The notes beneath the pieces are model-generated. The model did no database searches and was not told the DNA's origin. It worked only from the letters and a program-made list of their open reading frames with translations. From assembly GCF_003002815.1 (NCBI RefSeq), contig NZ_PVTF01000003.1:186001-250000 (forward strand): a stretch of 64,000 nucleotides of DNA. Direction: 5' to 3'. The stretch comes from Umezawaea tangerina. GTDB taxonomy: Bacteria; Actinomycetota; Actinomycetes; Mycobacteriales; Pseudonocardiaceae. Shown here piece after piece: positions 1 through 64,000 of this stretch (its first letter is position 1; each line of letters begins with the position of its first letter). The position numbers were made by a program, and so were the translations under genes.

Positions 1-215
1 CCGGTCAGGACGCGGCGGGTGTGCCGTTCCAGGGTCTGGTCGGTGTCGGTGACCCAGTCGAACGGCGAGTCGTCGCCGTCGGGTCGGGCGCCGCGCCCGG
101 CGGTGGCCATGATGACGTCGGAGGCGTCGTTGGCCAGGCGCCCGGCGACCTCCAGGGCGATCGACACCAGCGCGGGGTCGACGGGGCGGGCGGGCCGGGA
201 CGGCAAGACGGTCAT
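1..215 (-). CDS. Inositol monophosphatase family protein (N-terminal fragment)
   Basis: Only the first 71 or so codons lie in the window; the gene runs off the left edge. From the ATG (complement 213-215) the protein opens with a short basic leader, then a helix (ALVSIALEVAGRLANDAS) and the stretch FDWVTDTDQTLERHTRRVL. That stretch matches the N-terminal DxVTxxD region of Mg-dependent inositol-monophosphatase-like sugar phosphatases. The metal-binding and catalytic motifs lie outside the window, so the substrate cannot be assigned (inositol phosphate, histidinol phosphate and FBP are all possible). It is divergent from the glycosyltransferase gene, with about 150 bp of shared upstream DNA and no obvious operator. 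Confidence 0.65.
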   Translation of the reverse strand, partial: MTVLPSRPARPVDPALVSIALEVAGRLANDASDVIMATAGRGARPDGDDSPFDWVTDTDQTLERHTRRVLT

Positions 216-369
216 GCCGAGCTAGTGTCGGCCTCCCCGGTGGCCGTCACGCGTCCAGCAGGTGACGCGGCGAGGATGACCTGGTCAACGCTGTCCGCGT
301 AGGCAGACGTTCGGCGGGCGTTCCACGGCGTGTCACGCCGCCGTGGTGTTGACCCGCCACGGTGTGCCC

Positions 370-1470
370 GTGCGCGTCGCGATCGTGACCGAGAGCTTCC
401 TGCCCAGGGTGAACGGGGTCACCAACTCCGTCCTCCGCGTCCTCGAGAACCTGCCCGGCCCGGCGTTGGTGATCGCGCCGGGGGCGGGCGACGACAGCTA
501 CCGGGGCACCCCGGTCGTGCGGGTGCCCGCGGTGGACCTGCCGAGGGTCAGCTCGCTGCCGGTGGGCGTGCCGACCAGGAAGGTGCTGACCGCGCTGGCC
601 GACTTCCGCCCCGACGTGGTGCACCTGGCGTCGCCGTTCGTGCTGGGCGCCAGGGGGCTCCAGGCGGCGCGGCGGCTCGGGCTGCCGACGGTCGCGGTCT
701 ACCAGACCGACGTGGCCGGGTTCGCGGGCAGCTACGGCCTCGGCCTGACCGCGCGGGCGGCGTGGCGGTGGACGAAGCGGCTGCACTCGATGGCGGACCG
801 CACGCTGGCGCCGTCGACCTGGGCGGTGCGGGCGCTGGAGGAGCACGGGGTGCCGCGGGTGCACCGCTGGGGGCGCGGGGTGGACGTGGACCTGTTCCGC
901 CCGGACCGCCGCGACCACGCGCTGCGCCGGGAGCTCGCGCCGGGCGGCGAGCTGCTGGTCGGGTACGTGGGCAGGCTGTCGCCGGAGAAGCAGGTGGCCA
1001 GGCTCGCGGCGCTCAACGGCGTGCCGGGCGTGCGGGTGGTCGTCGTGGGCGGCGGACCCGACGAGCCCCTGCTGCGCAAGGAGCTGCCGGACGCGGTGTT
1101 CCTCGGCTTCCGCACCGGGGTCGAGCTGGCCGCGGCGTACGCGAGCCTGGACGTGTTCGTCCACACCGGACCGCACGAGACGTTCTGCCAGGCCGTGCAG
1201 GAGGCGCTGGCCAGCGGGCTCCCCGTGCTGGCGCCGGACGCGGGCGGCCCGCGCGACCTGGTCGAGCCGGGCCGCACCGGGTACCTGCTCTCCGACGACC
1301 CCGCCGAGCTGCGCGCGGGCGTTGAGGCGCTGCGGGACCCGTTGCGGCGCAAGCAGTTCGGCGAGAACGCCAGGGCGGCCGTCCGGCACCGCACGTGGCC
1401 GCGGCTGTGCGCCGAGCTGGTCGACCACTACGCCGCCGTCCAGCACCTCGACCAGCGCCGGGCGGCCTGA
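370..1470 (+). CDS. mgtA: GT4 glycosyltransferase, MgtA-like (GDP-mannose-dependent mannosyltransferase)
   Basis: GT-B fold retaining glycosyltransferase of about 366 residues. The N-terminus RVAIVTESFLPRVNGVTNSV is the donor-side Rossmann start typical of MgtA/PimB-type enzymes. The C-terminal half carries GYVGRLSPEKQV and the nucleotide-sugar motif HETFCQAVQEALASGLPVLAPDAGGPRDL with the conserved EX7E glutamates. Several in-frame GTGs exist upstream (343, 346, 364); 370 is chosen because family members begin with R-V-A-I-V, but no strong ribosome site decides it. In mycobacteria MgtA transfers mannose to glucuronyl or PI anchors in lipoglycan synthesis and sits next to the menaquinone genes, as here. 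The stop overlaps the next start (TGATG), so the two glycosyltransferases are co-translated. Confidence 0.8.
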   Translation: MRVAIVTESFLPRVNGVTNSVLRVLENLPGPALVIAPGAGDDSYRGTPVVRVPAVDLPRVSSLPVGVPTRKVLTALADFRPDVVHLASPFVLGARGLQAARRLGLPTVAVYQTDVAGFAGSYGLGLTARAAWRWTKRLHSMADRTLAPSTWAVRALEEHGVPRVHRWGRGVDVDLFRPDRRDHALRRELAPGGELLVGYVGRLSPEKQVARLAALNGVPGVRVVVVGGGPDEPLLRKELPDAVFLGFRTGVELAAAYASLDVFVHTGPHETFCQAVQEALASGLPVLAPDAGGPRDLVEPGRTGYLLSDDPAELRAGVEALRDPLRRKQFGENARAAVRHRTWPRLCAELVDHYAAVQHLDQRRAA

Positions 1471-2579
1471 TGCGGATCGTCCAGCTGGCCAACTTCTACG
1501 GCCCGCGCTCCGGCGGCCTGCGCACGGCCCTGCACCACCTCGGCGGCGGCTACGCGGCGCGCGGCCACGAGGTCGTGCTGGTCGTCCCCGGCCCGCGCGC
1601 CGCCGACGAGCGCCTGGCAGGCGGGGTCCGCCGCGTCACGCTGCCCGCCCCGCGCATCCCCGGCACCGGCGGGTACCGCGCGGTCGACCCGTGGCGCGTC
1701 CGGGCCCTGCTCGACGTCCTGCGCCCGGACCGGCTGGAGGTCTCCGACCGCCTCACCCTGCGCGGCATGGGGCACTGGGCCCGGCGCCGCGGGGTGCCCA
1801 GCGTGGTGATCCCGCACGAGCGCCTCGACCGGCTGCTGGAGCAGTTCCTGCTGCCCACCGGTCTGGCCGAGCGCGCGGCGGACTGGGCCAACGCCCGGAT
1901 GGCGGCCGCCTACGACACCGTCGTGTGCACCACGGAGTTCGCCAGGCTGGAGTTCGACCGGATCGGCGCCCGCAACGTCGCCAGGGTCCCGCTGGGCGTC
2001 GACCTGCGCACGTTCACCCCGGCCCGGCACGACCGGTCGCTGCGCCGGGACCTCGCCGACGGCGCCGACGCGCTGCTGGTGCACTGCGGCCGACTGTCGC
2101 CGGAGAAGCACGTCGAGCGCAGCATCGACACCGCCGCCGAGCTGCACGCCTCCGGCACCAGGACGCGGCTGGTCATCGCCGGTGACGGCCCCCGGCGGGA
2201 GGCGCTGGAACGCCGGGCGCGCGGGCTCCCGGTCACGTTCCTGGGCCACGTGGCCCGCCGCGCCGACGTCGCCGACCTGCTCGCCAGCGCCGACGTCTCG
2301 CTGGCGCCCGGCCCGCACGAGACGTTCGGCCTCGCCGCCCTGGAAGCGCTCGCCTCCGGCACCCCGGTCGTCGTCTCGGCCAGGTCCGCGCTGCGCGAGA
2401 TCGTCCGGCCGGGCTGCGGCGCCGCCGTGCCCGACCGGGCCCCGGCGTTCGCCCGTGCGGTCCACGAGCTGCTCGACACCGCCGAACCCACACGTCGGGG
2501 CGCCGCCCGCACCCGTGCGGAGGAGTACCCGTGGCGCAGCGCGGTGGACGGGATGATGGCCGCCCTGCGCGTCACATAG
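1470..2579 (+). CDS. GT4 family glycosyltransferase
   Basis: 369-residue GT-B enzyme whose ATG overlaps the previous stop. It begins MRIVQLANFYGPRSGGLRTAL, the glycine-rich loop of GT4 acceptor domains. The C-terminal donor domain contains HCGRLSPEKHVERSIDTAAEL, then VIAGDGPRREALE and GPHETFGLAALEALASGTPVVVS with the EX7E pair. The pairing with an MgtA-like enzyme suggests consecutive sugar additions to a membrane glycolipid such as a mannosylated phosphatidylinositol or glucosyl/glucuronosyl diacylglycerol. The sugar and acceptor are not readable from the sequence. Only 9 bp separate it from menG. Confidence 0.75.
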   Translation: MRIVQLANFYGPRSGGLRTALHHLGGGYAARGHEVVLVVPGPRAADERLAGGVRRVTLPAPRIPGTGGYRAVDPWRVRALLDVLRPDRLEVSDRLTLRGMGHWARRRGVPSVVIPHERLDRLLEQFLLPTGLAERAADWANARMAAAYDTVVCTTEFARLEFDRIGARNVARVPLGVDLRTFTPARHDRSLRRDLADGADALLVHCGRLSPEKHVERSIDTAAELHASGTRTRLVIAGDGPRREALERRARGLPVTFLGHVARRADVADLLASADVSLAPGPHETFGLAALEALASGTPVVVSARSALREIVRPGCGAAVPDRAPAFARAVHELLDTAEPTRRGAARTRAEEYPWRSAVDGMMAALRVT

Positions 2580-2588
2580 TCTTCGGTC

Positions 2589-3278
2589 ATGTCGCGAGCT
2601 GGACTGGACAAGAACCCGCGCGAAGTGGCCGAGATGTTCGACGGCGTGGCCAAGGGCTACGACCGCACCAACTCCGTGATGACACTCGGGTTCGACCGCC
2701 GCTGGCGGGAGTGGAGCAGGCGGGTGCTGGACGCCCAGCCGGGCGAGAAGGTCCTCGACCTCGCCGCGGGCACCGCCGTGTCGACCGTGGAGTACGCCTC
2801 CTCCGGCGCCTGGTGCGTAGCGGCCGACTTCTCCCTCGGCATGCTCCAGGGCGGCGCGCACCGCGACGTGCCGAAGGTCGCGGCTGACGCGCTGCACCTG
2901 CCGTTCGCCGACGGGGCGTTCGACGCCGCCACGGTCTCCTTCGGGCTGCGCAACTTCAACGACACGGTCGCCGCGCTGCGCGAGATGGCGCGCGTCGTGC
3001 GCCCCGGCGGCAGGCTCGTGATCTGCGAGGTGTCGACGCCCACGTTCAGGCCGTTCCGGTTCGTCTACATGCGGTACCTGGTGCGCCTGCTGCCGCTCAT
3101 CGGCCGGGTCGTGTCGTCGAACCCGGCGGCCTACCAGTACCTGGCCGAGTCCATGCGGGCGTGGCCCGACCAGCGCACCCTCGGCGAGCTGATCTCGCAG
3201 GCGGGCTGGGAGGACGTGGCCTGGCTCAACCTCACCGGCGGCATGGTCGCCCTGCACAGGGCCACCAAGCCGGAGTGA
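2589..3278 (+). CDS. menG: Demethylmenaquinone methyltransferase
   Basis: 229-residue SAM-dependent class I methyltransferase of the UbiE/MenG family (menH/ubiE in older naming). Motifs in order: [21 protein letters not shown] (family signature 1), [16 protein letters not shown] (SAM motif I), then [38 protein letters not shown] (family signature 2 and post-II motif). It catalyses the last step of menaquinone synthesis, C-methylation of demethylmenaquinone. The reaction and gene neighbourhood (MgtA, MenJ, polyprenyl synthase) match the actinobacterial menaquinone cluster. Ubiquinone is not made in this phylum, so menaquinone is the expected substrate. Confidence 0.92.
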
Positions 3279-3306
3279 TCGCCGGGCACCTCCCGGCAGG
3301 TCGCGG

Positions 3307-3312
3307 CTAGAC
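3307..3312 (+). promoter_or_regulatory. Candidate -10 element for menJ
   Basis: TAGACT fits the actinobacterial TAnnnT -10 consensus and lies 43 bases before the menJ ATG. No convincing -35 is visible at 17 bases upstream. Its importance is the spacing to the Rex-type palindrome: 16 bases from the start of the -10 to the start of the operator, almost the same as at nuoA (17). Confidence 0.4.
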
Positions 3313-3322
3313 TCACAGGAGT

Positions 3323-3340
3323 TTGTGAACTTATGCACAA
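3323..3340 (+). promoter_or_regulatory. Rex-type operator (ROP-like) in the menJ leader
   Basis: TTGTGAACTTATGCACAA is an imperfect palindrome: left arm TTGTGAA, right arm TGCACAA (one mismatch from TTCACAA). The Streptomyces Rex operator is TGTGAACnnnTTCACA. It lies directly after the candidate transcription start and 9 bases before the menJ ATG, so a bound repressor would block transcription. A Crp/GlxR-type protein (TGTGAn6TCACA) is the alternative reader. Confidence 0.5.
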
Positions 3341-3349
3341 GGAGCGCGG

Positions 3350-4645
3350 ATGACTACTCCCAGCCGCCGTCAGGCAGGCGAGGACGCCGAGGTGATCGTG
3401 GTGGGCGCGGGGCCGGCGGGCTCCACGGCCGCCACCTACTTGGCACGCGCGGGCCTGGACGTGCTGCTGCTGGAGAAGAGCAGCTTCCCGCGCGAGAAGG
3501 TGTGCGGTGACGGCCTCACGCCCCGCGGCGTGAAGCAGCTGATCGACCTCGGGGTCGACACCCGCGAAGAGGCGGGCTGGCTGCACAACAAGGGCCTGCG
3601 CGTCGTCGGCGGCGGCATCACGATGGAGCTGGACTGGCCGGACCTGGCCTCGTTCCCGCCCTACGGCGTGGTGCGGCCCCGGCAGGACTTCGACGAGATG
3701 CTGGCGAACACGGCCAAGGCCGCGGGCGCCCGGCTCCACGAGCTGACCACGGTCACCGGCGCCGTCACCGACGAGCGCACCGGCCGGATCGTCGGCGTCA
3801 AGGCGAAGGTCGGCCCGGAGAAGACCGAGGTCACCTACCGCGCGCCGCTCGTGCTGGCGTGCGACGGCGTGAGCGCGCGGCTGGCGCTGAGCATGGGCAT
3901 CGACAAGCGCCCCGACCGCCCGATGGGCGTGGCCGTGCGGCGCTACTACGCGAGCCCGCGCACCAAGGACGACTACCTCGAGAGCCACCTGGAGCTGTGG
4001 GACCGGTCCGACCCGGCCAACCCGCAGCTGCTGCCCGGCTACGGCTGGATCTTCGGCATGGGCGACGGCAGCGTCAACGTCGGCCTGGGCATCCTGAGCA
4101 CGTCCAAGGCCTACGGCACGACCGACTACCGGGCGCTGCTGCGCAGCTGGCTGGACGGCACGCCGGAGGAGTGGGGCTTCCGCGAGGAGAACGCCACCAG
4201 CAAGATCGGCGGCGCCGCCCTGCCCATGGGCTTCAACCGCAAACCGCACTACAGCAACGGGTTGCTGCTGGTCGGCGACGCGGGCGGCATGGTCAACCCG
4301 TTCAACGGCGAGGGCATCGGCTACGCCATGGAGTCGGCCAGGATCGCGGCCGAGACCGTCGTGCAGGCGCTGGCCAGGCCCGCCGGGCTGAGCCGCGAGC
4401 ACGCGCTGGCGGGCTACCCGGCGCGCATCGAGCAGTCGCTGGGCAGCTACTACCGGCTGGGCAACATCTTCAGCAAGCTGATCGGGAACCCGACGATCAT
4501 GCGCACGGCGACCAAGTACGGGATGCCGCGCAAGACGCTGATGAAGCTCGTCCTCAAGCTGCTCGCCGGCCTGTACGACCCGAAGGACGGCGACTCGTTC
4601 GACCGGATCATCACGGCGGCCACGAAGTTGGCGCCGAGCGCGTAA
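3350..4645 (+). CDS. menJ: Geranylgeranyl reductase family FAD oxidoreductase (menaquinone reductase)
   Basis: 431-residue flavoprotein. It has an N-terminal dinucleotide-binding motif VIVVGAGPAGSTAATYLARAGLDVLLLEKSSFPREKVCGDGLTPRGV (residues about 14-60), where the C-G-D-G-L-T/S signature is diagnostic of geranylgeranyl reductases. The second FAD motif is LLLVGDAGGMVNPFNGEGIGYAMESARIAAE (about 304-334). In mycobacteria the orthologue MenJ saturates the second isoprene unit of menaquinone-9. A ribosome site (AAGGAG) precedes the ATG by about 7 bases. The gene lies between menG and the nuo operon. A Rex-like palindrome in its leader suggests that it responds to NADH/NAD+ together with nuo. Confidence 0.85.
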   Translation: MTTPSRRQAGEDAEVIVVGAGPAGSTAATYLARAGLDVLLLEKSSFPREKVCGDGLTPRGVKQLIDLGVDTREEAGWLHNKGLRVVGGGITMELDWPDLASFPPYGVVRPRQDFDEMLANTAKAAGARLHELTTVTGAVTDERTGRIVGVKAKVGPEKTEVTYRAPLVLACDGVSARLALSMGIDKRPDRPMGVAVRRYYASPRTKDDYLESHLELWDRSDPANPQLLPGYGWIFGMGDGSVNVGLGILSTSKAYGTTDYRALLRSWLDGTPEEWGFREENATSKIGGAALPMGFNRKPHYSNGLLLVGDAGGMVNPFNGEGIGYAMESARIAAETVVQALARPAGLSREHALAGYPARIEQSLGSYYRLGNIFSKLIGNPTIMRTATKYGMPRKTLMKLVLKLLAGLYDPKDGDSFDRIITAATKLAPSA

Positions 4646-4676
4646 AAGCGCAGGTAATACCCCCGAATAGCGCGGA

Positions 4677-4715
4677 GTTAGGTAGACCTAACCCTCAGGT
4701 TAGTGCGGCCTAACC
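4677..4715. promoter_or_regulatory. Tandem inverted repeats resembling iron-box (DtxR/IdeR) half-sites
   Basis: GTTAGGTAGACCTAAC (4677-4692) is a palindrome of GTTAGG/CCTAAC, and the next 23 bases hold GGTTAG/CTAACC with a 6-base spacer. Against the IdeR consensus TTAGGTTAGSCTAACCTAA, the stretch from 4678 matches about 13 of 19 positions. The sites lie downstream of menJ but before its terminator, an odd place for an operator, so this call is weak. Confidence 0.25.
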
Positions 4716-4719
4716 AACG

Positions 4720-4750
4720 AAATGGCGTCGGTCCTGTACCGGCGCCATTT
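4720..4750 (+). terminator. Hairpin terminator after menJ
   Basis: AAATGGCG pairs with CGCCATTT; the stem continues through a G-T wobble and CGG/CCG to about 12 bp, with a 7-base loop. There is no long T-tract, which is common in actinobacteria. It separates menJ transcription from the nuo promoter region. Confidence 0.55.
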
Positions 4751-4852
4751 CCCGTGCGTTGCGGCGCTGTTCGCGCACGGGTCTCCGGGAGGTGTTCTGC
4801 TGCAGGTCAGCGGGCTGCGAGGGGGTGCGTGTAACACCGCTGTGTGACGTTC

Positions 4853-4858
4853 TACACT
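4853..4858 (+). promoter_or_regulatory. Candidate -10 element of the nuo operon
   Basis: TACACT matches the TAnnnT consensus. A start of transcription near 4865 would place both Rex-type palindromes immediately downstream, a repressing geometry. The -35 is poor (around TGTAAC, 4830). Confidence 0.45.
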
Positions 4859-4868
4859 GGCCGACGGC

Positions 4869-4888
4869 CTTGTGAATCACTTCACAAG
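4869..4888 (+). promoter_or_regulatory. Rex-type operator 1 of the nuo operon
   Basis: Perfect palindrome CTTGTGAA-TCAC-TTCACAAG: 8-bp arms with a 4-base spacer. It contains TTGTGAA-n4-TTCACAA, the core recognised by the NADH-responsive repressor Rex, which is known to control nuo in Streptomyces. Confidence 0.65.
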
Positions 4889-4900
4889 ACTGCGGGAGAG

Positions 4901-4920
4901 CTTGTGAACTGTTTCACAAG
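4901..4920 (+). promoter_or_regulatory. Rex-type operator 2 of the nuo operon
   Basis: Second perfect palindrome CTTGTGAA-CTGT-TTCACAAG with arms identical to site 1. Centre-to-centre distance is 32 bp, about three helical turns, so two repressor dimers would sit on the same DNA face and could bind cooperatively. Confidence 0.65.
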
Positions 4921-4933
4921 CTGACCTCGCAAT

Positions 4934-4949
4934 GTTAGGCATGCCTTAC
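4934..4949. promoter_or_regulatory. Inverted repeat GTTAGGC/GCCTTAC upstream of nuoA
   Basis: GTTAGGCATGCCTTAC is a near-palindrome with TTAGG half-site character. It could be a degenerate iron-regulator site, plausible for an iron-sulfur-rich complex, but the match to the full 19-bp consensus is incomplete. Confidence 0.2.
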
Positions 4950-5035
4950 CGGTAAGAGGGGCAAGAACACCCCTTAGGGTGCGGATCGGTCAGCGGCTCG
5001 CTTGCGCCGCGACAGCGAGGAAAGGACGACGGAGA

Positions 5036-5401
5036 GTGCTTCAGCCCTACCTCCCCCTCGTATTCATGTTCCTGCTCGCCGGAGCGTTCGCGCTGTTCTC
5101 GGTGACGGCCGCGCCGTACATCGGGCCGCGGCGCTACAACCGGGCGAAGCTCGACGCCTACGAGTGCGGCATCGAGCCCTCACCCGCGCCGATCGTGGGC
5201 GGTGGCCGCATGCCGGTCGCCTACTACCTGACGGCCATGCTCTTCATCCTGTTCGACATCGAAATGGTGTTCCTCTACCCGTTCGCGGTCTCCGCGGACA
5301 AGCTCGGCCTCTTCGGGCTGGTGGAGATCGCCCTGTTCGTCGCGACAGTCGGCTTCGCGTACGCCTACGTGTGGCGTCGCGGCGGCCTCGACTGGAACTA
5401 A
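5036..5401 (+). CDS. nuoA: NADH-quinone oxidoreductase subunit A
   Basis: 121-residue membrane subunit of complex I with three hydrophobic helices (about 5-28, 62-82, 91-113). The conserved loop YNRAKLDAYECGIEPSPAP contains the Cys of the ubiquinone-site loop, followed by AMLFILFDIEMVFLYPFA with the buried acidic pair. The GTG at 5036 is preferred over an upstream in-frame ATG at 4979. It gives the normal family length and follows an AAGGACGACGGAGA ribosome site, whereas the longer form adds 19 basic residues not usual for NuoA. First gene of the nuo operon, 21 bp before nuoB. Confidence 0.95.
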   Translation: MLQPYLPLVFMFLLAGAFALFSVTAAPYIGPRRYNRAKLDAYECGIEPSPAPIVGGGRMPVAYYLTAMLFILFDIEMVFLYPFAVSADKLGLFGLVEIALFVATVGFAYAYVWRRGGLDWN

Positions 5402-5422
5402 GCACCGGGGAAGGCGACAGTC

Positions 5423-5974
5423 ATGGGCCTCGAGGAGAAACTCCCGAACGGCATCCTGCTGACCAGCGTGGAGAAGCTGGTCAACTGGACCCGCAAATCC
5501 TCGCTGTGGCCTGCCACCTTCGGGCTGGCCTGCTGCGCGATCGAGATGATGACGACGGGCGGGCCGCGCTACGACCTCGCCCGCTTCGGCATGGAGGTCT
5601 TCCGCGCCTCGCCGCGCCAGGCCGACCTGATGATCGTGGCGGGTCGCGTCACGAACAAGATGGCGCCCGTGCTGCGGCAGATCTACGACCAGATGCCGGA
5701 GCCCCGCTGGGTGCTCGCGATGGGCGTCTGCGCGTCGACCGGCGGCATGTTCAACAACTACGCCGTCGTGCAGGGCGTGGACCACGTGGTCCCGGTCGAC
5801 ATGTACCTGCCGGGCTGCCCGCCGCGGCCGGAGATGCTGATCGACGCGATCCTCAAGATCCACGCCAAGATCATGGACGAGCCGCTCGGCGCGGCCCGTG
5901 CCGCCGCGCTCCTGGAGAGCGGCGCCAGCACGGACCTCATGCCGTCGTCCGAGCGTTTCGCGAAGAAGAAGTGA
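5423..5974 (+). CDS. nuoB: NADH-quinone oxidoreductase subunit B (N2 cluster)
   Basis: 183-residue peripheral subunit that holds the terminal [4Fe-4S] cluster N2, which passes electrons to menaquinone. All four ligands are visible: the tandem Cys37-Cys38 in ACCAIEMM, Cys103 in GVCASTGG and Cys132 in PGCPPRPE. The tail after residue 160 is short and basic (ERFAKKK). It lies between nuoA and nuoC with short spacers. A divergent paralogue, nuoB2, lies at 37542. Confidence 0.97.
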
Positions 5975-5981
5975 GCAGGCG

Positions 5982-6743
5982 ATGAGGGAGCCAGGGCAAG
6001 AGAACTCCAGCGCGCAGCGCCCCGCGGAGGACGGCCTCGAAGCCCGTCCGTCCAACGGCCAGGAGCCCGCGGAGCGCAAGGGGCCGCTGGAGACCGGCAA
6101 GGCGCGCAAGGGCATGTTCGGCGTCACGGGGTCCGGCGACACGTCGGGCTTCGGCGGGCTCCGCCTGCCCGCCTACATCGCGGCCCCGGCCGAGCGCCCC
6201 TACGGCGGCTGGTTCGACGAGTTCGTCGACGAGCTGCTGGGCGCGCTGCGGGAGAAGGACATCCCGACCGACGTGATCCAGCAGGTCACGATCGACCGCG
6301 GCGAGATCACCCTCTACATCCGGCGCGAGGAGCTGGTGGACGTCTGCCGCGTGCTGCGCGACGACCCCGCCCTGCGCTTCGAGCTGTGCAGCTCGGTGTC
6401 CGGTGTGGACTACGGCGCGGACGTCGCCGGCCGCCTGCACTCCGTCTACCACCTGACCTCGATGACCTACCGGCGGCGCATCCGCCTGGAGGTCTCCGTC
6501 GACGTGGACGACGCGCACGTCCCCAGCGTGGTCGCGGTGTACCCGACCGCGGACTGGCAGGAGCGCGAGGCCTGGGACATGTTCGGGATCGTCTACGACG
6601 GCCACCCCGGCCTCACGCGGATCCTCATGCCGGACGACTGGGACGGCCACCCCCAGCGCAAGGACTACCCGCTCGGCGGGATCCCGGTGGAGTACAAGGG
6701 CGCGGAGATTCCCCCGCCAGACCAGAGGCGGTCCTACTCGTGA
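5982..6743 (+). CDS. nuoC: NADH-quinone oxidoreductase subunit C
   Basis: 253 residues. About 70 N-terminal residues are charged and low-complexity ([20 protein letters not shown]), then the 30-kDa subunit fold follows: [16 protein letters not shown], the signature [45 protein letters not shown] near residues 188-234, and a short tail. The signature is the classic complex I 30-kDa motif. The ATG at 5982 is chosen because an upstream extension would overlap nuoB. The stop overlaps the nuoD GTG. Confidence 0.95.
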
Positions 6744-8275
6744 GCAACGAAAACGTGTCGACGGAGTCGGCCGCGGGCGCGGACAAGGCCCGCGAGCAGT
6801 CGGTCGGCTCGACCACCGCGACCGGCCCGAACCCGGCGGCCGACCAGTCGATCGCCGACGTGACGACGGGGACCGACACCACCGCCGGGGGCAGCGACAG
6901 CCGCGACGCCGACGCCCAGGCCGGTGAGGCCCAGGCCGCCGAGGCCGCGACGATCGCCGCCGGGCCGTCGGTCGACGTCGCCGACTCCCGCCAGACCACC
7001 GAGGGCACCGTCTACACGGTGACCGGCGGCGACTGGGACGAGGTGCTCGCGGACGCCGCGGGCGACGAGCGCATCGTCATGAACCTCGGCCCGCAGCACC
7101 CGTCGACGCACGGCGTGCTCCGCCTCGTGCTGGAGCTCGAGGGCGAGACGGTCACCCAGGCCCGTTCGGTGATCGGCTACCTGCACACCGGCATCGAGAA
7201 GAACCTCGAGTACCGCAACTGGACCCAGGGCGTCACGTTCGTGACGCGCATGGACTACCTGGCGCCGCTGCACAACGAGGCCGCGTACTGCCTCGCCGTG
7301 GAGAAGCTGCTCGGCGTCGAGGCGCCGCGGCGGGCCCAGGTCATCCGGGTCCTGCTCATGGAGCTCAACCGGATCAGCTCGCACCTGGTGGCGCTGGCCA
7401 CCGGCGGCATGGAGCTGGGCGCGCTCACCGGCATGACCGCGGGCTTCCGCGAGCGCGAGGAGGTCCTGCACCTGCTGGAGCACCTCACCGGTCTGCGGAT
7501 GAACCACGCGTTCATCCGGCCCGGCGGTGTCGCCCAGGACCTGCCCGCCGACGGCGTCGAGAAGATCCGCGCGTTCATCAAGGTCATGGACTCGCGGCTG
7601 CCCGACTACGACAAGCTGCTCACCGGCCAGCCGATCTGGCGCAACCGCCTCGCGGGCGTCGGGTACCTGCCGGTCGACGCGTGCCTCGCGCTGGGCATCA
7701 CCGGCCCGATCCTGCGCTCCGCGGGCCTGCCGTGGGACCTCCGCAAGATCGAGCCGTACTCGGGCTACGAGGGCTACGACTTCGACGTCCCCACGTCGAA
7801 CGCGGCGGACAGCTACGCGCGCTACCTGATGCGGGTCGAGGAGATCCACCAGTCGCTGCGGATCGTCCGCCAGGCGGTCGACAAGCTCGAGCCCGGCCCG
7901 GTCATGGTGGAGGACGCCAAGATCGCCTGGCCCGCGCAGCTCACGATCGGCGCCGACGGCATGGGCAACTCGCTCGAGCACGTCCGCAAGATCATGGGCC
8001 AGTCGATGGAGTCCCTGATCCACCACTTCAAGCTGGTGACCGAGGGCTTCCACGTCCCGGCGGGCCAGGTCTACGTGCCGATCGAGTCGCCGCGCGGCGA
8101 GCTCGGCTACCACGTGGTCTCCGACGGCGGCACGCGCCCGTTCCGCGTGCACGTGCGCGAACCAAGTTTCGTGAACCTCCAGTCGATGCCCGCGATGTGC
8201 GAGGGCGGCATGGTCGCCGACGTCATCGCCTCGGTGGCCTCTATCGACCCGGTGATGGGTGGTTGTGACCGATGA
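6740..8275 (+). CDS. nuoD: NADH-quinone oxidoreductase subunit D, with long N-terminal extension
   Basis: 511 residues if translated from the GTG that overlaps the nuoC stop. The normal 49-kDa fold starts around residue 95 ([16 protein letters not shown], then [23 protein letters not shown]). Motifs include [31 protein letters not shown], which lines the quinone pocket, and the C-terminal [35 protein letters not shown]. The first 95 residues are Ala/Thr/Ser/Asp-rich with no predicted structure and are unlike E. coli-type NuoD. A later in-frame start cannot be excluded, but the GTGA coupling favours the long form. The ATGA overlap with nuoE keeps translation coupled. Confidence 0.95.
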
Positions 8276-9021
8276 CCCAGACTTCTGAACCGTCCACCGT
8301 GGACTTGAGCGTCTTCGACGAGGACACGGTCGCGCGGGCGCGGCAGCTCATCTCGCGCTACCCGCTCTCGCGGTCGGCGCTGCTGCCGATGCTGCACCTC
8401 GTGCAGTCGGTCGAGGGCTACGTCAGCCAGGCGGGCATCGCGTTCTGCGCGGGCCAGCTCGACCTGAGCAACGCCGAGGTCAGCGCGGTCGCGACCTTCT
8501 ACACCATGTACAAGCGCAAGCCGTGCGGCGAGCACCTGGTCAGCGTGTGCACGAACACCCTGTGCGCGGCGCTGGGCGGCGACGCCATCTTCGCGAAGCT
8601 GCGCGAGCACCTGGGCAGCGAGGGCAAGCCGCTGGGCCAGGAGGAGACCTCCGGCGAGCCGGGTACGCCGGGCTCGATCACGCTGGAGCACGCCGAGTGC
8701 CTCGCGGCCTGCGACCTCGGCCCGGTCCTCCAGGTGAACTACGAGTTCTACGACAACCAGACGCCGGACAAGGCGCTGGAGCTCGTGACCGCGTTGCAGG
8801 CGGGGGAGAAGCCCGCCCCGACGCGCGGTGCACCGCTCACCGACTTCCGCCAGGCCGAGCTGCAACTGGCCGGGTTCTTCGAGGGTCGCGAGTCCGACCT
8901 GGACGGCCCGTCGGCCGCCGCCGAGACCGTGCGGGGCGCCCGCGTCGCCGCGGACAACGGGTGGACCGCACCGTCCATGTCGGACGACGTCGCGTTCCCG
9001 CCTGTCCCGGAAAAGAAGTAG
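8272..9021 (+). CDS. nuoE: NADH-quinone oxidoreductase subunit E
   Basis: 249 residues, 24-kDa subunit with a thioredoxin-like fold binding [2Fe-2S] cluster N1a. The four ligands are two Cys in [12 protein letters not shown] and two in [10 protein letters not shown]. The helical N-terminal domain ([23 protein letters not shown]...GYVSQAGI) is normal. The C-terminal 70 residues ([26 protein letters not shown]...) form an actinobacterial extension of unknown role. Start overlaps the nuoD stop by 4 bp. Confidence 0.95.
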
Positions 9022-9029
9022 GGGGAGTC

Positions 9030-10307
9030 ATGGTCGACAGCCTCACTCCGGTGCTCACGAAGCGCTGGCTCTCGCCGCGCTCGTGGACGATCAAGACCTA
9101 CGAGCAGCTGGAGGGGTACACCGCGCTGCGCAAGGCGCTCGGCGCGCACCCGGACCAGATCATCCAGCAGTGCAAGGACTCCGGCCTGCGCGGCCGGGGC
9201 GGCGCCGGCTTCCCCACGGGCATGAAGTGGGGCTTCATCCCGCAGGGCGACGGCAAGCCGCACTACCTCGTCATCAACGCCGACGAGGGCGAGCCGGGCA
9301 CCTGCAAGGACATCCCGCTGATGATGGCGGACCCGCACTCCCTCATCGAGGGCATCATCATCACCTCGTACGCGATCCGCGCGAACTTCGCTGCGATCTA
9401 CGTGCGCGGTGAGGCCCTGCACTGCATCCGCAGGCTCGACGGTGCCGTCAAGGAGGCCTACGCCGCCGGGTACCTGGGCAAGGACATCCTGGGCAGCGGC
9501 TTCGACCTCGACGTCGTCGTGCACGCCGGGGCGGGCGCCTACATCTGCGGCGAGGAGACGGCGCTGCTCGACTCGCTGGAGGGCAAGCGCGGCCAGCCGA
9601 GGCTGAAGCCGCCGTTCCCCGCGACCGCCGGGCTCTACGCGTCGCCGACCGTGGTGAACAACGTCGAGACCATCGCCAGCGTGCCGTTCATCGTCAACGG
9701 CGGCAGCGACTGGTTCCGCACCATGGGGCGCGAGCGCTCGCCCGGCCCGAAGATCTACTCGCTGTCCGGCCACGTCACGCGGCCCGGCCAGTACGAGGCC
9801 CCGATGGGCACCACGCTGCGCGAGCTGCTGGAGCTGGCCGGTGGCATGAAGGACGGCATCCCGCTGAAGTTCTGGACGCCCGGTGGCTCGTCCACCCCGC
9901 TGTTCACCGCGGACCACCTCGACGTGCCGCTGGACTTCGAGGGCGCGGCCGAGGCCGGTTCCATGCTCGGCACCACGGCGCTGCAGATCTTCAACGAGAC
10001 CGTGTCGGTCCCGTGGGCGGTCATGAAGTGGACCGAGTTCTACAAGCACGAGTCCTGCGGCAAGTGCACCCCCTGCCGCGAGGGCACGTACTGGCTGGTC
10101 CAGATCCTCCAGCGCATGGTGGCGGGCAACGGCACGGCGAGCGACATCGACACGTTGCTCGACGTCTGCGACAACATCCTCGGCCGCTCGTTCTGCGCGC
10201 TGGGCGACGGCGCCGTCAGCCCGATCACCAGTGGCATCAAGTACTTCAAGGACGAGTTCCTCGCCTTGTGCGACAAGAACTCCGCTGTGTTGGCAGGAGC
10301 CCACTGA
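9030..10307 (+). CDS. nuoF: NADH-quinone oxidoreductase subunit F (NADH/FMN)
   Basis: 425-residue NADH-oxidising subunit. Visible motifs: [18 protein letters not shown] (glycine-rich NADH/FMN loop), [46 protein letters not shown] (FMN), a SLBB domain ([27 protein letters not shown]) and the N3 [4Fe-4S] motif [15 protein letters not shown] near residues 341-355. The ATG follows GGGGGAG at good spacing. Its presence, with NuoE and NuoG, shows that the complex oxidises NADH rather than only reduced ferredoxin. Confidence 0.97.
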
Positions 10308-12790
10308 TGACTCTGGCACCTGAGAAGAGCGAGGTCGAGGTCCCCGAGGGCCACGTCAAGCTCGTGATCGACGGCTTCGAGGTCGTCGCGCCCAAGGGTG
10401 AGCTGCTGATCCGCACGGCCGAACGCCTCGGCATCGTCGTGCCCCGGTTCTGCGACCACCCGCTGCTGGAGCCCGCGGGCGCCTGCCGCCAGTGCCTCGT
10501 CGAGGTCGAGATGGGCGGTCGGCCGATGCCGAAGCCCCAGGCCTCCTGCACGATGACGGTCGCCGACGGCATGGTCGTGAAGACCCAGCTGACCTCGCCG
10601 GTCGCCGACAAGGCGCAGCAGGGCGTGATGGAGCTGCTGCTCATCAACCACCCGCTGGACTGCCCGATCTGCGACAAGGGCGGCGAGTGCCCGTTGCAGA
10701 ACCAGGCGCTCAAGCACGGCCGTTCGGACTCGCGCTTCCACGAGCACAAGCGGACGTTCCCCAAGCCCCTGCCGATCTCGACGCAGGTGCTGCTGGACCG
10801 CGAGCGCTGCGTGCTCTGCCAGCGCTGCACGCGGTTCTCCGCGCAGATCGCGGGCGACCCGTTCATCGAGCTGCTGGAGCGCGGTTCGCAGCAGCAGATC
10901 GGCGTGGCCGAGGGCAAGCCGTTCCAGTCGTACTTCTCGGGCAACACGATCCAGATCTGCCCGGTCGGCGCTCTCACGTCGGCGGCCTACCGCTTCCGGG
11001 CCCGCCCGTTCGACCTCATCTCCACCCCGAGCGTCTGCGAGCACTGCTCGTCGGGCTGCGCCGAGCGCACCGACTGGCGGCGCGGCAAGGTGCAGCGCAA
11101 GCTCGCGGGCGACGACCCCGAGGTCAACGAGGAGTGGATCTGCGACAAGGGCCGCTTCGCGTTCCGCTACGCCACCGCCGGTGACCGCTTCACCCGTCCG
11201 CTCGTGCGCGACGCGGAGTCCGGCGAGCTGCGCGAGACGTCGTGGACCGAGGCCCTCCAGGTCGCGGCGACCGGTCTCGCGGCGGCCCGCGACGCCAAGG
11301 GCGTCGGCGTGCTCACCGGCGGTCGGCTGACCGTCGAGGACGCCTACGCCTACGCGAAGTTCGCCCGCGTGGCGCTCAAGACCAACGACGTCGACTTCCG
11401 GGCCCGTGCGCACTCGGCCGAGGAGCTGGAGTTCCTGACCAGCACGGTCCTCGGCACGACGCCGGACAACGGCGGCGTGACGTTCACGGCGATCGAGGCC
11501 GCGCCCGCCGTGCTGTGCGTGGCCTTCGAGCCGGAGGAGGAAGCGCCGATCGTCTTCCTGCGGCTGCGCAAGGCAGCCCGCAAGAAGACCAAGGTGTTCC
11601 ACCTGGGCCAGTACACCTCGCCCGCGGTGGAGAAGACCTTCGGCACGCTGCTGGCGTGCGTCCCCGGCGGCGAGCCCGCCGCGCTGAACGCGCTGGAGGA
11701 GCACGCGGCCGACGTGACGGAAGCGTTGCGCGGCAGCGGTTCCGTCATCCTCGTCGGCGAGCGCGCCGCCGAGGTGCCCGGCCTGTTCTCCGCGGTGGCC
11801 AGGCTGGCGGCCTCCACCGGCGCCAAGGTCGCCTGGATCCCGCGCCGCGCCGGTGAGCGCGGTGCGCTGGAGGTCGGCGCGGTGCCGAACCTGCTGCCCG
11901 GCGGCAGGCTCGTCAGCGACGCCGCCGCGCGCTCCGAGGTCGAGAACGCCTGGGGCCTGGTGGCGGGCACGCTGCCGACCCGCGCGGGCCGCGACACCAA
12001 CGGCATCCTGGTCGCCGCCGCGAGCGGTGCCCTGGACGCGCTGGTCGTCGCGGGCGTCGACCCGTTCGACCTGCCCGACCCCGGCCTCGCCCAGCGGGCG
12101 CTGGAGTTCGCGGGCTTCGTGGTCTCCCTGGAGCTGCGCCCGAGCGCGGCGACCGCGCACGCGGACGTCGTCCTCCCGATCGCCCCGGCGGTCGAGAAGT
12201 CGGGCAGCTACCTGAACTGGGAAGGCCGCCGCCGCGACTTCGGCACCACGCTCGAGGGCACCGGCGCGCTGCCCGACTGCCGGGTGCTCGACACCCTGGC
12301 CGTCGAGATGGACGCCGACCTGTTCACCCAGACCCCGGCCGCCGCGGCCGCGGACCTCGACCGGCTCGGCTCGAACGTGGCGGAGGCGTCGGCACCCACG
12401 GTGTCCGCCCCGCTGCTCGTGCAGCCGACCGCCGGTCAGGCCGTCCTCGCGACCTGGCGCCGGATGCTGGACAACGGCTCGCTGCAGGACGAGGAGCCGA
12501 ACCTGGCGGGCACCGCCCGTCCCGTGGTCGCGAAGGTCTCCGCGGCCACCGCGGTCCACCTCGGCCTCGACCTCGGCGCCGACATCACGGTGTCGACCGA
12601 GCGCGGGTCGGTGACGTTGCCCGTCGAGGTGGCGGACCTGCCCGACGGCGTGGTCTGGCTGCCCGGCAACTCGGGCCCGGTCACCGTGCGCCGCAACCTG
12701 GTCGCGGGCCACGGCTCGCTGGTTGCAGTAGCTGTGTCGGATGGGCCCTCCGCTGAGAAAAGCGCGTCGGACCGTGGAGGCAATGCATGA
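10307..12790 (+). CDS. nuoG: NADH-quinone oxidoreductase subunit G
   Basis: 827-residue 75-kDa subunit. The N-terminal ferredoxin domain has [20 protein letters not shown] ([2Fe-2S] N1b). A CxxCxxC-type region follows ([17 protein letters not shown]), then the cluster motif [15 protein letters not shown]. The molybdopterin-oxidoreductase domain begins with [21 protein letters not shown], which retains the CxxCxxxC ligands of the extra N7 cluster. The C-terminal part keeps the oxidoreductase fold and ends in an ADHO-type beta-barrel (residues about 735-810). ATG overlaps the nuoF TGA and ATGA overlaps nuoH. Confidence 0.96.
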
Positions 12791-14088
12791 CAACCGCCGA
12801 ACTTCTCGCGGACGACCCGATCTGGCTGATCCTGATCAAGGTCGTCGGGATCTTCGCGTTCCTCGTGGTCATGACGCTGTTCATGATCAACTGGGAGCGC
12901 AAGGTCGTCGCGCGGATGCAGCAGCGCCCCGGCCCCAACCGGGTCGGCCCCAACGGCTGGCTCCAGTCGCTGGCGGACGGCCTGAAGCTGGCGTTCAAGG
13001 AGGACATCCGCCCGGTCCTCGCGGACAAGTGGGTGTTCTTCCTCGCGCCGGTGATCTCCTGCATCCCCGCGTTCGTCGCCTTCTCGGTGATCCCGATCGG
13101 CGGTGAGGTCAGCATCTTCGGCGAGCGCACCGCGCTCCAGCTGGTCGACCTCCCGGTCGGCGTGCTCGTGGTGCTGGCCTGCTCCTCGGTCGGCGTCTAC
13201 GGCATCGTGCTCTCCGGTTGGGCCTCCGGCTCGCCGTACCCGCTGCTGGGCGCGCTGCGCTCGGCGGCGCAGGTGATCTCCTACGAGATCGCGATGGGCC
13301 TGTCGATCGTCGGCGTCGTGATGTTCTCGCACTCGATGTCCACTTCGGACATCGTGAAGGCGCAGGGGAACCTCTGGTTCGTGGTGCTGCTCTTCCCGAG
13401 CTTCGCGATCTACGTGATCTCGATGGTCGGCGAGACCAACCGCGCGCCCTTCGACCTCCCCGAGGCCGAGTCCGAGCTGGTCGGCGGTTTCCACACCGAG
13501 TACAGCTCGCTGAAGTTCGCGCTGTTCTTCCTCGCCGAGTACGTGAACATGGTGACGGTGTCGGCGCTGGCCTCGACGCTCTTCCTCGGCGGGTACCAGA
13601 CGCCGTTCGGGCTCGGGAGCCTGTGGTCCGGCTTCGACAACGGGTGGTTCGGCCTCGTCTGGTTCGTCGCCAAGACGCTGTTCTTCCTGTTCGTCTTCAT
13701 CTGGCTGCGCGGCACGCTGCCCCGCATGCGCTACGACCAGTTCATGCGGCTGGGCTGGAAGGTCCTCGTCCCGATCAGCCTCGTGTGGATCGTGGCCGTC
13801 GCACTGGTGCGCGCGCTGAACAACTCCGGCGAGTTCAGCCAGCAGCAGTTCCTGATCATCCTGGGCGTCGTGCTCGGCGTGCTGGTGCTGCTCTCGCTGC
13901 TGCTCCCGGACCGCAAGGTCGAGGAGGACCCGAACGCGGTCCCGATCACCGGTGGCGGGTTCCCGGTGCCGCCGCTCGACCTGGAAGTGCCCAAGGCGCC
14001 CACCCGCCGCACCCCAGTTGTCGCGAATCTTCCGAAGGAACCTGTCGCGGTAACCGCATCGAAGGAGGCCAGCGATGGGGATGTTTGA
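12787..14088 (+). CDS. nuoH: NADH-quinone oxidoreductase subunit H
   Basis: 433-residue membrane subunit with eight hydrophobic helices that forms the quinone-access tunnel. Signatures: [37 protein letters not shown] (residues about 37-73), [21 protein letters not shown] and [39 protein letters not shown], which carries the conserved acidic residues. The C-terminal 70 residues ([17 protein letters not shown]...) are a cytoplasmic tail. The tail overlaps nuoI by 14 bp. Confidence 0.97.
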
Positions 14089-14650
14089 TCCCATCAAGGG
14101 CTTCGGCGTCACCTTCTCGACGATGTTCAAGAAGGTCGTCACCGAGGAGTACCCCGAGGTCAAGAAGGTCACCGCGCCGAGGTTCCACGGCCGCCACCAG
14201 CTCAACCGGCACCCGGACGGGCTGGAGAAGTGCGTCGGCTGCGAGCTGTGCGCGTGGGCCTGCCCGGCGGACGCGATCTTCGTCGAAGGTGGCGACAACA
14301 CCGACGACGCGCGCTACTCGCCCGGTGAGCGGTTCGGCGCCGACTACCAGATCAACTACCTGCGCTGCATCGGCTGCGGCCTCTGCATCGAGGCGTGCCC
14401 GACCCGTTCGCTCACCATGACGAACGAGTACGAGCTGGCCGACGACGACCGCCAGAAGCTGATCTTCACGAAGGAAGACCTGCTCGCCCCGCTGCTGCCC
14501 GGCATGGAGCAGCCGCCGCACCCCATGCGGTTGGGCGACAACGAGCAGGACTACTACGTGAACGGGCCGGCGCTTGCCCGAGACCTGCTTGCAGGGTCGA
14601 GCCAGGGGCAGAGCAACGCGGAGTCTGCGGTCAAGGGAGCAGGCAAGTGA
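14075..14650 (+). CDS. nuoI: NADH-quinone oxidoreductase subunit I, with repeat-encoded C-terminal tail
   Basis: 191-residue 8Fe ferredoxin-like subunit bridging NuoG and NuoB. The two cluster motifs are [12 protein letters not shown] (residues about 53-64) and [12 protein letters not shown] (about 97-108), giving clusters N6a and N6b. The core ends near residue 160 ([13 protein letters not shown]). The remaining tail includes [10 protein letters not shown] (169-178), encoded by a 30-bp sequence that recurs almost identically inside nuoI2, 24 kb away. The tail is dispensable by comparison with shorter family members. GTGA overlap with nuoJ. Confidence 0.95.
14579..14608 (+). repeat. 30-bp repeat, copy 1 (inside nuoI)
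   Basis: This 30-base stretch is 29/30 identical to 38692-38721 in nuoI2 (single C/T difference at the sixth base) and is read in the same frame in both, encoding [10 protein letters not shown]. The first part can fold (GACCTGC-TT-GCAGGGTC, one bulge). Its codons CTT and GCA are uncommon in neighbouring genes. Identity stops abruptly on both sides. Confidence 0.85.
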
Positions 14651-15528
14651 GCGTTCTCAACCTGGCGCAGGACTTCCTGGTCGCCGCGCAGCCCGCCACC
14701 CAGCCCGCGGCGCCGGTCGCCGACACCATCTCCACCGGTGAGGCCGTCGCGTTCTGGATCCTCGGACCGCTGTCGCTCCTGGGCGCGCTCGGCATGCTCT
14801 TCGCCCGCAACGCGGTGCACTCCGCGCTGTGGCTGGTGCTGACGATGCTCAGCCTCGGTGTCATCTACATGGTCCAGCAGGCGCCGTTCCTCGGCTTCGT
14901 GCAGATCATCGTGTACACCGGCGCGATCATGATGCTGTTCCTCTTCGTGCTGATGCTCGTCGGCAGGGACAGCTCGGACTCGATCGTCGAGGTGCTGCGC
15001 GGGCAGCGGCTCGCCGCCGCCGTGCTCGGCGTCGGCTTCGCCGGGCTGGTCGTCGGCTCGCTCGCCCAGGCGTTCACCCGCGTCGACTCCGTCGGCCTGA
15101 CCGCGGTGAACTCCTCGGGCGGCGGCAACGTGGCCAACATCGGCGCGGCGCTGTTCACCAAGTACCTGTTCGTCTTCGAGCTCACGTCGGCGCTGCTGAT
15201 CACCGCCGCCGTCGGCGCGATGGTCCTGGCCTACTCCGACCGGCACGGCAAGGGCCTGAAGAAGACCCAGCGCGAGCTGGTCGAGGAGCGCTTCAAGGGC
15301 GACCGCCCCGGCTCCCTGCCCGGCCCCGGTGTCTTCGCCACGGCGAACTCGGTGGCCACCCCCGCACTGCTGCCCGACGGCTCGGTCGCCCAGGAGTCGC
15401 TGTCCGCGCTCATCGAGGCGACCACCAAGGAACACCTCGCCGACGACGTCGCCGACGTGTCCGGCACCGGCCACCGGGCCGACGCGCGGGCTCTCACCGG
15501 TTCCGCGCCGAAGGAGGGGACGGAATGA
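14647..15528 (+). CDS. nuoJ: NADH-quinone oxidoreductase subunit J
   Basis: 293-residue membrane subunit with five N-terminal helices (about 34-54, 60-80, 85-105, 120-140, 175-200) that contribute to the proton path. The family core [67 protein letters not shown] is clear. About 80 C-terminal residues form a soluble tail ([22 protein letters not shown]...), typical of actinobacterial NuoJ. The GTG at 14647 overlaps the nuoI stop. Confidence 0.95.
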
Positions 15529-15824
15529 CCCCGACGTACTACCTGCTGCTGTCCGCGCTGCTGTTCAGCCTCGGCGCGGTCGGCGTTCTGGTGCGGCGCA
15601 ACGCCATCGTCGTGTTCATGTGCGTCGAGCTGATGCTCAACGCGGTGAACCTCACCCTCGTCACGTTCTCCCGCATGCACGGGGAGCTCGACGGCCAGGT
15701 GATGGGCTTCTTCGTGATGGTCGTCGCCGCCGCCGAGGTCGTGGTGGGCCTGACGATCATCATGTCGATCTTCCGCACGCGTCGCTCGGCCTCGGTCGAC
15801 GATTCCAACCTGCTGAAGTACTAG
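15525..15824 (+). CDS. nuoK: NADH-quinone oxidoreductase subunit K
   Basis: 99-residue, three-helix antiporter-like small subunit. The core [44 protein letters not shown] carries the conserved membrane glutamate ([10 protein letters not shown]), and the second acidic residue follows in [13 protein letters not shown]. The ATG overlaps the nuoJ stop (ATGA). Length is exactly the family norm. Confidence 0.97.
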
Positions 15825-15833
15825 GGGCCACTG

Positions 15834-17804
15834 GTGACCGAATCTATGCTCGCCCCCGCAAGCGGGGCCACGGATGCAGTTGCCGCCAGCGGGCTCGCGA
15901 GTCTCGCCTGGCTGTTGCTCGCCCTGCCGGCGTTCGGCGCGGCCGTGCTGCTGCTGGCGGGCAAGCGGGCCGACAAGTGGGGCCACCTGCTGGGCTGCGC
16001 CACGATCATCGCGGCGTTCGCCTACGGGCTCGCGCTGTTCTTCACGACCCTCGGCCAGGGCGCCGAGGAGCGGACCAGCGAGCTCCACCTGTTCGACTGG
16101 ATCCCGGTCGGCGCGCTGGACGTCGAGTTCGGCCTGCGGCTGGACCCGCTGTCGCTGACGTTCGTGCTGCTGATCACCGGTGTCGGATCCCTGATCCACA
16201 TCTACTCGATCGGCTACATGGCGCACGAGGAAGGCAGGCGCAAGTTCTTCGCCTACCTGAACCTCTTCGTGTCGGCGATGCTGCTCCTGGTCCTGGGCAA
16301 CGGCTTCGTGACGCTGTACTTCGGCTGGGAGGGCGTGGGCCTCGCGTCCTACCTGCTCATCGGCTGGTACCAGTACAAGCCGGAAGCGGCCTCCGCGGCC
16401 AAGAAGGCGTTCCTGATGAACCGGGTCGGCGACCTGGGTCTCGCGATCGCCATCTTCATCATGTTCAAGGAGCTCGGCACCACCACCTACACCGACGTGT
16501 TCGCGCGGGTGGACGAGCTGTCGTCCGGTTCGATCCTGGCGATCACGCTGCTGCTCCTGCTCGGCGCCTGCGGCAAGTCCGGCCAGTTCCCGCTCCAGGC
16601 CTGGCTCCCGGACGCCATGGCGGGTCCGACGCCGGTCTCGGCGCTGATCCACGCGGCGACGATGGTGACCGCGGGCGTGTACCTCATCGCCCGCTCGAAC
16701 CCCATCTACAACCTCAGCGCGGACGGCAGGCTGGTCGTCATGATCATCGGTGGCGTCACGCTGCTGATCGGCTGCATCATCGGCTGCGCCTACGACGACT
16801 TCAAGAAGGTCCTGGCGTACTCGACGGTCAGCCAGATCGGCTACATGATCCTCGCCGTCGGCCTCGGCCCGGTGGGCTACGCGCTGGGCATCATGCACCT
16901 GCTCACGCACGGCTTCTTCAAGGCCGGGCTGTTCCTCGGTGCCGGGTCGGTCATGCACGGCATGAACGACGAGGGCAACATCCGCCGGATGGGCGGGCTC
17001 GCGAAGTACATGCCCGTCACGTTCGCGACCTGGGCCCTGGGCTACCTGGCGCTGATCGGCATCCCGCCGTTCTCCGGCTTCTTCTCCAAGGACGCCATCA
17101 TCGCGGCCGCCTTCGGCGAGCCGGGCTGGCGCGGGTACGTGTTCGGCGGTGTCGCCCTGCTGGGCGCCGCGCTGACCGCGTTCTACATGACCCGCCTGCT
17201 GATCCTGGTCTTCCTGGGCAAGCCGCGCTGGAAGGAGCTCAAGACCTCCGAGGACGGTCGCGAGTACCACCCGCACGAGTCGCCGTGGTCGATGAAGATC
17301 CCGATGATCGTCCTGGCCGTCGGCTCGGTCGGCGCGGGCTTCTTCCTGGAGAACGGCGAGCGCCTCGCGGGCTGGCTGGAGCCGACCCTCGGGCCGCTCC
17401 AGGAGACGCACGGCGCGCTCGACCACACGATGGTCGCGATCCTGAGCGTCGCGCTCTCGCTGGTCGGCGTCGCGCTCGCGTTCCTGCTCTTCGGCCGCAA
17501 GCCGCAGCCGACCACGCGCCCGCTGCGCGTGTCGTTCCCGGTCCGCGCCGCGCGCGCCGACCTGTACGGCAACGCGCTCAACGAGGCGCTCTTCGCGCGG
17601 CCGGGCACCTGGCTCTCCCGCGCGCTGGTGTTCGTGGACAACAAGGGCGTCGACGGTCTCGTCAACGGGACCGCCGCGCTGCTCGGCGGTAGCTCCGGCC
17701 GGTTGCGCCGTCTCCAGACCGGTTTCGTGCGCTCGTACGCGCTCTCCATGCTCCTGGGCGCGATCTGCGTGCTGGGCGCGCTTCTGATGGTGAGGTTCTC
17801 GTGA
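15834..17804 (+). CDS. nuoL: NADH-quinone oxidoreductase subunit L
   Basis: 656-residue MrpA-like proton-pumping subunit. Motifs: GSLIHIYSIGYMAHEEGRRKFFAYLNLFVSAMLLLVLGNGFVTLYFGWEGVGLASYLLIGWYQYKPEAA, which carries the conserved Glu of helix TM5, and GKSGQFPLQAWLPDAMAGPTPVSALIHAATMVTAGVYLIAR, with the discontinuous helix and key Lys/His. The C-terminal amphipathic lateral helix region is present (about 530-620). Translation starts at GTG 15834, 9 bases after nuoK. Confidence 0.97.
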   Translation: MTESMLAPASGATDAVAASGLASLAWLLLALPAFGAAVLLLAGKRADKWGHLLGCATIIAAFAYGLALFFTTLGQGAEERTSELHLFDWIPVGALDVEFGLRLDPLSLTFVLLITGVGSLIHIYSIGYMAHEEGRRKFFAYLNLFVSAMLLLVLGNGFVTLYFGWEGVGLASYLLIGWYQYKPEAASAAKKAFLMNRVGDLGLAIAIFIMFKELGTTTYTDVFARVDELSSGSILAITLLLLLGACGKSGQFPLQAWLPDAMAGPTPVSALIHAATMVTAGVYLIARSNPIYNLSADGRLVVMIIGGVTLLIGCIIGCAYDDFKKVLAYSTVSQIGYMILAVGLGPVGYALGIMHLLTHGFFKAGLFLGAGSVMHGMNDEGNIRRMGGLAKYMPVTFATWALGYLALIGIPPFSGFFSKDAIIAAAFGEPGWRGYVFGGVALLGAALTAFYMTRLLILVFLGKPRWKELKTSEDGREYHPHESPWSMKIPMIVLAVGSVGAGFFLENGERLAGWLEPTLGPLQETHGALDHTMVAILSVALSLVGVALAFLLFGRKPQPTTRPLRVSFPVRAARADLYGNALNEALFARPGTWLSRALVFVDNKGVDGLVNGTAALLGGSSGRLRRLQTGFVRSYALSMLLGAICVLGALLMVRFS

Positions 17805-19366
17805 GCTGGACGCTGATCGCGCTGCTCCTGCTGCCGCTGGTCGGCAGCCTGGTGGTGGCCTTCCTGAAGGGGAACGACCGGACCGCGAAGCTCGTCGCGC
17901 TCGGGTTCTCCCTCGTGGAGCTCGCGCTGGCGGTCGTCGCGTGGGTCGCCTACGACCCGTCGTCGGGCGCCCGGCTCCAGCTGACCAGCTCGGTCGACTG
18001 GATCCCGACGTTCGGCGTGCACCTGTCGTTCGGCGTCGACGGCATCGCGCTCGTCATGATCGCGCTGATCGCCTTCCTGATGCCCGTCGTCATCGGCGGC
18101 GCATGGTCGGACAAGCTGCCGGAGGGCCGCAGCGCGAGCGGGTTCTTCTCGCTCCTGCTGGCCATGCAGACCGGCATGGTCGGCGTGTTCGCCGCGACCG
18201 ACGTGTTCCTGTTCTACGTGTTCTTCGAGGCCGTCCTCGTCCCGATGTACTTCCTGATCGGCCGCTTCGGCGGCCCGAACCGGCAGTACGCGGCGATGAA
18301 GTTCTTCCTCTACTCGCTGCTCGGCGGCCTGATCATGCTCGCCTCGGTGATCGGCCTCTACGTCACCAGCGCGGACAAGCTGGGCCAGGGCACGCTCGAC
18401 TGGGCCACGCTCGTCACGGTCATGAAGGACGCGCCGACGTCGACCCAGATCTGGCTGTTCCTCGGGTTCTTCATCGCCTTCGCGATCAAGGCCCCGCTGG
18501 TCCCGCTGCACACCTGGCTGCCCGACGCCGGTGCCGAGGCCCCGGTCGGCGCCGGCGTGCTGCTCGTCGGCGTCCTGGACAAGATCGGCACGTTCGGCTT
18601 CCTGCGCTACTGCCTGCCGCTGTTCCCGGCGGCCAGCAAGCAGCTCGCGCCGCTCGTGCTCGTGCTCGCGGTCGTCGGCATCATCTACGGCTCGCTGCTC
18701 GCGGTCGGCCAGACGGACATGAAGCGGTTCGTCGCCTACACCTCGATCGCGCACTTCGGCTTCATCGCGCTCGGCATCTTCGCGTTCAGCAGCCAGGCCG
18801 GTGCGGGCTCGGTGCTGTACATGGTCAACCACGGCATCTCGACCGGCATGCTGTTCCTGGTCGTGGGCATGGTGATGTCGCGCGGCGGCTCCCGCCTGAT
18901 CCAGGACTACGGCGGCATGGCGAAGCTGACCCCGGTGCTGGGCGGCCTGTTCTTCGTGGCGGGCCTGTCGTCGCTGGCGCTGCCGGGCACCAACTCGTTC
19001 GTGAGCGAGTTCCTGGTCCTCATCGGCTCGTACCCCAACCAGCCGGTGTTCACCATCATCTCCACGGTCGGCATGGTGCTCGCCGCCCTGTACGTGCTGT
19101 GGGTCTACCAGCGGGTCTTCCAGGGCCCCGTGCGCGGAACCGCGCTGCTGAACGTGGCGGCGGGCCCCGGTACCGCGACCGACCCCGAGCGCTCCGGGAT
19201 CAAGGACCTGAACCGGCGGGAGATCGCCGTGCTGGCGCCGCTGGTGGCGCTGGTCCTCGTGCTCGGGTTCTACCCCAAGCCGGTGTTGGACGTGATCTCC
19301 CCGTCGATCGGGGCGACGTTGAGCGAGGTCGGCGTGACCGACCCGGTCGCGCAGGAAGGCAAGTGA
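17801..19366 (+). CDS. nuoM: NADH-quinone oxidoreductase subunit M
   Basis: 521-residue antiporter-like subunit with about 14 helices. The conserved glutamate helix is in DVFLFYVFFEAVLVPMYFLIGRFG, and the channel motif is IAFAIKAPLVPLHTWLPDAGAEAPVGAGVLLVGVLDKIGTFGFLRY. Here the usual A-P-T position reads AEAPVGAGV, as in other NuoM proteins. GTG start overlaps the nuoL stop by 4 bp. Confidence 0.97.
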   Translation: MSWTLIALLLLPLVGSLVVAFLKGNDRTAKLVALGFSLVELALAVVAWVAYDPSSGARLQLTSSVDWIPTFGVHLSFGVDGIALVMIALIAFLMPVVIGGAWSDKLPEGRSASGFFSLLLAMQTGMVGVFAATDVFLFYVFFEAVLVPMYFLIGRFGGPNRQYAAMKFFLYSLLGGLIMLASVIGLYVTSADKLGQGTLDWATLVTVMKDAPTSTQIWLFLGFFIAFAIKAPLVPLHTWLPDAGAEAPVGAGVLLVGVLDKIGTFGFLRYCLPLFPAASKQLAPLVLVLAVVGIIYGSLLAVGQTDMKRFVAYTSIAHFGFIALGIFAFSSQAGAGSVLYMVNHGISTGMLFLVVGMVMSRGGSRLIQDYGGMAKLTPVLGGLFFVAGLSSLALPGTNSFVSEFLVLIGSYPNQPVFTIISTVGMVLAALYVLWVYQRVFQGPVRGTALLNVAAGPGTATDPERSGIKDLNRREIAVLAPLVALVLVLGFYPKPVLDVISPSIGATLSEVGVTDPVAQEGK

Positions 19367-19367
19367 C

Positions 19368-20933
19368 GTGACGTTCCTCGCCCAGGTTGAGCTGATCAAG
19401 CCGCCGGAGATCGAGTACAGCGCGATCGCGCCAGTGCTGATCGTGCTCGGCGCCGCGTGCGTCAGCGTGTTGTTCGAGGCTTTCCTGCCGAAGCACCAGC
19501 GGTGGGCGGCGCAGGTCGTGCTGACCATGCTGACCTTCATCGGCGCCGGTACCGCCCTCGGTCTGTACGCCGGGGCCGAGACCACCACCGCTCAGGGCAT
19601 CACCACGCTCTCCGGCGCGGTCGCCGTCGACCGCCCGGTGATCTTCCTGTGGGTCACGCTGCTGCTGCTCGGCTTCGGCTCGATCCTGCTGATCGCCGAC
19701 CGGTCGGTCGAGCCGGGCGGGGCGTTCGTCGCCGACGCCGCGGTCCGCCCCGGCACGGTCCAGGACCGCGCCCAGGCCACCCGCACCGGCATGCAGACCG
19801 AGGTCTTCCCGCTGACGCTCTTCGCGCTCGCCGGGATGATGGTGTTCGTCGCGGCGAACGACCTGCTGACGATGTTCATCGCCCTCGAGGTGCTGTCGCT
19901 GCCGCTGTACCTGATGTGCGGCCTCGCCCGCCGTCGCCGCCTGCTCTCGCAGGAGGCGGCCGTCAAGTACTTCCTGCTCGGCGCGTTCGCGTCGGCGTTC
20001 TTCCTCTACGGCCTCGCGCTGCTCTACGGCTACGCGGGCTCGGTGAAGCTCGCCGACATCGCGACCGCCACGGCGGGCAGCGACAAGTCCGACACGCTGC
20101 TGTTCGCGGGCTTCGGCCTGCTGGTGGTGGGCCTGCTGTTCAAGGCCTCCGTCGGCCCGTTCCACGCCTGGACCCCGGACGTCTACCAGGGCGCCCCGAC
20201 GCCGATCACGGCGTTCATGGCGGCCTGCACGAAGGTCGCTGCCTTCGGCGGCATCCTGCGCGTGCTGACCGTCGCGTTCGAGCGGACCAACTGGGAGTGG
20301 CGGGGTGTCCTGTGGGGCGTCGCCGTGGCCTCGATGGTCATCGGCGCGGTCCTCGGCCTCACCCAGACCGACGTGAAGCGCATGGTCGCCTACTCCTCGG
20401 TGGCGCACGCGGGCTTCCTGCTGATCGGCTCGATCTCGCTGACCGAGCAGGGCCTGTCCGGCACGCTGTTCTACCTGCTGGCCTACGGCTTCACCACGAT
20501 CGCCGTGTTCGGCGTGATCAGCCTAGTCCGCAACGCCGACGGCGAGGCGACGCACCTGTCCCAGTGGGCCGGGCTCGCCAAGCGGTCGCCGGTGCTCGCG
20601 GGCGTGTTCACGTTCCTGCTGCTGGCACTCGCGGGCATCCCCCTGACGAGTGGTTTCGTCGGCAAGTTCGTGGTGTTCGCGGCGGCCATCCAGGACGGTC
20701 TCGCACCGCTCGTGGTGGTCGCGCTGGTGGCCAGCGCGGTGGCGGCGTTCTTCTACCTGAGGGTCATCGTCCTGATGTACTTCAGCGAACCCGCACCTGA
20801 CGGCCCCACGGTCACCGTGCCCGGCGCGTTCACGACGATCGCGATCACCGTCGGTGCCGCGGTCACCCTCGTCCTGGGTGTCTGGCCGTCCTTCGCCCTC
20901 GATTGGGCGGGGGCAGGCGGCTTCATCTTCTAG
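19368..20933 (+). CDS. nuoN: NADH-quinone oxidoreductase subunit N
   Basis: 521-residue third antiporter-like subunit. Signature regions: ANDLLTMFIALEVLSLPLYLMCGLARRRRLLSQEAAVKYFLLGAFASAFFLYG (conserved Glu and Lys) and GLLFKASVGPFHAWTPDVYQGAPTPITAFMAACTKVAAFGGILR. Last gene of the nuo operon; the next gene starts 20 bp later, so read-through into the polyprenyl synthase gene is likely. Confidence 0.97.
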   Translation: MTFLAQVELIKPPEIEYSAIAPVLIVLGAACVSVLFEAFLPKHQRWAAQVVLTMLTFIGAGTALGLYAGAETTTAQGITTLSGAVAVDRPVIFLWVTLLLLGFGSILLIADRSVEPGGAFVADAAVRPGTVQDRAQATRTGMQTEVFPLTLFALAGMMVFVAANDLLTMFIALEVLSLPLYLMCGLARRRRLLSQEAAVKYFLLGAFASAFFLYGLALLYGYAGSVKLADIATATAGSDKSDTLLFAGFGLLVVGLLFKASVGPFHAWTPDVYQGAPTPITAFMAACTKVAAFGGILRVLTVAFERTNWEWRGVLWGVAVASMVIGAVLGLTQTDVKRMVAYSSVAHAGFLLIGSISLTEQGLSGTLFYLLAYGFTTIAVFGVISLVRNADGEATHLSQWAGLAKRSPVLAGVFTFLLLALAGIPLTSGFVGKFVVFAAAIQDGLAPLVVVALVASAVAAFFYLRVIVLMYFSEPAPDGPTVTVPGAFTTIAITVGAAVTLVLGVWPSFALDWAGAGGFIF

Positions 20934-20952
20934 TGGTACGTAGGCTTCAAGG

Positions 20953-21960
20953 GTGACCAGTAGCGAGCAGGTGGGGACAGGGTTCCAGTTCGTCGACCCT
21001 GTGCTGGCGGAGGTGGTGCAGGCAGGCCTCGCCGAGGTGGAGGAAGTTCTGCGGAAGGTCGTGCAGAGCGACTTCCACCCGGTGATGGAGACGTCGCTGC
21101 ACCTGGTGGACGCGGGCGGCAAGCGGATTCGCCCGCTGTTCACGCTGCTCGCGGCCCAGTTCACCGGGACCTGGGACCGGGAGAACGTCATCAAGGCGGC
21201 CGCGGTCGTCGAGCTGACGCACCTCGCGACCCTGTACCACGACGACGTGATGGACGAGGCGACCATGCGGCGGGGCGCGGTCAGCGCCAACGCCAAGTGG
21301 GACAACAGCATCGCCATCCTGACCGGCGACTACCTGTTCGCGCACGCGTCGGCGCTGACCGCCGACCTGGGCGTGGCGGCGGCGCGGATCATCGCCGAGA
21401 CGTTCAGCGAGCTGGTGACCGGCCAGATGCGCGAGACGATGGGTCCCCGCGAGGGCGAGGACCCCGTCGAGCACTACCTCAAGACGATCAAGGAGAAGAC
21501 CGGGTCGCTCATCGCGACCGCGGCGCGCTTCGGCGCGATGTTCTCCGACATGTCCGACGAGCAGACCGACGCGCTGCGCGCCTACGGCGACGTGATCGGG
21601 GCGGCGTTCCAGATCTCCGACGACGTCATCGACATCGCGTCGCCGACGGAGGAGTCGGGCAAGACGCCCGGCACGGACCTGCGCGAGGGCGTGAAGACGC
21701 TCCCGATGCTGTACGCGCTCGCCGAGCCCGGTGCCGAGAGCACCCGGCTGGGCAAGCTGCTGTCCGGGCCGATCTCCGACGACGCCGAGGTCGCCGAGGC
21801 CCTCGACCTGCTGCGGTCGTCGTCCGGCCTGGTCAAGGCCCGGCGGACGCTCGACGAGTACGCCGACGAGGCCCGAGCGGCACTGGGCAAGCTGCCCGCG
21901 TGCCCGGCGCGGGACGCGATGGAGTCGCTCAGCGAGTACGTGGTGGCCCGCTCGAACTGA
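20953..21960 (+). CDS. grcC1: Long-chain polyprenyl diphosphate synthase
   Basis: 335-residue all-helical trans-prenyltransferase that builds the menaquinone side chain. The first aspartate-rich motif is LYHDDVMDEATMRRG (about 97-111), and the second is QISDDVIDIASP (about 219-230). The bulky/small residues upstream of the first motif set chain length but cannot be read with certainty, so hepta- to nonaprenyl is possible. It starts at GTG 20953. Position after the nuo genes and near menG/menJ supports a quinone role; the M. tuberculosis counterpart is GrcC1. Confidence 0.9.
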   Translation: MTSSEQVGTGFQFVDPVLAEVVQAGLAEVEEVLRKVVQSDFHPVMETSLHLVDAGGKRIRPLFTLLAAQFTGTWDRENVIKAAAVVELTHLATLYHDDVMDEATMRRGAVSANAKWDNSIAILTGDYLFAHASALTADLGVAAARIIAETFSELVTGQMRETMGPREGEDPVEHYLKTIKEKTGSLIATAARFGAMFSDMSDEQTDALRAYGDVIGAAFQISDDVIDIASPTEESGKTPGTDLREGVKTLPMLYALAEPGAESTRLGKLLSGPISDDAEVAEALDLLRSSSGLVKARRTLDEYADEARAALGKLPACPARDAMESLSEYVVARSN

Positions 21961-21987
21961 CGCCGTGGTCGCCGCTGGGGAACGCCC

Positions 21988-22938
21988 TCAGCGGCACTCG
22001 GGCGCGAGCTCGGCGGCGGCCTCCCGGCGGGCCTTGTGGCCGGTGCGGGCGGCGTCGGCGGTGAAGACCGCGAGCGCCACCCAGACCAGGCCGAAGCCGA
22101 GCCAGCGCACCGGGGTCATCGCCTCGTGCTTCACGAACACGCCCCAGGCGAACTGCAGGATCGGCGCCAGGTACTGGAGCATCCCCAGCGTGACGAGGGT
22201 GACCTTGCGGGCCGCGGCGCCGAACAGCATCAGCGGGACGGCGGTCACCGCGCCCGCCGACGCGAGCAGCAGGGCGTGGCCGACGCCGTGGGTGGTGAAC
22301 GTGCCCGCGCCGGAGAGCTCCAACCAGACCAGGTAGCCGATGGCGATCGGCGCCAGCACGATGCCCTCGCCGGTCAGGCTCGTGGTCGAGTCCAGCGGCA
22401 CGGTCTTCTTGATCAGCCCGTACACGCCGAACGAGCAGGCCAGCGTCAGCGAGATCAGCGGCAGCGCGCCGTAGTCGAACGCGAGCACGGCCACCGCCAG
22501 CACCGCGATGCCCAGCGCCACGACCTGCGGCAGGTGGATGCGCTCGCGCAGCACCACGACCCCGAGCAGGACGCTGACCAGCGGGTTGATGAAGTAGCCG
22601 AGCGAGGCCTCGACGACGTGCGAGCTGTTCACGGCGTAGATGTAGACGCCCCAGTTGACCGCGATCAGCACCGAGGCGCAGGCGACCATCAGCCAGCCCT
22701 TGGCCGGCAGGCGGCGCAGCGCGCCCCACTGGCCGAGCGCGAGCGTGATCCCGGCCATCACCACCAGCGACCACGCGATCCGGTGGGCCAGCGTCTCCAC
22801 GGAGGACGCGGGGAGCAGGAGCGGCCAGTACGCGGGGACCACACCCCACAGCACGTAGGCGCCCACCCCGTAGGCGATTCCCCGATTGGGGCGGTGAACT
22901 TCCACCACGGTGTCCGTGGGGTTGGTAAACGGCGGCAC
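21988..22938 (-). CDS. rarD: EamA family transporter RarD
   Basis: 316-residue integral membrane protein with ten predicted helices in two EamA repeats. The N-terminus PNRGIAYGVGAYVLWGVVPAYWPLL (Y-x-LWG-x-x-P-x-Y) is characteristic of the RarD subgroup, and NWGVYIYAVNSSHVVEASLGYFINPLVSVLLGVVVLRERIHLPQ is the RarD core. The true substrate of RarD proteins is unknown. GTGs at 22938 and 22908 are both possible starts; longer forms add basic residues absent in homologues. It converges with the polyprenyl synthase gene. Confidence 0.85.
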   Translation of the reverse strand: MPPFTNPTDTVVEVHRPNRGIAYGVGAYVLWGVVPAYWPLLLPASSVETLAHRIAWSLVVMAGITLALGQWGALRRLPAKGWLMVACASVLIAVNWGVYIYAVNSSHVVEASLGYFINPLVSVLLGVVVLRERIHLPQVVALGIAVLAVAVLAFDYGALPLISLTLACSFGVYGLIKKTVPLDSTTSLTGEGIVLAPIAIGYLVWLELSGAGTFTTHGVGHALLLASAGAVTAVPLMLFGAAARKVTLVTLGMLQYLAPILQFAWGVFVKHEAMTPVRWLGFGLVWVALAVFTADAARTGHKARREAAAELAPECR

Positions 22939-23148
22939 CCACCGCACTCTACGCCGCGACGCCGGTCCGTTTGACCTGGTCAGTTGGGCCCGATGACCTA
23001 CTATCGACAGATCCGTTCGCCAGTGGGCGGCCAACCGCGCCCGACCTCGGGGTCAGGGTAGTTTGGCACCGCTTCCACTACCGGGTGAACGCCCCGCCGT
23101 GTGGAGCGCGTCGGGTGTGACAGGACTTGCCAGTTGGAGGAACTTCCA

Positions 23149-25620
23149 GTGGTGTCGCTCTTCGGGCAGGTCTGGCTGTGGAGCCTGCTGTCCTTCGTGG
23201 CCGGTGTGCTGGTCACCTGGCTCGTGCAGGTTCGACCGGCCAGGACGCAGATCGCCGAGCTGGAGGACAGGCTCGGTGGTGCGGCCGGGCAGCCGCGGCC
23301 GCAGCAGCCCCCGGCCAGGCCGGGACCGTCGCCGATGGGCGACGACGAGTTCGACAACTGGCACGTCGGTGCGCGCGCGCAGACCGACGACCCGCTGGGC
23401 GCCGAGCCGCCGCACGCCCCCGAGCAGCACTGGCCGTCGGGGCCCGCGCCGGAGGCGCCGCGTCCCTACGAGCCGCCGCGCTCCTACGAGCAGCCGCGTC
23501 CCGCTGAGCCGCCGCGTCCGGCCGAGCAGGTTCGCCCGGCCGAGCAGGCGCGACCGGCCGAGCCGCCGCGTCCGCTGGAGGCGCCCGCCGCCCGCGCGCC
23601 GCAGCAGCGTCCCGCCGAGCCGCCGAGGCCGAACAACGACGTCCCGCCGTTCGTGCCGGTCGGCGCGTTCGCCCAGGCGCCCGAGCCGGACCCGGAGCCC
23701 GAGCCCGACCACGACTACGACGAGCTGCCCCCGGCGCTCACCAGGCTCCCCGAGACCGACGAGCCCTTCCGCCTCTCCGAGCCCGTCGAGGTGCCCGAGG
23801 AGGAGAAGCCGCGCAGCCTGTTCCAGCGGCTGGAGACCGAGGTCCAGGCCGAGCCGGTGCCGCTGCGCCCGGCCGAGGAGACCACCGTCTTCCGCCGCGA
23901 GGACCTCGACCAGCTGCCCGACCTGCCCGAGGTCCCCTCCGGTCGCGCGCGGCAGCCCGCGCCCGCCGAGGTCGCGCCGCCGCGCCCGGAGCCCACCGCG
24001 CCTCCCGAGGTGGAGGAGTGGCACCCGCGCGAGGTGTGGCGCGAGGAGGAAGAGGAAGCGGCCGTCGAGGCGGCCCCGGCGCCGGTCGACGAGCGCGAGG
24101 AGGACTTCGCCGCCGACGACTGGGTGCAGACCGCCGACGGGGAGAAGGCCCCGGAGCAGGCGTCCGAGGACGAGGCCCCGAAGGCCGCCGACAAGCCCGC
24201 CGAGCCGGTCGAGGCCGCCGAAGCTGGTGACACCGTCGAGGCCGTCGAAGCCGCCGAGGTCGTCGAGTCGCAGGACGAGGCCGTCGCGCGGTCCGAGGAC
24301 GAGCCCCTCGACGCCGAGATCGTCGAGGACGAGCCGGTCGAGGAGCCCGCGGCCGAGAAGCCCGCCGTGGAGAAGCCCGCCGCCGAGAAGCCCGCGGCGG
24401 AGGCGGCCCCCGTTCCCCCGGAGGACGCCGCCGAGGAGACCTCGGTCATCCCCGCCGCCGAGATGCGGCAGGCCATCGCCGAGGCCGACGCCCGCAAGGC
24501 CGAGAGCGCCCGCCCCGAGGTGCGCGGGCCCGACGTCCAGCAGCCCGAAGTCCGCAGGCCCGAGCCGAGGCAGCCCGAGCCGAGGCAGCCCGAGCCCAGG
24601 CAGCCCGAGCCCCGTCAGCCCGAGGTCAAGCAGCCCGAGCCCAGGCAGTCGGAGCCACGTCAGCCGGAGCCCAGGCAGCCCGAGGCCCGTCCCGCCGCCG
24701 CGCAGCCCGAGGTCCGCCGTCCCGGCGTGGGCCAGCCGGAGGCCCGTCCGGCGGAGTCCCGTCCGGCCGAGGTGCGTCGCCCGGAGCCCGCACCGCGGGC
24801 GAGCACGGGTGACGACGCCCGCCAGCCGTGGCCCGAGCACAGCCTCACCGGCCAGTTCCCGATCATCACCCCGGACGACATCGCGTCCAGCAAGGGCCAG
24901 CTCGGCCTCGAGGCGAACGACCCCGACGACGTGCGGGACGACCCGGACGAGCCGGTCGTCGAGCCCGCCGCCGAGGAGGTCGTGGAGCCGCCGGTCGAGG
25001 AACCGGCCGCCCCCGCGCCCGCCGCGGTGAAGCCCCCGGCTCCGCCCGCCGCCCCGGCGGCCGCCAAGCCCAGGTCGCTGTTCGAGCCCATCCAGGGCGA
25101 GTCGGACGACGACCCGGAGCCCGCCGAGACCGTGCGCCAGCTGCCGCCGTCGGACGACCAGCCGTTCGTGCCGACCCTCGCGCCGAGCCTGTTGGCGCGC
25201 GGGTCCAACGGGCTGCCGCAGCGCCCGCAGCGCCCCGCGGGCGGTCCGCCGCCCATGTCGTCCCCGCCGCTGCTGGCGCCCCAGCAGCCCGTTGCCCCTC
25301 CGCCGCCCCCGGCGAAGCCGCTGCGGCCCCGTCCGGTCGGTTTCAGCCCCTCCACGGGGGGTCGTCCGGAGACCCCGCCGCCCGCCGCGCCGCGCTACCA
25401 GCAGCCCGAGGGCTTCAACCCGCGCTCGCCGTTCGGGCCGGGGTCGGTGCTGCCCAAGTCCGACGGCCACGCGCCCGCACCGGACTTCGCGGTCAAGGCC
25501 ACCCTGACCGGCCGCCGCTACTACACGCCCGACGCCTCCACCTTCGAGGGCACCAGGGCCGACGTCTGGTTCCGCACCGAGGCCGACGCCCAAAAAGCCG
25601 GCTTCCGCCCCGCCCAATAA
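23149..25620 (+). CDS. Giant Pro/Glu-rich single-pass membrane protein with C-terminal sunset-type domain
   Basis: About 823 residues from GTG 23149, 8 bases after a GGAGG ribosome site. There is one N-terminal membrane helix (VWLWSLLSFVAGVLVTWLVQV, residues about 7-28), then about 750 residues almost without hydrophobic structure, dominated by Pro, Glu, Ala and Arg. A 150-bp block (24541-24690) is ten 15-bp repeats giving PEPRQ-like pentapeptides. The last 45 residues, FAVKATLTGRRYYTPDASTFEGTRADVWFRTEADAQKAGFRP, look like the small actinobacterial module called a sunset domain (K-x-x-Y-H/Y-x-P...AEVWF...AGF). A cell-envelope spacer or tether is likely but unproved. It ends before a strong terminator. 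Confidence 0.75.
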   Translation: MVSLFGQVWLWSLLSFVAGVLVTWLVQVRPARTQIAELEDRLGGAAGQPRPQQPPARPGPSPMGDDEFDNWHVGARAQTDDPLGAEPPHAPEQHWPSGPAPEAPRPYEPPRSYEQPRPAEPPRPAEQVRPAEQARPAEPPRPLEAPAARAPQQRPAEPPRPNNDVPPFVPVGAFAQAPEPDPEPEPDHDYDELPPALTRLPETDEPFRLSEPVEVPEEEKPRSLFQRLETEVQAEPVPLRPAEETTVFRREDLDQLPDLPEVPSGRARQPAPAEVAPPRPEPTAPPEVEEWHPREVWREEEEEAAVEAAPAPVDEREEDFAADDWVQTADGEKAPEQASEDEAPKAADKPAEPVEAAEAGDTVEAVEAAEVVESQDEAVARSEDEPLDAEIVEDEPVEEPAAEKPAVEKPAAEKPAAEAAPVPPEDAAEETSVIPAAEMRQAIAEADARKAESARPEVRGPDVQQPEVRRPEPRQPEPRQPEPRQPEPRQPEVKQPEPRQSEPRQPEPRQPEARPAAAQPEVRRPGVGQPEARPAESRPAEVRRPEPAPRASTGDDARQPWPEHSLTGQFPIITPDDIASSKGQLGLEANDPDDVRDDPDEPVVEPAAEEVVEPPVEEPAAPAPAAVKPPAPPAAPAAAKPRSLFEPIQGESDDDPEPAETVRQLPPSDDQPFVPTLAPSLLARGSNGLPQRPQRPAGGPPPMSSPPLLAPQQPVAPPPPPAKPLRPRPVGFSPSTGGRPETPPPAAPRYQQPEGFNPRSPFGPGSVLPKSDGHAPAPDFAVKATLTGRRYYTPDASTFEGTRADVWFRTEADAQKAGFRPAQ
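24541..24690 (+). repeat. Ten tandem 15-bp coding repeats
   Basis: The segment divides exactly into ten 15-base units of the type CAGCCCGAGCCNAGG, encoding Q-P-E-P/V-R. Units differ at one to five bases, mostly in the third and fourth codons. It forms the central disordered region of the long membrane protein. Slippage polymorphism between strains is expected. Confidence 0.85.
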
Positions 25621-25635
25621 CCCCACACCACGACA

Positions 25636-25673
25636 AGAGGCCCCCTCCGCACACCGGAGGGGGCCTCTCGTCA
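25636..25673 (+). terminator. Strong intrinsic terminator after the Pro/Glu-rich gene
   Basis: AGAGGCCCCCTCCG and CGGAGGGGGCCTCT form a 14-bp perfect stem around a CACA loop, beginning about 17 bases after the stop codon. Confidence 0.85.
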
Positions 25674-25812
25674 CTCTTACGCTCTACCACTCTCACGCCG
25701 CCGCAGCCGCTCCTACGCTCTCGCGCTCTGCTGCCGCTCCTGCGCTCTCGCGCCGCCGCCGCTCTCGCGCTCTGACCGCTCTCCCGCCGCCGCGACCACC
25801 CCGCGCTGCCGC
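25674..25812. repeat. CT-rich degenerate direct repeats
   Basis: About 130 bases of almost pure C/T with interspersed G carry repeated CGCTCTCGCGCTCTG-like and GCCGCTCCTGCG-like words. No gene or hairpin fits it. It may be slippage-derived or a spacer between the two hairpins. Confidence 0.5.
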
Positions 25813-25893
25813 GTCGGTAGGTCGGCCCCCGTTTTTTCCGAAGCCGGCGACGCAGTCCCCGGCTTCGGAAAAAATCGGGGCCGACCTGCCGAC
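25813..25893. repeat. 35-bp inverted repeat with 11-base loop
   Basis: Arms 25813-25847 and 25859-25893 match at 32 of 35 positions. Unlike a bidirectional terminator, the T-run lies 5' of the inner stem and the A-run 3' of it, so they pair with each other instead of forming a U-tail. It sits between the convergent ends of the Pro/Glu-rich gene and korB and could be a bidirectional transcription block or a small non-autonomous element. Confidence 0.7.
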
Positions 25894-25936
25894 TCCCGGC
25901 GGCAGCGCCCTGATCTGCGAAGCAGTCAGAAAAGAC

Positions 25937-27003
<1,067 letters not shown>

Positions 27004-27007
<4 letters not shown>

Positions 27008-28893
27008 GCTCCAACCCCCTTGATCACATCGGCCAGCACGTCCTGCAGCTCCTCCGCCTTGAACGGCAGGCCCTGGACCTTCGTGTAGCTCATGACGTCC
27101 ACGAGGTACTTCGCCCTCAGGAGCAACGCGAGCTGCCCCAGGTTCATTTCCGGCGCGATCACCTTGTCGTAGCGCGAGAGCACGTCACCCAGGTTCTTCG
27201 GGAACGGGTTGAGGTGCCTCAGGTGCACGTGCGCCACCGGCAGGCCCAGCTTGCGCACGCGGCGGGCCGCGGCACCGATCGGGCCGTAGGAGGAACCCCA
27301 GCCGACCACGAGCACCTTGGCGTCACCGGTCGGGTCGTCCACGATCGCGTCCGGCACCTCGATGCCGTCGACCTTGGCCTGGCGCAGCCGCACCATCCGG
27401 TCGTGGTTGTCCGGCTCGTAGGAGATGTTGCCGGTGTTGTCGGCCTTCTCCAGCCCGCCGATGCGGTGCTGCAGACCGGGTGTGCCGGGGATCGCCCACG
27501 GGCGGGCCAGCGTCTCCGGGTCGCGCACGTACGGCCAGAACTCGCCGGACCCGTCGGTGGCGTTCGGCTCGGTGGCGAACTCCACGGACAGGTCGGGCAG
27601 GTCGTCGACGTCCGGGATCAGCCACGGCTCGGAGCCGTTCGCGATCGCGCCGTCGGACAGCAGCAGCACCGGCGTGCGGTAGGTGAGCGCGATCCGGACC
27701 GCGTCCATGGCGGCGTCGAAGCAGTCCGAGGGGGACCGCGGCGACACGATCGGCACCGGCGACTCGCCGTTGCGGCCGAACATGGCCTGGAGCAGGTCGG
27801 ACTGCTCGGTCTTGGTCGGCAGACCCGTGGACGGGCCGCCGCGCTGCACGTCGATGATGAGCAGCGGCAGCTCGGTCATCACCGCGAGGCCGATGGTCTC
27901 CGACTTCAGCGCGATACCGGGGCCCGACGTCGACGTCACGCCGAGCGCGCCGCCGTAGGAGGCGCCCAGCGCCGCGCCGATGCCCGCGATCTCGTCCTCG
28001 GCCTGCAGCGTCGTGATGCCGAAGTTCTTGTGCTTGCTCAGCTCGTGCAGGATGTCCGACGCCGGCGTGATCGGGTAGGTGCCCAGCACGATCGGCAGCC
28101 CGGACTGCTGGCCCGCGGCGACCAGGCCGTACGCCAGCGCCGTGTTGCCGGTGATCTGGCGGTAGGTGCCGGTGTTCAGCTTCGCCGGGGCGACCTCGTA
28201 GGTCACCGCGAACGACTCGGTCGTCTCGCCGTAGTAGTAGCCCGCGCGGAACGCCAGCACGTTGGCCTCGGCGATGTCCGGCTTCTTCGAGAACTTCTCG
28301 CGCAGGAACCGCTCGGTGCCCTCGGTCGGCCGGTGGTACATCCACGACAGCAGGCCCAGCGCGAACATGTTCTTCGCGCGCTCGGCGTCCTTCTTGCCGA
28401 GCCCGGTCTCCTCCAGCGCGCCGATCGTGATGGTCGCCATGGCGACCTCGTGGACCTGGAAGTCGGCGAGCGAGTCGTCCTCGAGCGGGTTGGTCGCGTA
28501 GCCGACCTTCACGAGGTTGCGCTTGTTGAACTCGTCGGTGTTGACGATCAGGATCCCGCCCTTGGGCAGGTCCTTGATGTTCGCCTTCAGCGCCGCCGGG
28601 TTCATCGCCACGAGCACGTCGGGGCGGTCGCCGGGGGTGAGGATGTCGTAGTCCGCGAAGTGCAGCTGGAACGACGACACACCGGGCAGGGTGCCTTGAG
28701 GTGCCCGGATCTCGGCGGGGAAGTTCGGCTGTGTGGCGAGGTCGTTGCCGAAGGCGGCGGCCTCGGAGGTGAATCGGTCACCGGTGAGCTGCATGCCGTC
28801 ACCGGAGTCCCCGGCGAACCGGATCACCACTCGATCCAGCTTGCGTGTTTCGGGGGCTCCTGGCAGTGAGCCGTTACCCAGGTCGGTAGTCAT
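27004..28893 (-). CDS. korA: 2-oxoglutarate:ferredoxin oxidoreductase subunit alpha
   Basis: 629-residue fused gamma-alpha subunit. The N-terminal gamma domain (RVVIRFAGDSGDGMQLTGDRFTSEAAAFGNDLATQPNFPAEIRAPQGT, residues about 20-70) is followed by the alpha core with GNTALAYGLVAAGQQSGLPIVLGTYPITPASDILHELSKHKNFG and TSGPGIALKSETIGLAVMTELPLLIIDVQRGGPSTGLPTKTEQSDLLQAMFGRNGE. This architecture is that of actinobacterial KorA (mycobacterial Rv2455c type). AGGAG lies immediately before the ATG, closer than usual. It may support an oxygen-tolerant alternative to 2-oxoglutarate dehydrogenase. Confidence 0.93.
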
Positions 28894-29155
28894 CTCCTAC
28901 GCCGATCCCTCTCTTCGTGGACAGGCCGAGCTGTTGTCCCGCATGACTTGTGCAGTTGCGAGGGTAGTCGTTTGTGCTAAAGCAACGGTGTCCCGCGTGC
29001 CACCAGGCGGGAACCCCTGTCTCACCGGCCGCGCGGGGCCCTCTCCCGACGGTAGGCACCTCGGTACCCGGCTTCCGGCAAAGGCGGTGCAGGTCACAGC
29101 GGGTACGCCCGGTTGGCGTACCAAAAGTAGCCGTTACTTCCGGTAACAGGAAGAT

Positions 29156-29908
29156 TTAGGGGCGCGTGCTGATCCTGGCCTTGAGCGCCGCCAGCTTCGC
29201 CGCGAACTCCGGCGAGCCGATCGACGCGACCTGCGGACCGAGCTCGGTGGTCACCGCCTCGGCGTGGTCGGCCAGGTCAGCGGTGGTGCGCATGGTCGCC
29301 TTGATCGCGCGCACGAGGTCGCGTGGGCCGTCCGCCGCGGCCCTCACGAGCTCCCGCGCGGCACCGACGACATCATCACCCGTCCGTGTGTGGGCGAGCC
29401 CGGTGCGCACGGCCTCGTCGGCGTCCACGACCTGCCCGAACAGCGTCATCGCGGTGGCCGTCTGCGGCCCGACCAGCCGTTGCAGCATCCACGTCATGCC
29501 GCCGCCGGGGTGGATGCCGAGCTGCAGGAACCGCGCGTCGAACCGCGCCTTCGGCCCGGCCAGGCGCACGTCGCAGGCCAGGGCCAGGTTCAGCCCGGCG
29601 CCCACGGCGGCCCCGTTGACGGCCGCGACCGTCGGCAGCGAGCAGCCCGCGACGGCCAGGAAGCCGGCGTAGATTCGCCGCAGCCCGTCTTCCTCGGCCT
29701 CGCCGAGAGCGGTCAGGTCGGCCCCCGCGCAGAACGCGGGTGCCGCGCCGGTCACCACCACCGCGTGGACTTCGGGATCCCGCTCGCACGTCGCGACGGC
29801 GTCGACCAGCTGGTCGGACAGCTCCACCGTCAGCGCGTTGCGGCGTTCGGGATCCCGAACCGTGACGACCGCGATGCGGTCCGAACGCTCCAGCGACACC
29901 TCGGCCAT
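29156..29908 (-). CDS. Crotonase-fold enoyl-CoA hydratase/isomerase family protein
   Basis: 250 residues with the crotonase fold: [21 protein letters not shown], then the oxyanion-hole loop [17 protein letters not shown] (about 59-75) and [53 protein letters not shown]. Both acid-base glutamates of classical enoyl-CoA hydratase appear replaced (the PE before LG reads RF; the second position reads Ala), so water addition is doubtful. A thioesterase, isomerase or decarboxylase-like role is more likely. Its start lies 10 bp after the AsnC stop, so the two are co-transcribed. Confidence 0.8.
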
Positions 29909-29918
29909 GCCCCGGACT

Positions 29919-30368
29919 CTACGGAGCGGGCGGCCGGTCCAGGAGCCGGGACAGCACGACGGTCGACACGGTCCGGTCGATGATCTCCACGGCCCGCAGC
30001 CGCTCCAGCGCGGTCTCCAGGTGGTGGATGCTCGCCGCCCGCAGGTGCACGATCGCGTCGGCGGCCCCGGACACCGTGTACGCGGCCATCACCTCCGCCA
30101 TCGGCTCCAGCCGGTTCTGGATGTCGCTGGGCGACACGTTGCCGCGGCAGTGCACCTCGACGAACGCCTCCGTGCCCCAGCCGAGCTGCTCCGGGTCCAC
30201 CACCGCCGTGAAACCGCGCAGCACCCCGGTGTCCAGCAGCTTGTCCACCCGCCGCTTCACCGCGGGCGCGGACAGCCCCACCACGTTCCCGATCTCCGCG
30301 TAGCTCGATCGGGCGTTGGCCATGAGGCACGAAATGATTCGATGGTCGATGGAGTCCACACGCAACAT
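29919..30368 (-). CDS. Lrp/AsnC family transcriptional regulator
   Basis: 149 residues. The N-terminal helix-turn-helix ([59 protein letters not shown]) is followed by the RAM ligand-binding beta-alpha-beta domain ([78 protein letters not shown]). It is divergent from ddaH across 66 bp. The same pair occurs in mycobacteria, where an AsnC-type regulator is adjacent to DDAH and ornithine aminotransferase genes. An amino-acid effector (arginine, ornithine) is inferred. Confidence 0.9.
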
Positions 30369-30381
30369 AGTGCCCTAAAAG

Positions 30382-30398
30382 ACGCAATATTGTGGCGT
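30382..30398. promoter_or_regulatory. Candidate AsnC operator between asnC and ddaH
   Basis: ACGCAATATTGTGGCGT is an AT-cored near-palindrome in the 66-bp divergent promoter region, where autoregulating Lrp/AsnC proteins usually bind. Confidence 0.4.
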
Positions 30399-30434
30399 TG
30401 TTCGAGGGTCAGCCGGCCATCTACATTTCGATCC

Positions 30435-31325
30435 ATGACCTCGGTATCCATTCTGGGCCCCGGTGACGAGCCGTTCGTGCTCGACCTCGGCGCACCCGCC
30501 GCGCCCGTGCGCGTGCCGACCACCCGCAGGTACCTCATGTGCCCGCCGGAGCACTTCACGGTCGAGTACGCGATCAACCCCTGGATGGACCCGACCCAGC
30601 CGATCAGCACCGAGCTGGCCATGGCCCAGTGGACCGCGTTGAAGGACGCCTACGAACGCCTCGGCCACAAGGTCGAGGTCATCGAGCCCCAGCCCGGCCT
30701 GCCCGACATGGTCTTCGCCGCCAACTCCGGCACCGTCATCGACGGCCGCGTGCTGGGCTCCAGGTTCCGCGCCGAACAGCGCGCCGCCGAGGCCGACCAC
30801 TTCCGCCGCTGGTTCCAGACCAACGGCTACCACGGCGTCGTCATGCCGGAGCGCACCAACGAGGCCGAGGGCGACTTCGCCTGGACCGGCACCCTCCTGC
30901 TGGCGGGCACCGGCTTCCGCACCGACCCGGCCGCCCACGCCGAAGCCCAGGAGGTCCTCGGCGTCCCCGTCGTCTCCCTCCAGCTCGTCGACCCCCGCTA
31001 CTACCACCTCGACGTGGCCCTGGTCGTCCTCGACGACCAGTCGCCGAACCCCCTCGTCGCCTACTACCCCGACGCCTTCTCCGCGGGCTCCCAACAGGTC
31101 CTCCGCCGCCTCTTCCCGGACGCCGTCATCGCCACCGGAACCGACGCCGCCTGCCTCGGCCTCAACGCCGTCTCCGACGGCCGCCACGTCCTCCTCCCCG
31201 TCGAGGCCACCGACCTCGCGGCCCAGCTCACCGCGCGTGGTTTCGAGCCGGTTTTCGTGGACATCTCGGAGCTGCGGAAGTCGGGCGGCGGACCGAAGTG
31301 CTGCACGATGGAACTGCGGGGTTGA
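30435..31325 (+). CDS. ddaH: Dimethylarginine dimethylaminohydrolase-type amidinotransferase
   Basis: 296 residues of the pentein (guanidino-group modifying) superfamily. Active-site elements in order: DMVFAANSGTVIDGRVLGSRF, TNEAEGDFAWTGTLLLAGTGFRTDPAAH, the catalytic His in VDPRYYHLDVALVVLDD and the catalytic Cys near the C-terminus in GGGPKCCTMELRG. DDAH releases citrulline and dimethylamine from methylated arginine; related family members act on arginine itself, so the exact substrate is uncertain. ATG 30435 is used because longer frames would run into the divergent regulator. The ornithine aminotransferase gene (rocD) that often follows is absent here. Confidence 0.8.
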   Translation: MTSVSILGPGDEPFVLDLGAPAAPVRVPTTRRYLMCPPEHFTVEYAINPWMDPTQPISTELAMAQWTALKDAYERLGHKVEVIEPQPGLPDMVFAANSGTVIDGRVLGSRFRAEQRAAEADHFRRWFQTNGYHGVVMPERTNEAEGDFAWTGTLLLAGTGFRTDPAAHAEAQEVLGVPVVSLQLVDPRYYHLDVALVVLDDQSPNPLVAYYPDAFSAGSQQVLRRLFPDAVIATGTDAACLGLNAVSDGRHVLLPVEATDLAAQLTARGFEPVFVDISELRKSGGGPKCCTMELRG

Positions 31326-31628
31326 GAACTCGGTTAAACAGCCACCGAGAGCCATCCGTGCGTGATGACGGATATGCGCACTTCGTTCTTCTGAAGCTCA
31401 GAGCAATACTCCGATAACCCACCGTGTTCCCGACCCGAGAAATGCGGATTGGGTCCCCATCGCCCCACTCCACACCGAAGGCCCTGGTAAGAGTCGTTTA
31501 CGACTCCCCAGGGCCTTCGTTTGTTTCCGGTGTGGATTGGAATGCTTCACTCGATCAGGTGATGCTTGTCCTGGATGAGCGGCGCCTAAGGGTAAGAAGT
31601 AACCCCGACGGTCGCTCTTTCGATAAGA
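31326..31628. other. Intergenic region with terminator (303 bp)
   Basis: Relatively A+T-rich. It holds one clear hairpin (31477-31526) and no convincing gene. A short open frame over 31424-31696 has no ribosome site or recognisable motif and overlaps the next gene out of frame. Confidence 0.6.
31477..31526 (+). terminator. Intrinsic terminator with T-tract
   Basis: GAAGGCCCTGG...CCAGGGCCTTC outer stem with an inner GAGTCG/CGACTC stem around a TTTA loop, followed by GTTTGTTT. It lies about 150 bases after ddaH. Confidence 0.8.
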
Positions 31629-32390
31629 GTGAAGTACCCGATTGGGTGTTCAGTTCGGCAGGTACCTCTCTGCAGTTCCGAATCAACACGGAGTGACCCC
31701 CTGAGACCCGAAGATCGAGCCGCGTTCGACGTCGTCGCGTCCGCACTGGTGCGGTGCGACGCCGGTCGTGTCACCGGCGCGTTGTGCGTCACCGGCAACG
31801 CGGGCGGGGTTTTCCACTTGTGCGACGGCGTGGTGGTCGCGGTGGAAAGTCCTGGCTCGCCGGTGGCCGTCGTGCAGGACGGTGCGTTCGCCGTCGCGGT
31901 GGGCGAGGTCGAACGGTGTTTTGTCGACGAGTCGGTCGACCGGGCTCCGCGGACCGCGGACGAGGGGGTCGCGTCGGACCTGCTGCTGTCGGAAACGGCA
32001 CGTCGACTGGACGTGCTGGCCTCGCTCCCGTTCCCCTTGGCGCCCTACCGGGACCGGGTGGTGGCCGCCCCCGGAACGGAGGCGGCCGCGTTGACCGCGC
32101 GACAGCGGGAGATCGTCGCGCACGCCACCGGGAGGCGCACCGCGCGGGACCTGGCGTTCGTGGTCGGGCGGAGCCTCTACTCGGTCACCGTCGAGATCTC
32201 CCGGATGCTCGGCGGTGGACTGCTGGAGATCGCCACACCCGCAACGTCGTTCGGCTTCTCGCACTGGGGGCTGACTTCCCTGCGCCCTCGAAAAGCGGCG
32301 ACGCAGGCTTCCGGTCGTTTTCTCGACCAGTCGACTTCGTTGCCCATTCGCCGCCGGGGTGAGCCAGGCCGGCATTCCGGAATCGTCTGA
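31629..32390 (+). CDS. DUF4388/PATAN-like plus winged-helix protein of a roadblock cassette
   Basis: Up to 253 residues; the GTG at 31629 is the only early start and is uncertain. Residues about 30-90 (VVASALVRCDAGRVTGALCVTGNAGGVFHLCDGVVVAVESPGSPVAVV) resemble the G-x-F-x-x-G-x-V pattern of PATAN/DUF4388 signalling modules. Residues about 150-205 (LTARQREIVAHATGRRTARDLAFVVGRSLYSVTVEISRMLGGGLLEI) look like a helix-turn-helix plus wing. It directly precedes two roadblock/LC7 genes, so it is probably the regulatory partner of a small-GTPase-type switch, but no GTPase gene is adjacent. Base composition is slightly lower in GC near its start. Confidence 0.6.
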   Translation: MKYPIGCSVRQVPLCSSESTRSDPLRPEDRAAFDVVASALVRCDAGRVTGALCVTGNAGGVFHLCDGVVVAVESPGSPVAVVQDGAFAVAVGEVERCFVDESVDRAPRTADEGVASDLLLSETARRLDVLASLPFPLAPYRDRVVAAPGTEAAALTARQREIVAHATGRRTARDLAFVVGRSLYSVTVEISRMLGGGLLEIATPATSFGFSHWGLTSLRPRKAATQASGRFLDQSTSLPIRRRGEPGRHSGIV

Positions 32391-32406
32391 GGCCTTCGGA
32401 GGTGGA

Positions 32407-32823
32407 ATGTTAGTCTTGAGCGGTTCGGCATTTCCAATTCAGGAGTGGAGCGAATTGGACTACGACGCCCTTGGTGCCGAGATCAAGAAGCTCCGGGAGA
32501 ACGTCACCGGCGTGACCGACACGGTGTTGGCCGCATCGGACGGGATTCCCATACTCGCCGACGTGGCGAAGGACGTCGATCCCGCGCACATCTCCGCGTT
32601 GGCCGCCTCCGACCTCGCCATCGCACGCCAGGCGGCCGAGGTCATCGGCCTCGGCGTGCTCAACCAGACCGTGGTTTTCGGCAGCGAGGGCTACATGGCC
32701 GTTTACGCGATCGGCAGGTTGTCGCTGCTGGTCGTGCTCGGGGACAAAGGGCTGAACCTCGGTCGTCTGCTGCACGAGTCCCAGCCCGTGATCGAACGAG
32801 TCGGCGCGATCCTGGCCCCCTAG
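32407..32823 (+). CDS. Roadblock/LC7-type protein 1
   Basis: 138 residues from the ATG preceded by a strong GGAGGTGGA site. The sequence GVTDTVLAASDGIPILADVAKDVDPAHISALAASDLAIARQAAEVIGLGVLNQTVVFGSEGYMAVYAIGRLSLLVVLGDKGLNLGRLLHESQPVIERVGAIL has the alternating helix/strand pattern and the DG-x-P-x-x-A core of roadblock (MglB-like) proteins. These dimerise and act as GTPase-activating or scaffold partners. Second gene of a three-gene cassette. Confidence 0.75.
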   Translation: MLVLSGSAFPIQEWSELDYDALGAEIKKLRENVTGVTDTVLAASDGIPILADVAKDVDPAHISALAASDLAIARQAAEVIGLGVLNQTVVFGSEGYMAVYAIGRLSLLVVLGDKGLNLGRLLHESQPVIERVGAILAP

Positions 32824-32955
32824 CCCATGCCCACGCTCGGCTCGTTGTTCTCGTCGACCTTTTCCTCCGCATGGAGACGTGTCCGCATGCGACCGGGCCC
32901 CAGGAGCGCGGCCGCGTCGTCCCAACCGCCAGCTGACCCAGAGAAGTGGAGTTCG

Positions 32956-33327
32956 ATGAACATCGATATCGCGTTGAAAGAGGCCATGGCCATCGCGGGC
33001 GCCGTCGGCGTCGCGCTGGTCGACTACGACAGCGGAATGTCGCTCGGCACCAGCGGCGGGGGCGAGTGGCTGAACCTCGAGATCGCGGCGGCCGGGAACA
33101 CCGAGGTCGTCCGGTCGAAGCTGCGGGTGATGTCGGCGCTCGGGCTCAACGACAGCATCGAGGACATCCTCATCACGCTGCACCGCCAGTACCACCTGAT
33201 CCGGCTGATGGGGGGTGTGAAGGCGCGGGGGTCGCTCTTCCTCTACCTGGTGCTGGAGAGGGACTCCGCGAACCTCGCGATGGCGCGCCACCAGCTCAGG
33301 CGAATCGAGTCCGAGCTGCAGGTCTGA
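32956..33327 (+). CDS. Roadblock/LC7-like protein 2
   Basis: 123 residues from the ATG preceded by AGTGGAG. An in-frame ATG at 32827 would add 43 Ser/Arg/Pro-rich residues. The sequence IDIALKEAMAIAGAVGVALVDYDSGMSLGTSGGGEWLNLEIAAAGNTEVVRSKLRVMSALGLNDSIEDILITLHRQYHLIRLMGGVKARGSLFLYLVLERDSANLAMARHQLRRIESEL matches the roadblock fold (GVALVDYDSGMSLGT). Probably partners protein 1 as a heterodimer. A terminator follows at 33355. Confidence 0.7.
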   Translation: MNIDIALKEAMAIAGAVGVALVDYDSGMSLGTSGGGEWLNLEIAAAGNTEVVRSKLRVMSALGLNDSIEDILITLHRQYHLIRLMGGVKARGSLFLYLVLERDSANLAMARHQLRRIESELQV

Positions 33328-33354
33328 GCCGGCTTTCACGGAATGCTCACGAAA

Positions 33355-33394
33355 GGGAAAGGCCCCCGGCGGATCGTCGTCGGGGGCCTTTCCC
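33355..33394 (+). terminator. Terminator of the roadblock cassette
   Basis: GGGAAAGGCCCCCG and CGGGGGCCTTTCCC form a 14-bp stem with a GC-rich loop. Confidence 0.8.
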
Positions 33395-33534
33395 CCGTCT
33401 CATCAGGTCGGTCGACTCCGATGTTGTGGGTGATTCGAGTACTGGTCGGAACAGGGTAAAACTCCAGGTCAGAGCATGTCTGCCAGGATTGGAACGGTGA
33501 GCGCTGACGATCGGAAGAACTGAAGGTTGTCGCG

Positions 33535-33550
33535 TGTGACCTGATTCACA
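33535..33550 (+). promoter_or_regulatory. Crp/Rex-like palindrome upstream of the lipoprotein gene
   Basis: TGTGACCTGATTCACA is a perfect Crp-type TGTGA-n6-TCACA site and matches 12 of 13 fixed positions of the Rex operator TGTGAACnnnTTCACA. It lies 84 bases before the start codon. Confidence 0.45.
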
Positions 33551-33633
33551 AACACGCATCCTTTCGCGTTGTCGAACATCCTTACCTGTGCAAGATGCGA
33601 ACACGGCAGGACAATTCGAAGGAGTCGGGGAAA

Positions 33634-34293
33634 ATGCGCAACAACAACAGTCGAGTCGTCCGCACCGCCGCCGCGGTCGCCGTCCTGGCCGCGTTCGGCG
33701 CGCTCACCGCCTGCTCCACCGGTCAGGCCGGGACGCCCGGTGCCGCCGGTGACGTGAAGCCGTCCACCTCCAGCGCGAAGCAGGCGCAGACCCCCGCCGG
33801 GGGCACCAGGGTGACCGGGGGTGCCGACGCGCTGAAGGCGAACGGCAGCAAGCCGTCCGGGGAGCAGTTCTGCGCCACCGCGCAGGTGGGGCTCGGGGTC
33901 GACTTCCCGGCGCAGGGCGCGGAGGGGCAGCTGACCGTGCCGATCCTGCTGGCCAACGACTCGTCGGTCCGCTGCACGATCCAGGGCTTCCCCGGTGTCC
34001 AGTTCCAGAAGGACAACGGCGAGTCGTGGGACCTCGTCCGCAGCGACGACCCGATCAAGCCGGTCAGCCTCGCGCCCGGTGAGTCGACGAGCGCCACGCT
34101 GGTCTTCCTGAGCGCGACCACGCCGGAGGGCACCTCGCACTGGTCGCCCGACTCGATCCTCGTCACGCCGCCGAACACGACCGACACCCAGCGCCTGGCG
34201 TGGGACTTCGGCGCGATCGTGCGCCAGGACGCCGCCACCCACCCCGGCACCTACGTCCGTTCGGTCGCGGCCGTCGACTACGGCAACAAGTGA
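33634..34293 (+). CDS. DUF4232-type secreted lipoprotein
   Basis: 219 residues with an N-terminal lipoprotein signal: basic MRNNNSRVVR, hydrophobic TAAAVAVLAAFGALT, and the lipobox LTAC. The start is fixed by AAGGAG 10 bases upstream. After a Ser/Thr/Gly linker, residues about 75-219 (FCATAQVGLGVDFPAQ...LTVPILLANDSSVRCTIQGFPGVQFQKDNGESWDLVR...VSLAPGESTSATLVFLS) have the pattern of the actinobacterial DUF4232 beta-sandwich with two cysteines likely disulfide-bonded. Anchored on the outer face of the membrane; function unknown. Confidence 0.8.
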   Translation: MRNNNSRVVRTAAAVAVLAAFGALTACSTGQAGTPGAAGDVKPSTSSAKQAQTPAGGTRVTGGADALKANGSKPSGEQFCATAQVGLGVDFPAQGAEGQLTVPILLANDSSVRCTIQGFPGVQFQKDNGESWDLVRSDDPIKPVSLAPGESTSATLVFLSATTPEGTSHWSPDSILVTPPNTTDTQRLAWDFGAIVRQDAATHPGTYVRSVAAVDYGNK

Positions 34294-34334
34294 CCCCAGG
34301 CCCGTGGGGCGACCTGGGTCTTAACGTGCTCGGC

Positions 34335-34388
34335 GAACGGTGCCGGTGAAGGTGGCTCGACCACCTCCACCGGCACCGTTCGTTTTGT
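34335..34388 (+). terminator. Terminator after the lipoprotein gene
   Basis: GAACGGTGCCGGTG and CACCGGCACCGTTC form a 14-bp stem with an additional inner GGTGG/CCACC hairpin, followed by GTTTTG. Confidence 0.85.
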
Positions 34389-34435
34389 CCGGACAGCCCT
34401 GACCGGGGTAGCGGCGCGGAACCCTCTGGACTCGG

Positions 34436-34462
34436 ATAATGGATAGTGCTAAGTTCCATTAT
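34436..34462. promoter_or_regulatory. Operator-like inverted repeat ATAATGGA-n11-TCCATTAT
   Basis: Perfect 8-bp arms overlap a GATAAT -10-like hexamer (34435-34440) and an in-frame ATG (34461). A bound repressor would occlude the promoter of the membrane protein gene. Confidence 0.45.
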
Positions 34463-34499
34463 GGCGAGTGAAGCTATCCATGATCAGAGGGGTACGGCC

Positions 34500-35471
34500 G
34501 TGAGAGCTCTGTCGGCGTTGATGGCGAAGGTGTCCGGGTGGAACCGGCCGATGCTGGTCGTGGCCGCGGCGATGGTGCCGGTCGCGCTGGTCGCGGTGGT
34601 CGGTCTGGTCGTGGACGACCGGGTGCTGGCGGGGTCGCCGATCTGGTTGAAGCCGTTCAAGTTCGCGGTCTCCATCGCGGTCTACGGCGTCACCTGGGCG
34701 TGGCTGATCTCGTTGCTGCACGTCGGCAAGCGGCTGGCCCAGCGGATCTCGGTCGGCATGGCGGCGGTGTTCGTCGTGGAGCAGGCCCTGATCGTCATGC
34801 AGGTGGTGCGCGGCCGCGGCAGCCACTTCAACGTGATGACGCCGTTCGACTCGACGGTGTTCAGCGTCATGGGGGTCTCGATCGGCCTGCTGTGGACCGG
34901 CTCGCTGGTGCTGACGGTGCTGGTGCTGCGGACGCCGTTCGCGGACCCGGCGACGCGGTGGGCGCTGCGGATCGGCTCGGTGGTGTCGCTGGCGGGCGTG
35001 GGGATGGGGGCGTTGATGACGTCGCCGACGTCGGCGCAGCTGGACTCGATGAAGGACGGCACGTTCAAGGGGATCGTCGGGGCGCACACGGTGGGCTTCG
35101 AGGACTCGGGGCCGACGATGGCCGTGACGGGGTGGAGCACGGTGGGCGGCGACCTGCGCATCCCGCACTTCGTGGGCATGCACGCGCTGCAGGTGCTGCC
35201 GCTGCTGGTGCTGGTCCTCGCCTTCCTGGCCACCCGCGTGCCCGCGCTGGCCTCCATCGTGGTCCGCACGCGCCTGGTGGTCGTGGCGGGCGTCGGGTAC
35301 GCCCTGCTGGTCGCGCTGGTGCTCTGGCAGGCCGAACGCGGTCAGCCGCTGACCGGGCCGGACGCCCTCACGCTGGGTGCGCTCGCGGCCGTGGTCGCGG
35401 TGGTCGTGGTCGGGGCCGTCGTCTCGGTGGTCCGACCGGTGGCCGCGGCGCAGGAGGTCGCCGTCGGCTGA
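34500..35471 (+). CDS. Multi-pass membrane protein of unknown function
   Basis: About 323 residues from GTG 34500, preceded by AGAGGGG at 7 bases; alternative starts at 34446 and 34461 fall inside an inverted repeat. About eight hydrophobic helices (for example MLVVAAAMVPVALVAVVGLVV, FAVSIAVYGVTWAWLISLL, VFSVMGVSIGLLWTGSLVLTVLVL, VVVAGVGYALLVALVLW). The polar loop between helices 5 and 6 carries PTMAVTGWSTVGGDLRIPHFVGMHALQVLP, where the H-F-x-G-M-H histidines might bind metal or heme. I do not recognise the family. No neighbour clarifies the role. Confidence 0.6.
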   Translation: MRALSALMAKVSGWNRPMLVVAAAMVPVALVAVVGLVVDDRVLAGSPIWLKPFKFAVSIAVYGVTWAWLISLLHVGKRLAQRISVGMAAVFVVEQALIVMQVVRGRGSHFNVMTPFDSTVFSVMGVSIGLLWTGSLVLTVLVLRTPFADPATRWALRIGSVVSLAGVGMGALMTSPTSAQLDSMKDGTFKGIVGAHTVGFEDSGPTMAVTGWSTVGGDLRIPHFVGMHALQVLPLLVLVLAFLATRVPALASIVVRTRLVVVAGVGYALLVALVLWQAERGQPLTGPDALTLGALAAVVAVVVVGAVVSVVRPVAAAQEVAVG

Positions 35472-35686
35472 CGGCCCTGCCGCGCTGCGGGCGGCCGTCC
35501 GGAGGGGGACGCTGTGGGCGCGGAACCCCGGCACCTGCGGCGGCGTGGAAACCTACACCGATCCGACACCCCATCTGCTCTCGTCATCTGTCTGGGTTCA
35601 CCCAGAGGGCTGATCGGTCTAGCGTCGAGCACCCCCTCGATGCTCCGATCGACGGCACCTGTTGTCGACCAGGTAGGGAGCGTGCC

Positions 35687-35845
35687 GTGAACGACCTCGA
35701 CGCCCAAGGTCAGTCGCCAGTGCAGGAACCCGCCGAAGAGCAGGTGAAGCCCCAGGTGTCGCCTGCACAGCGGCCGAAGAGCGGCCTGGACTGGCTGGTC
35801 AAGCAAGCGGAGCGCAAGCGTCCGAGCCAGGCACAACCCGAGTAG
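35687..35845 (+). CDS. Small hydrophilic protein (52 aa)
   Basis: GTG start after AGGGAG at about 8 bases. The sequence MNDLDAQGQSPVQEPAEE...RPKSGLDWLVKQAERKRPSQAQPE is highly charged with no cysteine and no membrane segment. A strong terminator 7 bases after the stop supports a genuine small transcription unit. Function unknown. Confidence 0.5.
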   Translation: MNDLDAQGQSPVQEPAEEQVKPQVSPAQRPKSGLDWLVKQAERKRPSQAQPE

Positions 35846-35851
35846 GGATCA

Positions 35852-35893
35852 CCGCGCAAGGGCCGCCCGTCACGACGGGCGGCCCTTGCGGCG
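35852..35893 (+). terminator. Terminator after the 52-aa gene
   Basis: CGCAAGGGCCGCCCGT and ACGGGCGGCCCTTGCG form a 16-bp perfect stem around a CACG loop. Confidence 0.9.
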
Positions 35894-35915
35894 TTCCGGG
35901 CCCTATTGTGGGCGC

Positions 35916-36257
35916 GTGTCCCCAGGCGTTCGGACCGCCCGGCCGGTGGAGCTGGGCATCGCGACCGCGGTGCTGATGGCCCTCGGCCTCGCCGCGGCGG
36001 TCGCCGGGCTGCTGGTCCCGGACACCGGCCCGCTCGCCGCGACCGCGGCCGTCGGCGGCCTGATGATCGCGGCACTGGCCGCCGCCGCGTGGTTCGGCAG
36101 CGCACCGGTGCACCGCACGCTCATCGGCACCGTCGTCGTGGTCGCCGTCGCCCTGCTGGCCCTGCACGCGCCATGGTCGGCCCTCGTGCTCGCCGCGGCG
36201 GGCCTGCTGCCCGCCCTGCCCCGCGTGCGCGCCTGGTACCGGCAGCCCACGCCCTAG
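35916..36257 (+). CDS. Small four-helix membrane protein
   Basis: 113 residues. The GTG at 35916 lies about 12 bases after TATTGT and has no ribosome site, suggesting a leaderless transcript. Four hydrophobic segments (IATAVLMALGLAAAVAGLLV, LAATAAVGGLMIAALAAAAWF, LIGTVVVVAVALLAL, SALVLAAAGLLPALP) fill almost the entire protein. Family unknown. It converges with the LysR gene, overlapping by 4 bp. Confidence 0.5.
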   Translation: MSPGVRTARPVELGIATAVLMALGLAAAVAGLLVPDTGPLAATAAVGGLMIAALAAAAWFGSAPVHRTLIGTVVVVAVALLALHAPWSALVLAAAGLLPALPRVRAWYRQPTP

Positions 36258-37288
36258 CCGGCCTCGGCCTCGAACGCCGACCACAGCAGGTTCAACGGGT
36301 GGTCCGCGGGGAACCTGGCCCGCTCCTCCTTGCGCGCGAACACGCCCACCAGCCGCTCCAGCACCGGCTGCCGGTCGTTCTTCAGCTCCACCACCCGCAG
36401 CCCGGTGCCCTCGCGCAGCTCCTGGTTGGCCGCCACCACGCCCAGGCCGGACGTGACGATCATGCAGCCCTGCACGAGCCCGGAGCGCAGCAGCGACATG
36501 CCGTACTGGATCTCGTCGATCTCCGCCGCGATGTCCAGCTCGTTGCGGTAGTCCGGTCCGAACCAGCCGCGCAGGAACTCCGCGATCAGTCCGTCGCCCG
36601 GCACGACCAGCGGCAGCCGCGGCAGCTCGCCGACCCCCGCGCTGGCCCCGAGCCGCTTCTCCGGCAGGTTCGTCAGCAGCGCGAGACCGCCGCGCCGCCA
36701 CTCGATGACGTCGAACTCGTCGAGGTGCCCGGTCTTCCCGGCGTGCGTCACGACGCTGCCGCACACCACGTCGACCTGCTTGCTCTCCAGCTTCGACCAG
36801 ATGTCCCTGGTCCGGATGTGCACGACCTTCAGCTCCACGTCGCGCTCCTTGAACTCGTCCGCGACGTGGTGCCAGGCCTTGGCCAGCGAGTCCAGCATGA
36901 ACCGGGTGGTGCCGACGGTGAGCGTCGTACCGAGCTTTCGGCGGCACTCGTGAATAGAGTCCAACCAATCGCCCAGCGTGATGCGCGCCAATTCGACCAA
37001 CGCCTCGCCGGTTTGCGTGATGAGCACATCTTTTCCGCGCCCCTGCTTGACGACGAGGGGTTCGCCGCACAGCGCGCGGAAGTTCCGGTTCAGGGTGTCG
37101 ATCTGCTTCTGCACGCTCGACTGCTCGCGGCCGAGCACCCGCGCGGCCCGGAGCGCGGAGCGGGTCTCGTGCACGGCGAGCAACGTCCTGAGCTGGTCCA
37201 TCGTGGTGTCCAGCAGGGCGTTCGGGGAGTGCAGGAGTCTGCTGAGCTGGTTCCCCGCCGGAAGGAGCAGCTGTGCCGAGCTGGACAT
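36254..37288 (-). CDS. LysR family transcriptional regulator
   Basis: 344 residues. The N-terminal winged helix is LDTTMDQLRTLLAVHETRSALRAARVLGREQSSVQKQIDTLNRNFRALCGEPLVVKQGRGKDVLITQTGEALVE (residues about 26-100). The linker helix is followed by a periplasmic-binding-like effector domain (TLTVGTTRFMLDSLAKAWHHVADEF...VDVVCGSVVTHAG...LPLVVPGDGLIAEFL...GMSLLRSGLVQGCMIVTSGLGVVA). It is divergent from nuoB2 with about 250 bp between them containing inverted repeats, so it is the prime candidate regulator of the orphan complex-I genes. Its effector is unknown. Confidence 0.85.
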   Translation of the reverse strand: MSSSAQLLLPAGNQLSRLLHSPNALLDTTMDQLRTLLAVHETRSALRAARVLGREQSSVQKQIDTLNRNFRALCGEPLVVKQGRGKDVLITQTGEALVELARITLGDWLDSIHECRRKLGTTLTVGTTRFMLDSLAKAWHHVADEFKERDVELKVVHIRTRDIWSKLESKQVDVVCGSVVTHAGKTGHLDEFDVIEWRRGGLALLTNLPEKRLGASAGVGELPRLPLVVPGDGLIAEFLRGWFGPDYRNELDIAAEIDEIQYGMSLLRSGLVQGCMIVTSGLGVVAANQELREGTGLRVVELKNDRQPVLERLVGVFARKEERARFPADHPLNLLWSAFEAEAG

Positions 37289-37432
37289 GGAGGCCTCTCA
37301 GGTCGTCGCGTCGGGCCGCGAGATGTTCTACCGATCAGTTGTACTGAACCTGACCACAGTTCGGCTACAAATAATCCTTAGATTCTGTCCCATTTCCCTG
37401 GACACGTATAGGCGTTCCGTAAGAGACTTCCG

Positions 37433-37463
37433 TTGCAACCAGCAGAGAGTTCGCGGGTTGCAA
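37433..37463. promoter_or_regulatory. Inverted repeat TTGCAACC-n15-GGTTGCAA between lysR and nuoB2
   Basis: Perfect 8-bp arms in an A+T-richer divergent region, plausible as the LysR recognition site. Spacing fits a tetramer half-site but is not diagnostic. Confidence 0.4.
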
Positions 37464-37486
37464 TCCTGTGGGGGGATAAGGGGGGT

Positions 37487-37522
37487 TGGGGGCTCGCCGG
37501 GCGCAAGCTTGGCGGGCCCCCA
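37487..37522 (+). promoter_or_regulatory. GC-rich hairpin and TATTAG -10 before nuoB2
   Basis: TGGGGGC-T-CGCC pairs with GGCG-G-GCCCCCA around a 12-base loop and ends just before TATTAG (37525-37530). The nuoB2 GTG follows 12 bases later without a ribosome site, suggesting a leaderless message whose promoter is flanked by this palindrome. Confidence 0.4.
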
Positions 37523-37541
37523 CGTATTAGCCTTCCCCACC

Positions 37542-37985
37542 GTGACGGTTTCCACGTCCGCCGAGCGCGGACCGCGCCTCGACTGGGGCACCACCTTCCA
37601 CATCACCGTGCTGGACCTGGGTCTCGCGTGCTGCGGCGTCGAGGTGATGGCCGCGCTCGAGGGCCGCGGCCCCGACGACCTCGCGGCGCTGGGCGTCGAG
37701 CCGGTGCACGACGGGGGCGAGGCTCACGTGCTGATCGTCTCCGGCACGGTCACCGACGTGATGCTGCCCGCGGTGATCGCGACCTACGAGGAGATGCCGG
37801 AGCCGCGGTACGTGCTGTCCGTCGGCGCGTGCAGCAACACCGGCGGGCCGTACTGGGACTCCTACTGCGTGACCAAGGGGATCGACCAGGTGCTGCCGGT
37901 CCACGTCGCCGTGCCCGGCTGCCCGCCGCGTCCCGAGGCGCTCATCGAGGGCCTCGTCGCGCTGCACAAGCTGGTCGCCTCGTGA
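37542..37985 (+). CDS. nuoB2: Complex I subunit B paralogue (orphan set)
   Basis: 147 residues, shorter than NuoB because the N-terminal helix is reduced. It keeps every N2 cluster ligand: Cys30-Cys31 in LACCGVEVM, Cys97 in GACSNTGGPYW and Cys127 in [10 protein letters not shown]. The GACSN-x-GGPYWDSY-x-VTKG stretch differs from nuoB in this window and resembles the NuoB2 group of Streptomyces second nuo clusters (from memory). The GTGA overlap with nuoC2 shows a translationally coupled trio. No NuoD, NuoH or antiporter gene accompanies it, so it may work with subunits made elsewhere or be a remnant. Confidence 0.85.
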   Translation: MTVSTSAERGPRLDWGTTFHITVLDLGLACCGVEVMAALEGRGPDDLAALGVEPVHDGGEAHVLIVSGTVTDVMLPAVIATYEEMPEPRYVLSVGACSNTGGPYWDSYCVTKGIDQVLPVHVAVPGCPPRPEALIEGLVALHKLVAS

Positions 37986-38554
37986 CCGCCGCGTCCGCCG
38001 AGCTGGCCGAGCTGGTGCCCGGTGCCGTGGTCAAGACGGCCTTCGGCCAGAGCACCGCGCACGTCGAGCTGGACCAGTGGTCCACGGCAGCCCGGTTCGC
38101 CCACGACGACCTCGGCTGCCTGGCGTTCGACTGGCTCGGTGTCGAGGACGCGGGCCGCCCCGGCGCGAGCGGCGTGCGGCACGCCGTCCTCCTGCACGTC
38201 CTGCACCCGGACACCAGGGCCGGTCTGCTGCTGCGCACCGAGCTGGCGGCGGGCGAGGTGCTGCCGAGCGTCGCCGGGCTGTGGGCGGGCGCCGCGTGGC
38301 ACGAGCGCGAGGCCGCCGAGATGTTCGGCGTCGAGCTGGCCGAGCCCACCCCGCACCTGCTGCTGCCCGACACGTTCGCGGGCCACCCGCTGCGCAAGGA
38401 CTTCGTGCTGGCCTCGCGGGTCGTGCGGCCGTGGCCGGGCAGCCTGGAACCGGGGGAGGACTCCACGTCCTCGCCCAGCCGCCGCCGCACCCTGCCGCCC
38501 GGCGTGCCCGACCCCGCGACGTGGGGACCCCGACGTGAGGAGAACCAGCAGTGA
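37982..38554 (+). CDS. nuoC2: Complex I subunit C paralogue (orphan set)
   Basis: 190 residues. The 30-kDa-subunit motif is recognisable but diverged: [48 protein letters not shown] (residues about 95-142) against the standard WxEREAxDMFGI...HPxLRKDY. The Pro-rich C-terminal tail ([14 protein letters not shown]...) is unusual. GTG overlaps nuoB2 and ATGA overlaps nuoI2. Confidence 0.8.
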
Positions 38555-39063
38555 CCGCCGAGCTGCCGCCCCGGACCCGAGGCGTGATCGCGCTGCTGGA
38601 GTCCAACTGCACGGTCTGCATGATCTGCGCCCGCGAGTGCCCCGACTGGTGCATCCACATCGAGTCGCACACGGAGACGGTCGAGACGCCGCGAGATCTG
38701 CTTGCAGGGTCGAGCCAGGGGAACAGTCATGCCCGTCCTCGTACCCACAACGTGCTGGATCGCTTCGCGATCGACTACGGCCAGTGCCTCTACTGCGGCA
38801 TCTGCGTCGAGGTGTGCCCGTTCGACGCCCTGCACTGGGCGCCCGAGTTCGGCTACCCCGGAACGGGTGACGTCCACGGCGACGGCGCGGTCGCCGAGCT
38901 CGTGCACGAGCGCGACGTGCTGGCCACGTGGATCACCGAGGTCCCGCCGCCGCCCGCGCTCGACCCCGCCGCCGAACCGGCCCCGGAGACGACCGCCACA
39001 CGTCCGGTACGGGGCGGTTCAGGAACCGCGCGCAGGCCGGGAGCGTTGAGGGGGAGGACCTGA
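38551..39063 (+). CDS. nuoI2: Complex I subunit I paralogue (8Fe ferredoxin) with a repeat-encoded insertion
   Basis: 170 residues with two intact [4Fe-4S] motifs, [12 protein letters not shown] (20-31) and [12 protein letters not shown] (79-90). Between them, where NuoI2 relatives have a short loop before NVLDRFAID, this protein has [19 protein letters not shown] (from residue 48). The first ten residues are encoded by the 30-bp repeat also found in nuoI. The N-terminal membrane-associating helix of ordinary NuoI is missing, and the C-terminal 35 residues are Pro/Ala-rich. It is followed 18 bp later by htpX. Confidence 0.85.
38692..38721 (+). repeat. 30-bp repeat, copy 2 (inside nuoI2)
   Basis: 29/30 identical to 14579-14608 and in the same reading frame ([10 protein letters not shown]). 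Here it lies in the inter-cluster loop rather than the C-terminal tail, so the copies are not at homologous positions of the paralogous genes. Confidence 0.85.
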
Positions 39064-39081
39064 ACCCGGAGGCGAACCAGC

Positions 39082-39945
39082 GTGCACAAGCACTACAACG
39101 GGTTGAAGACCGCGCTGCTGCTCGGCGCGATGAGCGGGCTGATCCTGCTGATCAGCTCGTTCTTCGGGCGAACCGCCCTCTACTTCGGTCTGCTGCTGGC
39201 GCTGGGCGTCAACGCGTACGCGTTCTTCAACTCCGACAAGCTGGCCCTGCGCGCGATGAGGGCCCGCCGGGTGTCGGAGGTCGAGCAGCCGTCGATGCAC
39301 CGGATCGTGCGCGAGCTGTCGATGACCGCCCGGCAGCCCATGCCGCGGCTCTACATCAGCCCCACGCAGGCCCCCAACGCGTTCGCGACCGGCCGCAACC
39401 CGCGCAACGCCGCCGTGTGCTGCACGACCGGCATCCTGGAGCTGCTCGACGAGCGTGAGCTGCGCGCCGTCCTCGGCCACGAGCTGTCGCACGTCTACAA
39501 CCGTGACATCCTGATCTCGTGCGTCGCGGGCGCTCTGGCCACCGTGGTGAGCATGCTCGCCAACATCGCCCTGTTCGCGGGCATCTTCGGCGGTGGTGAC
39601 GACGACCGCCCGAACCCGTTGGCGCTGCTGCTGATCGCGCTCCTCGGGCCGGTCGCCGCGGGCATCGTGCAGATGGCGGTCAGCCGGTCCCGCGAGTACC
39701 AGGCGGACGCCTCCGGTGCCGAGCTGACCGGCGACCCGCTGGCCCTCGCGTCGGCGCTGCGCAAGCTCGACCACGGCACCAGGGCGGCCCCGTTGGCACC
39801 GGAGCCCGCCGTGGTGGCGCAGTCGCACCTGATGATCGTCAGCCCGTTCCTGCCCGGCGAGTCGCTCAGCAGGCTGTTCTCCACCCACCCGCCGATGGCC
39901 GACCGGATCCGCCGCCTGGAGGAGCTGGCGCACCGCCGTTCCTAG
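39082..39945 (+). CDS. htpX: M48 family membrane zinc metalloprotease HtpX
   Basis: 287 residues. Two N-terminal helices ([40 protein letters not shown]) are followed by the zinc site HELSH in [20 protein letters not shown] (about 134-138), two more helices, and the third zinc ligand Glu in [13 protein letters not shown]. It degrades misfolded membrane proteins on the cytoplasmic side. The GTG at 39082 gives the standard N-terminus [14 protein letters not shown]. Converges with rmlA (4-bp overlap). htpX near yajQ matches the mycobacterial order. Confidence 0.93.
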
Positions 39946-40823
39946 GCGGTGGCGCCCGCCTCGAGTGCGACGTTCATCACGTACTGGCCGTAGCCCGACT
40001 TCGCGAGCGCGGCGCCGAGCCGGTAGCACTGGTCGGGCGTGATGAGCCCCATCCGCAGCGCGATCTCCTCCAGGCACGCGATCCGCACGCCCTGCCGGTG
40101 CTCCAGCACCTGCACGAACTGGCCCGCCTCCAGCAGCGAGTCGTGCGTCCCGGTGTCCAGCCACGCGAAACCGCGGCCGAGGTCGACCAGGTTCGCCCGC
40201 CCCTCGGCCAGGTAGGCCAGGTTGACGTCGGTGATCTCCAGCTCGCCGCGTGCCGACGGCTTGAGCTCGCTCGCGATCGACACGACCCGGTTGTCGTAGA
40301 AGTACAGGCCGGTGATGGCCTTGTTCGACTTGGGCCTGGCGGGCTTCTCCTCGATCGAGACCAGCGTCCCGCCCGCGTCGACCTCGCCCACGCCGTAGCG
40401 CTCCGGGTCCTTCACCGGGTAGCCGAACAGCACGCACCCGTCGAGCTTGGCCACCTGCTCCTGCAGCATCCGCGAGAAGCCCTGGCCGTAGAAGATGTTG
40501 TCGCCCAGCACCAGCGCGACGGTGTCGCCGCCGATGAAGTCCGCGCCGATCACGAACGCCTCGGCCAGCCCGTTCGGCTCGGCCTGCTCGGCGTACTCGA
40601 TGCGCAGGCCCCACTGCGAGCCGTCACCCAGCAGCCTGCGGAACTGCGGCAGGTCGTTCGGCGTGGAGATCAGCAGGATCTCCCGGATCCCGGCCAGCAC
40701 CAGCACCGAGATCGGGTAGTACACCATCGGCTTGTCGTAGACGGGTAACAGCTGCTTCGAGACCGCTTGCGTGATCGGGTGCAGCCGCGTTCCGCTGCCA
40801 CCCGCCAGGACGATGCCCTTCAC
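39942..40823 (-). CDS. rmlA: Glucose-1-phosphate thymidylyltransferase
   Basis: 293 residues. N-terminal [55 protein letters not shown] is the nucleotidyltransferase signature (GGxGTRLxPxTxxxxKxLLPVxDKPMxYYP) of RmlA. Further motifs: [37 protein letters not shown] and [26 protein letters not shown]. It makes dTDP-glucose, the precursor of dTDP-rhamnose and other deoxysugars. rmlB, C and D are not in the window. Starts 4 bases after the yajQ stop, so both form one minus-strand operon. Confidence 0.95.
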
Positions 40824-40827
40824 GCGC

Positions 40828-41319
40828 TCACCGGTAGTTGGTGAACTGGAGCGCGATCCCGAAGTCGGAGCCCTTCAGCAGCGAGATGATCTCCTGCAGG
40901 TGGTCCTTCTTCTTGCCCGAGATCCGCAGCTGGTCGCCCTGGATCTGCGCCTGCACGCCCTTCGGCCCCTCGTCGCGGACCTTCTTCGCGATCTCCTTGG
41001 CCTTCTCCGAGGTGATGCCCTGCACCAGCGTGCCGGTCACCTTGTAGACCTTGCCCGAGATCGACGGGTCCCCGATCTCGAACGCCTTCATCGAGATGCC
41101 CCGCTTCACGAGCTTCTCCTGGAAGACGTCGATCGCCGCCCGGCACCGCTCCTCGGTCTCGGACTGGAACGCGATCGCCTCCTCACCCGCCCACGACACC
41201 TCGGTACCCGTACCCCGGAAGTCGAACCGCGTCCCCAACTCCTTGGACGCCTGGTTGAGCGCGTTGTCGACCTCCTGCCGATCGACCTTGCTCACCACGT
41301 CGAATGACGGATCCGCCAC
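40828..41319 (-). CDS. yajQ: YajQ family nucleotide-binding protein
   Basis: 163 residues with two ferredoxin-like halves: [35 protein letters not shown] at the start, and [74 protein letters not shown] at the end. These are near-invariant YajQ motifs. Some Gram-negative members bind cyclic di-GMP. Whether this one does is untested, but an EAL protein is encoded 4 kb away. Confidence 0.92.
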
Positions 41320-41381
41320 GTGCTCGACACCTCCGCGTAGATGGGCCTTTGACGAGCCCCGATGTTACCGGGGTATCCCGG

Positions 41382-41408
41382 TTGCGAACCCCTCCGCGGG
41401 GTTATGTA
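41382..41408 (+). promoter_or_regulatory. Candidate promoter of tRNA-Tyr
   Basis: TTGCGA (41382-41387) and TATGTA (41403-41408) with a short 15-base spacer; TAGTCT at 41407 is an alternative -10 with 19 bases. It lies 35 bases before the tRNA. Confidence 0.35.
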
Positions 41409-41442
41409 GTCTCTTGTTCGCACCCGGCACCACCGGGCGCAA

Positions 41443-41523
41443 GGCGGGTTGCCCGAGCGGCCAATGGGAGCGGACTGTAAATCCGTCGCGAAAGCTACAG
41501 AGGTTCGAATCCTCTACCCGCCA
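41443..41523 (+). tRNA. tRNA-Tyr (GTA)
   Basis: Type II tRNA with a 7-bp acceptor stem GGCGGGT/ACCCGCC, anticodon loop CTGTAAA (GTA at 41477-41479), a long variable arm (GCGAAAGC) and a T-loop GGTTCGAATCC. CCA is not encoded. Confidence 0.95.
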
Positions 41524-41888
41524 CACCTGAGAAGACGCCCCCGTGACCTGTGCGAACAGGACGCGGGGGCGTTTTCGCGTTAGTCGTGGGTGGTCGCCCG
41601 CGCATGCCCGCTTGCGCGACCTCCCCGCCGTTCCGTGGAATCGGAACACCCCCGCACGCGCAGTCGTCGCGCCACCCGGCCAATGCCGCCGGGGTGGTCC
41701 GCCGACGAATGGTCGTCCCGGTTCGTGGGCAGTGCGGGTGCCGTGGTGGTCATTCGCTTCGTGGGCTGAGTCACTTCGTGGTCCACCGGTCCGCGTCCAG
41801 CAGTCGACGCATCTCGTCATTCGTCCGTGGGATCGCTGTCCAGGTTGGTACAACTGGTCAACTTCGCGATCGGTGATTCGGGGGACGC
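41524..41888. other. Intergenic region after tRNA-Tyr (365 bp)
   Basis: Holds the terminator at 41533-41577. Beyond it I see no gene, repeat or clear promoter; short frames here lack ribosome sites and recognisable motifs. Confidence 0.5.
41533..41577 (+). terminator. Terminator after tRNA-Tyr
   Basis: ACGCCCCCG pairs with CGGGGGCGT, with an inner ACCTGT/ACAGG stem, followed by TTTT. Confidence 0.85.
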
Positions 41889-42818
41889 GTGCGGGCTTGG
41901 TCGTTGTTGTCGTTCGGCGAGGACCGGGACTTCCAGGGCAACACGGGGTACGCGGACGTGCTGGAGTCGCTCTACGTCTACGACTCGTCGGTGCAGAACT
42001 CGAAGCAGGTCGCGGTCGGCGACCTGGTGGTCGTCCGCGGCAAGGAGGCGGCGCTCGGGGTGGCGTGGGTGCAGGGCATCGACGTGGACCCGGCCGCGGT
42101 GAAGACCCGCATGAGGTGCCCGCGGTGCGGGGTCACCGGGTTCAAGCGGCGGTTCCACCTGTCCCCGCAGTTCCTCTGCACGTCGTGCAGGCACGAGTTC
42201 GACGTGCCGGTCGAGGAGGAGATCGGGGTGACCAGGTACGTCGCGCACTACTCCGGGACGTGGCGCACGCTCGAAGGTGCGATCAGCGTGGAGAGCCTGA
42301 ACGAGGTGGCGCTGAACAGGTCCAAGCAGCAGTCCATCCGCCCGCTCGACCGCGCGAAGGTGGAACGGCTGCTGGCGGGTCTCCGCGTGCCGCTGGCGCC
42401 GACGGGCGACCTGCCGAAGCAGAAGGTGGACGGCGGCCGCAGGCAGGCCGTCGTCGAGGTGCGGTTCGGGCAGGACACCTTCCGACGGGCGCTGCTGCGC
42501 AGGTACGGCCTGGTCTGCGCGGTCACCGGGCCGTGCCCCGGCGAGGCGCTGCAGGCCGCGCACCTGCGGCCGTTCGCCGAGCACCAGAGCCACGACGTCG
42601 AGGAGGGCCTGCCGCTGCGGGCCGACGTCCACCAGTTGTTCGACCGCGGGCTGCTGTCCGTGGACCCCGAAGCGCTCCGCGTGCACATCGCACCCACGCT
42701 GCACGACTACCCGCACTACCTGGCCCTGGCCGGTGCGCCGCTGGCGGTGGAGGTGCCACCGCCTGCACGGCTCGCGCTGGCCGATCACTTCGAGGTGTCG
42801 ACCGCGCGCTGGGGCTAG
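41889..42818 (+). CDS. HNH endonuclease with N-terminal putative sensor domain and zinc ribbon
   Basis: 309 residues from GTG 41889. Residues 1-75 (SLYVYDSSVQNSKQVAVGDLVVVRGKEAALGVAWVQGID) resemble the small beta-barrel EVE/ASCH-like sensors found on modification-dependent nucleases. Residues about 76-105 form a zinc ribbon (CPRCGVTGFKRRF...CTSCRHEF). The C-terminal HNH_2-type nuclease is FGQDTFRRALLRRYGLVCAVTGPCPGEALQAAHLRPFAEHQSHDVEEGLPLRADVHQLFDRGLLSVDP, with the catalytic AH-x-RP and late His visible. This architecture suits a restriction-like defence enzyme against modified or foreign DNA. No methyltransferase lies beside it, consistent with a type IV-like role (inference). Confidence 0.7.
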   Translation: MRAWSLLSFGEDRDFQGNTGYADVLESLYVYDSSVQNSKQVAVGDLVVVRGKEAALGVAWVQGIDVDPAAVKTRMRCPRCGVTGFKRRFHLSPQFLCTSCRHEFDVPVEEEIGVTRYVAHYSGTWRTLEGAISVESLNEVALNRSKQQSIRPLDRAKVERLLAGLRVPLAPTGDLPKQKVDGGRRQAVVEVRFGQDTFRRALLRRYGLVCAVTGPCPGEALQAAHLRPFAEHQSHDVEEGLPLRADVHQLFDRGLLSVDPEALRVHIAPTLHDYPHYLALAGAPLAVEVPPPARLALADHFEVSTARWG

Positions 42819-43000
42819 CGGTCCGAGACGAGTTGGCCGCCGATGGCCCAGTTGGTCGACTCGGTCTCGCGGATCACGACCCACACGCCTTCCGGCTTCA
42901 CGTCGCACGTGCGGGCGATCGCGTCGGTCAGCTCGCGCACGAGTGCGCGCTTCTGCTCGTCGGTGCGTCCGGGGAACATGTCTACGGTGATCATGGGCAT
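42815..43000 (-). CDS. 4-oxalocrotonate tautomerase family protein
   Basis: 61 residues. Removal of Met exposes the catalytic amino-terminal proline (M-P-M-I-T-V-D-M-F-P-G-R-T-D-E-Q-K), and the family tail WAIGGQL is present. ATG 43000 is chosen because Pro must be residue 2; a longer frame from 43093 would bury it. 4-OT enzymes tautomerise enol/keto acids in aromatic degradation, but many small homologues have unknown substrates. A LexA-type SOS box overlaps its likely -35 region. Confidence 0.85.
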   Translation of the reverse strand: MPMITVDMFPGRTDEQKRALVRELTDAIARTCDVKPEGVWVVIRETESTNWAIGGQLVSDR

Positions 43001-43020
43001 GGACGGACCTTGAACTGGAC

Positions 43021-43064
43021 GGGGCCTGCGCGCAAGGGCTTCCTCTCCCTTGCGTGCAGGCCCC
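43021..43064 (-). promoter_or_regulatory. Stable hairpin in the tautomerase leader
   Basis: GGGGCCTGC-CGCAAGGG pairs with CCCTTGCG-GCAGGCCCC, with a single mismatch in an 18-bp stem around an 8-base loop. If transcription starts near 43065 the message begins with this hairpin. It could also be the terminator of the upstream minus-strand gene; no T-tract follows. Confidence 0.5.
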
Positions 43065-43072
43065 GCGGGGGC

Positions 43073-43078
43073 AGCATA
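43073..43078 (-). promoter_or_regulatory. Candidate -10 (TATGCT) for the tautomerase gene
   Basis: On the minus strand TATGCT lies seven bases downstream of the SOS box, so LexA would cover the -35 region. Confidence 0.45.
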
Positions 43079-43085
43079 GCCCATG

Positions 43086-43101
43086 TCGAACACATGTTCG
43101 A
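43086..43101 (-). promoter_or_regulatory. LexA-type SOS box
   Basis: TCGAACACATGTTCGA fits the mycobacterial/actinobacterial SOS consensus TCGAAC-n4-GTTCGA perfectly and extends to an 18-bp palindrome (43085-43102). Confidence 0.7.
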
Positions 43102-43105
43102 CTGG

Positions 43106-43360
43106 TCAGGCTGTGCGAAGTGCGTTCCGGCCCTCTTCGGTCAGCTCGGCGCGCACGCGTTGGCCGTAGCCGGCGGGGGCGCTGGGGCGGAGCAGGCCCG
43201 CGCGGACGAGGTCGTGGGTGGCGGACTGGTCGCAGCAGGGGAGGCCGTCGACGTAGAGGTCCGGTTCGCGGCCGCCGGAGAACTCCGCGCGTCCCGCTTC
43301 GACCGCGCGGAGCATCGCCCGTGCCCGGCCGGACAGTTCTCGTACCTCGGTGGTGGTCAT
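43106..43360 (-). CDS. Small winged-helix-like protein
   Basis: 84 residues. LSGRARAMLRAVEAGRAEFSGGREPDLYVDGLPCCDQSATHDLVRAGLLRPSAPAGYGQRVRAELTEEGRNALRTA has a helix-turn-helix-wing pattern ending in the LTxEGRxAL phrase common in MarR/PadR-like proteins. The pair of cysteines CC in the middle is notable. Target unknown. It lies upstream of the tautomerase gene on the same strand. Confidence 0.55.
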   Translation of the reverse strand: MTTTEVRELSGRARAMLRAVEAGRAEFSGGREPDLYVDGLPCCDQSATHDLVRAGLLRPSAPAGYGQRVRAELTEEGRNALRTA

Positions 43361-43605
43361 GGTCCCCGCCTCTTCCCGTCGTGCGCCCTGTCCTCTAGGA
43401 GGTAGGACCTGTCCCGCGAATACCCGCCGTTCGGGTTGTCCGGGGAGGGTCCACCTTGCTCCGGTCGGCCGTTCGGATCATGTCGCCACGCCGATCGGCC
43501 GCGCTGTTCAGTCGAACCGAAGTTCGTCGACCGGCCGGCGCTCGGTTCGGACCCGTTGTCGCGCGAGGGGGCGGTCGGAGTCGTGCGGCTGCCGATGCAC
43601 AGGAC

Positions 43606-44133
43606 ATGAGCGAAATCCTGGTTGCCCTGGCAGCCCTTGCGGTCGGGGTGCTGTTCGGCCTGTTCCTGCGTCGGCCGCGGCCTCGCTCAGCCGCGTCGGC
43701 GCCGAGATCGGTGGCTCCTCTGCAACGCTCTGCCCACAGGGAACTCCTCAACGCTGCAGACGACCTCGAGTACGCCTTGAACACCGTGCGGAACTTCGGT
43801 CCGCTGTGCGCCTCGGAGCTGCTCAACGTGGACCTGCCCGCGAAGCTCGACCGGCTGGTGCTGGCGGGGATGTCGTCGGAGGTGTTCACCCGGCTGCGCG
43901 CGCGGACCGAGCAGATCGCGCTGCACCCGTTCCCCGAGCAGCGCGAGCTGGTGTCCGCCGTGCGCGCCGACGAGCAGCCGTCGCCGCTGTCCGCGGTGTG
44001 GCTGCTGATCCGGGAGGCCTCCGGCAGCGGCGCGGCCCAGCACGTGGCCGCGGGCGCGGCGAAGGACTGCCTCGACGAGCTGCGCGCCGAGCTGGCGCTG
44101 CTCGCCCCCCACGACGACGCCGTCCTGGTCTAG
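43606..44133 (+). CDS. Single-pass membrane protein of unknown function
   Basis: 175 residues from ATG 43606. An N-terminal helix EILVALAALAVGVLFGLFLRR is followed by a helical cytoplasmic domain (RELLNAADDLEYALNTVRNFGPLCASELLNVDLPAKLDRLVLAGMSSEVFTRLRARTEQIALHPFPEQRELVSAV...). I do not recognise the family. It lies 11 bases before the phzF-like gene and is probably co-transcribed. Confidence 0.55.
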   Translation: MSEILVALAALAVGVLFGLFLRRPRPRSAASAPRSVAPLQRSAHRELLNAADDLEYALNTVRNFGPLCASELLNVDLPAKLDRLVLAGMSSEVFTRLRARTEQIALHPFPEQRELVSAVRADEQPSPLSAVWLLIREASGSGAAQHVAAGAAKDCLDELRAELALLAPHDDAVLV

Positions 44134-44144
44134 CGTCGAAGCAC

Positions 44145-44915
44145 GTGGAGATCTTCGTGGTGGACGCGTTCACCGACCGACCGTTTTCCGGCAACCCGGC
44201 CGGAGTTGTCCTGCTCGACGGGCCCGCCGACCCGGCGTGGATGCAGTCCGTCGCGGCCGAGGTGAACCACGCCGAGACGGTGTTCGTCGAGGTCGGCGGG
44301 GCGGAGCCGCTGCCGGTCCGCTGGTTCACCCCGACCTCGGAGGTCGACCTGTGCGGCCACGCGACGCTGGCCGCCGCGCTCGTGCTGGGCGGCACGGTCG
44401 TGTTCAGCACCCGCAGCGGGTTCCTCACCTGCAAGGCGGGCTCGGACGGCTGGGTGGAGATGGACTTCCCGGCCGACCCGCCCTCGCCCGTCGACCCGAC
44501 CCCGCTGCTGCTCGCGTCCCTGCCCGGCGTGACGGTCAAGGCCGTCGCCAGGGGCGTGTCGGACGTCCTGGTGGAGGTGGCGTCGGCCGCCGAGGTGCGC
44601 TCGCTGCGCCCGGACCTCGTCCTGCTGGCCGACGTGCCGGGGCGCGGGGTCGTCGTGACGGCCCGCGGCGACAAGCCGGGGGTCGACGTCGTCAGCCGCT
44701 GCTTCTACCCGTCGTTCGGCGTGCCCGAGGATCCGGTGACCGGATCCGCCCACTGCACGCTGGCCGCGTGGTGGGCACCGCGCCTCGAGCGGAGCGCGCT
44801 GATCGGCGAGCAGGCCTCCCCACGCGGCGGACGTGTCCAGATGACCCTGCGTGACGACAGGGTCGGATTGGCGGGCCAGGGTGTCACTGTGTTGCGAGGA
44901 CAGCTGACCGTGTGA
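44145..44915 (+). CDS. PhzF family epimerase/isomerase
   Basis: 256 residues, two-lobed PhzF/diaminopimelate-epimerase-like fold. Signature VDAFTDRPFSGNPAGVVLLD near the N-terminus; the general acid/base Glu is in NHAETVFVE (about 45). WFTPTSEVDLCGHATLAAALVL follows, and the C-lobe motif FGVPEDPVTGSAHCTLAAWW binds substrate. PhzF isomerises trans-2,3-dihydro-3-hydroxyanthranilate in phenazine synthesis, but most stand-alone homologues have unknown substrates and no phenazine genes lie nearby. GTG start. Confidence 0.85.
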   Translation: MEIFVVDAFTDRPFSGNPAGVVLLDGPADPAWMQSVAAEVNHAETVFVEVGGAEPLPVRWFTPTSEVDLCGHATLAAALVLGGTVVFSTRSGFLTCKAGSDGWVEMDFPADPPSPVDPTPLLLASLPGVTVKAVARGVSDVLVEVASAAEVRSLRPDLVLLADVPGRGVVVTARGDKPGVDVVSRCFYPSFGVPEDPVTGSAHCTLAAWWAPRLERSALIGEQASPRGGRVQMTLRDDRVGLAGQGVTVLRGQLTV

Positions 44916-44994
44916 CCGGTTTCGTCACTTCACGTGGTATATGCCTCGTCGACCTGCCATTTCATCGCCCAACCGAGGTACATTGATGCTCTTA

Positions 44995-45025
44995 GAGGGG
45001 TCCTGGTAACTGTTCGGGACCCCTC
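44995..45025 (+). terminator. Hairpin between phzF-like gene and EAL gene
   Basis: GAGGGGTCC and GGACCCCTC form a perfect 9-bp stem with a 13-base loop and no T-tract. It may terminate the upstream unit or lie in the leader of the EAL gene. Confidence 0.5.
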
Positions 45026-45087
45026 AGTCACGCCGAGTTCGAGGGCCGCCCCCGGCCTGCCGACACGAGGGCCGACGAGGAGGCTGG

Positions 45088-47697
45088 ATGTCCGACAGTG
45101 CGTCGGTCACACCGTCGGACTCGGCAGCGCGCGGCGCGGGCAGGTCGGCGAACAGGTCGTTCAACGTCTTCGCCGTCGCCCTGCTGGTACTGGGTGTCGG
45201 GTGCGCGATCGCCGTCGGCGGCTGGCTCCCGGACCACCCGGTGGACACCCGCCTGCTGTGGACCGGTCCGCTGCTGGTCGTCGGGTTCCTGCTCGCCGAG
45301 CAGCTCGCGATCAACGTCGACGTCCGCAGCGGCGTCGCCTGGACCATCTCGTTCACCGAGATCCCGCTCGTGCTCGGCCTGCTCGTCGCGCCGTTCGAGG
45401 TGGTGCTCGCCGCGCACGTCGTCGCGGGCGTCGGCACGCTGCTCGGCCGCCGCGTCCTGAACCGGGTCGCCTACAACGCCGGTCTCATGTTCATGGAGAT
45501 CTCGGTCGCGTTCGCCGTCGCCCAGGGCGTGAAGGAGCTGGTCGGCCCCGGCGGACCGTTCTGGGCCGGACCGTTCCTCGGCACGATCGCGGTGCCGCTG
45601 CTGGCCAGCGTCCTCGGCCTGACCGCGCTGCGGATCATGGGCAAGGGCATGCGGGTCACCGCGAGCCTCCGCCTGGTCGGCCAGACCCTGATCGTGGCCC
45701 TGCTGAACACCTCCGCCGGTCTCGTCGCCTACGAGATCGCGTCGACCACCCAGTGGGGCGGCCTGCTCATCGCCCTGGTGTTCGCGGGCATCACGGCCAT
45801 CTACGTCGCCTACTCCTCCCTGCTGCGCGAGCAGCGCGACCTGGAGGCCCTCAGCGAGGTCTCGCTCCGCGTCGCGCGCTCCGGGCAGAACTCGACCGGT
45901 CCGCGCAGCACGACGGGCCAGTACGAGGACGACAACGAGGACGACGAGTGGCAGCTCATCGCCGACCGCATCCGCGAGCAGCTCAACGCCAACCGCGTCG
46001 TGCTCCGGCTGCGCACCGACCCGCAGGCGCCGATGCGCACGCTGGTCGCGGGTGAGCCGCTGCCCGACACCATGCGCAAGGCCGACGCCCGCGTCATCCG
46101 CGAGGACGCGATGCTCCAGCTGCCCGGCACGCACGTCCGCTACTTCCGGGTCGTCGACTCGAACGAGGACGTCACCGAGGCGCTGGCCCGCCGGGACGCG
46201 CAGGAGGCGCTCGTGGTGCCGCTGCGCGGTGCGACGCAGCTGCTCGGCGCCGTCGAGGCGCACGACCGGCTCAGCCGGTGGCGCGGTTTCGGCAAGGCCG
46301 ACATCCAGCTGCTGCGCACCCTGGCCAGCCACCTCGCCACCGCCGTCGACAACCGCAGGCTGCTCGCCCGGCTGCGCCACGACGCCTACCACGACCCGCT
46401 GACCGGCCTCCTCAACCGCGCGGGCTTCCGCGAGGCCGCGGCCGAACCGCTGCGCGAGCACAACCAGGCCGTCGTGCTCCGCATCGACCTCGACGTGCTG
46501 TCGACCGTGTCGGACGCCCTCGGCCAGGCCTGGGGCAACCGCATGGTCGTCGCCGCCGGCCGCAGGCTGCGCGACGAGCTCGGCCCGGACATCTCGCTCG
46601 CCCGGCTCGAAAGCGGCATGTTCGCCGCCCTCCTGGTCGACCGCAGGGCGGGCCTGGCCATGGAGATCGCCGAACGGCTGCGCTCGGCGCTGTCCGTGCC
46701 GTACCCGGTCGACCGGCTGACGGTCGAGGCCAGCGCCGTCGTCGGCTACGTGTCGACCGCCGAGGCGGACGACGACCCGGACGTGGACGTGCTGCTGCAA
46801 CGCGCGGACGTCGCCGTGCGCGCCACCAGCGAGGGCGAGCCGGTGCGGTCCTACGTGCCGAGCATGGGCCAGATCTTCCTGCGCCGCTTCCAGCTCGTGA
46901 CCCAGTTCCGGCAGGCGCTGGAGAGCGGCCAGATCTCCGTGCACTACCAGCCGAAGGTGGCGCTGCCCAGCCGCCAGGTCGTCGGCGCCGAGGCGCTGGT
47001 GCGCTGGAAGCACCCGGAGTTCGGCCGCGTCGACCCGGACGAGTTCGTGCCCGCCGTCGAGGCCACCGGCCTGATCGACGTGCTCACCGACTTCGTCATG
47101 GACAAGGCGCTGGAACGGGTCCGCCGGTGGATGGACCGCGGGCTGCGGATGTCCATCGCGGTCAACCTGTCCGTGCGCACCCTGGCCGACGAGGAGTTCC
47201 CGGACCGCGTCGCCAAGGCGCTGCGGCACCACGACGTGCCGCCGCAGCTGCTCACGTTCGAGCTGACCGAGTCCGGCGTGATGGCCGACCCGGAACGCGC
47301 CCTGCCGGTGCTGCGCAGGCTGCACGCGCTCGGCGTGGTGCTCGCGGTCGACGACTTCGGCACCGGCTACTCGTCGCTGGCGTACCTGCGCCAGCTGCCG
47401 GTGGACGAGGTGAAGATCGACAAGAGCTTCGTGCTCGGCATGGGCACCGACCTCGGCGACATGGCCGTCGTGCGGTCCATCGTCGAGCTGGGGCACTCGC
47501 TCGGGCTCACCGTGGTGGCCGAGGGCGTCGAGGACGACGCCGCGCGCGACCAGTTGGTCAGCATGGGCTGCGACATCGCCCAGGGGTACCTGATCTCCCG
47601 GCCGCTGTCCGAGGAGCGCTTCGAGGCGTGGCTCGGTGCGCGAACGGTGCAGGTCAGGGGCGCTCGCGATGAGACGGTCCTCACCTTGGTCCACTAA
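45088..47697 (+). CDS. Membrane GAF-GGDEF(degenerate)-EAL cyclic di-GMP phosphodiesterase
   Basis: 869 residues. N-terminal membrane domain of about seven or eight helices (residues 25-245), a GAF-like segment (about 290-425), and a GGDEF domain (HDPLTGLLNRAGF...) whose active loop reads ARLESGMF near residue 505, so cyclase activity is not expected. The C-terminal EAL domain is intact: GAEALVRWKHP, AVNLSVRTL, FELTESGVM, VDDFGTGYSSLAYL, VKIDKSFV, VVAEGVED and QGYLISRPL. It should hydrolyse c-di-GMP, with the degenerate GGDEF as a possible GTP or c-di-GMP sensor. The ATG follows GAGGAGG. Confidence 0.92.
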   Translation: MSDSASVTPSDSAARGAGRSANRSFNVFAVALLVLGVGCAIAVGGWLPDHPVDTRLLWTGPLLVVGFLLAEQLAINVDVRSGVAWTISFTEIPLVLGLLVAPFEVVLAAHVVAGVGTLLGRRVLNRVAYNAGLMFMEISVAFAVAQGVKELVGPGGPFWAGPFLGTIAVPLLASVLGLTALRIMGKGMRVTASLRLVGQTLIVALLNTSAGLVAYEIASTTQWGGLLIALVFAGITAIYVAYSSLLREQRDLEALSEVSLRVARSGQNSTGPRSTTGQYEDDNEDDEWQLIADRIREQLNANRVVLRLRTDPQAPMRTLVAGEPLPDTMRKADARVIREDAMLQLPGTHVRYFRVVDSNEDVTEALARRDAQEALVVPLRGATQLLGAVEAHDRLSRWRGFGKADIQLLRTLASHLATAVDNRRLLARLRHDAYHDPLTGLLNRAGFREAAAEPLREHNQAVVLRIDLDVLSTVSDALGQAWGNRMVVAAGRRLRDELGPDISLARLESGMFAALLVDRRAGLAMEIAERLRSALSVPYPVDRLTVEASAVVGYVSTAEADDDPDVDVLLQRADVAVRATSEGEPVRSYVPSMGQIFLRRFQLVTQFRQALESGQISVHYQPKVALPSRQVVGAEALVRWKHPEFGRVDPDEFVPAVEATGLIDVLTDFVMDKALERVRRWMDRGLRMSIAVNLSVRTLADEEFPDRVAKALRHHDVPPQLLTFELTESGVMADPERALPVLRRLHALGVVLAVDDFGTGYSSLAYLRQLPVDEVKIDKSFVLGMGTDLGDMAVVRSIVELGHSLGLTVVAEGVEDDAARDQLVSMGCDIAQGYLISRPLSEERFEAWLGARTVQVRGARDETVLTLVH

Positions 47698-47734
47698 GGC
47701 CACCCCCCGATTTCCATCTTGGGGACGGCCTGTG

Positions 47735-47740
47735 TAAGAT
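47735..47740 (+). promoter_or_regulatory. -10 element (TAAGAT) before tRNA-Thr
   Basis: TAAGAT fits TAnnnT and lies 26 bases before the mature tRNA. The -35 is not clear. Confidence 0.4.
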
Positions 47741-47765
47741 TCTTCTTGCCCCGCAAGGAGCAAGT

Positions 47766-47841
47766 GCCCCAATAGCTCAGTCGGTAGAGCGTTTCCATGG
47801 TAAGGAAAAGGTCTACGGTTCGATTCCGTATTGGGGCTCCA
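47766..47841 (+). tRNA. tRNA-Thr (GGT)
   Basis: Acceptor stem GCCCCAA/TTGGGGC, D-arm GCTC/GAGC, anticodon stem TTTCC/GGAAA with loop ATGGTAA (anticodon GGT), T-loop GGTTCGATTCC. The 3' CCA is encoded. Confidence 0.95.
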
Positions 47842-47847
47842 CAACCC

Positions 47848-47879
47848 GGCCGCGGTGCAGAGCAGTAAGCACCGCGGCC
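47848..47879 (+). terminator. Perfect 11-bp hairpin between tRNA genes
   Basis: GGCCGCGGTGC and GCACCGCGGCC around a 10-base loop. It could end tRNA-Thr transcription or be a processing structure in a shared tRNA transcript. Confidence 0.6.
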
Positions 47880-47890
47880 GAGTCGTGTAA

Positions 47891-47963
47891 AGCGGTGTAG
47901 CTCAGTTGGTAGAGCAAGCGGCTCATAATCGCTGTGTCGCCGGTTCAAGTCCGGCCACCGCTA
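47891..47963 (+). tRNA. tRNA-Met (CAT)
   Basis: Acceptor AGCGGTG/CACCGCT, anticodon loop CTCATAA (CAT), T-loop GGTTCAAGTCC. The A-T first acceptor pair and absence of the three G-C initiator pairs indicate elongator methionine. CCA is not encoded. Confidence 0.93.
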
Positions 47964-48089
47964 CACAGTTCCTCCCAGCCAGGCCAAGGCCTGGATCCAC
48001 AGCCGGGCGGCTGGGCGCCCGGACCTCGCCGCAGGGGTAAGCCCTCTGCGGAGTCTTCGAGGGGAACCGAGCTCTAGAAAGGCAAGGCC

Positions 48090-48254
48090 GTGGCTGCAAC
48101 CGACGTACGTCCGAAGATCACTCTCGCGTGCGAGGAGTGCAAGCACCGGAACTACATCACCAGGAAGAACCGTCGGAACGACCCCGACCGCCTGGAGATC
48201 AAGAAGTTCTGCCCGAACTGCAAGACCCACCGGGCGCACAAGGAAACCCGCTGA
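48090..48254 (+). CDS. rpmG: 50S ribosomal protein L33 (zinc-ribbon form)
   Basis: 54 residues from GTG 48090. The two Cys pairs ACEECKH and FCPNCKTH make it a zinc-binding C+ paralogue, with the L33 core [22 protein letters not shown]. Zinc-binding forms are typically used in zinc-replete cells. Its place between tRNA-Met and hadA matches mycobacterial rpmG2. A strong terminator follows. Confidence 0.96.
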
Positions 48255-48277
48255 CACCAGCGGTATCCACCTGAGTT

Positions 48278-48317
48278 CGCGAAGAGGCCGTCCCCGATCG
48301 GGGACGGCCTCTTCGCG
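48278..48317 (+). terminator. Terminator after rpmG
   Basis: CGCGAAGAGGCCGTCCCC and GGGGACGGCCTCTTCGCG form an 18-bp stem with a GATC loop. Confidence 0.9.
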
Positions 48318-48329
48318 TAACCTGCCCCG

Positions 48330-48791
48330 GTGGCATTGGACCAGTCGTTCATCGGACGCACCTACCCCCCGTCGCCCCCGTACGAGGTGAGCCGCGAGAA
48401 GATCCGCGAGTTCGCCGACGCCGTCGGGGAGCCCGGCGAGATCCACCGCGACCCCGAGGCGGCCAAGGCCGCGGGGTACGTCGACGTGATCGCCCCGCCG
48501 ACGTTCGCGATCCTGATCTCCATGAAGGCCAACGAGGTCCTCGTGATGGACCCCGAGCTGGGCCTGGACTACACCCGCGTCGTGCACGGCGACCAGACGT
48601 TCGTCCACCACCGGCCGATCGTGGCCGGCGACCGGCTCGTCGTCACCACGCACGTGGACGCCATCAACTCCCGCATGGGCAACGACATCGTGTCCGTCCG
48701 CGCCGAGCTCGCCACCGAGTCCGGCGAACAGGTCACCACCGCCCGATCCACCCTGGTCGCCAGGGGCACCGCCACCGAGGAGCAGGCATGA
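48330..48791 (+). CDS. hadA: MaoC-like dehydratase N-terminal subunit
   Basis: 153-residue hotdog-fold protein (FAS1-like dehydratase). LDQSFIGRTYPPSPPYEVSREKIREFADAVGEP, APPTFAILISMKANEVLV and VHGDQTFVHHRPIVAGDRLVVTTHVDAI are typical of HadA/HadC stabilising subunits, which lack the catalytic His-Asp pair. In mycobacteria HadAB dehydrates 3-hydroxyacyl-ACP in FAS-II elongation. It overlaps hadB by 4 bp, and its place after rpmG is the mycobacterial order. Only two subunits are present here (no hadC). Confidence 0.9.
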   Translation: MALDQSFIGRTYPPSPPYEVSREKIREFADAVGEPGEIHRDPEAAKAAGYVDVIAPPTFAILISMKANEVLVMDPELGLDYTRVVHGDQTFVHHRPIVAGDRLVVTTHVDAINSRMGNDIVSVRAELATESGEQVTTARSTLVARGTATEEQA

Positions 48792-49207
48792 TCCGCGCCG
48801 CAGAGGTCACCGCCGGCGACGTCCTGCCCCCGCTGAGCCTGCGCATCACCCGCGCCGACCTCGTCCGCTACGCGGGCGCGTCGCTCGACTTCAACCCGAT
48901 CCACTGGAACGAGCGCTTCGCCCAGGAGGTCGGCCTCCCCGGCGTCATCGCCCACGGCATGCTCACCATGGGCATGGCCGTCCGCGTCGTCACCGCGTGG
49001 ACCGGGGACCCCGGTGCCGTCCTCGAGTACGGCGTCCGCTTCGGCAGGCCCGTACCGGTGCCTGACAACGCCGAGGGCGCTCTGGTGGAGGTGTCCGCGA
49101 AGGTCGCGAAGGTCCTGGACGACGGGACGTTCAAGATCGCGATCACAGCCGCTTTCGAGGGCAAGTCCGTGCTGGGCGGCGCGACCGCCCGCGTCCGCCT
49201 CCCGTAG
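48788..49207 (+). CDS. hadB: MaoC-like (3R)-hydroxyacyl-ACP dehydratase catalytic subunit
   Basis: 139-residue hotdog fold with hydratase-2 motif YAGASLDFNPIHWNERFAQEVGLPGVIAHGMLTMGMAVRVV, whose Asp (DFNPIH) and His are the catalytic pair. Pairs with HadA to form the active heterodimer. The organism may use it for ordinary or polyketide-type fatty acyl dehydration, since no mycolate-specific genes are seen in the window. Confidence 0.92.
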   Translation: MIRAAEVTAGDVLPPLSLRITRADLVRYAGASLDFNPIHWNERFAQEVGLPGVIAHGMLTMGMAVRVVTAWTGDPGAVLEYGVRFGRPVPVPDNAEGALVEVSAKVAKVLDDGTFKIAITAAFEGKSVLGGATARVRLP

Positions 49208-49261
49208 CCCGTTGCGGAGGCCTCGGCGGCGCCGGTGGTGCCGCCGAGGCCGGAGCCCGTC

Positions 49262-49855
49262 TCAGAACCCGCCGCACAGCGCGCTGCTGAAGGCGCCGTT
49301 GCCGGTGGCGGACTTCTTCTCCACGCCGTCCACGGTGATCTTGCAGCCGACGGACCCGCCGTCCTGGCCGGTCGTCACGGTGAGGCTGCCGCCGCTGAGC
49401 AGCCCCTTCACGGTCAGCTCCTTGCGCCACGGCAGCGTGGTCACCGTCTCCTGGCTGCTGGCGCTCGTGCCGTCGCTGAACGTCGAGTAGGTCACCGTGG
49501 CGCTGGGGGCGTCGCCGGTGACCTCGTAGACCACGACCTGCTCGCGGTCGGCCTGCTCGTCGAGGTCGCTGGCGGCCTGGCCGAACACGGCGACCCAGAG
49601 GACGCAGACGAGCAGGCCGAGCGCGGACAGGACGACACCCGCGATGGCGAGGCCCTTGTTGTTGGCGGTGCCGCGGCTGGTGCGGGAGAGGCCGACCAGG
49701 GACAGCACCAGGCCGAGGACGACGAGGGGCCAGGCGATGACGCCGATGAACGGGATGAAGCTGAAGAAGAAGCCGAGGAGACCGAGGACGAAGCCCGCGG
49801 TGCCGAGGCCGTTGCGGGGCTGGGTGGGGAGCGGGGGGAGTGTCGGCGTGGTCAT
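49262..49855 (-). CDS. DUF4190 membrane protein with MmpS-like C-terminal domain
   Basis: 197 residues. Residues about 20-90 form the DUF4190 two-helix unit (GTAGFVLGLLGFFFSFIPFIGVIAWPLVVLGLVLSLVGLSRTSRG...NNKGLAIAGVVLSALGLLVCVLWVAVF). The exported half (VVYEVTGDAPSATVTYSTFSDGTSASSQETVTTLPWRKELTVKGLLSGGSLTVTTGQDGGSVGCKITVDGVEKKSATGNGAFSSALC) follows the MmpS Ig-like pattern (V-YEVTG-A---VTY). In mycobacteria MmpS proteins assist MmpL exporters. No mmpL gene is adjacent here. A role at the outer face is inferred. Confidence 0.8.
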   Translation of the reverse strand: MTTPTLPPLPTQPRNGLGTAGFVLGLLGFFFSFIPFIGVIAWPLVVLGLVLSLVGLSRTSRGTANNKGLAIAGVVLSALGLLVCVLWVAVFGQAASDLDEQADREQVVVYEVTGDAPSATVTYSTFSDGTSASSQETVTTLPWRKELTVKGLLSGGSLTVTTGQDGGSVGCKITVDGVEKKSATGNGAFSSALCGGF

Positions 49856-49995
49856 GGTCGTCTCCTCGGCGGTGAACGGATACGGCTGAACGGACCATCG
49901 AAGTAGTCCATCCGGCGGTTACGCCGTTCACTCGATCGGAGACGCCCCGAAGCCGCCGTGCGGAGGGCACGGCGGCCTCGTGCGGGCGGTGGGGG

Positions 49996-51246
49996 CTAGC
50001 GGATCTCGCCCAGCAGCTCGGCCATCCTGGTCACGCCGGTGACCAGGTCGTCGTCACCGAGCGCGTAGGAAAGCCGCAGGTAGCCGGGGGTTCCGAAGGC
50101 CTCGCCGGGGACCACGGCGACCTCGGCGTGCTCCAGGACCGCGGTGGCCAGCTCGGCGGAGCTGCCGATGACCGTCCCGCGCAGCTCCTTCCCGATCAGC
50201 GCCTTGACCGACGGGTACGCGTAGAAGGCGCCCCGCGGCGTCGGGCAGTCGACGCCGGGGATGGCCGAGAGCAGGTCGACCATCGTGCGGCGCCTGCGGT
50301 CGAACGCGGTGCGCATCGCGTGCACGGCGTCGAGCGACCCGGACACGGCCTCCAGCGCGGCGCGCTGGGACACGTTGGCGACGTTCGACGTCAGGTGCGA
50401 CTGGAGGTTCGCCGCGGCCTTGACGACGTCGGCGGGGCCGACCAGCCAGCCGACCCGCCAGCCGGTCATCGCGTACGTCTTCGCGACGCCGTTGAGCACG
50501 ATCGTCCGCTCGGCCGCCGCGGGCACGGCGGCGGGCAGCGAGACGGCCTCGGCGCCGTCGTAGACCAGGTGCTCGTAGATCTCGTCGGTGATGACCCACA
50601 GGCCGTGCTCGACGGCCCACTCACCGATCGCGACGACCTGCTCGCGGGAGTAGACCGAGCCCGTCGGGTTCGACGGCGAGCACAGCAGCAGCACCTTCGA
50701 GCGGTCGGTGCGCGCGGCCTCCAGCTGCTCGACGGTCACCAGGTAGTCGGTCGACTCGTCCGCCGTGACCTGCACCGGGACGCCGCCCGCGAGGGTGATC
50801 GCCTCCGGGTAGGTGGTCCAGTACGGCGCGGGCAGCAGCACCTCGTCGCCGGGGTCGAGGACGGTCGCGAACGCCTGGTAGACGGCCTGCTTGCCACCGT
50901 TGGTGACGAGCACCTGGCCCGCGTCGACGCGGTAGCCGGAGTCGCGCAGGGTCTTGGCCGCGATCGCCTCGCGCAGCTCGGGGAGACCGGCGGCGGGCGT
51001 GTAGCGGTGGTTGCGGGGGTCGGCGCAGGCGGCCTGCGCGGCGGCGACGATCTTCTCCGGGGTCGGGAAGTCCGGCTCGCCCGCCCCGAAGCCGATCACC
51101 GGTCGGCCCGCGGCCTTGAGCGCCTTCGCCTTCGCGTCGACCGCGAGGGTGGCGGACTCGGCGATGCCGCCGATCCTCCTGGAGACCCGTGGGAGCGGAG
51201 AAGTGCTGGTGGGCGAGGTCGTCTCGGGCGTGGCCATGGCCGCCAT
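49996..51246 (-). CDS. aspC: Class I PLP-dependent aminotransferase (aspartate-type)
   Basis: 416 residues. Motifs: [87 protein letters not shown] (the Asn/Pro pocket), [13 protein letters not shown] and the PLP lysine in [19 protein letters not shown]-terminal Arg of [13 protein letters not shown] binds the carboxylate. Matches the subgroup Ib aspartate/prephenate aminotransferases. Starts at 51246 or 51237 (two nearby ATGs) are equally possible; the longer frame is unsupported. Confidence 0.88.
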
Positions 51247-51487
51247 CGTGGCAGACGCCCTCGTTTTCCCTCCCCTCGGGCGCGGCTCCTCCCAGCGTGT
51301 GGGAGGCTGTCCGCGACAGTCCGGTCGGTGGTGCTCGCGAGTGCGCTGACCGGGGCGGTTGGAGTGTGCGGGTGTTCGTGCCGTATGCTTCCGAACTTGG
51401 AACGCCTGCCAAGTGCCCCGTGGATCGCACGGGGAGGCTGGAAGGCGTCCAGCCAAGGAGTCCCGCGGGAGTAGCGTGGGAGTCCAA

Positions 51488-51560
<73 letters not shown>

Positions 51561-51590
51561 CGTCGAAATGCACGGCGAGTGGAGGACGGC

Positions 51591-51986
51591 ATGAGCGACG
51601 ACCGCGAGCAGGACCAGCCCGAGGAGCGCGAGAGCGCGGCTCGGCCGGTCACCGCAGCGGCCCGGCGTGAGCGTCGTGCTTCCGCCCGTCCGGCTTCCCG
51701 CAAGGACAGCGTCAAGCCGAAGTCCGACGAGGACTCCGACGAGGCGTCGAAGAAGGGCCGCCCCACGCGGGCTCGGGACACCCAGGAGAAGCGCACGTCG
51801 CTGATCGGCAAGGGGTTCCGCTACATCCGCGAGGTCGTCAGCGAGCTGCGCAAGGTCATCTGGCCGACGCGCAAGCAGCTGGTCACCTACACCTCGGTCG
51901 TGTTGGTCTTCGTGGCCTTCATGGTCGCGCTGGTGTGGGGCCTGGACCTGGGCTTCGGCTGGGGCGTGTTCGAGCTGTTCGGCTGA
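51591..51986 (+). CDS. secE: Preprotein translocase subunit SecE
   Basis: 131 residues. About 70 N-terminal charged residues are followed by the SecE core IREVVSELRKVIWPTRKQLVTYTSVVLVFVAFMVALVWGLDLGFGWGVFELF with a single membrane helix. The short ATG with GGAGGA ribosome site is chosen over an upstream in-frame ATG inside the tRNA. It stabilises SecY in the export channel. The long hydrophilic leader is common in actinobacteria. Confidence 0.95.
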   Translation: MSDDREQDQPEERESAARPVTAAARRERRASARPASRKDSVKPKSDEDSDEASKKGRPTRARDTQEKRTSLIGKGFRYIREVVSELRKVIWPTRKQLVTYTSVVLVFVAFMVALVWGLDLGFGWGVFELFG

Positions 51987-52013
51987 GCCGACCGGCTGCC
52001 GGTCCCCGTCTGA

Positions 52014-52901
<888 letters not shown>

Positions 52902-52980
52902 CCGATCCCCACGGGGATCGTCGGCCACGCTGCGGCTGGCAGGGCCGCGCGCGGACACTGCAATAACAGGAAGTATTGAG

Positions 52981-53415
52981 ATGCCTCCCAAGAAGAAGAA
53001 GCTGTCAGCGATCATCAAGCTGCAGATCAAGGCCGGCATGGCGAACCCCGCCCCGCCGGTCGGCCCCGCGCTGGGTCAGCACGGCGTCAACATCATGGAG
53101 TTCTGCAAGGCCTACAACGCCGCGACCGAGTCGCAGCGCGGCACCGTCGTGCCGGTCGAGATCTCCGTGTACGAGGACCGCACGTTCGACTTCAAGCTCA
53201 AGACCCCGCCCGCCGCGAAGCTGCTCCTCAAGGCCGCCGGTGTGGAAAAGGGTTCGGGCGAGCCGCACCGCGTCAAGGTCGCCAAGGTGACCATGGCCCA
53301 GGTCCGCGAGATCGCCGAGGGCAAGATGGTCGACCTCAACGCCACCAACGTCGACCAGGCCGCGAAGATCATCGCAGGCACCGCCCGCTCCATGGGCATC
53401 ACGGTCGAAGGCTGA
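52981..53415 (+). CDS. rplK: 50S ribosomal protein L11
   Basis: 144 residues. [48 protein letters not shown] is the L11 N-terminal domain, and the C-terminal domain has the L11 signature (RSMGITVEG). It binds 23S rRNA at the GTPase centre. The N-terminus is preceded by a ribosome site in a 79-bp intergenic stretch after nusG. Confidence 0.98.
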
Positions 53416-53494
53416 CCCACCACATACACCGCAGTACGTGGGAGAGCTCAGCGCAGCTCGTACCACAACTGATCCACTGAGTTAGGGAACAGAC

Positions 53495-54205
53495 ATGAAG
53501 CGCAGCAAGGCCTACCGTCAGGCCGCCGAGCTGGTTGACCGGGAGCGGCTGTACTCGCCGCTGGAGGCAGCCAAGCTCGCCAAGGAAACCTCCAAGGTGA
53601 AGCTCGACGCGACCGTCGAGGTCGCCATCCGCCTGGGCGTCGACCCGCGCAAGGCCGACCAGATGGTCCGCGGCACCGTGAACCTGCCGCACGGCACCGG
53701 CAAGACCGCACGCGTCATCGTCTTCGCGACCGGCGACAAGGCCACCGAGGCCGAAGCCGCGGGCGCGGACGCGGTCGGCTCCGAGGACCTGATCGAACGC
53801 ATCCAGGGCGGCTGGCTCGACTTCGACGCCGCGATCGCCACCCCCGACCAGATGGCGAAGGTCGGTCGCATCGCCCGCATCCTCGGCCCGCGCGGCCTGA
53901 TGCCGAACCCGAAGACCGGCACCGTGACGCCCGACGTCACGAAGGCCGTCTCGGACATCAAGGGCGGTAAGATCAACTTCCGCGTGGACAAGCAGGCCAA
54001 CCTGCACCTGGTCATCGGCAAGGCGTCGTTCGACACCGAGAAGCTGGTGGAGAACTACGCGGCCGCGCTGGACGAGATCCTGCGCGCGAAGCCGTCCGCG
54101 GCGAAGGGCCGGTTCCTGAAGAAGGTGACCGTCTCGACGACGATGGGTCCGGGTATCCCGGTGGACCCGAACCGGACGCGGAACCTGCTGGTTGACGAGG
54201 CCTGA
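53495..54205 (+). CDS. rplA: 50S ribosomal protein L1
   Basis: 236 residues, two-domain L1 with [87 protein letters not shown] and the signature [53 protein letters not shown]. Downstream rplJ is separated by about 1.6 kb that includes a reversed gene. A terminator follows. Confidence 0.98.
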
Positions 54206-54239
54206 GTTTTGGGTTGAGGTTTAGCGAGATTTGAGGGAG

Positions 54240-54276
54240 CCCCCGGCGACTTTGGTCGTCGGGGGTTTTCTTTTGT
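54240..54276 (+). terminator. Terminator after rplA
   Basis: CCCCCGGCGAC and GTCGTCGGGGG (one mismatch) form an 11-bp stem followed by TTTTCTTTTG. Confidence 0.9.
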
Positions 54277-54388
54277 TTGGGGTGTTGCCGTGCGAAGCCT
54301 GGCTTCTGGCCCTTTCACCCCTGGTGAGGCTGGGTTCCGTCCCTCCCACCCCTGGGGAAGCCCGGCCCCCGGCGCGCGATTGTCTCAA

Positions 54389-54443
54389 TGCCCGACCTTC
54401 GTTGTCAAGACGATGAAGCTGTCTTGACAACGAAGGTCGGGCA
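54389..54443. repeat. Perfect 23-bp inverted repeat
   Basis: Arms 54389-54411 and 54421-54443 are exact reverse complements with a 9-base loop (GATGAAGCT). No T-tract follows. It could form a cruciform or a very stable RNA hairpin. Confidence 0.85.
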
Positions 54444-54489
54444 GGAGGGCGCTGTGGATCGGGGGCAGAGGGGGAGTCTGGCTTCGCCA

Positions 54490-54639
54490 GCATCCGACGC
54501 TCCGCGTCGGACCAGGCATCGGACTCCGTCCGACAAGGCATCCTCGGCTTCGCCGTTGGACGGGGCATCCGCGCTTCGCGGCGGACACTGCATCCTCGCT
54601 GCGCGTCGGACAAGGCCCCAGGCGCTTCGCGCCGGATGC
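54490..54639 (+). repeat. Array of six hairpin-forming repeats of about 25 bp
   Basis: Units begin at 54490, 54516, 54538, 54565, 54590 and 54615. Five open with GCATC; unit 6 is diverged. Each contains a short self-complementary core such as CGACGCTCCGCGTCG or GGCGCTTCGCGCC. The cores differ in sequence but compensate to keep pairing. Confidence 0.7.
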
Positions 54640-54661
54640 GCGCTGGCGGGCTGCGCCCAGC

Positions 54662-54688
54662 GGGGTGGGGTTGGTGGGTGGGGTTGGG
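54662..54688 (+). other. G-quadruplex-forming motif
   Basis: GGGGTGGGG, then GGGTGGGG and a fifth GGG within 27 bases satisfy the usual four-run G4 pattern. It lies just beyond the 3' end of the next, oppositely oriented gene. Confidence 0.6.
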
Positions 54689-54709
54689 TGTGCTTGTTCG
54701 GTTTTTGTT

Positions 54710-55522
54710 CTAGCCGGTGACGCAGTCTGCGGGTTCGGCTTCGTAGTCGGTGATGATCCAGGTGTTGTTGACCTGCTTGGCGAGCACGAATTTGCCGAGG
54801 GTGGGGCCGCCGGTGATTTTCAGGTCTTGGCAGGAGGAGACCTGGACGCGGTCGGTGGTCGGGGGTTTGAGCATGGCGTCGGGGAAGTAGGGCTGTTCGT
54901 ACTGGTCGACGCGGAGGACCTTGCCGTGCAGGGTGTGGATGGCGGATTCGCAGTCGCTAGCTTTGAAAGCGTCGGTGAACTTCTTCTTGGCCGAGCCGTT
55001 CTCGGCGAAGAGGTTGCAGGCCTGCTTGGGGGAGTCCTGCGACACGTGCTTGTAGAACAGGCCGATGGTGCCTTGCAGGCCGTACGGCGAGGTGGGGGCG
55101 ATCAGGTTGCCGGTGCTGCCGCCGCTGTCGCGGGCGACGTCCGCTGCCTCGTCGTCGGAGCCGAAGAACTTGTCGTAGGCCCAGTTCGCGGCGAACATGA
55201 AGACCAGCAGGGTGAGGGCCAGCGACACCAGGCGACGCACCAGCCTGCTGCCGAGGATGACCTGCCACATGGGTTTCGGTTCGGGCTTGACGTACACCGT
55301 CTGCACCGGTGGTTGGACCGGGGGTGGTGGTACGGCGGGGGGATTGGTGCTTGGACCGGTCTCGCCGGGGGGGAGGGCGAGGGGGCTTTGGCCTTGCTGG
55401 GCCTGCTGGAACTTCTGGAACTCCTGGAAGCGCTGGAACTCCTGGAACTGCCGCAGCTGCTCCGGGTCGATGTCGGCAGGCTGCTGGGGCTGCTGCGGTC
55501 CGCTTCCGGTGCTGTCGGTCAC
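54710..55522 (-). CDS. Membrane-anchored protein with Phe/Gln repeats and exported domain
   Basis: 270 residues from GTG 55522. The cytoplasmic N-terminus is Gln/Pro-rich with a repeat of F-Q-E-F-Q-R-F-Q-E-F-Q-K-F (about 26-42), likely an amphipathic coiled region. A single helix (VRRLVSLALTLLVFMFAANWAYDKFF, about 96-121) leads to an extracellular part with four cysteines (ACNLF...DCESAI...SSCQDLK...ADC) and a pattern like secreted NTF2/Rv0361-type domains (VSQDSPKQACNLFAENGSAKKKFTDAFKASDCESAIHTL). Function unknown. It separates rplKA from rplJL as an oppositely oriented insertion, a place also used by extra genes in other actinobacteria. Confidence 0.65.
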   Translation of the reverse strand: MTDSTGSGPQQPQQPADIDPEQLRQFQEFQRFQEFQKFQQAQQGQSPLALPPGETGPSTNPPAVPPPPVQPPVQTVYVKPEPKPMWQVILGSRLVRRLVSLALTLLVFMFAANWAYDKFFGSDDEAADVARDSGGSTGNLIAPTSPYGLQGTIGLFYKHVSQDSPKQACNLFAENGSAKKKFTDAFKASDCESAIHTLHGKVLRVDQYEQPYFPDAMLKPPTTDRVQVSSCQDLKITGGPTLGKFVLAKQVNNTWIITDYEAEPADCVTG

Positions 55523-55544
55523 CCGTACATCATGCCGGGTGGAT

Positions 55545-55574
55545 TTGGAACCGCGACCACCCATCGGCTACCGT
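55545..55574 (+). promoter_or_regulatory. Promoter of rplJL
   Basis: TTGGAA (55545-55550) and TACCGT (55569-55574) with an 18-bp spacer, about 220 bases before rplJ and just upstream of the L10 leader. Confidence 0.5.
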
Positions 55575-55577
55575 TGA

Positions 55578-55745
55578 GCCGTTCCACCAAAGACCGCCGG
55601 TCTTCTCCTGCCTTCGGCAGGGGAACGAAGGCCCCGTTGCAATGGGGGCGGCCCGCGCAGGAGGACGAGGAAGTGTTCCAGGTGCGGTTCGCCGTGCTGA
55701 AGATCCACGCCCCGTTGCCCTCGCGCCGGGGCGTTTTTGTTGTTT
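55578..55745 (+). promoter_or_regulatory. Ribosomal protein L10 leader
   Basis: Contains the L10-leader landmarks: ACCAAAGACCGCCGGTCTT stem, GAACGAAGGCCCCG and GCAGGAGGACGAGG internal-loop region, ending in an intrinsic terminator. In other bacteria L10(L12)4 binds this structure to repress rplJL autogenously. Confidence 0.8.
55707..55742 (+). terminator. Attenuator-type terminator in the rplJ leader
   Basis: CGCCCCG and CGGGGCG with a 12-base loop followed by TTTTTGTTG, 52 bases before rplJ. Its position suggests transcription attenuation rather than simple termination. Confidence 0.75.
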
Positions 55746-55793
55746 CGGGACCTCTCAGGCCGCGGTAACACCCAGCCCAGAGAGGAGGCGATC

Positions 55794-56363
55794 ATGGCGA
55801 AGCCCAGCAAGGTGTCGGCCGTCGCCGAGATCACGGAGCAGTTCCGTGGCAGCTCGGCAGCAGTCATCACCGAGTACCGCGGCCTCTCCATGGCGCAGCT
55901 CACCACGCTGCGTCGCGCTCTCGGCACGGGCGCCACGTACACCGTCTCGAAGAACACGCTGGTCAAGCGTGCCGCTCAGGACGCCGGCGTCGAGGGCATC
56001 GAAGCCCTCCTCATCGGCCCGACCGCCATCGCCTTCATCGCTGGCGAGCCGGTCGACGCGGCCAAGACCCTGCGCGACTTCGCGAAGGACAACAAGGCCC
56101 TGGTCATCAAGGGCGGCTACATGGATGGCCGCTCCCTCTCGGTCGACGAGGTCACCCGCATCGCGGACCTCGACTCCCGTGAGGTGCTGCTCGCCAAGCT
56201 GGCGGGCGCGATGAAGGGCAACCTGTCGAAGGCAGCGGGCCTGTTTGCCGCCCCCGCCTCCCAGGTCGCTCGCCTTGCCCAGGCGCTTGCGGACAAGCGC
56301 GCCGCGGAGGGGTCCTCGGACGCCGCCCCGGCCGCCGACGCCGCAGAGCCCGCCGAGAGCTGA
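55794..56363 (+). CDS. rplJ: 50S ribosomal protein L10
   Basis: 189 residues. [59 protein letters not shown] is the L10 N-terminal domain that binds 23S rRNA. The C-terminal helix anchors L7/L12 dimers, and the Ala/Glu tail is low-complexity. ATG with AGAGGAGG ribosome site; an upstream frame from 55737 runs through the leader and is rejected. Confidence 0.98.
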
Positions 56364-56423
56364 TCACAACACCCACGCACTCGCGTCCCCGAGCGGGACG
56401 TGGTTAACGAAAGGACCGCCATC

Positions 56424-56810
56424 ATGGCGAAGCTCAGCAACGACGAGCTGCTCGACGTCTTCAAGGAGATGACCCTCCTGGAGCTGTCCGCGTTCGTGAA
56501 GCAGTTCGAGGAGACCTTCGAGGTCACCGCCGCTGCCCCCGTCGCCGTCGCGGGCCCCGCGGGCCCCGGCGCCGTGGCCGCCGAGGTCGAGGAGCAGGAC
56601 GAGTTCGACGTCGTCCTCGAGTCGGCTGGCGACAAGAAGATCCAGGTCATCAAGGTCGTCCGCGAGGTCGTCTCCGGTCTGGGCCTGAAGGAGGCCAAGG
56701 AGCTGGTCGAGGCCGCTCCCAAGGCCATCCTGGAGAAGGTCGCGAAGGACGCCGCCGAGGCGGCCAAGGAGAAGCTCGAGGGTGCCGGCGCCAAGGTCAC
56801 CGTCAAGTGA
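56424..56810 (+). CDS. rplL: 50S ribosomal protein L7/L12
   Basis: 128 residues: N-terminal dimer domain ([34 protein letters not shown]), Ala/Val/Pro hinge and C-terminal factor-binding domain ([69 protein letters not shown]). ATG after GAAAGGACC. A terminator follows. Confidence 0.98.
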
Positions 56811-56827
56811 TCTAGCTCCACGCAGCT

Positions 56828-56873
56828 CGAACGGCGGGTGCCCCTTTGCAGGGGTGCCCGCCGTTCGCTTTTC
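56828..56873 (+). terminator. Terminator after rplL
   Basis: CGAACGGCGGG-TG-CCCC and GGGG-TG-CCCGCCGTTCG form a long interrupted stem, followed by CTTTTC. Confidence 0.85.
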
Positions 56874-56974
56874 GGCTGTTATCGCTCCGCAACCCCTATT
56901 AGGCCAACTGGTGAGTAACCTCGCTGGCTTCGGCTCGTTGCACCTGTGTGATGTGAGCCGCTACAGGAGGTGCG

Positions 56975-58072
56975 ATGGGCGTCGAGGTGGTCGTCGAAGG
57001 TCTGACGAAGTCCTTCGGCAAGCAGACCATCTGGCGGGACGTCACGCTCAGCATCCCGCCCGGTGAGGTCAGCGTCATGCTCGGGCCGTCGGGCACCGGC
57101 AAGTCGGTGTTCCTGAAGTCCCTGGTGGGCCTGCTGAAGCCGGAACAGGGCAAGATCATCATCAACGGCACGGACCTGGTCCGCTGCCCGGAGAGCAAGC
57201 TCTACGAGATCCGGAAGATGTTCGGCGTGCTGTTCCAGGACGGCGCTCTGTTCGGCTCGATGAACCTCTTCGACAACGTGGCCTTCCCGCTGCGCGAGCA
57301 CACCCGCAAGACCGAGGCCGAGGTCCGGCGGATCGTGCTAGAGAAGATGGAGATGGTCGGCCTCGTCGGCGCGGAGAAGAAGCTCCCCGGCGAGATCTCC
57401 GGCGGTATGCGCAAGCGCGCCGGACTGGCCCGCGCGCTGGTGCTGGACCCGGAGATCATCCTGTGCGACGAGCCGGACTCCGGCCTCGACCCGGTCCGCA
57501 CCGCCTACCTCTCCCAGCTGCTGATCGACCTCAACGCGCAGATCGACGCCACGATCCTGATCGTCACGCACAACATCACCGTCGCGCGCACGGTCCCGGA
57601 CAACCTCGGCATGCTGTTCCGCCGCGAGCTGGTCATGTTCGGCCCCCGCGAGGTGCTGCTGACCAGCGACGAACCCGTGGTCGAGCAGTTCCTCAACGGC
57701 CGCCGCATCGGCCCGATCGGCATGTCGGAGGAGAAGGACCAAGCGACCATGGCCGCCGAGCTGGCGCACCGGGACGCGGGCCACTCCGACGGGTCGCCGG
57801 ACGAGGACGTGCGCGGGGTCGTGCCGCAGATCGAGCCGACCCCCGGCCTGCCCGCGCGCGACGCCGTGCGCCGCCGCAAGGACCGGGTCATGAGCATCAT
57901 CCACACGCTCCCGACCGAGGCCCAGCAGGGCATCATCGCGAGCCTCACGCCCGCCGAGCAGAGCAAGTACGGCGTGCTCGCCGGCGCGGGCCAACGGGTT
58001 GCCGCGCCGACGCCCACCCCGTACCCGCGCACCCGGGACACCGAGTGGCAGCGCCGGGCGGGTGACCTGTGA
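56975..58072 (+). CDS. mkl: Mce-associated ABC transporter ATPase (MlaF/Mkl type)
   Basis: 365 residues. Walker A GPSGTGKSVFLKS (about 36-48), Q-loop FQDGALFGSM, signature ISGGMRKRAGLARAL, Walker B IILCDEPDSGLDP and the H-loop TH (about 192-193). The C-terminal 115 residues (EEKDQATMAAELAHRD...IIHTLPTEAQQGIIASL...) are the Mkl-type extension absent from E. coli MlaF. Energises lipid or sterol import by the Mce complex encoded next. ATG after AGGAGG. As in M. tuberculosis (Rv0655), it lies shortly after rplL. Confidence 0.93.
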   Translation: MGVEVVVEGLTKSFGKQTIWRDVTLSIPPGEVSVMLGPSGTGKSVFLKSLVGLLKPEQGKIIINGTDLVRCPESKLYEIRKMFGVLFQDGALFGSMNLFDNVAFPLREHTRKTEAEVRRIVLEKMEMVGLVGAEKKLPGEISGGMRKRAGLARALVLDPEIILCDEPDSGLDPVRTAYLSQLLIDLNAQIDATILIVTHNITVARTVPDNLGMLFRRELVMFGPREVLLTSDEPVVEQFLNGRRIGPIGMSEEKDQATMAAELAHRDAGHSDGSPDEDVRGVVPQIEPTPGLPARDAVRRRKDRVMSIIHTLPTEAQQGIIASLTPAEQSKYGVLAGAGQRVAAPTPTPYPRTRDTEWQRRAGDL

Positions 58073-58854
58073 GCGCCCCCGTCCCGTTCCCCGGCGCGGG
58101 CGCCCTGCGCGAGACCGGCAGGCTGTTCGCGCTCGGCATCGACGTCACCCGCAGCGCGGTCAAGCGGCCGTTCCAGCTCCGCGAGTTCATCCAGCAGAGC
58201 TGGTTCATCGTCAGCGTCACGGTGCTGCCGACGGCGCTGGTGTCGATCCCGTTCGGCGCCGTCATCGCGCTCCAGCTCGGCTCGCTGACCAGGCAGATCG
58301 GCGCGCAGTCGTTCACCGGCGCGGCGAGCGTGCTGGCGATCATCCAGCAGGCCAGCCCCATCGTGACGGCGCTGCTGATCGCGGGCGCGGGCGGCAGCGC
58401 GATCTGCGCGGACATCGGGTCGCGCAAGATCCGCGAGGAGATCGACGCGATGGAGGTGCTCGGCGTCTCGCCGATCCAGCGCCTGGTCGTGCCGAGGGTG
58501 CTGGCCGCGATGCTGGTCAGCGTGCTGCTCAACGGCATGGTCAGCGTCGTCGGCGTGATGGGCGGCTACTTCTTCAACGTGGTCCTCCAGGACGGCACGC
58601 CCGGCGCGTACCTGGCGAGCTTCTCCGCGCTGGCCCAGCTGCCGGACCTGTGGATCAGCGAGTTCAAGGCGCTGGTCTTCGGGTTCATCGCGGGCATCGT
58701 CGCCGCCTACCGCGGCCTCAACCCGGCCGGTGGCCCGAAGGGCGTCGGCGACGCGGTGAACCAGGCCGTGGTCATCACGTTCCTGCTGCTGTTCTTCGTG
58801 AACTTCGTGCTGACCACGATCTACCTGACGGTCGTCCCGGCGAAGGGGAGCTGA
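58069..58854 (+). CDS. yrbEA: Mce-family permease YrbEA (MlaE domain)
   Basis: 261 residues with five helices of the MlaE permease fold. The conserved cytoplasmic loop has GAGGSAICADIGSRKIREEIDAMEVLGVSPIQRLVVPRVLAAML (the EEID-A-EV-G motif that contacts the ATPase). GTG start overlaps mkl by 4 bp. Forms a heterodimer with YrbEB. Confidence 0.92.
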   Translation: MSAPVPFPGAGALRETGRLFALGIDVTRSAVKRPFQLREFIQQSWFIVSVTVLPTALVSIPFGAVIALQLGSLTRQIGAQSFTGAASVLAIIQQASPIVTALLIAGAGGSAICADIGSRKIREEIDAMEVLGVSPIQRLVVPRVLAAMLVSVLLNGMVSVVGVMGGYFFNVVLQDGTPGAYLASFSALAQLPDLWISEFKALVFGFIAGIVAAYRGLNPAGGPKGVGDAVNQAVVITFLLLFFVNFVLTTIYLTVVPAKGS

Positions 58855-58855
58855 G

Positions 58856-59695
58856 ATGGCCACCATCGGCGACAACCTCCGCAAGGCCGCGGGCAGGCCG
58901 TTGCAGGTCCTCGACGGCTTCGGCGACCAGCTCTCGTTCTACCTGCGCGCCCTCGCCTGGACGCCCCGCGCGCTGCGCCGCTACCTGCGCGAGACGCTGC
59001 GGCTGCTGGCCGAGGTCAGCTTCGGCAGCGGCGCGCTGGCCGTCATCGGCGGCACGATCGGCGTGATGGTGGGCCTGTCGGTGTTCACCGGCACGGTCGT
59101 GGGCCTGCAGGGCTTCACCGCGCTCAACCAGATCGGCACGTCGGCGTTCGCCGGGTTCGTCAGCGCCTACTTCAACACCCGCGAGATCGCCCCGCTGGTC
59201 GCGGGCCTCGCGCTGTCGGCCACGGTCGGCTCCGGCTTCACCGCCCAGCTCGGCGCGATGCGGATCTCCGAGGAGATCGACGCCCTGGAGGTCATGGGCA
59301 TCCCGTCCATGCCGTTCCTGGTGACGACCCGGATCATCGCCGGGTTCGTCGCGATCATCCCGCTGTACGTGATCGGCCTCCTGACGAGCTACCTGGCCGC
59401 GCGGACGATCACCGTGCAGTTCTACGGCCAGTCCGCGGGCACCTACGACCACTACTTCAACCTGTTCCTGCCACCGGTCGACGTCCTCTGGTCGTTCGGC
59501 AAGGTCCTGGTCTTCGCGGTCGTGATCATCATGACGCACTGCTACTACGGCTACCGCGCCAGCGGCGGCCCGGCCGGCGTCGGCGTGGCCGTCGGCCGCG
59601 CGGTGCGCACCGCCATCGTCACCACGAGCCTGCTCGACTTCTTCCTGAGCCTGGCGATCTGGGGCACCACGACGACGGTGAGGATCGCGGGCTGA
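58856..59695 (+). CDS. yrbEB: Mce-family permease YrbEB (MlaE domain)
   Basis: 279 residues, second MlaE permease. EEIDALEVMGIPSMPFLVTTRIIAG is the ATPase-contact loop, preceded by GLALSATVGSGFTAQLGAMRIS. ATG one base after the yrbEA stop region; its own stop overlaps the mceA ATG (TGATG). Confidence 0.92.
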   Translation: MATIGDNLRKAAGRPLQVLDGFGDQLSFYLRALAWTPRALRRYLRETLRLLAEVSFGSGALAVIGGTIGVMVGLSVFTGTVVGLQGFTALNQIGTSAFAGFVSAYFNTREIAPLVAGLALSATVGSGFTAQLGAMRISEEIDALEVMGIPSMPFLVTTRIIAGFVAIIPLYVIGLLTSYLAARTITVQFYGQSAGTYDHYFNLFLPPVDVLWSFGKVLVFAVVIIMTHCYYGYRASGGPAGVGVAVGRAVRTAIVTTSLLDFFLSLAIWGTTTTVRIAG

Positions 59696-61017
59696 TGATC
59701 AGGCAACGGCTCCTCGGCGTCGCGTTCCTCACGGTCATCGTGGTCTTCCTGGCCCTGAGCGTGGCGCTCTACGACAACGCGTTCACCAAGGTGGTGACCG
59801 TGACGCTGAAGACCGACCACGTCGGCAACCAGCTGATGACCTCGTCGGACGTGAAGGTGCGGGGGCTGATCGTCGGCGAGGTGCGGGCGATCCGCAGCAC
59901 CGGCGACGGCGCCGAGCTGGAGCTGGCGCTGCAACCGGACAAGGTCGACCTGATCCCGAAGGACGTGTCCGCGCGGCTGCTGCCGAAGACGCTGTTCGGC
60001 GAGCGGTACGTGAACCTGGTGCTGCCCACGACGCCCGGCGGCGACCACCTCACCGACGGCTCGGTCATCGAGCAGGACCGCTCCAGCAGCGCCATCGAGC
60101 TGGAGCAGGTGCTCAACGACCTGATGCCGGTGCTCCAGGCCGTGCAGCCGGAGAAGCTCGCGACCACGTTGACCGCGGTGTCGCAGGCGCTGGAGAACCG
60201 GGGCAAGCCGCTGGGGCAGACCCTGGTGCAGCTGGACTCCTACCTCGGCGAGCTCAACCCGCAGCTGCCCGCGCTGAAGGAGGGCATCAGCAGGCTCGCC
60301 GACGTGAGCGAGGTCTACGCCGACGCCGCGCCGGACCTGGTGCAGGCGCTGACCGACGCCACGGTGACCAGCAAGACCATCGTCGAGCAGCGCGACAACC
60401 TGCTGGCCCTGTACGGCACGCTGACGACGACCTCGCGCGACCTGACCGGCTTCCTGTCGGTGAACAAGAACAACCTCATCCAGCTCGCCTCCACCAGCAG
60501 GCCGACGCTGGAGCTGCTGGCCAAGTACGCGCCCGAGTACCCGTGCCTGCTCAAGGGCCTCACCGACTTCGCGCCGGTGATCGACCAGGCGTTCGGCGTC
60601 GGCACGGACAAGCCGGGCCTGCACATCACCATGGAGATCACCGCGAACCGCGGCAAGTACCTGCCCAACCAGGACGAGCCGGTGTACGGCGACAAGCGCG
60701 GACCGCGCTGCTACGACGTCGAGCCGCGGCCGAACCCGTTCCCGCAGTACCCGCCGGAGGGCCCGCTGGTGGACGGGTCGAAGGCGCCGCCCGCCGCGCG
60801 CAGCGCGAACGACGGGATCCTGCCGCCCGCCACCGCCGCCGGGAGCACCACGCCGTCGGCCGTCTCGGCGGCGAGCATCGCGAACTCCCCCGAGGAGCAG
60901 CGGGTGCTCGCGGTGCTGCTGGGCAACGAGGTCGGCGTGCCCAGCGACCAGATGCCGAGCTTCACCAGCCTGCTGCTCGGCCCGCTCTACCGCGGGACGG
61001 AGGTGACGGTGAAGTGA
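59695..61017 (+). CDS. mceA: Mce family protein A
   Basis: 440 residues. N-terminal anchoring helix (LLGVAFLTVIVVFLALSVALYDNAF) and then an MCE domain (VVTVTLKTDHVGNQLMTSSDVKVRGLIVGEVRAIRS...LPKTLFGERYVNLVLP, about 36-125). Next is a long helical region of coiled needle type (QAVQPEKLATTLTAVSQALENRGKPLGQTLVQLDSYL...) and a Pro/Ser tail after residue 340 with LLG-x-x-x-G at its end. It sits outside the membrane and forms part of the hexameric lipid conduit. Confidence 0.92.
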   Translation: MIRQRLLGVAFLTVIVVFLALSVALYDNAFTKVVTVTLKTDHVGNQLMTSSDVKVRGLIVGEVRAIRSTGDGAELELALQPDKVDLIPKDVSARLLPKTLFGERYVNLVLPTTPGGDHLTDGSVIEQDRSSSAIELEQVLNDLMPVLQAVQPEKLATTLTAVSQALENRGKPLGQTLVQLDSYLGELNPQLPALKEGISRLADVSEVYADAAPDLVQALTDATVTSKTIVEQRDNLLALYGTLTTTSRDLTGFLSVNKNNLIQLASTSRPTLELLAKYAPEYPCLLKGLTDFAPVIDQAFGVGTDKPGLHITMEITANRGKYLPNQDEPVYGDKRGPRCYDVEPRPNPFPQYPPEGPLVDGSKAPPAARSANDGILPPATAAGSTTPSAVSAASIANSPEEQRVLAVLLGNEVGVPSDQMPSFTSLLLGPLYRGTEVTVK

Positions 61018-62045
61018 GGGGACTCGTCGCGCCGCTGGTCAAGCTCGTGGTCTTCGCCGTGGTCACGATCCTGGCGACCGCGCTGCTCGCCGTCACCATC
61101 GCCAACGTCAGCCTCAAGAGCGCCACCGGCTACACCGCGCGGTTCACCGACGTGACCGCGCTGAACCAGGGCGACGACGTGCGCATCGCGGGCGTCCGGG
61201 TCGGCCAGGTCGAGGACATCCGGGTCGTGGACCGGCGGCTGGCCGAGGTCGAGTTCAGCATCGACGGCGACCGGAGGCTGCCCGCGTCGGCCACCGCGAC
61301 CATCAAGTACCGCAACCTGGTCGGCCAGCGGTACATCGCGCTGGAGCACGGCGTCGGCGACGCGGACGCCGTGCTCCCCGAGGGCGGCGTGATCCCGTTG
61401 GAGCGGACCAAGCCCGCGCTCGACCTGACCGTGCTGTTCAACGGGTTCAAGCCGCTGTTCCAGGCGCTCAACCCGGAGGACGTGAACAAGCTGTCCTACG
61501 AGATCATCCAGGTCCTCCAGGGCGAGGGCGGCACGATCGACAGCCTGCTGCGGCACACCGCGTCGCTCACGTCCACGCTGGCGGGCAAGGACAAGGTCAT
61601 CGGTGAGGTGGTCGACAACCTCAACTCGGTGCTGGACACGGTGAACTCCCGCGGCGAGCAGCTGTCCACGCTGGTCACCACCGCGCAGGGGCTGGTGTCG
61701 GGCCTGGCGCAGGACCGCGAGCCGATCGGCGACGCGATCACCGCGCTGGGCGACCTGACCAGCACCACCGCCGGGCTGCTCGACCAGGCCCGCCAGCCGC
61801 TCAAGGACGACATCGCCTCGCTCGGCCTGGTGTCGAAGACCCTGGCGGACAACGAGGCCGTCGTCGAGGGCGCCATCCAGAAGATGCCGAGCAAGCTGGA
61901 GACGATCACCCGCACCGCGACCTACGGGTCGTGGTTCAACTTCTTCCTGTGCGAGGGCACCGGCCAGGTCGCCGTGCCGCCGGTGATCCCGAACCCCGTC
62001 CCGATCACCGCACTGCCCGTGACGCAGCAGAGGTGTCGCCGATGA
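61014..62045 (+). CDS. mceB: Mce family protein B
   Basis: 343 residues from GTG 61014 (GTGA overlap with mceA). Membrane helix LVKLVVFAVVTILATALLAVTIANV, MCE domain TGYTARFTDVTALNQGDDVRIAGVRVGQVEDIRVVDRRLAEVEFSID...IKYRNLVGQRYIALEHGVGDADAVLPEGGVIPLERTKPALDLTVLFNGFKPLFQALNPEDVNKLSYEIIQVLQGEGGTIDSLL, then helices of the needle. A Cys pair near the end (LCEG...QQRC) is typical. Start chosen at the stop-start overlap. Confidence 0.92.
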   Translation: MRGLVAPLVKLVVFAVVTILATALLAVTIANVSLKSATGYTARFTDVTALNQGDDVRIAGVRVGQVEDIRVVDRRLAEVEFSIDGDRRLPASATATIKYRNLVGQRYIALEHGVGDADAVLPEGGVIPLERTKPALDLTVLFNGFKPLFQALNPEDVNKLSYEIIQVLQGEGGTIDSLLRHTASLTSTLAGKDKVIGEVVDNLNSVLDTVNSRGEQLSTLVTTAQGLVSGLAQDREPIGDAITALGDLTSTTAGLLDQARQPLKDDIASLGLVSKTLADNEAVVEGAIQKMPSKLETITRTATYGSWFNFFLCEGTGQVAVPPVIPNPVPITALPVTQQRCRR

Positions 62046-63046
62046 AGCCCGAGCGCAACCCCGTCACCATCGGCGCCATCAGCCTCACGCTGATCGCGTT
62101 GCTGCTGCTCGCCGCGTTCTACTCCGACGACCTGCCGATCATCGGCAGCGGCACCACCTACTCCGCCGAGTTCAGCGAGGCCGCCGGACTGGTGTCGGGC
62201 AACGAGGTCCGCGTCGCGGGCGTGAAGGTCGGCAAGGTGACCAAGGTGAAGCTCGACGGCGACCGGGTGCGGGTGTCGTTCAAGGTCAAGGACGCCTGGG
62301 TCGGCGACCGCACGACCGCGACGATCCGGATCAAGACGCTGCTGGGCCAGAAGTACGTGGCGCTGGACCCGCAGGGGTCGCTGCCGCTGGATCCGGGCAA
62401 GCCCATCCCGAAGGACCGGACGCTGGCGCCCTACGACGTCAACGAGGCGTTCAACGGGCTGGCGACCACGGTCGGGCAGATCGACACCAAGCAGCTCGCG
62501 GACAGCTTCGAGGTGCTGTCCCAGACGTTCGAGGGCTCGTCGGACAGCGTGCGCGGCGCGCTGGACGGGCTGTCCGCGCTGTCGAAGACGATCTCCTCGC
62601 GCGACGAGCAGCTGGCCAAGCTGCTGGGCAACACCAAGGACATCAGCCGGACCCTGGCCGACCGCAACGAGCAGTTCGAGAAGCTCCTGTCCGACGGCAA
62701 CCTGCTGCTGGGCGAGCTGCGCAAGCGCAAGGACGCGATCTCGTTGCTGCTCAAGGGGACCCGCGACCTGTCGACCGAGCTGACCGGGCTCGTCGCGGAC
62801 AACAACGCGCAGCTGCGGCCCGCGCTGGAGCAGCTGGAGCGGGTCACCACGATGCTGCAGCGCAACCAGGACAGCCTGGAGAAGGGCATCGCGCTGATGG
62901 CTCCGTTCTACCGGGTCTTCGCGAACACGCTGGGCAGCGGCCGCTGGTTCGACGTCTACATCTGCGGCCTGCTGCCGCCCTCGGTGAACCTCGGCCTGGT
63001 CGGGTTCAACGAAGAGGGCTGCCTGCCGCCAGGAGTGCAGAGGTGA
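62042..63046 (+). CDS. mceC: Mce family protein C
   Basis: 334 residues. N-terminal helix VTIGAISLTLIALLLLAAFYSDDL, MCE domain TYSAEFSEAAGLVSGNEVRVAGVKVGKVTKVKLDGDRVRVSFKVK...IKTLLGQKYVALDP, then a long alpha-helical stretch with heptads (QLADSFEVLSQTFEGSSDSVRGALDGLSALSKTISSRDEQLAKLLGN...) and the C-terminal SGRWFDVYICGLLPP typical of MceC. ATG overlaps the mceB stop. Confidence 0.92.
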   Translation: MKPERNPVTIGAISLTLIALLLLAAFYSDDLPIIGSGTTYSAEFSEAAGLVSGNEVRVAGVKVGKVTKVKLDGDRVRVSFKVKDAWVGDRTTATIRIKTLLGQKYVALDPQGSLPLDPGKPIPKDRTLAPYDVNEAFNGLATTVGQIDTKQLADSFEVLSQTFEGSSDSVRGALDGLSALSKTISSRDEQLAKLLGNTKDISRTLADRNEQFEKLLSDGNLLLGELRKRKDAISLLLKGTRDLSTELTGLVADNNAQLRPALEQLERVTTMLQRNQDSLEKGIALMAPFYRVFANTLGSGRWFDVYICGLLPPSVNLGLVGFNEEGCLPPGVQR

Positions 63047-64000
63047 CGGCCTTGGCGGACACGAAGTCGGGCCGCGACCTCGGCCGCGTGGTGGCGATGG
63101 CGTGCGTGCTGGCGCTGCTCGCGTCGGCGGCGTTGTGGTGGGCGTTCTCCGGCGCCGACAGCCGCAAGGTCACCGCGATGTTCGGCGCGGCGGTGGGCCT
63201 CTACCAGGGCTCGGACGTGCGGGTGCTGGGCGTGAGGGTCGGCACGATCGAGGAGGTCGTGCCGGAGGGGCAGCTCGTCCGGGTCGTGATGTCGCTGGAC
63301 CGGGACGTGAAGGTGCCCGCCGACGCGCAGGCCGTCGTCGTCGCGCCGAGCGTGGTCAGCGACCGGTACGTGCAGTTCGCCCCCGTCTACACCGCCGGGC
63401 CGACGCTGGGCGAGAACGCGCTGATCCCGCGCGAGCGCACGGCGACCCCGGTGGAGCTCGACGAGCTGTACGCGAGCCTCGACAAGCTCACCACCGCGCT
63501 GGGTCCCAACGGCGCCAACAAGGACGGTGCGCTGTCGGACCTGCTCACCAGCGCCGCGGGCACCCTCGACGGCAACGGGCAGGCCCTCAACGACACCATC
63601 AAGCAGCTCGGCGACGCCACCCGCACGCTGTCCGGGTCCAAGGAGGACCTGTTCGCCACGGTCGACAACCTGTCGAGGTTCACCGCCATGCTGTCCGCCA
63701 ACGACAGCCAGGTGCGCGACTTCGACAAGCAGCTCGCCGAGGTCGCCGGGTTCCTCGCCGACGAGCGCGAGAACCTCGGCGCCGCCCTCACCGAGCTGGC
63801 CGCGGCGCTGGGCCAGGTGCAGGGCTTCATCAAGGACAACCGCGCGGTGCTCAAGTCCAACGTGGACAAGCTGGCGAGCATCACCGGGGTGCTGGTGCGG
63901 CAGCGCGCCGCGCTGGCCGAGACCATCGACGTCGCGCCGCTCGCGCTGGGCAACCTGCAGAACACCTACAACGCCGCGTCCGGGACCCTGGACACCAGGG
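63043..64000 (+). CDS. mceD: Mce family protein D (5' part, runs off window)
   Basis: At least 319 residues. GTG 63043 overlaps the mceC stop. N-terminal helix VVAMACVLALLASAALWWAFS, MCE domain RKVTAMFGAAVGLYQGSDVRVLGVRVGTIEEVVPEGQLVRVVMSLDRDVKVPADAQAVVVAPSVVSDRYVQFAPVY, then helical needle region (ELYASLDKLTTAL...). No stop occurs before the window edge; mceE and mceF are expected beyond it. Confidence 0.9.
   Translation, partial: MTALADTKSGRDLGRVVAMACVLALLASAALWWAFSGADSRKVTAMFGAAVGLYQGSDVRVLGVRVGTIEEVVPEGQLVRVVMSLDRDVKVPADAQAVVVAPSVVSDRYVQFAPVYTAGPTLGENALIPRERTATPVELDELYASLDKLTTALGPNGANKDGALSDLLTSAAGTLDGNGQALNDTIKQLGDATRTLSGSKEDLFATVDNLSRFTAMLSANDSQVRDFDKQLAEVAGFLADERENLGAALTELAAALGQVQGFIKDNRAVLKSNVDKLASITGVLVRQRAALAETIDVAPLALGNLQNTYNAASGTLDTR

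Follow-up and report, generated by a model that had tools for sequence, protein, structure and literature searches.

A 33-bp hairpin element, very probably mobile, inserted in frame in nuo genes of Umezawaea tangerina and in other genes across Pseudonocardiaceae genomes

In the window analyzed here, a 64,000-nucleotide stretch of the Umezawaea tangerina genome, copies of a 33-bp element lie in nuoI (14075..14650, plus strand), in nuoL (15834..17400, plus strand, the coordinates being those of the part given to Pfam) and in nuoI2, which encodes a NuoI-like ferredoxin (38551..39063, plus strand). Copy 1 (14578..14610, plus strand) is a type B unit in the C-terminal tail of nuoI, with its hairpin at 14582-14598. 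Copy 2 (38691..38723, plus strand), also of type B, falls between the two Fe-S motifs of nuoI2, has its hairpin at 38695-38711 and is followed directly on its 3' side by CAG (38724-38726). Copy 3 (15844..15876, minus strand) sits antisense within the 5' end of nuoL, after GTGACCGAAT, and encodes LAPASGAT; its stem, GCCCCG/CGGGGGC, is altered in sequence with the pairing retained, and the copy was also found by a covariance model at 15837-15873 (E 1.3e-7).

The first-pass annotation had reported that 14579-14608 and 38692-38721 are 29/30 identical, which is correct, and these stretches represent two copies of the 33-bp element. As it had also stated, both 30-mers encode one 10-residue peptide, which occupies residues 169-178 in NuoI and 48-57 in NuoI2. 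The 24-mer CTGCTTGCAGGGTCGAGCCAGGGG is common, unchanged, to both copies, and two matches to it at ≤3 mismatches occur in 0 of 100 dinucleotide shuffles. The codons CTT and GCA, which had been called rare, are indeed so at 1.0 and 3.1 per 1000 (8268 codons in 17 window ORFs). A genome-wide search at ≤3 mismatches to the shared 24-mer returned nothing beyond the nuoI and nuoI2 copies; when the wider family is described by a covariance model, the same genome yields 13 copies at E ≤ 0.05, and 9 at E ≤ 1e-4.

The unit has the consensus CCGAAGACCTGCTTGCAGGGTCGAGCATCRGCA, then CNG, and a second unit type, shifted by one base, reads GC/GT-GAGACC...GGTCGA-GC/AC-CAT. The stem is GACCTG...CAGGGTC and the loop CTTG, with one nearly invariant extra G. 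Position counts on 85 of 89 sites, copies near a locus end or duplicated being omitted here as in the frame analysis (83 of 89), give CGAA/GCGA/GTGA and GAGC/GAAC as the bases at the hairpin foot. Tandem arrays run head-to-tail; 43 of 49 neighbour spacings equal 33 bp, and other steps (27, 30, 32 and 35 bp) are rare. In folding energy of 35-36-mers, shuffled sequence does at least as well.

The earlier remark that the first part of the repeat can fold is borne out by covariation in the stem. In a set of 61 variants gathered by mismatch count, each of the 12 double changes affecting a stem pair is Watson-Crick, with related copies counted as separate; the corresponding figure is 0 when the pairing is slid by one in either direction, and shuffles give a mean of 0.8 and a maximum of 6. 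Single changes at stem pairs in the same variants led to G-U in 8 cases and to a broken pair in 11. A separate check on a 45-sequence alignment (44 of 75 chosen sequences plus the nuoI copy) agrees; it is slightly biased toward structure, since 2 of the 75, one of them nuoL, came through a stem-based filter, a bias of which the 61-variant set is free. Hairpin-templated mutation may be a partial source of the compensatory changes.

Comparison with two other genomes of the genus, G022 and G060, reveals empty sites. Nine copies reach E ≤ 1e-4, and the six sites that hold them (nuoI, nuoI2, nuoL, one four-copy array, C6 and C1) lack the element in both congeners; relatives were thus compared for 9 of the 13 matches at E ≤ 0.05. 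In nuoI2 and nuoL the length difference to both congeners is exactly 33 bp. The empty nuoL site reads GTGACGGAAT|CAGTTGCC in both, and the empty nuoI2 site reads GAGACGCC|GGGCCATGCC in G022 and GAGACCCC|CGGTCACGCC in G060. The nuoI tail is 48 bp longer than that of G022, not 33, with ∼15 bp of other change beside copy 1; at C1, one congener falls short by 33 bp and the other by only 19 bp. The first-pass annotation held that the mobile-element idea would fail if the genome had no further copies and outgroups shared both insertions. The outcome is the opposite: there are further copies, and both the NuoI and the NuoI2 insertions are missing from both congeners. In principle, these empty sites may reflect loss rather than gain.

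Empty sites in other genera also bear out 33-bp gains. Stretches of Allokutzneria (G034), selected for copy density, hold 13 copies in 120 kb, 11 of which can be compared. Seven are plain gains, six of them of exactly 33 bp against G068; of the other four, one is common to G068, two are matched there partially and ambiguously, and one speaks neither way. In Saccharopolyspora the nuoI site is filled in 2 of 22 and empty in 20 of 22, and DLLAGSS stands at the same NuoI-tail position in two species. On such sequence comparisons, the view that the element has moved recently is well supported.

The element occurs in 58 of 294 genomes of the family by one pattern, for which the reversed-pattern control gave 0. 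With a shorter 24-mer pattern, the reversed control matched once each in 3 of 297 genomes, so single weak matches to that pattern may be chance. Model matches per genome in seven genomes number 54, 37, 59, 44, 46, 28 and, in G034, at least 149 (150 candidates scored). Among the stretches listed, at least 80, the carriers are Pseudonocardiaceae or MAGs related to them, apart from two loci in Rhodococcus rhodnii. At reduced sensitivity, a search of 395 other genomes of the phylum found none, and a sample of the order gave three weak matches, each of them single (E 1.7e-5 to 9.9e-5). Both are weak negatives, as only ∼17 candidates per genome were scored and the filters were stricter; in G034 the order-sample search recovers 18 matches vs at least 149. 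Carriage by phages or plasmids was rejected, there being no match to the element in viral contigs (exact pattern), phages (blastn) or plasmids (blastn). A rough hand tally for G034, assuming the origin at base 1, suggests no replication-strand bias.

Copies sit in genes in both orientations and in five of six reading frames. Under a strict rule, 16 of 83 sites are inside genes, 34 belong to a boundary class and 33 are not classed; the 16 divide into 6 sense and 10 antisense to the host gene, and none has a stop in the host frame. Since 33 bp is 11 codons, a copy can fuse in frame with its host gene in either orientation. In 11 of 20 host proteins, selected for coding-looking flanks, the copy falls within the limits of a Pfam alignment. 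By Pfam matches and sequence, further hosts look like PurL, DapF, MiaB, PKS, NRPS and NadC, so the suggestion that complex I ferredoxins are the hosts stands for nuoI and nuoI2 and does not extend to a rule. The nuo operon is nevertheless hit repeatedly: nuoI in two genera, nuoL in this genome, and at four MAG loci a copy directly precedes an apparent nuoK. (One hit survey covered 31 of 38 hits, with 7 array-internal copies omitted.)

The borders of the unit appear to be short similar triplets, CCG on the left and CNG on the right. On the right, the middle base of CNG is often unlike that of relatives; at site 13997 the relatives have no CNG, and C6 has none on the right. The background is considerable, with CNG at 12.8% of window positions, or 36% when three placements are allowed. 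For two Allokutzneria sites, a CCGAAG start stands at the same place in the relative. Left/right matches in 101 singletons of mixed types, scored against shuffles for target-site duplication, exceed expectation at offsets -4/29 (48 vs 28.9), -7/26 (40 vs 25.7), -10/23 (35 vs 25.8), -8/25 (31 vs 22.6) and -1/32 (82 vs 57.3), and fall below it at -2/31 (34 vs 40.0). We read most of this excess as probably due to codon phase and mixed subtypes, and make no claim of a true target-site duplication. Judged as a MITE, the element has a CCG/CNG pair that resembles a duplication but differs in the middle base, and no parent transposon was found.

Taken together, the empty sites, the presence in many genera, the covariation and the copies inside conserved domains uphold the first-pass proposal of a small mobile, in-frame, hairpin-forming insertion. 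We consider it very probable that this is a 33-bp mobile DNA element without a gene of its own, with a covarying hairpin, inserted in frame in host genes. Because copies occur in both orientations, the hairpin would matter as DNA rather than in host mRNA. Movement would be of a copy-and-insert type at or beside CNG, with insertion in trans by an enzyme reading the folded single strand; arrays would grow by local duplication, and selection would retain copies where loops, linkers and tails tolerate them. As a whole, the picture of a self-spreading 33-nt hairpin, copied by a trans-acting non-Y1-HUH system that reads the folded strand and inserted next to CNG, with an 11-codon length that lets many in-frame insertions be tolerated even in essential enzymes and so feed protein evolution, is a tentative one, to which we give somewhat less than an even chance.

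A possible, though rather unlikely, alternative is that no dedicated enzyme is involved and that template switching by host replication or repair spreads the unit, with the CNG and CCGAAG end matches as landing points. The similar triplets at the unit ends, the shared CCGAAG start at the two Allokutzneria sites and the lack of any candidate transposase found are in its favor, but a trans-acting factor agrees better with a unit of fixed length, 33 bp, at scattered sites and with a copy number that is very uneven from genome to genome.

That the element is a REP/REPIN family mobilised by a RAYT (Y1 HUH) transposase is very unlikely. REPs and REPINs are described as imperfect hairpins of similar size with many dispersed, sometimes genic, copies (PMC3116915; PMC3733652), and the element resembles REPs, which are found within genes in several species, in its hairpin, its dispersal and their size of 20-40 bp (PMC3733652). 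However, PF01797, detected in 5 of 14 control genomes, E. coli among them, was not found in any of 12 carriers searched, and on this basis a RAYT-driven REP was rejected at Pfam sensitivity; of 6 others, only G116 has the domain, and pattern search finds no copy there. Moreover, neither GTAG nor CGTC stands at the hairpin foot of the consensus, and the arrays are head-to-tail, not inverted doublets as in REPINs.

Ectopic exchange between nuoI and nuoI2 alone, which these being the sole places in the genome within three mismatches of the shared 24-mer might suggest, is highly improbable as the origin of the window pair: the positions are non-homologous, as the first-pass annotation had argued against gene conversion between paralogues, similarity stops at the unit borders, the unit is also in unrelated genes and many genera, and the nuoL, C4, C6 and C1 copies are left unaccounted for. 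We doubt as strongly that the unit works as a regulatory RNA in host mRNAs; the hairpin is conserved and some copies lie at gene starts or junctions, but placement is lineage-specific and in both orientations to host genes, and the sole Rfam match in 14400-16200, mir-339, scores 23.9 bits vs a gathering score of 60 and lies away from the element. An ancestral or convergent peptide under protein-level selection, for which the recurrence of DLLAGSS speaks, can practically be dismissed, as it is missing from 20 of 22 Saccharopolyspora and both congeners, other copies encode unrelated peptides in other frames, and the compensated stem changes alter the encoded residues.

Small palindromes that spread in frame into genes are best known from Rickettsia, and small dispersed repeats (SDR) of cyanobacteria are reportedly treated by Elhai et al. 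in 2008. Here, the hosts are free-living actinobacteria with large genomes; the empty sites are clean, and the REP-linked transposase was not found in the carriers searched. If the reading is true, the element, about one-fifth of the size given for Rickettsia palindromic elements (RPEs), is among the smallest to invade genes. It makes two questions testable, namely what moves such small elements and how often proteins gain loops by insertion vs slow mutation. For annotation, this means that where conserved enzymes of these genera, polyketide synthases among them, carry short lineage-specific inserts, these may be mobile DNA rather than functional adaptations.

By analogy, the element appears to work like RPEs and cyanobacterial SDRs. 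RPEs are described as small palindromic repeats lying in frame within genes that are unrelated to one another and likely functional (PMC10969869; PMC3733652), and the likeness drawn in the first-pass annotation is apt in that a palindromic repeat is inserted in frame in protein-coding genes. RPEs, however, measure ∼150 bp in ten families (PMC10969869) and carry CGTC at one end (PMC3733652), whereas the element adds 33 bp, has no CGTC tag and occurs in high-GC actinobacteria in five frames and both orientations. PARCELs are palindromic coding repeats in tandem that are believed to be mobilised, described as domains of 25 residues that share a conserved protein pattern and lie in ORFs with no assigned function (PMC2996958); the peptide of the element, in contrast, depends on the frame, and its hosts include conserved enzymes. 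SDRs are very short, possibly mobile repeats, some of 20 bp (PMC2884548), and SDR5 is inserted precisely within HIP1 (PMC4390886). Likened to them by description only, the element belongs to another lineage, has many insertions inside genes and makes clean gains of 33 bp, and it shares with them the character of a very short dispersed repeat that is mobile by empty-site comparison.

Re-comparison of the two 30-mers in nuoI and nuoI2 confirms that they agree at 29 of 30 positions and are read as the same 10-letter peptide, at residues 169–178 of NuoI and 48–57 of NuoI2, as the first-pass annotation had it. A codon count bears out its remark that CTT and GCA are rare in the window. The 24-mer common to both copies gave two matches in 0 of 100 shuffles, and the genome-wide copy count that the annotation had proposed, run with this 24-mer at up to 3 mismatches, returned only the nuoI and nuoI2 copies from the genome itself. 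A structure-aware scan adds a third window copy: it sits at the 5′ end of nuoL, on the minus strand, and has a different stem. At this junction both congeners (two other genomes of the genus) read GTGACGGAAT directly followed by CAGTTGCC, and the window is longer by exactly 33 bp, in frame. A covariance model places the three window copies at E values of 9.2e-12, 7e-11 and 1.3e-7, and the next-best match at 0.02. Other repeats in the window are a perfect 40-bp palindrome, CGCGAAGAGGCCGTCCCCGATCGGGGACGGCCTCTTCGCG, at 48278–48317, possibly a terminator; an inverted repeat at 54389–54443 whose arms of ~22 bp (TGCCCGACCTTCGTTGTCAAGAC) are separated by a short spacer; and a tandem repeat of the 15-bp unit GCCCGAGCCGAGGCA at 24558–24596.

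The first part of the repeat had also been said to fold, and compensated changes back a six-pair stem. Among 61 distinct variants, drawn from the places listed for a search with the pattern GAGACCTGCTTGCAGGGTCGARCCA, the six proposed pairs carry 12 double changes, all 12 Watson–Crick, while single changes at stem pairs give G-U in 8 cases and break the pair in 11. No double changes remain when the stem partner is slid by one, either way, and with shuffled partners the mean number of compensated double changes is 0.8 (maximum 6). A second set of 45 copies has 97.8% of cells paired and 10 double changes, with a covariation score reached in 0 of 500 shuffles. An extra G in the 3′ arm is present in 84 of 85 sites and in 156 of 157 distinct copies. 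Most of the stem double changes alter the peptide, which indicates that the pairing, not the peptide, is the feature kept; as the element can face either way with respect to genes, DNA rather than host mRNA would be the conserved form.

The conservation of the element has a sharp start and end; of 49 spacings between neighbouring units, 43 are 33 bp and the rest 27 (two), 30 (two), 32 (one) or 35 bp (one). Type A extends from CCG as far as a CNG on the right (C in 49/54, G in 44/54), and type B is offset from it by one base. With the shared 24-mer at up to 3 mismatches, 21 of 297 family genomes matched, the window's own included (3 for the reversed control), at places with a common consensus, often in head-to-tail arrays. 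The pattern GAGACCTGCTTGCAGGGTCGARCCA matched 58 of 294 family genomes and 20 of 46 genera, and its reverse none. A scan of named genomes found at least 80 stretches with the element, many in MAGs; the carriers among the matches listed include Kutzneria, Kibdelosporangium, Actinocrispum, Actinophytocola, Crossiella, Allokutzneria, Pseudonocardia, Saccharopolyspora hirsuta, Amycolatopsis and others, genera of the Pseudonocardiaceae. Two of the stretches are Rhodococcus rhodnii loci (L097, L105), with one element copy inside a mycothiol-S-transferase domain, perhaps through horizontal transfer; this outlier carrier is perhaps useful for finding the putative mover. At E ≤ 0.05 the covariance model finds 13 matches in the window's genome, and 8 and 4 in its two congeners; six other genomes have 28–59 each, and a copy-rich Allokutzneria genome has at least 149. 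At reduced sensitivity and E ≤ 1e-4, a phylum sample of 396 genomes gave no match except in the window's own genome; an order sample of 397, also at reduced sensitivity, gave 15 matched genomes, of which 12 belong to the family and 3, with weak matches, do not. The three weak single matches outside the family (L262 in G968, G865:C1:799001 and G696:C279:3797; E 1.7e-5 to 9.9e-5) are perhaps diverged relatives or chance. The viral contigs, phages and plasmids searched gave no match to the element, and none of the papers listed by a literature search mostly outside subscription journals describes it by title or abstract start.

Comparison with relatives, also suggested by the annotation, finds the nuoI and nuoI2 copies missing from both congeners: exactly 33 bp are missing from nuoI2 in both, and the window's nuoI tail is 48 bp longer than that of G022. 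Both congeners also lack 132 bp where the window's genome has a 4-copy array at the beginning of an apparent nadC gene, and 33 bp at the C6:74123 copy; at the C1:729828 copy, G022 lacks 33 bp and G060, whose sequence there forms no hairpin, lacks 19. The array, C6 and C1 copies are lineage-specific, like those in nuoI, nuoI2 and nuoL, and all 9 copies of this genome at E ≤ 1e-4 sit in these six sites. A 120-kb Allokutzneria stretch holds 13 copies, 11 of which allowed comparison with the relatives G068 or G095. Seven of these are plain gains (six by exactly 33 bp versus G068, and one, at 17984, with adjoining indels), one is also present in G068, two match G068 only partly and ambiguously, and one falls in no clear class. 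Among 22 Saccharopolyspora genomes, nuoI is filled in 2 and empty in 20, the filled point in its tail being the same as the window's. The simplest reading is that the element inserted independently at a common hot spot; this pattern could also come from repeated loss.

When 83 sites were classed by the codon statistics of both flanks, 16 were strictly intragenic, 34 were of a boundary class and 33 were unclear. The 16 strictly internal copies lie in frames +0 (1), +2 (5), −0 (2), −1 (1) and −2 (7), none with a host-frame stop; elsewhere a stop does occur in one frame of some copies, for example those of the GT-GAGACC type when read in the DLLAGSN frame. In 20 chosen host proteins, Pfam places the copy inside domain-alignment limits in 11 (RPE65, TRAM_2 of a MiaB-like protein, AIRS_C of a PurL-like protein, mycothiol-S-transferase, DAP epimerase, peptidase S13, AMP-binding of an NRPS, KAsynt_C_assoc of a PKS, PNKP ligase, cobW and Fer4_7 of NuoI2) and in linkers, termini or places outside what the scan displayed in 9. 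PurL and DapF are normally essential, so these host proteins presumably keep working with the insert. An NRPS-like gene of an Actinophytocola MAG (L111, 3718–7998) holds two arrays in opposite orientations. In four MAG loci (L068, L112, L123, L126) the element stands directly before an apparent nuoK, which points to the nuo operon as a target in different lineages.

As to how the element spreads, we favour a putative trans-acting system that would read the folded strand and move the element, given that the Y1 transposase family (RAYTs, IS200/IS605) is missing from the carriers searched and the ordinary REP route disfavoured; the main rival is spread by enzyme-free template switching. Against the REP route, at Pfam sensitivity, speaks the absence of the Y1 family from all 12 carrier genomes searched, the same search being positive in 5 of 14 control genomes. 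At nine readable empty sites (nuoI2, nuoL, six in Allokutzneria and Saccharopolyspora nuoI), CNG, most often CCG, stands at the junction in at least one relative. As an insertion target CNG is suggestive only, because it is common in the window (starting at 12.8% of positions, or 36% within three placements) and because site 13997 has no CNG in the relatives compared and the C6 copy none on its right side. The left end of type A is nearly always CCG, and the middle base of the right-hand CNG is often unlike that of the relatives, a pattern that would fit, though not prove, insertion 3′ of CCG with the CNG end brought by the element. IS200/IS605 elements transpose as single strands, and the proposed insertion 3′ of CCG with an element-supplied CNG end would resemble their single-strand transposition.
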